Shown here: positions 1 through 24,434 of the stretch, one piece after another | How the letters are laid out: every line of letters starts with the position of its first letter | Numbering within the stretch: the stretch's first letter is position 1 | Origin: a virus | Length of the DNA stretch: 24,434 nucleotides | IMG/VR virus record: IMGVR_UViG_3300048507_001045 | Span: 1 to 24,434 of that record | Strand: one strand, 5' to 3' | Position numbers and translations under genes: made by a program | Notes under the pieces: model-generated | The model's database searches: none | What the model was told of the DNA's origin: nothing | The model's input: only the letters and a program-made list of their open reading frames with translations

Positions 1-2
1 TG

Positions 3-839
3 GCTGGCGAAATGTTTTTGGTCACTGGAGCTCAGCCTGCATTATACGCGGCGAAGTCCACCTCTACTTTTTCTGACGGCATAGCAGATTATGAAATTTA
101 TAAAGTAAAAGACTTAACAAATGTTCCAAAGATTAAAAATGTTAGTTTGATGGAGTTTCCTGGGATTACCACTAGATTCAACGATTATAGCTTGAGCTTT
201 GATGGTGTTGATGATTTTGTTAATTTAGGCAGTAGTACTGGCTTTGATTCATTAAGTGAATTTACTATTTCAGCCTGGATTAAAGCTGACTCATTTTCGG
301 GTTACCCAATGATATTAGCAAAGACTAACGGCACTACAGCTGAAGCTTTTCAGTTCTACATAGATCAAGATACATCCAAGCCTACTTTTGCTGTAAACTT
401 TTCAGATTTTAATAGTAGCACGGATGCAATAAGCACAGGAGTTTGGACTCATATTGCTGTAACATGGACAAGCGGTACGGGGGCAGTAGCTTTTTATATC
501 AATGGAAATGCTAGTGGTACAGCTACGGGAAGTACTAGTATCACCGCAAATACAGAAGATTGTTGTATAGGTGCAAAACCCTCAGGTTCAGGATTTAGTA
601 ATTTCTTCAATGGAATCATGGACGAAGTTTCGTTTTTTAATTCCGCATTATCTGCATCTGATATTACTGCAATCTACAACAGCGGAGCACCTGCCGACCT
701 AACTTCTTACTCGCCTGTCAGTTGGTGGAGAATGGGGGACGCTGAAAACGGAAGCGGTACTACCATAACAGACCAAGGAAGCGGTGGTAATGACGGAACA
801 ATAAACGGAGCTACTTTTTCTAACGATATTCCTCAATAA
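3..839 (+). CDS. LamG-fold adhesin-like protein, 5' end outside window
   Basis: The frame is open to the left edge (Ala-Gly-Glu precede the first Met at 12), so the true start is probably upstream and only the C-terminal part is present. Counted from that Met, residues about 59-222 form a concanavalin-A/laminin-G-like jelly roll: it opens with SLSFDGVDDFVNLG, continues with FTISAWIKAD and WTHIAVTWTSG, then FYINGNASG, and closes with MDEVSFFNSALS. A second short stretch with SWWRMGDAENG follows, as is common after LamG domains in phage and bacterial surface proteins. The family binds carbohydrate or protein ligands; in a phage I infer a virion surface or fibre role. The gene ends 12 bases before the next LamG gene, so the two are probably co-transcribed. 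No signal peptide can be judged because the N-terminus is missing. Confidence 0.75.
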   Translation, partial: AGEMFLVTGAQPALYAAKSTSTFSDGIADYEIYKVKDLTNVPKIKNVSLMEFPGITTRFNDYSLSFDGVDDFVNLGSSTGFDSLSEFTISAWIKADSFSGYPMILAKTNGTTAEAFQFYIDQDTSKPTFAVNFSDFNSSTDAISTGVWTHIAVTWTSGTGAVAFYINGNASGTATGSTSITANTEDCCIGAKPSGSGFSNFFNGIMDEVSFFNSALSASDITAIYNSGAPADLTSYSPVSWWRMGDAENGSGTTITDQGSGGNDGTINGATFSNDIPQ

Positions 840-851
840 AAGAAATAAATC

Positions 852-2939
852 ATGAGACTAGAACCACAACAAGACGTAGTATTTGGAAGTTCCACTGGAT
901 TTGCTTATTCATTTTGGTTTTATGATCCATTTGACGGGGATGCCCCAGCTCATGGTCCAGGCGGGATATTTATTGTAGGGCAAACAACTGGCCAGATTTC
1001 GGGAGTTACTGTTCTGCAATACGCCAAACAACTAAGTTTTAGATCGCATGGATTTATTACCAGCGAAACTTCTTGGTATAATCCAGACATAGTTCTTGCG
1101 AGCGGGTCAGGTTTTAAGATACGTTACGAACCAAAAAAATTAAATCATTTTTTATTTTTGAAAAAAAATTCAACCTCAATGGAGGCTTGGTTTAACGGTC
1201 AAAGGGTAGCATACAATACAAATACCGCAGCCTACTATCCAGATAGCACTTGGAAGTTTTGGATTGATTCAGATCATAAAAACAGCATACTTGCAGGAGA
1301 CATTGCATGCTGGAATGAAGATATTAGTGATATAGCTGAACAAGTTTATAACAATGGAATTATTAGCAATCCAATAAACTTATCGAAACCACCCATGCAT
1401 TACTGGCGCTTAGGAGAACCTTCCAATGGGGGAATCATTCAAGACATAGGAACAGACGGCACTAACTACTTAGAAACGCCTGGTCCATTAACTTATGAAT
1501 ATGTATTGGCAACAGTAAACGGAACAAATGCTGGATATAAATTTGGATCAGGACTCAATACAGTTGCTTATGCGAATACTATTGATCAGGATTTATTTGC
1601 AAGAATAGGAGACCCTATATCTTTCACGAACAATACTGGCGGCCATCCTTTAGTGATTAAAGATTCAAATGATTTTATAGTTGCCGAAGAAGATGCAACA
1701 ACCAAAATAACCAGTTGGACACCGAGACAAGCTGGAACTTATAGATACTACTGTGTCACTCATCCAGATGCGATGGGTGCTAATATTTATGTAGTTGCTG
1801 GCCATAAGTATTCGCAAACCCTAGCTCTTACTAGCTCTAGTAGCTCTAGCAGTTCAGGTAGTGATGATCCAGCTACTGTTGTTGCAAATATTATTGCAAG
1901 TCCTGAAAACGTGCTTGGTCAAACTGAAGAGGATGGTTCTGTAACTTCTCTTAATACCGCTTTTGGAAGTGATTTTGATAACTTAACCGTTACTCCTGTA
2001 ACATCATTATCAACTGAAGAGCTAGAAGTTGTTGCCGCTAGTTCAAGCGTTTCTAATTCATTATCAAGTAAAACCGATATTTTAACCTTTGGAACAGATG
2101 AGGGATCATACAGGACAGAAAGTGCGAATTTTAAAGATAATTTATCTCCTGTGATTATGATTACCGCAGATATAGGTTTTATTATTAAAGATTTAAGTGG
2201 ATCTATAAATTATGGCACCCAATTTATTTTTCAATCCACCGGAGAATCAGAGATAACTCTTTCAGGTGGTTCTATGACTATAACTTTTGCAGATGCAGAT
2301 AATCTTTCTGTTTCTAATATATTAGAAATACTTGCAGCTTCCTTAAATGATACATGGAGTTTTGCACTGGTTAAGCTTGAAGCCCAAGAAGTAATGGTTC
2401 CTGATTCGGGAACGGCTTTTGGAGATCAAACTGGGTCAATAACTCTAAATGGCTTTACAAATAGTGGGCCAACAAATATAACTGGCGACATTGTAACTGA
2501 TACAAGTACAATTGACCAAAACACTTCATCATCAACCTCTATAGATGTCGGAAGCTCTCTAATGCAGAATCCTGGAGCTACTTTGTTTAAAATATATAAA
2601 CAACTTGACGATGGACCAAGTTACCATAATATATCACCAGGTTGGACTATTGAGGGGAGCGGAGCATACTCAATTGGTGTTCATTTAGATAAAGATCATG
2701 TCATTATACTTAGTAATGAAACGGGAGACGCTATTTCAGGAGGAGGATCATTTGCTGACAAAGGTAGTAGCGGTTCAATTAGCTCAAGTACAGCGTCAAC
2801 CGCAACTTATTTTACCGTTGATAAATCTAAGAATCCAGCAGGATTTTTAGCAGATATTAAATCTTTATATCAGGCTCAGGATGGTGGAGCTACAGATAAG
2901 TGGTCTTATGCAATATTAAAAGTAACTTCTTTTTCATAA
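852..2939 (+). CDS. Multidomain virion adhesin: LamG-like plus cupredoxin-like domain
   Basis: This 695-residue protein has at least three parts. Residues 1-190 resemble a LamG jelly roll (GFAYSFWFYD, HFLFLKKNSTSMEAWFNGQ, LAGDIACWNEDISD, then HYWRLGEPSNGG as in the upstream gene). Residues about 216-316 look like a cupredoxin: GDPISFTNNTGGHPLVIK, then GTYRYYCVTHPDAMGANIYV, placing His265, Cys301, His304 and Met308 where type-1 copper ligands sit. A Ser-rich linker (327-336) leads to a Ser/Thr/Gly-rich C-terminal half with no family I recognise; it may hold two related segments, ending WSFALVKL and WSYAILKV. Marine phage structural proteins often carry cupredoxin-like modules; I infer a fibre or adhesin role. 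The start lacks a good Shine-Dalgarno, and translation may be helped by the gene just upstream. Confidence 0.75.
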   Translation: MRLEPQQDVVFGSSTGFAYSFWFYDPFDGDAPAHGPGGIFIVGQTTGQISGVTVLQYAKQLSFRSHGFITSETSWYNPDIVLASGSGFKIRYEPKKLNHFLFLKKNSTSMEAWFNGQRVAYNTNTAAYYPDSTWKFWIDSDHKNSILAGDIACWNEDISDIAEQVYNNGIISNPINLSKPPMHYWRLGEPSNGGIIQDIGTDGTNYLETPGPLTYEYVLATVNGTNAGYKFGSGLNTVAYANTIDQDLFARIGDPISFTNNTGGHPLVIKDSNDFIVAEEDATTKITSWTPRQAGTYRYYCVTHPDAMGANIYVVAGHKYSQTLALTSSSSSSSSGSDDPATVVANIIASPENVLGQTEEDGSVTSLNTAFGSDFDNLTVTPVTSLSTEELEVVAASSSVSNSLSSKTDILTFGTDEGSYRTESANFKDNLSPVIMITADIGFIIKDLSGSINYGTQFIFQSTGESEITLSGGSMTITFADADNLSVSNILEILAASLNDTWSFALVKLEAQEVMVPDSGTAFGDQTGSITLNGFTNSGPTNITGDIVTDTSTIDQNTSSSTSIDVGSSLMQNPGATLFKIYKQLDDGPSYHNISPGWTIEGSGAYSIGVHLDKDHVIILSNETGDAISGGGSFADKGSSGSISSSTASTATYFTVDKSKNPAGFLADIKSLYQAQDGGATDKWSYAILKVTSFS

Positions 2940-2992
2940 AGTTGTTTTGAGGTGCATTTATATATTATATTGTCATTGATTCAAGACTAATC

Positions 2993-3008
2993 TGGCATAG
3001 TTTTTGCA
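2993..3008 (+). promoter_or_regulatory. Sigma-54-type promoter upstream of hsp20
   Basis: The sequence TGGCATAGTTTTTGCA matches the sigma-54 -24/-12 pattern (TGGCAC, five free bases, TTGCA/T) with the exact GG-to-GC spacing; only the sixth base of the -24 element differs. Taking C3007 as -12 puts the start of transcription near 3019, giving a leader of about 67 bases before the hsp20 ATG. E. coli ibpB is a known small heat-shock gene with sigma-54 control, so the pairing is reasonable. No enhancer-protein binding site was identified. Confidence 0.6.
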
Positions 3009-3020
3009 AAATATATATTG

Positions 3021-3042
3021 GAAGTACTCACAGTGAGGCTTC
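3021..3042 (+). promoter_or_regulatory. Hairpin in hsp20 leader, near predicted transcript start
   Basis: GAAG (3021-3024) pairs with CTTC (3039-3042), and CTCA (3027-3030) pairs with TGAG (3034-3037) around a CAG loop, separated by a small internal loop. It would lie at about +3 of a transcript from the sigma-54-type site. It could be an mRNA 5'-end stabiliser, part of a temperature-responsive leader, or chance. It does not cover the hsp20 start codon. Confidence 0.3.
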
Positions 3043-3085
3043 TTGAGTGCCAATCGGGCTCATTAACAATATAAAAAGTAAAATT

Positions 3086-3550
3086 ATGACACAGTTATTA
3101 AATGGAAAAACGGTACCTGCTAGCAGGAATGATTTCTTAACGCCATTCGACTCTCTTTTTGACGAGATGATCGGAAAAGCCTTCCCTTCTTTTGAGCAAG
3201 AGTTTGGAGTAAACTTTTTTGGAAGCAACAGTTATCCAAAAGTAGATGTAATTGATAGCCCCGAAGCTATTGAATTTGAGGCTGAAATCCCAGGGTTATC
3301 AAAAGACGAAGTTTCAGTAGAAGTAGAAAAAGGGGTCTTATCAATTTCGGGCCAAAAACGCCAACAAGATGGCGGCGAGCAAAAAAACTATATTCGCAAA
3401 GAACTCAAGCGTTCATCTTTCAAGCGAAGCTTTCAGCTTTCTGACTCATTTAATCACGATAAAATACAGGCTAAATTCGAAAATGGATTATTATTAATAT
3501 CCGTGCCGAAGCGAAAACCAGAAAAGTCTAAGAAAATAAAAATACTTTAA
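3086..3550 (+). CDS. hsp20: Small heat-shock protein (Hsp20/alpha-crystallin family)
   Basis: A 154-residue ATP-independent holdase that would bind unfolding proteins in the host cytoplasm. The N-terminus (NDFLTPFDSLFDEMIG) is typical of bacterial class A sHSPs. The alpha-crystallin domain spans about 51-141, beginning YPKVDVIDSPEAIEFEAEIP and ending AKFENGLLLISVPK, which is the family's A-x-x-x-N-G-x-L signature. The tail has the I-x-I oligomerisation motif (IKI, 151-153). I chose ATG 3086 over an in-frame GTG at 3047 because the added 13 residues are atypical for the family; neither start has a convincing Shine-Dalgarno. The gene stands alone between a sigma-54-type promoter and a strong terminator. 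Marine T4-like phages often carry hsp20, where it is thought to aid virion protein folding or scaffold function. Confidence 0.93.
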   Translation: MTQLLNGKTVPASRNDFLTPFDSLFDEMIGKAFPSFEQEFGVNFFGSNSYPKVDVIDSPEAIEFEAEIPGLSKDEVSVEVEKGVLSISGQKRQQDGGEQKNYIRKELKRSSFKRSFQLSDSFNHDKIQAKFENGLLLISVPKRKPEKSKKIKIL

Positions 3551-3557
3551 TTCTGGT

Positions 3558-3581
3558 AAGCCCTCTTCGGAGGGCTTTTTT
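3558..3581 (+). terminator. Strong rho-independent terminator after hsp20
   Basis: An eight-base-pair stem AAGCCCTC / GAGGGCTT (3558-3565 and 3570-3577) closes on a TTCG tetraloop and runs into a T tract ending at 3581. It lies 8 bases after the hsp20 stop codon, isolating hsp20 from the next gene. Confidence 0.93.
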
Positions 3582-3600
3582 GTTGAAAAACAATTTAAAA

Positions 3601-3616
3601 GTGTATAATATATATT
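3601..3616 (+). promoter_or_regulatory. GTGTA-type putative phage promoter before fibre gene
   Basis: GTGTATAATATATATT directly abuts the ATG at 3617, with GTGTA starting 16 bases upstream. The same GTGTA element recurs before several other unit-heading genes in this window. Here it also contains TATAAT (3604-3609), with TTGTTG 18 bases further upstream, so a host sigma-70 promoter is an alternative reading. If TATAAT is a -10 element, the transcript would have almost no leader. Confidence 0.45.
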
Positions 3617-4678
3617 ATGGCCGAAGAACAAGAAAATGTAAAAAAGATTAGAGAGCTTGATAGTTTTGAAACTAGTCAACCACTAGCTACAGGCGATTAT
3701 TTAATAGTTGCTACTAATGAGGGAATACCTGCAACTAAAAAAGCTTCAATTAAAGAGGTTGTTGATATTTATAATATTTCGTTGATTGATGAAGACGAGG
3801 AGGATCAAGTTACAGATCCAGATAACCCAGGAGAAACAATCAAAGATCCAGAAAAAGAGCCCGGCAAAGAATTAGATGAAGATGGCGATGGAGAACCTGA
3901 CGGCAAAATCATCACAACACCAGTTAATGCAGGAAATTTAGATACTATTATTCAAGAAGGCGGCGGCTTAAAAGTTATAACTGAATGTCGTAAAAAAGAA
4001 GATAATGCAATCGTTGACTGTAGTAGTGCTGATGCTTATTATCGTTATGGAAAGCTCGCTTTAGATTTAGGTGAAACTGAAGGTGTTTATGGTTACGATA
4101 TGGAATTTAATTACGGTTTTCCTAAGAAAAGATATTTCTTTTCATTTGGATTGCTGCAAAAAATTGAATATGGAGTAGGTAAAATCTTGGAATATTTCGC
4201 GCCTCCGGAGTCTGGATGGTTTAGTCTTCTTGATAATAATACTCAGCCAGACATGGCAGAATTAACTATAAATCTTTCTGGAGAAACTGATAATTTTGGA
4301 GAAGTGGGTGGTATGTGGGGTTATATCCTTGAACATAATGCATGGACCTTTATTAATGCAAAACCATCAATAATGAATGATTTTACAGAATATTTTTACT
4401 TCTGGAATGAAAAACTAGGATGGTACAGTTTTATAATCGCGACCTACCCTTTTGTTTATCTCTCTCAAGGGGTAGTTATAAGTGAATCCGAACAAGTTTC
4501 TCCAAGTTGGGCCTACATATATGAAGATAAAATTTATCTTTATGAAAATCAAAAATGGTACCAAATCAGCGATTTGTCGCCTGTTGATAGTAGCGGGCAA
4601 CCTACGCCTCCAACCGATCTGCCTGACACAGGTGATACAGTTTTCCTGCCCCCCGCCGAAGAGGTACCTGACCGATAA
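3617..4678 (+). CDS. Fibre/appendage-like structural protein with acidic linker
   Basis: Length 353 residues. The N-terminus (residues 9-53: KKIRELDSF, GDYLIVATNEG, ATKKASIKEV) is the K-I-x-E-L-x...D-L/Y-L-I-V...K-x-x-x-x-x-L/V module often found in phage fibre and appendage proteins; a related stretch occurs in the minus-strand protein at 7865-8545. Residues 58-98 form an acidic linker containing DEDGDGEPD, which looks like a thrombospondin-type-3 calcium loop. The rest (about 100-353) is rich in Tyr, Trp and Gly, with a WGYILEHNAWTF stretch and IYEDKIYLYENQKWYQIS near the end, followed by a Pro-rich tail. I do not recognise a catalytic domain. The ATG follows a GTGTA-type promoter with no Shine-Dalgarno between them. 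Confidence 0.6.
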   Translation: MAEEQENVKKIRELDSFETSQPLATGDYLIVATNEGIPATKKASIKEVVDIYNISLIDEDEEDQVTDPDNPGETIKDPEKEPGKELDEDGDGEPDGKIITTPVNAGNLDTIIQEGGGLKVITECRKKEDNAIVDCSSADAYYRYGKLALDLGETEGVYGYDMEFNYGFPKKRYFFSFGLLQKIEYGVGKILEYFAPPESGWFSLLDNNTQPDMAELTINLSGETDNFGEVGGMWGYILEHNAWTFINAKPSIMNDFTEYFYFWNEKLGWYSFIIATYPFVYLSQGVVISESEQVSPSWAYIYEDKIYLYENQKWYQISDLSPVDSSGQPTPPTDLPDTGDTVFLPPAEEVPDR

Positions 4679-4684
4679 TTAAAT

Positions 4685-4843
4685 ATGAAACACACTCCAG
4701 AACAATTAAAATCAATAGCCCAAGAAGCAAAAAAAAGCCTTAATCAAGTAAGGCAAAAATTTTTGAAAGAACACGGGGTAGAAGATAAAAAAGAAAAATC
4801 TAGCAAATCTTCTCAGCAAGAAGCAAATCTCAAGAAGTCTTAA
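4685..4843 (+). CDS. Small highly charged protein (52 aa)
   Basis: An ATG-started frame of 52 residues beginning MKHTPEQLKSIAQEAKKSLN and ending in a Lys/Glu/Ser/Gln-rich tail (EDKKEKSSKSSQQEANLKKS). It is predicted to be a helix followed by a disordered tail. It starts 6 bases after the stop of the fibre-like gene and ends 18 bases before the next small gene, filling the gap neatly in the same direction. The Ala/Lys/Glu-rich composition and amphipathic start look like a real phage small protein rather than chance, but there is no recognised family and no good Shine-Dalgarno. Confidence 0.55.
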   Translation: MKHTPEQLKSIAQEAKKSLNQVRQKFLKEHGVEDKKEKSSKSSQQEANLKKS

Positions 4844-4847
4844 ATTA

Positions 4848-4861
4848 GTGTACTCACATAT
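4848..4861 (+). promoter_or_regulatory. GTGTA-type putative phage promoter with overlapping palindrome
   Basis: GTGTA begins 14 bases before the GTG start at 4862, the same spacing as before the GAF and portal genes. The perfect 14-base palindrome CTCACATATGTGAG (4853-4866) overlaps both this element and the start codon. Confidence 0.4.
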
Positions 4862-5101
4862 GTGAGGAAAACTGATATAGAGAAAATTAAACGCAATGCC
4901 CCCGAGCTTCCTTATAATACTTGCCCTTACATTGATTTCATACAAGAGATCTTAAAAGAAGCTATTGATCAAACTGATTCTGTATTAGTAGAAAAAAAAC
5001 TAGAGTTAGCTGATTCTATTTTGGAATATGTGCGCGAATCTAATGATTCTCTACGCCAAAGCTCAATGTATTGGTATCAAAAATTTAATTCAAATAAGTA
5101 A
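4862..5101 (+). CDS. Small conserved-looking phage protein (79 aa), unknown function
   Basis: The frame starts at GTG 4862, the only possible start between an in-frame stop at 4847 and the body of the gene. The 79 residues look mostly alpha-helical, with an N-terminal KTDIEKIKRNAPELPYNTC stretch, a central helix (DFIQEILKEAIDQTDSVLVE) and an ordered-looking C-terminus (SMYWYQKFNSNK). There is no membrane segment and no recognised domain. It is the last plus-strand gene before the strand switch and converges on the 749-residue minus-strand gene with 13 bases between. The GTG start inside a perfect palindrome suggests control at the start site, as inference only. Confidence 0.6.
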   Translation: MRKTDIEKIKRNAPELPYNTCPYIDFIQEILKEAIDQTDSVLVEKKLELADSILEYVRESNDSLRQSSMYWYQKFNSNK

Positions 5102-5104
5102 TTT

Positions 5105-5126
5105 AAAGATATTATCACATATCTTT
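5105..5126. terminator. AT-rich hairpin between convergent genes
   Basis: AAAGATAT (5105-5112) and ATATCTTT (5119-5126) form an eight-base-pair stem around a six-base loop at the convergent ends of the 4862 and 5115 genes, overlapping the latter's stop codon. Being symmetrical it could act on both strands, but it is AT-rich and has no long T tract, so its strength is doubtful. Confidence 0.35.
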
Positions 5127-7364
5127 ACCAGGTATATTCCATTGAGTTAATTCAAAAGTATAAGTGCGAAGCGCCCAAGTATAAGTCGTAACACCCCCTA
5201 AAGGACTAATACGAACCCAATCATATGTTGTATTTTGAAAATTATACCCATTTGAAATATTAATAGAGTTTATCTGGCCGTGATCACTAATGCCTGCCGA
5301 AAAACCAGGAAAATTTGGCGAAGAATAGTCAGAAAGATCAGATTTGTAATGATTTACCCTCTCTGTTCCGTCTTGAAATTCAGCAATTGAATAAGCCCTT
5401 GTTCGTGGATCTTGCATCCTATCAACAGGATCTGATTTAGGAGGATTGCTGCCATTTGATGTGACATGTAGCCATTCTTCCATCTTAATCAATAAAATCA
5501 TTGTTCCGGGTTGGGATTCATAAAGTGAACGATCATATCCGCTACCTGCATTTGTTAGTGAATAGCTAGTTATCCTATTACCTTCTACATGTATTTTTCC
5601 TTTTGCCCCGCTACCTATTACAGTAGGTGTTCCTATAAATTCTATTTTAAAAGATCCATATCCATGCCTGCCAAAAAATGTATCACTCATACGCGGTAAA
5701 TAAGTTGATGTATCATTATAACCTGGCCCCAAAGCCAGAGGATTCAGGGCATTCTCTATAAAGTCTCCATTTTCATCCAAGAGATCTGAATTGACAAAAC
5801 TACTTTCGTCTAATTGAGCTATATCAGTATCAAATGCAGTATAATCCGATTTATTGCTAGAAGTTATCTCACTAGTATCAATGTAGTAATACTTGGGACC
5901 AATTCCTTCAAATATCACATCTCCATTTAAATCTTTTTCTGAATAAACAGTAAGTTTTGCATCTTTCGCTATATACATCGCAAACACTTCGCTCAAAAGA
6001 AGCGGAATATTTGGACCGTTAAACATTTCATTTAAATCTGGATAAACTCCTTTATGGTACATAGCAATTCGTCCAGTGTTATAATTATACAAAACCCCCT
6101 CGTAATCATATTTTCTAAAAAATTCATAAGGATAAATAAATGAAGGGAAAGGGGGATTACTCACATTATATGTACCAATATATGTAGGGGATCCTGCAAT
6201 AAAACCAAGGAACTCAACTAAGGGATTATTGGATAATTCTCCTGCAGAAAGGTCTAGTTCATAATGACTCTCAATTTCTATATTGCGATCAGGCATTATA
6301 AATTGATTACCAGTAATGATTATACTTGATATCCATTTCTTGAATATATAACCTGTTTTAGGCTTAGGGTCCAGAATTACTTGTTGTCCAGGTAAATAAG
6401 ATCCTGAACCCGTAGGATTTCCATGATTATCCTTTGCGGTGACAGTAACAGTGTATTCTATCGCATCATATATTGCAGTTACCGTTACATCGCTGGCAGG
6501 CATTGTAAATTTATTATTTGATATACTGATGCTTGATGGATCTATCTCCCAGCGCACAAAACCATAGCCTGCATCAGGATTAGGAGAAAGACTGACGATC
6601 TCGTCTATTGTATATGTTCCTGAACCAGAAGGCGACCCATTTGTACCAGTAACCGTTACTGTATATTTTATTGTATTAAAATTTGCCCTTAAAAAGACAT
6701 CTTCAGCAGGCATAACGAAACTATTTCGTAAAACAGAAACATTGCCTGATAAAACCGTCCAGTTTAAAAAACTATATCCAGGATCTGGGCTTACTGAAAT
6801 ATTAACAAGAGCTCCTTCTTTGTGAGGGCCAGCTCCTGCAGGTTGACCATGATCACTAAGAATATCAACGATATGGGAGATTTTAGGTATATATCCAACA
6901 AGTCGAATTTTAACCAATCCCTTTGGTGCAATAATTTCTACCTTTCCTTCATTGTTTGTTGGGCAAATTATATAGTTACCTTGACCATTTTTATCCACAA
7001 AAGAATTTCCAATGCCACCGATTAAATTATTATTTAATACTTTATCTACTTTATAGTTTTCATCTCCCGCAGGACGTGCGATTATTGCGTCGTTTATATC
7101 TTCGGTGTATTCGCCCGATATTTTTAAAAAAACTAGAGCCTTTTTTGTATTTATAAATTTACTAAGATCTAAATTCCTAAATGGCAGCTCCGCTTCAGTA
7201 TCAATGTCAGCACCAGAAAGCTCGAAATATACATTTGAAGAAATGAAGCCGCCAATTAAGTCTTTTTTTGGCAGTCTTTCGTAAATGTTCGAATCGCTTC
7301 TTTTTTTAAACCCAGTGAAGTCTATTTCGAATTCATCTTTTCCATTATGATCAGATAAAGACAT
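5115..7364 (-). CDS. Large fibre/adhesin-like protein with three InlB-type repeats
   Basis: This 749-residue protein has three parts. Residues 1-162 match the whole neighbouring protein at 7369-7863: both have L-D-L-S, IxxRPAG near residue 97, a LIGG/LVGG, then TNxxGxxE and GYIP near 158. Residues 164-369 contain three tandem repeats of about 67-70 residues with G-S-G-x-Y, V-x-L-x-P-x-P, G-Y-x-F-x-x-W and MPA-x-D-V, the pattern of the divergent InlB B-repeat/Flg_new family of beta-grasp stalk modules. Residues 370-749 are a distinct region rich in Tyr, Asn, Gly and Ser (YPYEFFRKYDYEG, GSGAKGKIHVEGN), which could be a receptor-binding head. It is the last gene of a minus-strand operon, 4 bases after its neighbour. 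I infer a virion fibre or spike. The start has GAG about 9 bases upstream. Confidence 0.7.
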   Translation of the reverse strand: MSLSDHNGKDEFEIDFTGFKKRSDSNIYERLPKKDLIGGFISSNVYFELSGADIDTEAELPFRNLDLSKFINTKKALVFLKISGEYTEDINDAIIARPAGDENYKVDKVLNNNLIGGIGNSFVDKNGQGNYIICPTNNEGKVEIIAPKGLVKIRLVGYIPKISHIVDILSDHGQPAGAGPHKEGALVNISVSPDPGYSFLNWTVLSGNVSVLRNSFVMPAEDVFLRANFNTIKYTVTVTGTNGSPSGSGTYTIDEIVSLSPNPDAGYGFVRWEIDPSSISISNNKFTMPASDVTVTAIYDAIEYTVTVTAKDNHGNPTGSGSYLPGQQVILDPKPKTGYIFKKWISSIIITGNQFIMPDRNIEIESHYELDLSAGELSNNPLVEFLGFIAGSPTYIGTYNVSNPPFPSFIYPYEFFRKYDYEGVLYNYNTGRIAMYHKGVYPDLNEMFNGPNIPLLLSEVFAMYIAKDAKLTVYSEKDLNGDVIFEGIGPKYYYIDTSEITSSNKSDYTAFDTDIAQLDESSFVNSDLLDENGDFIENALNPLALGPGYNDTSTYLPRMSDTFFGRHGYGSFKIEFIGTPTVIGSGAKGKIHVEGNRITSYSLTNAGSGYDRSLYESQPGTMILLIKMEEWLHVTSNGSNPPKSDPVDRMQDPRTRAYSIAEFQDGTERVNHYKSDLSDYSSPNFPGFSAGISDHGQINSINISNGYNFQNTTYDWVRISPLGGVTTYTWALRTYTFELTQWNIPGKDM
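6258..6875 (-). repeat. Three tandem InlB-type protein repeats (DNA span)
   Basis: The three repeats encoded inside the large adhesin gene run 6675-6875, 6465-6674 and 6258-6464. They are similar in protein but diverged in DNA, so they are old duplications rather than a recent expansion. The best-conserved part is the GY-x-F-x-x-W followed by F-x-MP. Confidence 0.7.
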
Positions 7365-7368
7365 ATCA

Positions 7369-7863
7369 TCACTCGATCATTGGAATATACCCAATCATAG
7401 AAATATTAATTTTTAATCTGGGCATATAAAATTCTATTTGGCCATATTTATTTGTAGCGGTTGACACATTGCCGCCTTTTCCTCCTCCACCTAAATAAAT
7501 TGTAGAGCAGCCTCCGACTAATTCATCTGAGCCACCTTTTCGAGTTATTGGGTTGGTAGATTCTTCTGCCCCAGCAGGTCTTACTGAAATAGCATGTGTT
7601 CCTGTTTCTTCTGCATCCGAAAATACCGAAAATAGAACGAATGCTTCATTCTTTCCTATAGCGGGTGATAAGTCAAGAGTTTTAAACAAGGAAGCATTGG
7701 TATCATTAATAACATTAAAAGATTGAGAAGAAGGAATAAAACCTGAAGCTTTATCTATAATTATTTTTTTAAAAATAGGATCTTCCTCTAGATTGTCTTG
7801 GGTAGCAAACGTTTTGCCGTTTAGCTCAAAAGATTGCTTTCCCTTAAATTCTGATAAAGGCAT
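7369..7863 (-). CDS. Fibre-associated structural protein, paralogue of adhesin N-terminus
   Basis: This 164-residue protein aligns along its whole length with residues 1-162 of the downstream 749-residue protein: both begin M-x-L-S, carry F-E-x-x near 12-14, and share KTLDLSPAIG versus RNLDLSKFIN, IxVRPAG versus IIARPAG, ELVGG versus NLIGG, and IGYIP versus VGYIP. It has a Gly-rich stretch (YLGGGGKGGN, 123-132). It looks like a beta-rich capping or adaptor module. An AGGA lies 7-10 bases before the ATG on the minus strand, and the gene follows its upstream neighbour by 1 base. Function unknown; its duplication within one operon argues for a role at the same virion structure as the longer paralogue. 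Confidence 0.65.
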   Translation of the reverse strand: MPLSEFKGKQSFELNGKTFATQDNLEEDPIFKKIIIDKASGFIPSSQSFNVINDTNASLFKTLDLSPAIGKNEAFVLFSVFSDAEETGTHAISVRPAGAEESTNPITRKGGSDELVGGCSTIYLGGGGKGGNVSTATNKYGQIEFYMPRLKINISMIGYIPMIE

Positions 7864-7864
7864 T

Positions 7865-8545
7865 TTATGTTCCTACTTGTATCCAGCTATTTAAGGCTTC
7901 TGTATAAATGTATAAATTAGCTGTGTTTTCATCAAACCAAAATTCTCCGTTTTTAGGATCAGATGGTTTTTCAGTTCCGATATTTGATCTTGCGGAGTCT
8001 CTTAAAAGTGTTGGGTCAATCGCAAAGCTTTTATCGTATGTTCCATTATTATCTTCATCCCTAGAGATTATCATTAAATCTGCAGGATCAAAATTGGTGA
8101 TTTTATCAAGTTCGCTAATTTTTATGCCACCTGTTTGACTGGTGGTTGTATCTGTACTTGTATCCGTGTCGGTATCTGTGTTAGTGTCTGTGTTAGTGTC
8201 TGTTGCGTTAAAATACTTAATCACTAAAAATTTAGTAGGGAACTCTACATAAGATCCTGACCATCCGGTAGGGTTTGCATAAATTCTAACAGTATTTTCA
8301 TCAATTATATATGTTCTATATTTCTCTTCAAACTGATTTATCTCAGCAATATGACGCTCACGAGCCTCTTCACTCCCTCTCATATCAATATAACCAATGA
8401 CTTGTATATCTGTAGATCCTAAATTATGATTAATATATAAACTATCAGTAGTTATTTCGGGGCCACCAGTATTACCACCTCCAGGTAAATCCATGTAAAT
8501 ATGAGGCCGTATAGCCCATTCAGTACTATAGGTCTCCGTTGCCAT
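7865..8545 (-). CDS. Tail-fibre-like protein with Asp-Thr linker
   Basis: This 226-residue protein has a beta-rich N-terminal region (SLYINHNLGSTDIQVIGYID, TVRIYANPTG, FLVIKYFN), a strictly alternating Asp/Thr-Asn linker (about 115-133), and a module starting IKISELDKITNFDPADLMII that matches the appendage module at the N-terminus of the 3617 gene. It ends with KPSDPKNGEFWFDENTANLY and WIQVG, the KPxNPxxGxxWFDxxTxxLYxY...W signature found very often in phage tail-fibre proteins. I infer a short fibre or fibre adaptor. Its ATG overlaps the stop of the upstream antitoxin-like gene by one base, indicating translational coupling. Confidence 0.72.
   Translation of the reverse strand: MATETYSTEWAIRPHIYMDLPGGGNTGGPEITTDSLYINHNLGSTDIQVIGYIDMRGSEEARERHIAEINQFEEKYRTYIIDENTVRIYANPTGWSGSYVEFPTKFLVIKYFNATDTNTDTNTDTDTDTSTDTTTSQTGGIKISELDKITNFDPADLMIISRDEDNNGTYDKSFAIDPTLLRDSARSNIGTEKPSDPKNGEFWFDENTANLYIYTEALNSWIQVGT
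8144..8203 (-). repeat. In-frame microsatellite encoding Asp-Thr/Asn-Thr linker
   Basis: Short six-base units (GTGTCT and GTGTTA as written on the plus strand) recur and encode alternating Asp-Thr, Asn-Thr and Ser-Thr. Unit length is a multiple of three, so slippage would alter linker length without breaking the frame. Confidence 0.7.
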
Positions 8546-8733
8546 TACTTCTTAGCCCTTAACTCTTTTTTTAATTGTTTATGCACGATCTCTATTTCTC
8601 CTTTTTTTAGCAGCTCCGATGGTGCTTCATTTCCTAGAGCTTCATTAGGCGTTTTAAGCCATTGCGTGGCCCCATAAAAAGGCATTTTATTTGCCAGAAG
8701 ATTTAAAACATCGTATTTTGATAAATTTCCCAT
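8545..8733 (-). CDS. Small protein resembling MbcA/ParS/Xre antitoxin toxin-binding domain
   Basis: Of 62 residues, about 20-58 match the DUF2384 pattern (MbcA/ParS/Xre toxin-binding domain): A-x-x-WLKTPNEALG-x-x-x-P-x-x-LL-x-x-G, then VHKQLKKEL. In bacteria this domain sits at the C-terminus of antitoxins that pair with RES or similar toxins. Here it is almost alone: the DNA-binding HTH of full-length Xre/ParS antitoxins (usually 130 residues or more) is missing, though MGNLSKYDVLNLLANKMPF could be a short helical lead. No RES-type toxin is beside it. It heads the minus-strand fibre operon behind a GTGTA-type promoter. It may block host toxin-antitoxin systems or be a domesticated adaptor; both are inference. 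Confidence 0.65.
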   Translation of the reverse strand: MGNLSKYDVLNLLANKMPFYGATQWLKTPNEALGNEAPSELLKKGEIEIVHKQLKKELRAKK

Positions 8734-8751
8734 ATAATATATATATTACAC
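8734..8751 (-). promoter_or_regulatory. GTGTA-type putative phage promoter for minus operon
   Basis: Reading the minus strand, GTGTAATATATATATTAT runs straight into the ATG at 8733, with GTGTA starting 18 bases upstream. The preceding ACTTTG (plus-strand 8752-8757) is also present immediately before the GTGTA of the portal promoter, so the match between these two sites is ACTTTGGTGTA, 11 bases. Confidence 0.5.
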
Positions 8752-8759
8752 CAAAGTTT

Positions 8760-8778
8760 GTGTATTTATATTTATATA
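8760..8778 (+). promoter_or_regulatory. GTGTA-type putative phage promoter for phoH, divergent
   Basis: GTGTATTTATATTTATATA lies back to back with the minus-strand element, the two GTGTA arms forming a partial palindrome (TACACCAAAGTTTGTGTA, 8747-8764). Here GTGTA is 36 bases before the phoH ATG, further than in the other cases. Confidence 0.4.
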
Positions 8779-8795
8779 TTAATCCTAAATGAATT

Positions 8796-9521
8796 ATGGG
8801 AAGAAAAAAAATTAATACTGATACAGTAGAAGAGATTGTTAAAAATACCTTCAAGTCAAAAATAACGGTAAAAGGAAAAAAATTAAGCGATAAACAGCAA
8901 GCCTTTCATAAAATAGCGATGGACGAAGAAACCAAAATAATCTTCGTTTCGGGACCAGCAGGATCAACCAAAACATATATGGCTGTATTCTCTGCACTTC
9001 GTCATCTTCAGAAAAATGAGGACCTCGATTTGCTTTATGTAAGAACTGCGATTGAAAGTGCCGAAAAAGGTTTAGGGGCATTACCAGGAACACTAGAAGA
9101 AAAATTTAACCCTTACATGGCTCCTCTAGAAGATAAACTTGATGAAATGCTCCCCAAGACGACTCCTATTAAAAATGACCTAGTTAAATCTGGTCGAGTG
9201 CAAGCAATGCCTATAAACTTTCTTCGGGGAGCAAGCTGGATCAATAAGATAGTTGTTGCAGATGAATCGCAAAACTTTACATTCAAAGAGTTGGTGACAC
9301 TAATAACTCGTATTGGTGACGGCACGAAGTTATTCATTTGCGGCGATATTATGCAAAGTGATATCAACGGAAAAAGCGGTTTCAAAGATATGATAAATCT
9401 ATTTAGAGATGAAGAGAGTGCCGAAAAAGGAATACATTGTTTTAGATTTAACGAACACGATATTTTTAGAAGTGAAATTTTAAAATATATTGTCAAAAAA
9501 TTAAAAACACCAAAATCATAG
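8796..9521 (+). CDS. phoH: PhoH-like P-loop ATPase
   Basis: This 241-residue protein has the PhoH core: Walker A region GPAGSTKT (53-60), YVRTAIESAEKGLGALPG (81-98, the family's R-x-x-x-E-x-G-x-x-x-G-x-L-P-G), the PINFLRGASW segment (139-148), Walker B IVVADESQN (152-160) and CGDIMQSD (182-189). It is close in length to other phage PhoH proteins and has no extra domain. The Walker A departs from G-x-x-x-x-G-K-T by Thr in place of the last Gly, a deviation also known in marine phage PhoH. PhoH proteins are predicted RNA-linked ATPases; their role in phage infection is unresolved and not clearly phosphate-related. It is the first gene of the long plus-strand block, divergent from the fibre operon. 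Confidence 0.93.
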   Translation: MGRKKINTDTVEEIVKNTFKSKITVKGKKLSDKQQAFHKIAMDEETKIIFVSGPAGSTKTYMAVFSALRHLQKNEDLDLLYVRTAIESAEKGLGALPGTLEEKFNPYMAPLEDKLDEMLPKTTPIKNDLVKSGRVQAMPINFLRGASWINKIVVADESQNFTFKELVTLITRIGDGTKLFICGDIMQSDINGKSGFKDMINLFRDEESAEKGIHCFRFNEHDIFRSEILKYIVKKLKTPKS

Positions 9522-9534
9522 TGTATTCATATTT
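9521..9534 (+). promoter_or_regulatory. GTGTA-type putative phage promoter for GAF-like gene
   Basis: GTGTATTCATATTT lies directly before the ATG at 9535, starting 14 bases upstream, with its first base shared with the phoH stop codon. There is no Shine-Dalgarno in the gap. Confidence 0.4.
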
Positions 9535-10152
9535 ATGGACGGATTATACCTCATAATATCTGCTTTAATTGGTGCGGCAGCTACTATAGCCAGTGTTTTG
9601 ATTGCTAAGCGGTCAAGAACTAATCATGACCCTATTCTGAATGAAACTCAAAATAATGAGAATATTTATTCTGCGTTAGATTTTATGATGAAGGAAATGA
9701 AAGCTGATCGTGCATATATTCTACAATTTCATAATGGTGGCTATTATATATCTGGCAGGAGTCAGCAAAAATTTAGCTGCACCCATGAAATTACAGAACC
9801 AGGAATTAGCCGCGAATGTCAAGACTCACAAAACCATATTGTTTCTAATTTTCACACATATGTCAATCAATTGATAGTAGATAAAAGATTTGCATATACA
9901 GACTGCAATCAGGTATCTGATCATGTCTTTTCATCTCTTATGGAAAACAAGGGGATTAGGAGTATATACAATGTACCAATTGTAACCTTAAATGGTAAAG
10001 TCATAGGAATACTTGGAGTAGATTATGTTAAGGATAGGGCCTCGAAAGATTGCATAGGATTTTGCCCGCAAGATGCAAAAAATGATTTTGGCGAAAAAAC
10101 ACATGAATTCATGAAAAGACAGGCAAGAGTGATTGCCGGCTATTTAATATAA
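9535..10152 (+). CDS. Membrane-anchored GAF-like domain protein
   Basis: Length 205 residues. Residues 4-24 are one hydrophobic segment (LYLIISALIGAAATIASVLI) followed by KRSR, giving an N-terminal membrane anchor with a cytoplasmic C-terminal domain. Residues about 44-165 resemble a GAF sensory fold: ALDFMMKEMKADRAYILQFH, then SIYNVPIVTLNGKVIGILGV. The domain is unusually rich in Cys and His (Cys at 82, 95, 124, 173 and 177), so a metal or redox-linked ligand site is possible but unproven. No kinase, cyclase or phosphodiesterase output domain is present. It lies between phoH and the transcription genes. A single transmembrane segment alone does not make it a holin; I leave the function open. 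Confidence 0.65.
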   Translation: MDGLYLIISALIGAAATIASVLIAKRSRTNHDPILNETQNNENIYSALDFMMKEMKADRAYILQFHNGGYYISGRSQQKFSCTHEITEPGISRECQDSQNHIVSNFHTYVNQLIVDKRFAYTDCNQVSDHVFSSLMENKGIRSIYNVPIVTLNGKVIGILGVDYVKDRASKDCIGFCPQDAKNDFGEKTHEFMKRQARVIAGYLI

Positions 10153-10194
10153 CTAATTGATTTTTATAAGTTTGCTTTTTATTATGTAATAATT

Positions 10195-10572
10195 ATGCAA
10201 ACAATATTTTGTACAGAATGTGGAGCTAAAATGACTTATTCTGGAGCTAAACCCAAATTCTGCTCGTCTTGCGGATGCAGTATTGGAAGTGTTCAATCAG
10301 AAAAGTCAGAAGAAAAATCTAAGCCTAAACAAAGTAGACCTCCGAGCTTTAGAGATCAAATAGAAGCAAAAAAGCAAGGTCGCCCGTTATCTGATGACGA
10401 AACAGATTTTGAAGAAGTTCCCTATCTGTCTTCTTTAGATTATGAAGTAAGCAGTGCGGGCGCAGGAAATCCTACCTATAACTTTCAAGAAATTTTAAAT
10501 GCCGAGAGCAAAGAAGAACAAGAAACTAAGCCCGCAAGAAAGCCAAGAAAACCAAGAAGAAAATCCAAGTAA
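10195..10572 (+). CDS. Zinc-ribbon protein with charged tail
   Basis: This 125-residue protein begins with a zinc ribbon: Cys6-x2-Cys9 and Cys23-x2-Cys26 (FCTECGAK ... KFCSSCGCS). A Lys/Ser/Glu-rich linker follows, then a short segment with DDETDFEEVPYLSSLDYEV, and a basic tail (KPARKPRKPRRKSK) that would bind nucleic acid. The last 74 bases overlap the start of the sigma-factor gene in another frame. Its position right before a phage sigma factor suggests a transcription accessory protein, analogous in role perhaps to late co-activators, but I see no sequence similarity to support that. Confidence 0.65.
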   Translation: MQTIFCTECGAKMTYSGAKPKFCSSCGCSIGSVQSEKSEEKSKPKQSRPPSFRDQIEAKKQGRPLSDDETDFEEVPYLSSLDYEVSSAGAGNPTYNFQEILNAESKEEQETKPARKPRKPRRKSK

Positions 10573-11281
10573 AGATTCTCTTCATTATGATGACTTCTCT
10601 GATTTAATAGATCAAGAGTTAAATAAAAGAAAAAAGAATTGGTTTTTAACTTCAGTCTCCTGGGTTGATTTCGATGATGTTTCTCAAATTATTCGAGCTC
10701 ATATATATAAAAAATGGGATCAGTGGGATCAAAGCCGCCCAATCAAACCATGGCTTAATAAAATTATAGCAAACCAAATGAAGAATATCTTGCGTAATCA
10801 TTATAGTAACTACGCAAGACCTTGTTTAAACTGCCCTTTTAATTCTGACTCCGAATATCATCTTTGTAGTTTTACAGAATCTGGCGACCAAGATTGCACC
10901 TGCCCTCTTTATGCTAAATGGGAAAAAACTAAAAAACATGCATACAATGTTAAGATTACATTATCATTAGATAGCCACATACATGAAATAGATGGAGGTT
11001 CAGAAGCTTTCCTTGGTCTTGATTTACAAGTTGCGTCTGAAAAATTAATCAAAGAATTAAAAAAACAATTAAACTCAAGGCAATTCTTAGCTTTTGATTT
11101 ATTATTTATTAAAAACTTAACAGACGAAGAAGTGGCAACAAGAATGGGGTTCAAAAGTACAGAAGTAGGCAGAAAAGCGGGGTACAAACAAATTAAAAAT
11201 CTCAAAAAGACTTTAAAAGAAAAAGCTGTTAAAATATTAAAAAATAAAGGAATTGCATTTTTAGGCGACGATGAATCTTAA
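10499..11281 (+). CDS. Phage sigma-70-family RNA polymerase sigma factor with cysteine cluster
   Basis: Length 260 residues. Residues 52-105 read as sigma region 2: WVDFDDVSQIIRAHIYKKW, then RPIKPWLNKIIANQMKNI, the D-x-x-Q...W-L-x-x-I-x-x-N pattern of ECF-like factors. Residues 185-248 read as region 4 with an HTH (LTDEEVATRMGFKSTEVGRK) and preceding LNSRQFLAFDLLF. Between them lies an insertion with Cys109, 112, 123, 133 and 135, probably a zinc site, not normal for ECF sigma factors. Such a factor would redirect host RNA polymerase to phage (likely late) promoters. The only plausible start is ATG 10499, giving a 74-base overlap with the zinc-ribbon gene; the first 30 or so residues are low-complexity, so the functional core may begin later. 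The next gene overlaps its stop by 11 bases. Confidence 0.78.
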   Translation: MPRAKKNKKLSPQESQENQEENPSKDSLHYDDFSDLIDQELNKRKKNWFLTSVSWVDFDDVSQIIRAHIYKKWDQWDQSRPIKPWLNKIIANQMKNILRNHYSNYARPCLNCPFNSDSEYHLCSFTESGDQDCTCPLYAKWEKTKKHAYNVKITLSLDSHIHEIDGGSEAFLGLDLQVASEKLIKELKKQLNSRQFLAFDLLFIKNLTDEEVATRMGFKSTEVGRKAGYKQIKNLKKTLKEKAVKILKNKGIAFLGDDES

Positions 11282-12320
11282 CGAGGAACAAAAACAATTT
11301 ATTCGGGATAACTTTAAAAGTAATCCTAACCTTCTTGATTTAACCAGGCAAGTCTTCGAGGATCCAACTATAGACGGGCGGAGTAAAGAAGGTCGGGCAG
11401 TTAGGGCATTCCTAGCTGAGGAAAAACTGGAGTACAAAACTACAAAAAGAGAAAAAGTTCCAGATATACAATTAACTGATGAACAAATAGAGTTTATCAA
11501 AGCTCAAGCCCAAAATAATTTAAGTGCTTATCAAATTGCTGAAATATTATTTCCAGATATTAATATTAAGCGTTTCTGTAAAGAACACATGACAATCGTA
11601 GAGTTTCTAAGAGAATACGAGCCAGCATATGTACATGAAACAGAAACAGCTATCAATAGATCATATAATCCGCCAAAAATATTCAGTACAGCTTTAAAAA
11701 AGATAAATACTTTTACTTTAAGGGAGATGCACGAAGACAAACTCACTCATGACGAAATAGACTGCGTTGAGTCTTTAATGAGAAGTTTATCGGCGCCAAG
11801 ATTCATACAAGTTATTAGTAACTACAACAGTATGAAGGACAGGGAATTGTTCGAGGCAGAATTTGTAAGAGCTACATGGGACAAGCCAGATTTAACAAGT
11901 GACGAAATAAACTTATACATCAATGTGTGTGTTGATTATATTAATTTAAAAAATATATCTTCGCATATAGAGAAACTTAATACAATGTTTAATGAAGTAG
12001 AAGATCAACAAGATATGACAGTTCGTTTAGCAGAAGTATTAAAATCAAAAACTGATGAATATGATAAGTGTGAGAAAAGAATGGAGTCACTAATTAAAAA
12101 ATTAAATGGTGATAGAGCGGAACGTCTAAAGAATCGCCGCCAGGATAATGCAACCATTATTTCACTTGTAAAGAGTTTTCAAATCGAGTCAGAACGTCGT
12201 CGAATGATCGAATTAGCCGAAATGCAGAAAAAATTAGTTGAAGATGAGGTAACTCGCCTTGATAATATGGATAGCTGGAAAGCTAGAATTTTAGGAATAT
12301 CAAAACACGATGCAGTATGA
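11271..12320 (+). CDS. Duplicated-HTH-like protein upstream of terminase, unknown function
   Basis: Length 349 residues. The N-terminus holds two related helical segments of about 45 residues: one begins LNEEQKQFIRDNFK and ends VRAFLAEE, the other begins LTDEQIEFIKAQAQNN and ends IVEFLREYEP. Both fit small HTH-type folds. The middle (about 120-220) is helical and acidic, with LTHDEIDCVESLMRSLSAPR. The end (about 225-340) is a long charged coiled-coil-like stretch (HIEKLNTMFNEVEDQQD, ESLIKKLNGDRAERLKNRRQ). DNA binding plus coiled-coil oligomerisation, two genes from the nuclease-TerL pair, makes it a candidate small-terminase equivalent or transcription partner; neither is shown by sequence. 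Its ATG sits within the sigma gene's last codons. Confidence 0.6.
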   Translation: MNLNEEQKQFIRDNFKSNPNLLDLTRQVFEDPTIDGRSKEGRAVRAFLAEEKLEYKTTKREKVPDIQLTDEQIEFIKAQAQNNLSAYQIAEILFPDINIKRFCKEHMTIVEFLREYEPAYVHETETAINRSYNPPKIFSTALKKINTFTLREMHEDKLTHDEIDCVESLMRSLSAPRFIQVISNYNSMKDRELFEAEFVRATWDKPDLTSDEINLYINVCVDYINLKNISSHIEKLNTMFNEVEDQQDMTVRLAEVLKSKTDEYDKCEKRMESLIKKLNGDRAERLKNRRQDNATIISLVKSFQIESERRRMIELAEMQKKLVEDEVTRLDNMDSWKARILGISKHDAV

Positions 12321-12571
12321 AAAGAATTGAACTATTAGTAGGAGATTATGAATATTCTCAAATACAAGAAATATTTGAGAACGAAAAAGACTTCAAGCCA
12401 GTTAATGAAAAAGATCAGGTTATAATAAAAGCCTTAAAAGAAATCATTAATGAAAGTAACTTAAAAGAAGAAAATGTTGGGGGCGAAGAAACATTCACCA
12501 CAACAGTTAAAAAAATCAATGAACCAGAAAATAAGTCACTTGACGAAGGTAAGGTTGAATTTAAAGTATGA
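12317..12571 (+). CDS. Small acidic protein (84 aa), unknown function
   Basis: Starts in an ATGA overlap with the previous stop codon and ends in an ATGA overlap with the next start, so three genes are translationally linked. The 84 residues begin MKRIELLVGDYEYSQIQEIF, with a central acidic helix (KALKEIINESNLKEENV) and a Lys/Glu-rich tail. No recognised domain or membrane segment. Confidence 0.6.
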   Translation: MKRIELLVGDYEYSQIQEIFENEKDFKPVNEKDQVIIKALKEIINESNLKEENVGGEETFTTTVKKINEPENKSLDEGKVEFKV

Positions 12572-12819
12572 ATATAATCTCAGAAGAAGATAAAAGTAAA
12601 ATTATTGAGGGTATTGCTACGGCTACTCTTAATTCTTTCAATATTAACGGCCTCGTGCAGGCGGCAAAGTTTTATTCAGTTCATTTGGCTAATGAGCAGT
12701 ATACAAACATGAGCGAAGATGATAGACTCAAAGTTCTCTCAGAAATTAAAACCGCTGAAGAAAAAGCTAAGGAAAGCACAGAAGCTGAACAGAAAGAAGA
12801 AGAAGTAGTTACCGCTTAA
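12568..12819 (+). CDS. Small helical protein (83 aa), unknown function
   Basis: The ATG overlaps the preceding stop by 4 bases. The 83 residues contain a hydrophobic-amphipathic middle (ATLNSFNINGLVQAAKFYSV) with HLANEQYTNMSEDDRLKVL after it, and an acidic tail rich in Glu/Lys/Ala (about 58-83). No homologue recognised. In position it resembles the small accessory genes often found before terminase in phages. Confidence 0.6.
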   Translation: MNIISEEDKSKIIEGIATATLNSFNINGLVQAAKFYSVHLANEQYTNMSEDDRLKVLSEIKTAEEKAKESTEAEQKEEEVVTA

Positions 12820-12828
12820 GGCTCAAGC

Positions 12829-12849
12829 TTCGGCTAACTATTTTTTTTG
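12829..12849 (+). terminator. Weak hairpin with T tract before the nuclease gene
   Basis: A three-base-pair AGC/GCT stem around TTCG is followed, after a short gap, by a run of eight T. The stem is too short to be a confident terminator; it could be an attenuator between the small genes and the nuclease-TerL pair, or chance in a T-rich gap. Confidence 0.25.
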
Positions 12850-12863
12850 TTTATTTTTTTAGT

Positions 12864-13970
12864 ATGGCTGAAGTATGCAAAATTTGCAATAAGTCTTACA
12901 AGAATAAACGCGGACTGCATCTCCATGTATCTAGGATACATAATTTATCTGTTCCTGAATATTATACGCAAGTATATCAAAGAAAAGATAAGTTTACAGG
13001 AGAGCTTTTAGATTTTAAAGATACTGTTGATTATTTCTCTAGAGACTTCATCTCTATTGAAAACTTCATAGCTTGGTCAGAGAATGCCGATCCTTCCGAG
13101 GTGAAGGATTACATGTTTAAGCAATTAAAAGCCCGAATAGACGGCAAGAAGCTTGCTTATGGCCCGTTTCACTTAGAGCTTAGCTTGAATAAGCTGCCAT
13201 CTATTGATTTATTTAAAAAGTTTTTTGGTTCTTATTCCGTTGCTTGTGAAGAATTAGGTGTTGAGCCCCTGTATAATAAAAATTTAATTAATAATTTTTT
13301 TGATAAAGATCCAGAGCTCGATAATGTCAAGATATTAATTGACACAAGAGAAAGAAAGCCTTTGTCGTTTAATAAATCTGCCAGCCTTAAGTTAGACTTT
13401 GGTGACTACGCAGTAGGCTCTCCGCACTATAATTATACTTATGTAGACCGAAAGGATGAAAGCGATTTTCGTAGTACGATGACCACAGGCTACGAACGCT
13501 TTGTTCGCGAGCTTCAGCGAGCACAAGAATTTGATGCATTTTTATTTATTGTCGTAGAAGGCTCTGTAGAATCAATCGTTAAAAATAATATTATTAATCC
13601 TAAAAAGAGTAATTTGTCATTCATTTGGCATAACATGAGGCAGCTTGCTCACGATTTTCCTCGTCGCTGCCAATTTATTTTTACAGGACAAAAGGGTAAA
13701 TTATTATTTAATACATTAAATGATGAATTTTATTCTAATTATGGGCTTCTCTACGAGAAGGCGAAACAGCTGAAAGCTGATGGTTGCCACGCGGAAGCTA
13801 ATGAAATTAATAAACAAATGTGGATCATTAAGAAAAAATCCTTCACCCCTGCCTACGAAAAGTATGTGGAGCATGCGAGACGGGTTTCAGAGCGGCTTAT
13901 CCCTAAACTGTTAGTTTACGGTAAAGAATTATGGGAAGCGGATTTACAATATTTTATAGATAAACGATGA
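12864..13970 (+). CDS. Zinc-finger / ERCC4-type nuclease, coupled to TerL
   Basis: Length 368 residues, with three recognisable parts. Residues 5-26 are a C2H2 finger (Cys5, Cys8, His21, His26) followed by NLSVPEYY. Residues 110-134 (KLPSIDLFKKFFGSYSVACE then LGVEP) resemble the second half of the homing-endonuclease-associated HNH repeat, a DNA-binding element. Residues about 155-260 match the ERCC4/XPF nuclease fold: ILIDTRERKPL, LDFGDYAVG, then YVDRKDESDF (195-201). The family motif is ERK-x-x-x-D; here Asp replaces the Glu. The C-terminal 100 residues are helical. The stop overlaps the TerL start (ATGA), implying joint production with the packaging motor. It may process concatemers, cut at structures or degrade host DNA; it is not a typical homing endonuclease of HNH, GIY-YIG or LAGLIDADG type. 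Confidence 0.72.
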   Translation: MAEVCKICNKSYKNKRGLHLHVSRIHNLSVPEYYTQVYQRKDKFTGELLDFKDTVDYFSRDFISIENFIAWSENADPSEVKDYMFKQLKARIDGKKLAYGPFHLELSLNKLPSIDLFKKFFGSYSVACEELGVEPLYNKNLINNFFDKDPELDNVKILIDTRERKPLSFNKSASLKLDFGDYAVGSPHYNYTYVDRKDESDFRSTMTTGYERFVRELQRAQEFDAFLFIVVEGSVESIVKNNIINPKKSNLSFIWHNMRQLAHDFPRRCQFIFTGQKGKLLFNTLNDEFYSNYGLLYEKAKQLKADGCHAEANEINKQMWIIKKKSFTPAYEKYVEHARRVSERLIPKLLVYGKELWEADLQYFIDKR

Positions 13971-15841
13971 GTTGGGAAGAAGGTAAGTTTTCAGTCCGAA
14001 GTAACGGGCCAGATATTAATAAAGAATTAATGCAGATCAAAGGGCATCTTGACGAGCAAGATGCCAAGTATCACCTTCATAATTTTTTAAGAGAAAACAT
14101 AACATTTACAACGAACCTCATAGCTGGCGTAGACCTATTCCCTTTTCAGCACTTAGCTATTAAATCAATGCTAGAAACTGACTACTTTCTTGGGATATGG
14201 AGTCGGGGTATGTCAAAATCTTTTAGTACTGCTATATATGCTTTTCTAGACGCAATATTTAATCAAGGAGTGCAAATTGGTATTTTGGCGGCTACATTTC
14301 GTCAGTCTAAAATGATATTTGAAAAGATTGAGGATATAGCTAATAAGCCAGAAGCACAGTTTCTGGCTCAATGTATCACAAAGAAATCAAAGAAGAATGA
14401 CCAATGGACACTCGAGATAGGAGAGTCTAAAATTATTGCTCTACCACTAGGTGACGGATCAAAGCTTCGTGGTTTCAGATTCCATAGAATCATCATTGAT
14501 GAGTTTTTATTAATGCCTGAGCATGTATACAATGAAGTTATATTGCCATTCTTGAGTGTTGTACAGAACCCTACAGAGAGAGAAAAGACGAAAAAACTTG
14601 AGGATCAATTAATTGCTCAAGGAAAAATGAAAGAAGAGGATAGATACCAGTGGCCAAACAATAAATTAATAGCTTTATCTTCTGCTAGTTATAAGTTTGA
14701 GTATTTATATAAAGTATATGAAACCTTTGAAGATTTAATTCTTAATGGCGTTCCTGATGCAAGAAAGGATACGTCTAAAAGAGTTATTATGCATTTTAGT
14801 TATGATGTAGCACCTGAAGCTTTGTACGATCAAAATTTGATTAATCAATCAAAGCAAACAATGAGCCAGTCTCAGTTCGACAGAGAGTTTAATGCTATAT
14901 TTACAGATGACAGCTCTGGGTACTTCAAAACATCTACAATGGCGACATGCACTATACCTGATGGAGATGGCCCACATTTAGAGGTTGCCGGAGATAAAGA
15001 TTCAAAATATTTGCTTGCGTTTGACCCCAGTTGGGCAGAGTCAGAAAGTTCTGATGATTTTGCCATACATGTATTTAAATTAAACGATAATACTCAAACT
15101 GGTACATTGGTTCATAGTTATGCTGTTCCTGGTTTAAAAATGCAGGATCATATTAATTATTTCCATTACTTACTTACTCATTTTAATATTGTTGCAATAG
15201 TAGGAGACTACGGTGGCGGGGTGCAATTCATGCAAGCAGCTAATGCAAGTGAGCAATTTAATAAAAGTGATATTAATATAAAAGAGATTGTGGCAGATTT
15301 TGATAACCTAGAAAACTATCAAGACGGCTTAAGGGATGCAAAGAATCAATACAATCTTAAAGAACGAAAGATCTGTTTCTTAAGAAAACCAACGTCAGAC
15401 TGGATCAGGCGAGCAAATGAATTACTGCAAGCAAACTTTGACCACAAAAGAATTTGGTTCGGATCTCGACCACTTGATGAAAATTACCATAGACAAATTA
15501 AAAAATCTGTACCTGTAGATGAATTAATATTCATGCCTAATCAGAAAGAAGTATTAAAAAACTCTGGCTCAGGTAAAATTATTGATTTCTTGGATCATCA
15601 GTATGATATGGTTAATTATACAAAAAATCAATGTGCATTGATACAGGTTTCATCATCCCCTCAGGGCTCGCAAACATTTGGGCTACCTAATAATCTAAAA
15701 AGGCAGAGCGGTCCTAGTAAAACACGAAAAGACTCCTATTCAGCTCTTGTTCTAGGCAATTGGATGATTAAGACTTATTACGACTTTGTGAATGTTCAAT
15801 ATGAAGAGCATGATACGACTTTCATTCCTTATATGGTATAA
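13967..15841 (+). CDS. terL: Terminase large subunit (TerL), packaging ATPase-nuclease
   Basis: This 624-residue protein drives DNA into the prohead and cuts it. The ATPase part has an adenine-binding-like FPFQHLAIKSML (58-69), a Walker A position WSRGMSKSFST (78-88), ILAATFRQS, Walker B RIIIDEFLLM (174-183) and the coupling motif LSSAS (237-241). The Walker A reads G-M-S-K-S where G-x-G-K-S/T is usual. The C-terminal RNase H-like nuclease begins YLLAFDPSWAESESSDDFAI with Asp353, continues IVGDYGGG with Asp414, and has DFLDHQYDMVNYTKNQ near the end, supplying acidic residues for metal binding. It is full length for the T4/large-terminase type. It follows the ERCC4-type nuclease with a 4-base overlap and precedes portal. 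Confidence 0.93.
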   Translation: MSWEEGKFSVRSNGPDINKELMQIKGHLDEQDAKYHLHNFLRENITFTTNLIAGVDLFPFQHLAIKSMLETDYFLGIWSRGMSKSFSTAIYAFLDAIFNQGVQIGILAATFRQSKMIFEKIEDIANKPEAQFLAQCITKKSKKNDQWTLEIGESKIIALPLGDGSKLRGFRFHRIIIDEFLLMPEHVYNEVILPFLSVVQNPTEREKTKKLEDQLIAQGKMKEEDRYQWPNNKLIALSSASYKFEYLYKVYETFEDLILNGVPDARKDTSKRVIMHFSYDVAPEALYDQNLINQSKQTMSQSQFDREFNAIFTDDSSGYFKTSTMATCTIPDGDGPHLEVAGDKDSKYLLAFDPSWAESESSDDFAIHVFKLNDNTQTGTLVHSYAVPGLKMQDHINYFHYLLTHFNIVAIVGDYGGGVQFMQAANASEQFNKSDINIKEIVADFDNLENYQDGLRDAKNQYNLKERKICFLRKPTSDWIRRANELLQANFDHKRIWFGSRPLDENYHRQIKKSVPVDELIFMPNQKEVLKNSGSGKIIDFLDHQYDMVNYTKNQCALIQVSSSPQGSQTFGLPNNLKRQSGPSKTRKDSYSALVLGNWMIKTYYDFVNVQYEEHDTTFIPYMV

Positions 15842-15854
15842 TTTCTAAAAGTTA

Positions 15855-15890
15855 ACTTTGAACTTTCAAAGTAGACTTTGATAAACTTTG
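15855..15890 (+). promoter_or_regulatory. ACTTTG repeat cluster and inverted repeat before portal
   Basis: Copies of ACTTTG occur at 15855, 15875 and 15885, with a variant ACTTTC at 15862. CTTTGAA and TTCAAAG form a seven-base-pair inverted repeat around a two-base centre (15856-15871). The last copy runs directly into the GTGTA element. The layout suggests a protein-binding region next to a promoter. Confidence 0.4.
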
Positions 15891-15904
15891 GTGTACTATA
15901 AAGT
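15891..15904 (+). promoter_or_regulatory. GTGTA-type putative phage promoter for portal
   Basis: GTGTACTATAAAGT lies directly before the ATG at 15905, starting 14 bases upstream, after ACTTTG. The minus-strand element at 8747-8757 has the identical ACTTTGGTGTA. Confidence 0.5.
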
Positions 15905-17947
15905 ATGCCTAGAAAATATAATAAAAAATCAGAGTACTGGAATAAATTTAACACTTCCAGCGGAGACAATAAAGACAATCAGTCGTCTTCACTAAATGAG
16001 CAACTAGATAATATCTCTCCCGCTAGTGCTGGTGATGCATATTATACGGAAGCTTCTTATCAGAGAAATGTTAATCAAATCACATCCGAACAATCAACAA
16101 GAGGCAGAAGAAATTTTACAGCTACTACAAAAAAGCCTGCTAAATATAAGAACATTGATGAATGTCCACTTTCATATAGCAATGAAAAGAATTATATTAG
16201 CCCCCGATCCTCTATATTATTATGTCAGAAAGCATATGCGAATATTTCGATTTTCAGGAATGCGATAGATGTAATGTCCGAATTTTCTAATTCTGATATT
16301 TATTTAGAAGGGGGTTCCGAAAAGTCAAAAGCATTCATAGAAAAATGGATGGAAAAAATAGAGATCTGGAAACTTAAAGATCAATATTTCAGGGAATACT
16401 ATAGGTCAGGTAACGTATTCATGTACAAGGTAGATGCTAAATTTACTGCGGAAGATTTAATAAAACTTAATAAAGTTTATGCAGCAGAAAATAAAATTTT
16501 GCCGAATAGAAAAATACCTATTAAGTATATCTTTCTTAATCCATATGATTTTGTAGCTGATAGAGTATTGTCTTTTAATGTGCAAGATGGAGTTTATAAA
16601 AAAATATTAAGCGAATATGATATTCAAAGATTAAGAAATCCGCAAACCGATTATGATGTAGAAGTTTTTAATAGCTTACCAAAAGATGCTAAAGATGCTA
16701 TCAAGAAAAACTCCTTTAATCAAGAAGGTGTGTTGATCAGTCTTGATGCTAATAAATTATTATTTTCTTTTTATAAAAAACAGGATTACGAACCTTTTGC
16801 TACTCCTTTTGGCTTTCCTGTGCTTGATGATATCAACTGGAAGATAGAGCTTAAAAAAGTTGATCAGGCTATAACAAGAACCATTGAAAATGTTATTTTA
16901 TTAGTAACCATGGGTAATACGCCAGACAAAGGAGGCGTTAACCCAAATAATTTAAAGGCAATGCAAGATCTTTTTCAAAACGAAAGTATCGGCAGAGCCC
17001 TTATTGCGGATTATACAACAAAAGCAGAATTTATAATTCCAGACTTGAATCGAGTTCTTGGTCCGACTAAATATGAAATAGTTAATGAAGACATCAAGGA
17101 AGGCTTGCAGAATATTATTGTAGGTAAAGAGAATTATTCTAGCACACAAGTAAAAGCACAAATATTTCTAGAAAGATTAAAAGAAGCGAGAAACAGTTTT
17201 CTTAATGATATCTTGCAGCCACAAATTAAAGAGGTGTGCAAAGCTATGGGATTAAAAAACTATCCAAAAGCAAAATTTGTAGAGATTGATATCAAGGACG
17301 AAGTTCAAATGCATAGAGTAACATCGCGTTTGATAGAGATGGGAATCATTACTCCTGAACAAGGAATGACAGCACTCAAGCAGGGAGTTTACCCCGACCC
17401 AAAAGATTTGAGTCCAGCACAAGACAAGTTTGTTGCAGACAGAGAAAAAGGTCATTATACTCCATTAAGTGTTTCTCAGCCAATATTATCAGAGGAAGAG
17501 CAAGAGCTAAGAGAGAAGCAGCTATCTCAACCAACTGCTCCTGCTGCCCCTAAAGTCTCTAATGATAACGGTAGGCCTGCCGGAACCAAGACAAAAACTA
17601 ACAATCTTATAGCATCTGAAGATTCTTACAGTAGGGCAGAAATTCAATCTGTTATTTATGCTATTGAAAATTTAAATAAATTTATGGAATCTGAGCTCAG
17701 GAAAGTTTATAACAAGAAGCGTTTATCTAAGCAGCACAAAGAAATGCTATCTTCTCTTTCTGAAAGTATTGTTATGTCTAAAAACATCGATCAATGGGAG
17801 TCTTCCGCAGAGGCATGCATAAAAGATTTTAATAAAATTGAATCGCTAGATGTAATGCCTGGGATACTAGAACTTGGAGAACAGCATAAAATCGTATCAT
17901 ATCCAGCCGCGATACTATATCATAGTCAAAAAAATAAAACTAAATAG
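15905..17947 (+). CDS. Portal protein
   Basis: This 680-residue protein would form the dodecameric ring at the capsid vertex through which TerL pumps DNA. Evidence is placement right after TerL and before the protease, suitable size, and portal-like segments: IFRNAIDVMSEFSNSDIY (116-133), KLKDQYFREYYRSGNVFMYK (156-175, the F-x-x-x-x-x-x-G-x-x-F/Y-x-Y found in many portals), and a long helical stem region around the NRVLGPTKYEIVNEDIKEG segment. The first 80 residues are Ser/Asn/Gln-rich and probably flexible. The C-terminal region (about 590-680) is helical, with SRAEIQSVIYAIENLNKFM and KKRLSKQHKEMLSSLSESI. It starts a new unit with a GTGTA-type promoter and no clear Shine-Dalgarno. Confidence 0.85.
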   Translation: MPRKYNKKSEYWNKFNTSSGDNKDNQSSSLNEQLDNISPASAGDAYYTEASYQRNVNQITSEQSTRGRRNFTATTKKPAKYKNIDECPLSYSNEKNYISPRSSILLCQKAYANISIFRNAIDVMSEFSNSDIYLEGGSEKSKAFIEKWMEKIEIWKLKDQYFREYYRSGNVFMYKVDAKFTAEDLIKLNKVYAAENKILPNRKIPIKYIFLNPYDFVADRVLSFNVQDGVYKKILSEYDIQRLRNPQTDYDVEVFNSLPKDAKDAIKKNSFNQEGVLISLDANKLLFSFYKKQDYEPFATPFGFPVLDDINWKIELKKVDQAITRTIENVILLVTMGNTPDKGGVNPNNLKAMQDLFQNESIGRALIADYTTKAEFIIPDLNRVLGPTKYEIVNEDIKEGLQNIIVGKENYSSTQVKAQIFLERLKEARNSFLNDILQPQIKEVCKAMGLKNYPKAKFVEIDIKDEVQMHRVTSRLIEMGIITPEQGMTALKQGVYPDPKDLSPAQDKFVADREKGHYTPLSVSQPILSEEEQELREKQLSQPTAPAAPKVSNDNGRPAGTKTKTNNLIASEDSYSRAEIQSVIYAIENLNKFMESELRKVYNKKRLSKQHKEMLSSLSESIVMSKNIDQWESSAEACIKDFNKIESLDVMPGILELGEQHKIVSYPAAILYHSQKNKTK

Positions 17948-17952
17948 TTTTA

Positions 17953-17970
17953 GTGTATAATAATACTATT
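17953..17970 (+). promoter_or_regulatory. GTGTA-type putative phage promoter for protease-scaffold
   Basis: GTGTATAATAATACTATT lies directly before the ATG at 17971, with GTGTA starting 18 bases upstream. It includes TATAAT (17956-17961), but I see no matching -35. The GTG of this element is in frame with the gene; I take it as promoter, not as start codon. Confidence 0.45.
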
Positions 17971-19557
17971 ATGGATTTACCTTTTAAATACAGTACTAAG
18001 TTTTATCAAGATATTTCTTTATCCAATTCAGAAGAATCTAATTATCTTAGTAAAGCTTCCTTGGAATCTTTAAAACAAATTGCCCCAGAAGGCATAGATT
18101 TCGAGAAAAATATTGATTTGGTTGGAGTTGCATTTAATGCAGCTGTAGCTAATCGATTTAATAAAAATGGAGATGGTATTGATACCGCTACAGCCGTAGC
18201 AATCAAAGACTACTTCGTTCATAAACCAACAAATATCGAGCATCAAAAACAAAAAATCGTAGGACATGTTGTTAGTGCATCGCTTTCTTCTTTTGAGGAC
18301 AGTTCGCTTATAACCGCTGAAGAAGCATCCGCAAAAGATGGGCCATTTAATATTGCACTATCCGCAGTAATATATAAAACTGTGAACCCTGAGTTCGCAG
18401 AATTGATTGAAAAATCAGCCGATTCAAGCAGCGAGTTTTATCAAACTGTTTCAGCGAGTTGGGAAATTGGATTCAATGATTATGGTATTGTGGTAGGAAG
18501 TAAAAACCTCCACGAAGGAAGACTTGTAAGTGAAGAAGAAAAAGAGGAGTATTCACAATTCTTAAAAGCATACGGCGGAAACGGAAGAACCGATAAAGGA
18601 GAAGAAGTCTATCGATTAATCATGGGTGATATTTATCCTGTAGGAATTGGATTTACTGCTAACCCTGCAGCCGAAGTCAAAGGAGTTGTATTACTTGACG
18701 AAAAACCTGAGTACGATCAAGAAGAAGATACTGCTTTTGAAAAAATCGAAATAAAAAACAATATTTTACAAGAAAAAAGTTCCCATTCGGAAAAACACAA
18801 TGTAATTTCTAACAAGAGTAAAAAACCCAGTAATATTATGGAACAAGAAATACTTAAACAAGTACAAGAAACCCTCGAGGCACAAGCTTCTTCCAAGAAG
18901 CTGTCTGACGAGGCGATTGCTAACATTACCAAGGTTTTCCATGATGCCATCATTCAAAAAAATGATCAGTGGCAACAAGATAAGGAAAATCTTCTTAAAG
19001 AAAAAGAAGAGCTTGAGAAGGCTGCAGAAGCTTCCTCCCAAGAACTTGATTCTCTTAAAAACGAACTAGCCTCTGTAAACGAAGAAATTTCAAAACTTAA
19101 AACTGAAGTTTCTGCACGTGAAGAAGCTGAGCGTTTCAATGAAAGAATGAGTGAACTTGACGATTCTTTTGAATTAGAAGATGAAGACCGTGTTGTTTTG
19201 GCATCTGAATTAAAGAAACTTTCTTCCTCAGAAGAAGCTTATGCTGAGTACAAAGAAAAGCTTAATGTTGTATGGAAGCATAAAACCAAAGCTTTCAAGG
19301 AAGAGCAAGAAAAAGTTCTCCAAGAAAGAATCGAAGAAGAAGTTCAAAAAAGAATTTCATCGCTTGCAAGCGAAGCTGAAACTTCAGAAGCATCCGCAGA
19401 AGAATCTTCAGAAGAAGCTGAAGAGGTTATCGAAAATGCAGAAGCTGAAGAAGAAGCAGTTGCAAACAATAACAGCGAGTCAATCGAACAAGAACTTTCT
19501 TTAAAAGAAAAATTTAAACAAGCTTTCTCAAAAGATAGCATAGAAATCAAATACTAA
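17971..19557 (+). CDS. Prohead protease fused to scaffold-like coiled coil
   Basis: Counted from ATG 17971 this is 528 residues. Residues about 45-235 are a capsid-maturation serine protease: FNAAVANRFNKNGDGID, then HKPTNIEHQKQKIVGHV with probable catalytic His91, and TVSASWEIGF with Ser161/163, matching the herpes-like (S78/U35-type) H...S arrangement. Residues about 290-450 are a long charged coiled coil (DKENLLKEKEELEKAAEASS) followed by an acidic tail with Glu/Ala/Ser repeats, like an internal scaffold. An in-frame Met at residue 290 (ATG 18838) begins exactly where the scaffold-like part begins. The fusion explains why no separate scaffold gene lies before the capsid gene. I prefer ATG 17971 to the in-frame GTG at 17953, which belongs to the promoter-like element. 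Confidence 0.8.
   Translation: MDLPFKYSTKFYQDISLSNSEESNYLSKASLESLKQIAPEGIDFEKNIDLVGVAFNAAVANRFNKNGDGIDTATAVAIKDYFVHKPTNIEHQKQKIVGHVVSASLSSFEDSSLITAEEASAKDGPFNIALSAVIYKTVNPEFAELIEKSADSSSEFYQTVSASWEIGFNDYGIVVGSKNLHEGRLVSEEEKEEYSQFLKAYGGNGRTDKGEEVYRLIMGDIYPVGIGFTANPAAEVKGVVLLDEKPEYDQEEDTAFEKIEIKNNILQEKSSHSEKHNVISNKSKKPSNIMEQEILKQVQETLEAQASSKKLSDEAIANITKVFHDAIIQKNDQWQQDKENLLKEKEELEKAAEASSQELDSLKNELASVNEEISKLKTEVSAREEAERFNERMSELDDSFELEDEDRVVLASELKKLSSSEEAYAEYKEKLNVVWKHKTKAFKEEQEKVLQERIEEEVQKRISSLASEAETSEASAEESSEEAEEVIENAEAEEEAVANNNSESIEQELSLKEKFKQAFSKDSIEIKY
18838..19557 (+). CDS. Possible nested scaffold reading start (same frame)
   Basis: ATG 18838, starting MEQEILKQVQETLEAQ, sits at the junction between the protease domain and the coiled-coil domain and would give a 239-residue scaffold alone, as in lambda C/Nu3-type nested genes. 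No good Shine-Dalgarno precedes it, and the preceding GTAATATT is AT-rich as before other starts here. The case rests on domain position and precedent, so it is uncertain. Confidence 0.35.
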   Translation: MEQEILKQVQETLEAQASSKKLSDEAIANITKVFHDAIIQKNDQWQQDKENLLKEKEELEKAAEASSQELDSLKNELASVNEEISKLKTEVSAREEAERFNERMSELDDSFELEDEDRVVLASELKKLSSSEEAYAEYKEKLNVVWKHKTKAFKEEQEKVLQERIEEEVQKRISSLASEAETSEASAEESSEEAEEVIENAEAEEEAVANNNSESIEQELSLKEKFKQAFSKDSIEIKY

Positions 19558-19571
19558 TAGAGGATAAAAAA

Positions 19572-20276
19572 ATGGCTAATAGACTACTACCATTCAGACA
19601 ATATAACGAACACTTCGTGGTAAACTTGTTCGCTCTTCAAACATCAGAGTTGAACTTAACTGATGTTACCGTAAATACTCATAAAAAAAGCGGCAAACAT
19701 GATGCCGGTCTAATTGTAAAGCTTGAGACTGCAACTGATTTAGGGGCAGGTTATAGCGGATCTGGTGCTACTGCAGGAAAAGGTAATTCTAATCTTAACG
19801 CATACATGAGCTCAACTGATTATCCTCATGTTGGTCGCAATGTTAATCCCGAAGCTTTTGGCAAATTCACAAGACATGGAGGCGGTGCTGCTAGACCAAT
19901 CGGCATCACTTTGAACCAAACTCTCGCATATGATGAAAATGGTGAAAAAATGCTTTACTATCGTCAAAAACTTCTTGAGCATCAAGGCGTTCTTCCAGGT
20001 GAAGTTGTACCTATTTTAACTAAAGGAATTATCACTGTATCTTCAGAAGGATTCAATACATCCGGAACTTATACACCAGGCAGTTCAGTGTACGTAGGTG
20101 GATCTGGGCAGGAAGGTAAATTTGTTGATGCTCCAGCTGGTGGTACATATGCTGATCCTATCGGAACCGTAATTGCTACCGGTGATCGTAATGGTGTTTA
20201 TGATGAAAAACAAAAAGACTATTTCGCGGGAGATGGATCTGACGGTGCATACTTAATTATTAATCTTGACCTTTAA
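19572..20276 (+). CDS. Putative capsid decoration protein
   Basis: This 234-residue protein lies between protease-scaffold and major capsid, the usual place of head-decoration genes. It begins MANRLLPFRQYNEHFVVNLF and is rich in Gly, Thr and Ser. Its C-terminal half reads as a beta barrel: GVLPGEVVPILTKGIITVSS, SVYVGGSGQEGKFV, PIGTVIATGDRNG and AYLIINLDL. This resembles small beta-barrel head-stabilising proteins, which often contain a VYVG...GKV...GTVL pattern. There is no membrane segment. AGAGG lies 8 bases before the ATG, a good Shine-Dalgarno, unlike the genes behind GTGTA elements. Confidence 0.6.
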   Translation: MANRLLPFRQYNEHFVVNLFALQTSELNLTDVTVNTHKKSGKHDAGLIVKLETATDLGAGYSGSGATAGKGNSNLNAYMSSTDYPHVGRNVNPEAFGKFTRHGGGAARPIGITLNQTLAYDENGEKMLYYRQKLLEHQGVLPGEVVPILTKGIITVSSEGFNTSGTYTPGSSVYVGGSGQEGKFVDAPAGGTYADPIGTVIATGDRNGVYDEKQKDYFAGDGSDGAYLIINLDL

Positions 20277-20302
20277 TACTGAAGAGAGAGGACTAAAATA
20301 AA

Positions 20303-21382
20303 ATGAAAATTACATTAAAAAGAACCGAAGAGCAAGTAGAACTTGTAAAGGCAATGGCCTCTCGTAACAGAGATGTAGCTTATGAAGCTCAGCAAGCATT
20401 AGCCGAATTCATTGGCCCAGTTTTAGCTGAAGTTGTAAATCAAGCTCCTACTTTAAGTAATCTGTTTACAAGCTTTCAATTCAACGAAATGGATAGCCCA
20501 AGCATTCCTCTGGACCTTTACTATGACGTAACTGCTCCTGATTATGTTAAGGTTTACAGCACAACCGTACCTGGTGGTCTTCCTACCAACACGGTAACGC
20601 CTACCGTTTCCGAAATGAAATTCAACACATATCGTCTTGATAGTGCTGTTGATTTCGACAAACGCTATGCTGCTAAATCACGCATGGATGTTATTGGAAA
20701 GACTTTCACAAGAATCGCACAAGAAATCTTGCTTCGTCAAGAAGAAACTTCCGCTAATTTGATTCTTGGGTCACTTGCTGATGCAGAGACAAACGGACAA
20801 GATCATACTTTTAAAGCAGCAGGTTCAAACTTGATTCTTGATGACTTCAACAAGCTTTTGACTCTTGCCAAGAGAATCAACACAGCATGGACGGGTTCTG
20901 CTCCAGAAGGTGGACGTATTAAGGGAATCACTGATCTTATCATGTCTCCTGAAATGGTTCAAGGCTTGCGTAGCATGGCTTACAACCCAATTAACACAAA
21001 AGGTGATAAGAACGATATCGCCGCCACAGATGAAATGCGTAATGCTATCTACAACAACGGCGGAATCCCTGAATTCTACGGAATTTCTATCATGGAAATC
21101 AATGAGCTCGGAACAGTTGGTAGTGAAAAACAAAAGTTTGTTAAAACATGGAATGCTCTTAGTGGCGAGAGCGACAACGATTTGGTTATCGGTATTGATC
21201 GTAGCCGCGAGTCATTGTTTCGTGCAATTGCTCAAGATGCTGAGACAGGTTCCGAACTTAATCTTTCTGCAGACGACCAATATAGCGTTCGTCAGCAAAA
21301 GATTGGATACTACGGTTCCATGGAAGAAGGACGTATGGTTCTTGATAATCGAGTTCTTACCGGTATCAGAGTATCGATCTAA
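20303..21382 (+). CDS. Major capsid protein (HK97 fold)
   Basis: This 359-residue protein has the usual size, position and composition of an HK97-type capsid protein. The N-terminal helix (EEQVELVKAMASRNRDVAYE) and FIGPVLAEVVNQAPTLSNLF resemble the N-arm and first E-loop-adjacent part. A central segment (DVIGKTFTRIAQEILLRQEE) fits the spine helix, and LILDDFNKLLTLAKRINTAW plus TDLIMSPEMVQGLRSM fit the P/A-domain pattern of T4-like and related capsids. The C-terminal RQQKIGYYGSMEEGRMVLDN with VLTGIRVSI is a typical ending. Its own prohead protease-scaffold lies upstream. AGAGAGG with about 10 bases spacing is a strong Shine-Dalgarno, fitting a very highly made protein, and a strong terminator follows. 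Whether the N-terminus is cleaved cannot be told from the sequence. Confidence 0.85.
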   Translation: MKITLKRTEEQVELVKAMASRNRDVAYEAQQALAEFIGPVLAEVVNQAPTLSNLFTSFQFNEMDSPSIPLDLYYDVTAPDYVKVYSTTVPGGLPTNTVTPTVSEMKFNTYRLDSAVDFDKRYAAKSRMDVIGKTFTRIAQEILLRQEETSANLILGSLADAETNGQDHTFKAAGSNLILDDFNKLLTLAKRINTAWTGSAPEGGRIKGITDLIMSPEMVQGLRSMAYNPINTKGDKNDIAATDEMRNAIYNNGGIPEFYGISIMEINELGTVGSEKQKFVKTWNALSGESDNDLVIGIDRSRESLFRAIAQDAETGSELNLSADDQYSVRQQKIGYYGSMEEGRMVLDNRVLTGIRVSI

Positions 21383-21406
21383 TACAGGTGTCTTTCAGAT
21401 CATTTC

Positions 21407-21436
21407 AAAAAATCCACCCATAGCGGTGGATTTTTT
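21407..21436 (+). terminator. Strong rho-independent terminator after capsid gene
   Basis: AAAAAATCCACC (21407-21418) pairs with GGTGGATTTTTT (21425-21436) around a six-base loop. The 12-base-pair stem with T tract sits 24 bases after the capsid stop and would end the head transcript. Confidence 0.93.
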
Positions 21437-21488
21437 GTTTATAAACTTTATAATATAATTAGCGAATAACCAGGTGAAAGGAATAGAC

Positions 21489-21863
21489 ATGGCTAGAAAA
21501 AGAAAAGGCAAAAAGGAAGCTAAACAAGAAATCAAAGAGTTTAGCGATGGAAAAGATCATATCGCAGAAGAAGCAAGTCACGCAAGAAATCTTGAAGATC
21601 TTATTGGAACAAAAAGAAAAAGCCCATTTGCAGCGGAATCATTAGCTGAATTTGAAGCAAAGTTGGGGGCGATGCAATTGACCCAGATGCAAGAAATAGC
21701 TGTTAATGCGGGAGTATTTCCTTCTGGCACTAAATTAACACTCAAGAACAAGCTTATAAAGGCTTTTAAACAACAGTCGCAGGGTGCAGGCAGGGTTGTG
21801 CAAGTAACTCGCCACCTCGTTGAGCCTGGCTCGGATTTAGAAAAAAAGATTTTAGGGCACTAA
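21489..21863 (+). CDS. Small basic protein with SAP/HeH-like segment
   Basis: From ATG 21489 the protein is 124 residues; AAAGGA at 21477-21482 gives a good Shine-Dalgarno, so I prefer it to the in-frame GTG at 21474. The start is basic (MARKRKGKKEAKQEIKEF). Residues about 53-92 (LAEFEAKLGAMQLTQMQEIA, NAGVFPSGTKLTLKNKLIKA) match the helix-extended loop-helix/SAP pattern of a small DNA-binding module (L-x-x-L/M...A-x-x-x-G-V...G-T-K-x-x-L-x-x-K-L-I). It is the first gene after the capsid terminator and abuts the next start codon (TAAATG). A role in head completion or DNA handling during packaging is possible; sequence alone does not decide. Confidence 0.6.
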   Translation: MARKRKGKKEAKQEIKEFSDGKDHIAEEASHARNLEDLIGTKRKSPFAAESLAEFEAKLGAMQLTQMQEIAVNAGVFPSGTKLTLKNKLIKAFKQQSQGAGRVVQVTRHLVEPGSDLEKKILGH

Positions 21864-22397
21864 ATGAACCAAATTGGAAATCTAGCTAGTGGGCTGCTAG
21901 AATATGAGTTTGATTATATCACAGGCAGTGCTAAAGATGCAGAGATATTAACTATATCTGGTAGCCTTAGTGGTAGAGTCGGAGAGCTCAATGTTCTTCT
22001 TAATCAAAGATTTCATTTTACAGGAGCAGACGGCGAAACATCTCCGCGTTTAGGGCTAGAAGAAGGAGATATACTTCAACAACTATACCTCAGAGATTAT
22101 AATACCAAGCAGGCTCAAAAACTACTACGCAATGTTTATGATAGTACAACCAGTGGGTCTGTTTCTACGAATGCAGCAGAATGGATTGAGCTCAGAGAAG
22201 GAGATACTGTGATTAAGCGTAGCCCAGGAAGTGTTGCGAATTCTGCATCGAACAGAATAACGATGAGTAAAGATTTTAAATCGTTAGCTGAGGCGGCAAA
22301 ACAAAGAGTAGAAGAGCTTGTTTATGCTTATAATATGTACGGTGCAGCCCCCAGGCAAATAGCTGGAAGTGATGCACCTATAAGTGGATCTTATTAA
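21864..22397 (+). CDS. Putative head-completion / connector protein
   Basis: This 177-residue protein directly follows the SAP-like gene and is the last plus-strand gene. The N-terminal third is beta-like (LEYEFDYITGSAKDAEILTI, SGSLSGRVGELNVLLN) and QRFHFTGADGETSPRLGL follows; the C-terminal part has two helices (KDFKSLAEAAKQRVEELVYA). This fits a small adaptor of the portal-neck region, and such genes commonly follow the major capsid gene. I found no motif that names the family, so this rests mostly on position and length. The stop overlaps the convergent minus-strand fibre gene by 4 bases. Confidence 0.5.
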   Translation: MNQIGNLASGLLEYEFDYITGSAKDAEILTISGSLSGRVGELNVLLNQRFHFTGADGETSPRLGLEEGDILQQLYLRDYNTKQAQKLLRNVYDSTTSGSVSTNAAEWIELREGDTVIKRSPGSVANSASNRITMSKDFKSLAEAAKQRVEELVYAYNMYGAAPRQIAGSDAPISGSY

Positions 22398-24434
22398 TCA
22401 ATCTCTATAACACCATCATCCAAATCTTTTTCGGATTCTGGAGAAAAATCAGACTGATCATCCAACATAGAGATATCTTTTTCTGGATCTAAATTATTAA
22501 AGTCAGTATTAAAAGCAGACACTTCTGCATTATAGTGTGATAATTTTTTAATCTCAGTAATTAATCTACCGTTTTCATCAGTACATTTTGATTCCATTAT
22601 AAATTTATCTTTTCTTTCTCCAACAACCATCCAGGAAACAGTAGTCGGACTATTTGATTCATTCTCAAGTTCAATATGAAGAATATTTCCAATAACTTTA
22701 CTTTTAACATTATTAAATGATGATTCATTTGAGGAAAAAGTTTGTATATTAGTGCATAATGCTTCAAAGGTTCCTCTTGTCATTAAGAAGTAATCATCTA
22801 AATTAACTTGATGGGTTTGCCCACTGAAAGAAACAAATCCTCGGTATATTAAATCAGACTGTGGGGACTCAACAGAAGCATGCCTTAAATAATAATTTTT
22901 TGACAACTCAGCTAATGGGTGGTCAATTTTAAACTGCTTGTCTTGAGCACTAAATGTATCATTTATATAAACACCATCATCTGTAACGGATAGTATCTTT
23001 TTTCCGAAACGCACTAAATGAAGAGCCGCGTCACTATCTTTGTAAAAGCCTGTATTTCTATCAGAAGCGAAACTATATTGAGGCTCTATTTTTACTTCCC
23101 AACTATCAACTCCATTTAAACTTTTAGAAATTAAACCTGATTCGCCAAACAACAAGTACTCTTCAGTACCTTCGTTATATGCGACGTCAGATTGAAGTAT
23201 TAAACCCGTAGAGGCTCCATCTAATTCAGTAAAATCATCTTTCTTTAAATTTCTATTAGATATAATGTTTTTTGCATCAGCAAAAGGTATTACGAAAATT
23301 TTCTTTTTTGCCCTGTCTATTCCATATAGGTTATCCTTAAGGCGTCTAAAAGAGAAATAAGCGAAGTACCAAGTATCATCAGCCACATCTTCAAGGGGTT
23401 CAATATATCTAACATTTTTAAATCCAGAAACTTTCTGTGAAGATATGGTGTGTTCGCAAGATTCGATTATATAATATCTAGTCGCATCTATACTGTCATA
23501 CACACTTTGCCTGTCTATCGTCCTCTTCCTCTTAGTTGCAGCAAAAAAACCATCTCCTAGTAAAAACATACTTTGGTGCCGTGAGAGGATTCCTTGGTAT
23601 TCCACACTGTTTTCTTTGCTATTATCTACAAAACAATCGGCTGTCATGGGGTCACCATTTATATCCTTTGGTCCATTAGAATCCCAAGTTCCTCCTACTC
23701 TTTCTATGGCGGTTTTTAAGTTTAAATATGGGCCTCCCAATCCATACTCATTCCTGTAACATTTATCTAAAACATCATCATCATTATAAAGATCGTAAGG
23801 TCTAAGATCTATATGGGTTAACCTAAAATCACCTACAGTTGGGCGAAGATGCGCACAGTTAGATAAAACAGGGTAACCTGGGCCATCTATTTGATAGATC
23901 TGATTCCTTCTAATTATGTGTTCAGTGCCAGTATACACATTGTGTGCTTCCTTTTTAACGTAACCATTCTGAAAGAAATGCATATTTCTAGTATTCCCTC
24001 TGGGCCAATTAGTTAATTGATATCCTAACACTCGACTAGTTGTCCAATCTGCATATGTGTGGTTTCTTGCAAATAATCTCTTAAATAGATAATCTTGAGA
24101 AGAAATATCTCTTGCTACTAAAATTAAGTGATAGCAATTCATTGTTTTTTCATTTAGCTCTTCGGTATTGTATGGATCAATGTTTAAATCTTGCATCATA
24201 GTATCGATATCATTGCCGAACATGCCTGGAGAGATCGTAATCCTTACTCCTGTACCATTAGCTTCAGTAGAAAAACCTGAAAGACTTTCAATGTCCTCAG
24301 CATCTAATGTCAAAATTTTTGTCATATCACTCAATTCACCCGGAAAGCCTTGTCCTCCTTGCACACCATATGCCCCATTTATACCATTTAAATTTAATGC
24401 ATAAATTTCGAAAGTTGCATTTTGAAAATTTAAA
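22394..24434 (-). CDS. Large tail-fibre-like protein, N-terminus outside window
   Basis: The frame is open to the right edge, so only the C-terminal 680 residues are seen; the GTG at 24364 is an internal codon, not a start. The visible N-terminal part carries about six collagen-like triplets (GINGAYGVQGGQGFPGEL), a trimeric stalk type common in phage fibres. The middle contains SDRNTGFYKDSDAALHLVRF followed by GKKILSVTDDGVYIND, the N-T-G-F/Y...G...I...G-V pattern of fibre repeats in front of receptor-binding or chaperone domains. Downstream are an aromatic beta-rich stretch (NILHIELENESNSPTTVSWM) and an acidic C-terminal tail ending SEKDLDDGVIEID. I see no clear S74 peptidase catalytic pair. 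It converges on the head genes. Confidence 0.72.
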   Translation of the reverse strand, partial: LNFQNATFEIYALNLNGINGAYGVQGGQGFPGELSDMTKILTLDAEDIESLSGFSTEANGTGVRITISPGMFGNDIDTMMQDLNIDPYNTEELNEKTMNCYHLILVARDISSQDYLFKRLFARNHTYADWTTSRVLGYQLTNWPRGNTRNMHFFQNGYVKKEAHNVYTGTEHIIRRNQIYQIDGPGYPVLSNCAHLRPTVGDFRLTHIDLRPYDLYNDDDVLDKCYRNEYGLGGPYLNLKTAIERVGGTWDSNGPKDINGDPMTADCFVDNSKENSVEYQGILSRHQSMFLLGDGFFAATKRKRTIDRQSVYDSIDATRYYIIESCEHTISSQKVSGFKNVRYIEPLEDVADDTWYFAYFSFRRLKDNLYGIDRAKKKIFVIPFADAKNIISNRNLKKDDFTELDGASTGLILQSDVAYNEGTEEYLLFGESGLISKSLNGVDSWEVKIEPQYSFASDRNTGFYKDSDAALHLVRFGKKILSVTDDGVYINDTFSAQDKQFKIDHPLAELSKNYYLRHASVESPQSDLIYRGFVSFSGQTHQVNLDDYFLMTRGTFEALCTNIQTFSSNESSFNNVKSKVIGNILHIELENESNSPTTVSWMVVGERKDKFIMESKCTDENGRLITEIKKLSHYNAEVSAFNTDFNNLDPEKDISMLDDQSDFSPESEKDLDDGVIEID

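Follow-up and report, generated by a model that had tools for sequence, protein, structure and literature searches.

GTGTA as a candidate late-promoter core at gene-unit heads in an uncultivated phage lineage, with predicted transcription starts at or near the start codon

The 24,434-nt window (the whole stretch of viral DNA analysed) harbors several genes that lack a clear Shine-Dalgarno (SD) sequence and are preceded at a short distance by the pentamer GTGTA, which raises the question of whether this pentamer belongs to a promoter, what reads it and where the resulting mRNAs begin. The reading favored here, at a probability of about 85%, is that late promoters have GTGTA as their -10 core and are recognized by a phage sigma factor on host RNA polymerase, and that the mRNAs are leaderless or nearly so. 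Seven of the GTGTA sites in the window stand at gene heads: 3601..3605 (+), 16 b upstream of the start at 3617; 4848..4852 (+), 14 b upstream of the GTG start at 4862; 8747..8751 (-), 18 b upstream of 8733 in a leftward unit; 8760..8764 (+), 36 b upstream of 8796 in the rightward phoH unit; 9521..9525 (+), 14 b upstream of 9535 (GAF-domain gene, PF01590); 15891..15895 (+), 14 b upstream of the portal-like gene at 15905; and 17953..17957 (+), 18 b upstream of 17971, the second gene of the structural block. The coordinates and spacings (14, 14, 14, 16, 18, and 18) reported in the earlier note proved correct on recount. Just 5' of the candidate promoter at 3601 lies a hairpin resembling an intrinsic terminator (3558..3577, +; AAGCCCTC-TTCG-GAGGGCTT followed by TTTT).

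Six further sites (6451, 7105, 20072, 20088, 23499, and 23934) are interior; of these, the earlier note had named only 20088. It had also contrasted the GTGTA-headed genes with internal genes having an SD, which holds for 19572, 20303, and 21489 but not for most of the other internal genes in the window (10195, 10499, 11271, 12317, 12864, 13967, and 21864), which lack an SD. Counting both strands, GTGTA occurs 13 times where 25.7 would be expected, and the signal therefore resides in its position. The binomial probability that six or more of the 13 sites lie 14–18 b before ∼26 starts was estimated at 6e-13, uncorrected for the post hoc choice of the pentamer; the relatives constitute the independent test, and the GTGTA signal was confirmed there.

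The comparison set comprised the window and 23 related contigs (1.4 Mb), in which 1,488 of the genes called by a simple gene finder had sufficient sequence upstream. GTGTA was the most over-represented pentamer at -26 to -10, with 171 observed against 14.4 expected, and its distance to the start codon showed a peak sharp to one base (none at 13, 58 genes at 14, followed by 31, 18, 14, and 17 at 15, 16, 17, and 18). Without gene calling, ATG was found at +14 from GTGTA 62 times against a background of ∼20, with 11 at +13, and none of the five control pentamers tested in this way gave such a peak. Since the +14 peak is independent of gene calling, an artefact of start choice by the gene finder was ruled out. 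Chance, i.e., post hoc selection of an AT-rich pentamer eyeballed in one window, would suit the lack of over-representation and the six interior sites among the 13 of the window, but is refuted by these counts in relatives that were not used in choosing the motif, by the annotation-free ATG peak, and by the conservation at orthologs and portal loci described below; it can be given almost no credence.

At a GTGTA distance of 14, the base before the start codon was T in 81% and C in 19% of the genes and never a purine (pyrimidine in 58/58, against a background rate of 51%). An SD match of at least four bases accompanied 1% of the genes with GTGTA at 14–20 b and 40% of those with GTGTA at 21–45 b, as compared with 20% of the genes without GTGTA and 8% in shuffled sequence. 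Equal frequency inside genes, which the earlier note had listed as a point against the motif, was not observed: relative to non-coding DNA, gene interiors were depleted ∼4-fold in GTGTA and ∼14-fold in GTGTAhhAT. Many GTGTA sites in the related contigs lie away from any gene head, and hence the pentamer by itself is insufficient. A clear -35 element was not seen at most non-portal GTGTA promoters.

Analysis of orthologs revealed which genes carry the motif. GTGTA was found upstream of the portal gene in 22/23 orthologs, of 17971 in 19/23 (at 14–36 b), of 21489 in 17/20 (21–46 b upstream, with an SD in 14/20), of phoH in 12/19 (14–60 b), of 9535 in 9/12 (14–16 b), and of 4862 in one of two (at 14 b), while gene 3617 had no orthologs among the 23 related contigs. 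It was absent (0 of 21–23 orthologs each) before the sigma factor gene, 11271, 12864, 19572, 21864, and the terminase large subunit gene (13967..15841, +; phrog_2, E 1.8e-27; 0/23). Enrichment at unit heads, on which the proposal also depended, thus extends to the relatives, where GTGTA is kept at heads and missing from internal orthologs. The genes behind GTGTA include portal, tape measure, tail, and baseplate genes and are not limited to structural functions, as the ribonucleotide reductase large subunit and phoH genes are also preceded by it. These data bear on the alternative that GTGTA acts in the mRNA as an unconventional ribosome-binding element, as its fixed short distance before starts of genes without an SD might suggest. 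Against this, GTGTA also lies 21–46 b upstream of 21489 orthologs that possess an SD, it marks unit heads and hardly ever conserved internal genes, the pyrimidine at -1 and the wall at 14 bases fit the geometry of a transcription start, and a canonical sigma70 class in the same phages holds the same register to the start codon. A translation signal is therefore regarded as very improbable.

The portal-like gene (15905..17947, +) heads the structural unit and has more than 600 relatives in the viral_contigs collection; its product shares 21% identity with the portal of Bacillus phage Staley. Among the portal loci whose start region is covered, GTGTA was present within 75 b upstream in 85/85. 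The portal promoter is preceded on its 5' side by an array of ACTTT boxes (15855..15889, +; boxes at 15855, 15862, 15875, and 15885), and the portal promoters of relatives carry ACTTT at -28/-27, -17/-16, and -8 to -5 relative to GTGTA. All portal promoters (100%) had ACTTT, as against 10% of the remaining GTGTA promoters. The MAG bins with portal relatives bear the names Neomarinimicrobiota, Halobacteriovorax, Verrucomicrobiales, Flavobacteriales, Patescibacteria, and Rhodospirillales, and owing to this spread over many taxa the host cannot be named.

A second promoter class of the host sigma70 type, TTGAC-N17-TAnnnT, was found upstream of early-type genes including rIIA and rIIB. TTGAC stood exactly 35 b before the start in 75 genes, as against ∼2 at other distances, with TAnnnT at -12 to -7 and a pyrimidine at -1 in 59/65; independent of annotation, ATG followed at +35 in 90/265 sites. 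Scanning just the window for the sigma70 consensus gave no excess over shuffled sequence. Genes of the same class are grouped into blocks (7 contigs, p 0.001 to 0.05). Their geometry suggests that both place +1 on the start codon, and leaderlessness would then not be peculiar to the GTGTA class.

The putative reader of GTGTA is the phage sigma factor encoded at 10499..11281 (+), identified by a region 2 match above cut-off (PF04542, E 4.8e-6) that recurred above cut-off in 8/9 contigs. Ortholog alignment showed region 2, an insert in which four cysteines (C109, C112, C123, and C135) are invariant, and a C-terminal helix-turn-helix; the latter is region-4-like and follows region 2 with no region 3 domain. 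TIGR02937 (sigma70-ECF) matched 17/17 orthologs and covered residues 54–225 of the window protein with a score of 32.6, below the curated cut-off of 42.9. A profile search against the PDB gave weak matches to ECF sigma factors only. The AF2 model, of low confidence (pLDDT 68.9, pTM 0.41), placed C-terminal helices at 193–249, and its best PDB fold matches were to Mycobacterium tuberculosis sigma H (E ∼3e-3). The sigma gene was detected in 21/23 contigs with 45–73% identity, the other two ending beside the portal gene, i.e., in every one of the 23 contigs that covers its place, and in 42/46 long loci. Additional sigma-like matches occurred in three large contigs (G001, G002, and G005), while tblastn of the phages collection found no cultivated phage with this sigma. 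Its start is overlapped by a gene for a small zinc-ribbon protein (10195..10572, +; weak PF12773/PF11682 matches; 15 orthologs), and the pair is headed by a candidate host-type promoter (TTGATT-N17-TATTAT, 10157..10185, +) 38 b before 10195. Similar boxes lie 33–38 b before the pair in 14/22 contigs, against control rates of 8–43%.

It could alternatively be supposed that a host sigma reads GTGTA, or that GTGTA fronts a host TATAAT -10 element (GTGTATAAT), the phage sigma acting elsewhere. At portal promoters GTGTA continues as wnAT, which resembles TATAAT, and sigma70-like boxes (up to two mismatches) are somewhat commoner there (0.119 against a background of 0.049). Non-portal promoters, however, keep the GTG and not a TATAAT-like continuation, the host-type promoters of these genomes carry TTGAC boxes but lack the GTG, and the phage sigma accompanies the motif in the contigs and long loci as described above. 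Reading by a host sigma is accordingly considered unlikely, though less so than a translation signal.

In the preferred reading, in which the phage sigma reads GTGTA, the -10 element of the late promoters would consist of GTGTA and an ensuing run of roughly eight A/T bases. The sigma factor, with ECF-like regions 2 and 4 flanking the four-cysteine insert, probably joins the host RNA polymerase and recognizes GTGTA, a link drawn from association. Transcription would start ∼14 bases past the first G of GTGTA, at a purine after a pyrimidine, and the start codon would have been placed in evolution at +1 or a few bases off. Promoter geometry that sets +1 on the start codon in the absence of an SD, the mark of a leaderless mRNA, is what was found. 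Most late unit-head mRNAs are thus predicted to begin with AUG, sometimes GUG, and since they would start at or near the start codon, an SD would not be needed. Units with a distant GTGTA (phoH and 21489 orthologs) would carry a short leader, often with an SD in the 21489 orthologs. The TTGAC-N17-TAnnnT promoters would drive early-type genes and probably also the pair of zinc-ribbon and sigma genes, and host-type followed by GTGTA promoters could form an early-to-late cascade. The three proposals of the earlier note, namely a -10-like role of GTGTA, leaderless or nearly leaderless mRNAs, and a phage sigma as reader, find support in comparative sequence evidence, the last by association. It is moderately likely that leaderless unit-head mRNA is the default throughout a widespread uncultivated lineage (contigs to ∼200 kb) that uses sigma70 early-type promoters and GTGTA late promoters read by its own sigma.

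The phage group is large and uncultivated, and the proteins of the window are mostly without annotated relatives; sequence alone provides a promoter map in which transcription starts are predicted to the base, along with revised start codons and a division into early and late genes. Few phage systems have documented leaderless translation. If both classes set +1 on the start codon, leaderless initiation becomes testable at scale, the promoter alone would in effect fix the translation start, and the lineage would point to hosts with efficient leaderless translation. In addition, the sigma and GTGTA together may serve as an orthogonal promoter system.

No paper describing the GTGTA motif or the phage group was found in the open-access literature. 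In T4, late promoters (TATAAATA) are read at a single -10-like element by gp55, a phage protein of the sigma family. The present promoters differ in their core and in having the start codon on the expected +1, and the present sigma differs in possessing a region-4-like C-terminus. Late promoters of jumbo phages have short motifs near +1, TATG in phiKZ and AACA-N6-TA/G in AR9, with AR9 leaders of 26–491 nt (PMC5312081). Unlike the present group, phiKZ and AR9 use their own multisubunit RNA polymerases; no such enzyme was found here, the beta subunit (Rpb2, PF00562) being absent from nine possibly incomplete contigs of 48–203 kb, with positive controls. The closest precedents are phiEco32 gp36 (leadered) and phiYS40 (leaderless). 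The gp36 protein is a phage-encoded ECF-family sigma whose single -10-like motif, tAATGTATAtA, lies 6–8 nt before transcript starts (PMC4281155, PMC4331800). It shares with GTGTA(T/A) the TGTA core at a similar distance, so that a TGTA-containing -10 element before structural genes is common to both; phiEco32 likewise combines host-type early promoters with phage-sigma promoters ahead of its structural genes, and has a phoH gene. In phiEco32, in contrast, the motif lies 43–66 b before the start in the four genes examined, each with an SD-like sequence, and gp36 lacks the four-cysteine insert. As gp36 and the window sigma show no detectable homology (hhalign probability 0.1%), membership in the gp36 family was rejected, the likeness being one of mode of action and motif. 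In Thermus phage phiYS40, middle and late mRNAs are mostly leaderless (PMC3594737), whereas here the geometry suggests leaderlessness for the host-type and GTGTA classes alike.

The stretch, a complete IMG/VR contig of 24,434 bases, contains 13 copies of GTGTA compared with the 25.7 expected, and the pentamer is unusual in the window by its placement and not by its abundance. The seven gene-head sites and their spacings (14–18 bases, and 36 bases at the phoH gene, 8796) described in the earlier note were all found to be correct, and the six further copies are interior. The accompanying contrast in Shine-Dalgarno sites stood only in part, as the internal genes 19572, 20303, and 21489 do carry such sites but many other internal genes of the window do not. 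Between 8733 and phoH, a pair of GTGTA cores, one on each strand and separated by 8 bases (8747–8764), makes up a compact divergent promoter.

The portal-like gene 15905 has more than 600 relatives among viral contigs, with a match of only 21% to cultivated phages (Staley). The comparison set consisted of 23 related contigs of 22–203 kb (G005 without its last 842 bases), which are fragmentary and in which genes were called by a simple script; since these contigs share ancestry, the counts are not fully independent. GTGTA was the most enriched of all pentamers just upstream of starts (171 vs. 14.4 expected), and a run of roughly eight A/T bases comes after it. Tolerated variants are GTATA (35 vs. 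7.8) and, to a lesser degree, GTTTA (24 vs. 11.9). The distance to the start was 14 bases in 58 genes, 15 in 31, 16 in 18, 17 in 14, and 18 in 17, and never 13. Counting ATG after every GTGTA independently of gene calls, with the window excluded, gave 62 at +14, 55 at +15, 11 at +13, and about 20 elsewhere, and no ATG peak followed any of five control pentamers. As the proposed specificity demands, the pentamer was rarer in gene interiors (0.26/kb coding sense and 0.35/kb antisense vs. 1.0/kb non-coding), as was GTGTAhhAT (0.016, 0.022, and 0.229/kb, respectively). The motif is positional and sharply spaced.

Across orthologs, GTGTA was present upstream of the portal gene in 22/23, 17971 in 19/23, 21489 in 17/20, 9535 (GAF-domain) in 9/12, and phoH in 12/19, which bears out the expected enrichment in relatives. 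It was found upstream of 20303 in one of 22 orthologs and in none of the 21–23 orthologs each of sigma, 11271, 12864, terminase, 19572, and 21864. In a wider set of portal loci, all 85 with the start region present had GTGTA in the promoter (L193, whose match starts inside the gene, was excluded). Judged from these orthologs, GTGTA marks unit heads. In the window itself, the 21489 promoter (21405–21488) has no GTGTA, although the pentamer lies 21–46 bases upstream in 17 of 20 orthologs.

ACTTT boxes about 11 bases apart upstream of GTGTA were regular at the portal promoter only, occurring in 100% of portal promoters vs. 10% of other GTGTA promoters. The array, with AAAGTTAACTTT-like palindromes, precedes the portal promoter at 15855–15889 and in loci L002–L081 and L185–L191. 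The box at −17/−16 is presumably close to the position expected for an ECF −35 AAC. The array could serve as a −35 or activator array, or else for packaging, given its place between the terminase and portal genes.

Where GTGTA stood at distance 14, a pyrimidine directly preceded the start codon in 58/58 genes (about half expected), which fits the geometry of a leaderless mRNA whose +1 would be the A (or G) of that codon. Shine-Dalgarno matches occurred in 1% of genes with GTGTA at 14–20 and 40% of those with GTGTA at 21–45. CTTGAC and TTGACA were enriched at genes that lack GTGTA yet have an upstream gap. In 75 genes TTGAC stood exactly 35 bases from the start, compared with roughly two genes at most other distances; TAnnnT followed at −12 to −7, and a pyrimidine occupied −1 (59 of 65). 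Among 265 TTGAC-N17-TAnnnT sites located anywhere, 90 were followed by ATG at exactly +35. These sites read as textbook sigma70 promoters in which the predicted +1 coincides with the start codon, so that early-type mRNAs would be leaderless. With this class as a ruler, GTGTA at −14 to −10 would fill the corresponding −10 region. Such host-type promoters, with TTGAC exactly 35 bases from the start codon, are seen in G001, G002, G005, and other contigs (L103–L184).

The sigma factor put forward as reader is indeed encoded (10499–11281). It was detected in 21/23 contigs at 45–73% identity, and the contigs lacking it (G003 and G018) break off shortly upstream of the portal gene. Of the loci that extend 6 kb or more upstream of portal, 42/46 had it, and in L052, one of the remaining four, it lies just beyond the fetched stretch. 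The orthologs share region 2, a C-terminal HTH, and an insert (window 10823–10903, codons C109–C135, CxxCPF...C...CPL) whose four cysteines, invariant in 17/17 aligned sequences, possibly form a zinc site. Further region 2 matches lie at G001:C1:23256-23441 and, below the curated cut-off, at G001:C1:118890-119027, G005:C1:70989-71093, and G002:C1:26208-26414. A zinc-ribbon gene (10195–10572; orthologs in 15 contigs) overlaps the sigma start, and its product is a possible partner of sigma. The gene directly after sigma (11271–12320), without a PHROG match, is kept in 21/23 contigs. A search of nine large contigs revealed no RNA polymerase beta subunit, which makes host polymerase the likely partner.

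The two promoter classes each cluster along genomes. Among the genes of the GTGTA class are those for portal, tape measure, minor tail, and baseplate, along with ribonucleotide reductase and phoH; the TTGAC class contains rIIA, rIIB, and an endonuclease gene. A sigma70-like box lies 33–38 bases before the zinc-ribbon/sigma pair in 14/22 contigs (control groups, 8–43%). Together, these features make plausible an early-to-late cascade in which sigma70-type promoters, probably including one for the zinc-ribbon/sigma pair, would fire first and the GTGTA class later.

That the phage sigma reads GTGTA is suggested by their co-conservation and by the parallel with gp36 of phiEco32. This phage sigma belongs to the ECF family, and its motif, tAATGTATAtA, sits 6–8 nt upstream of transcript starts (PMC4281155, PMC4331800). 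Sequence and profile comparison detected no relation between the two sigma factors. In contrast to the GTGTA group, phiEco32 carries its own motif 43–66 bases before the start in the four genes compared, with Shine-Dalgarno-like sequences.
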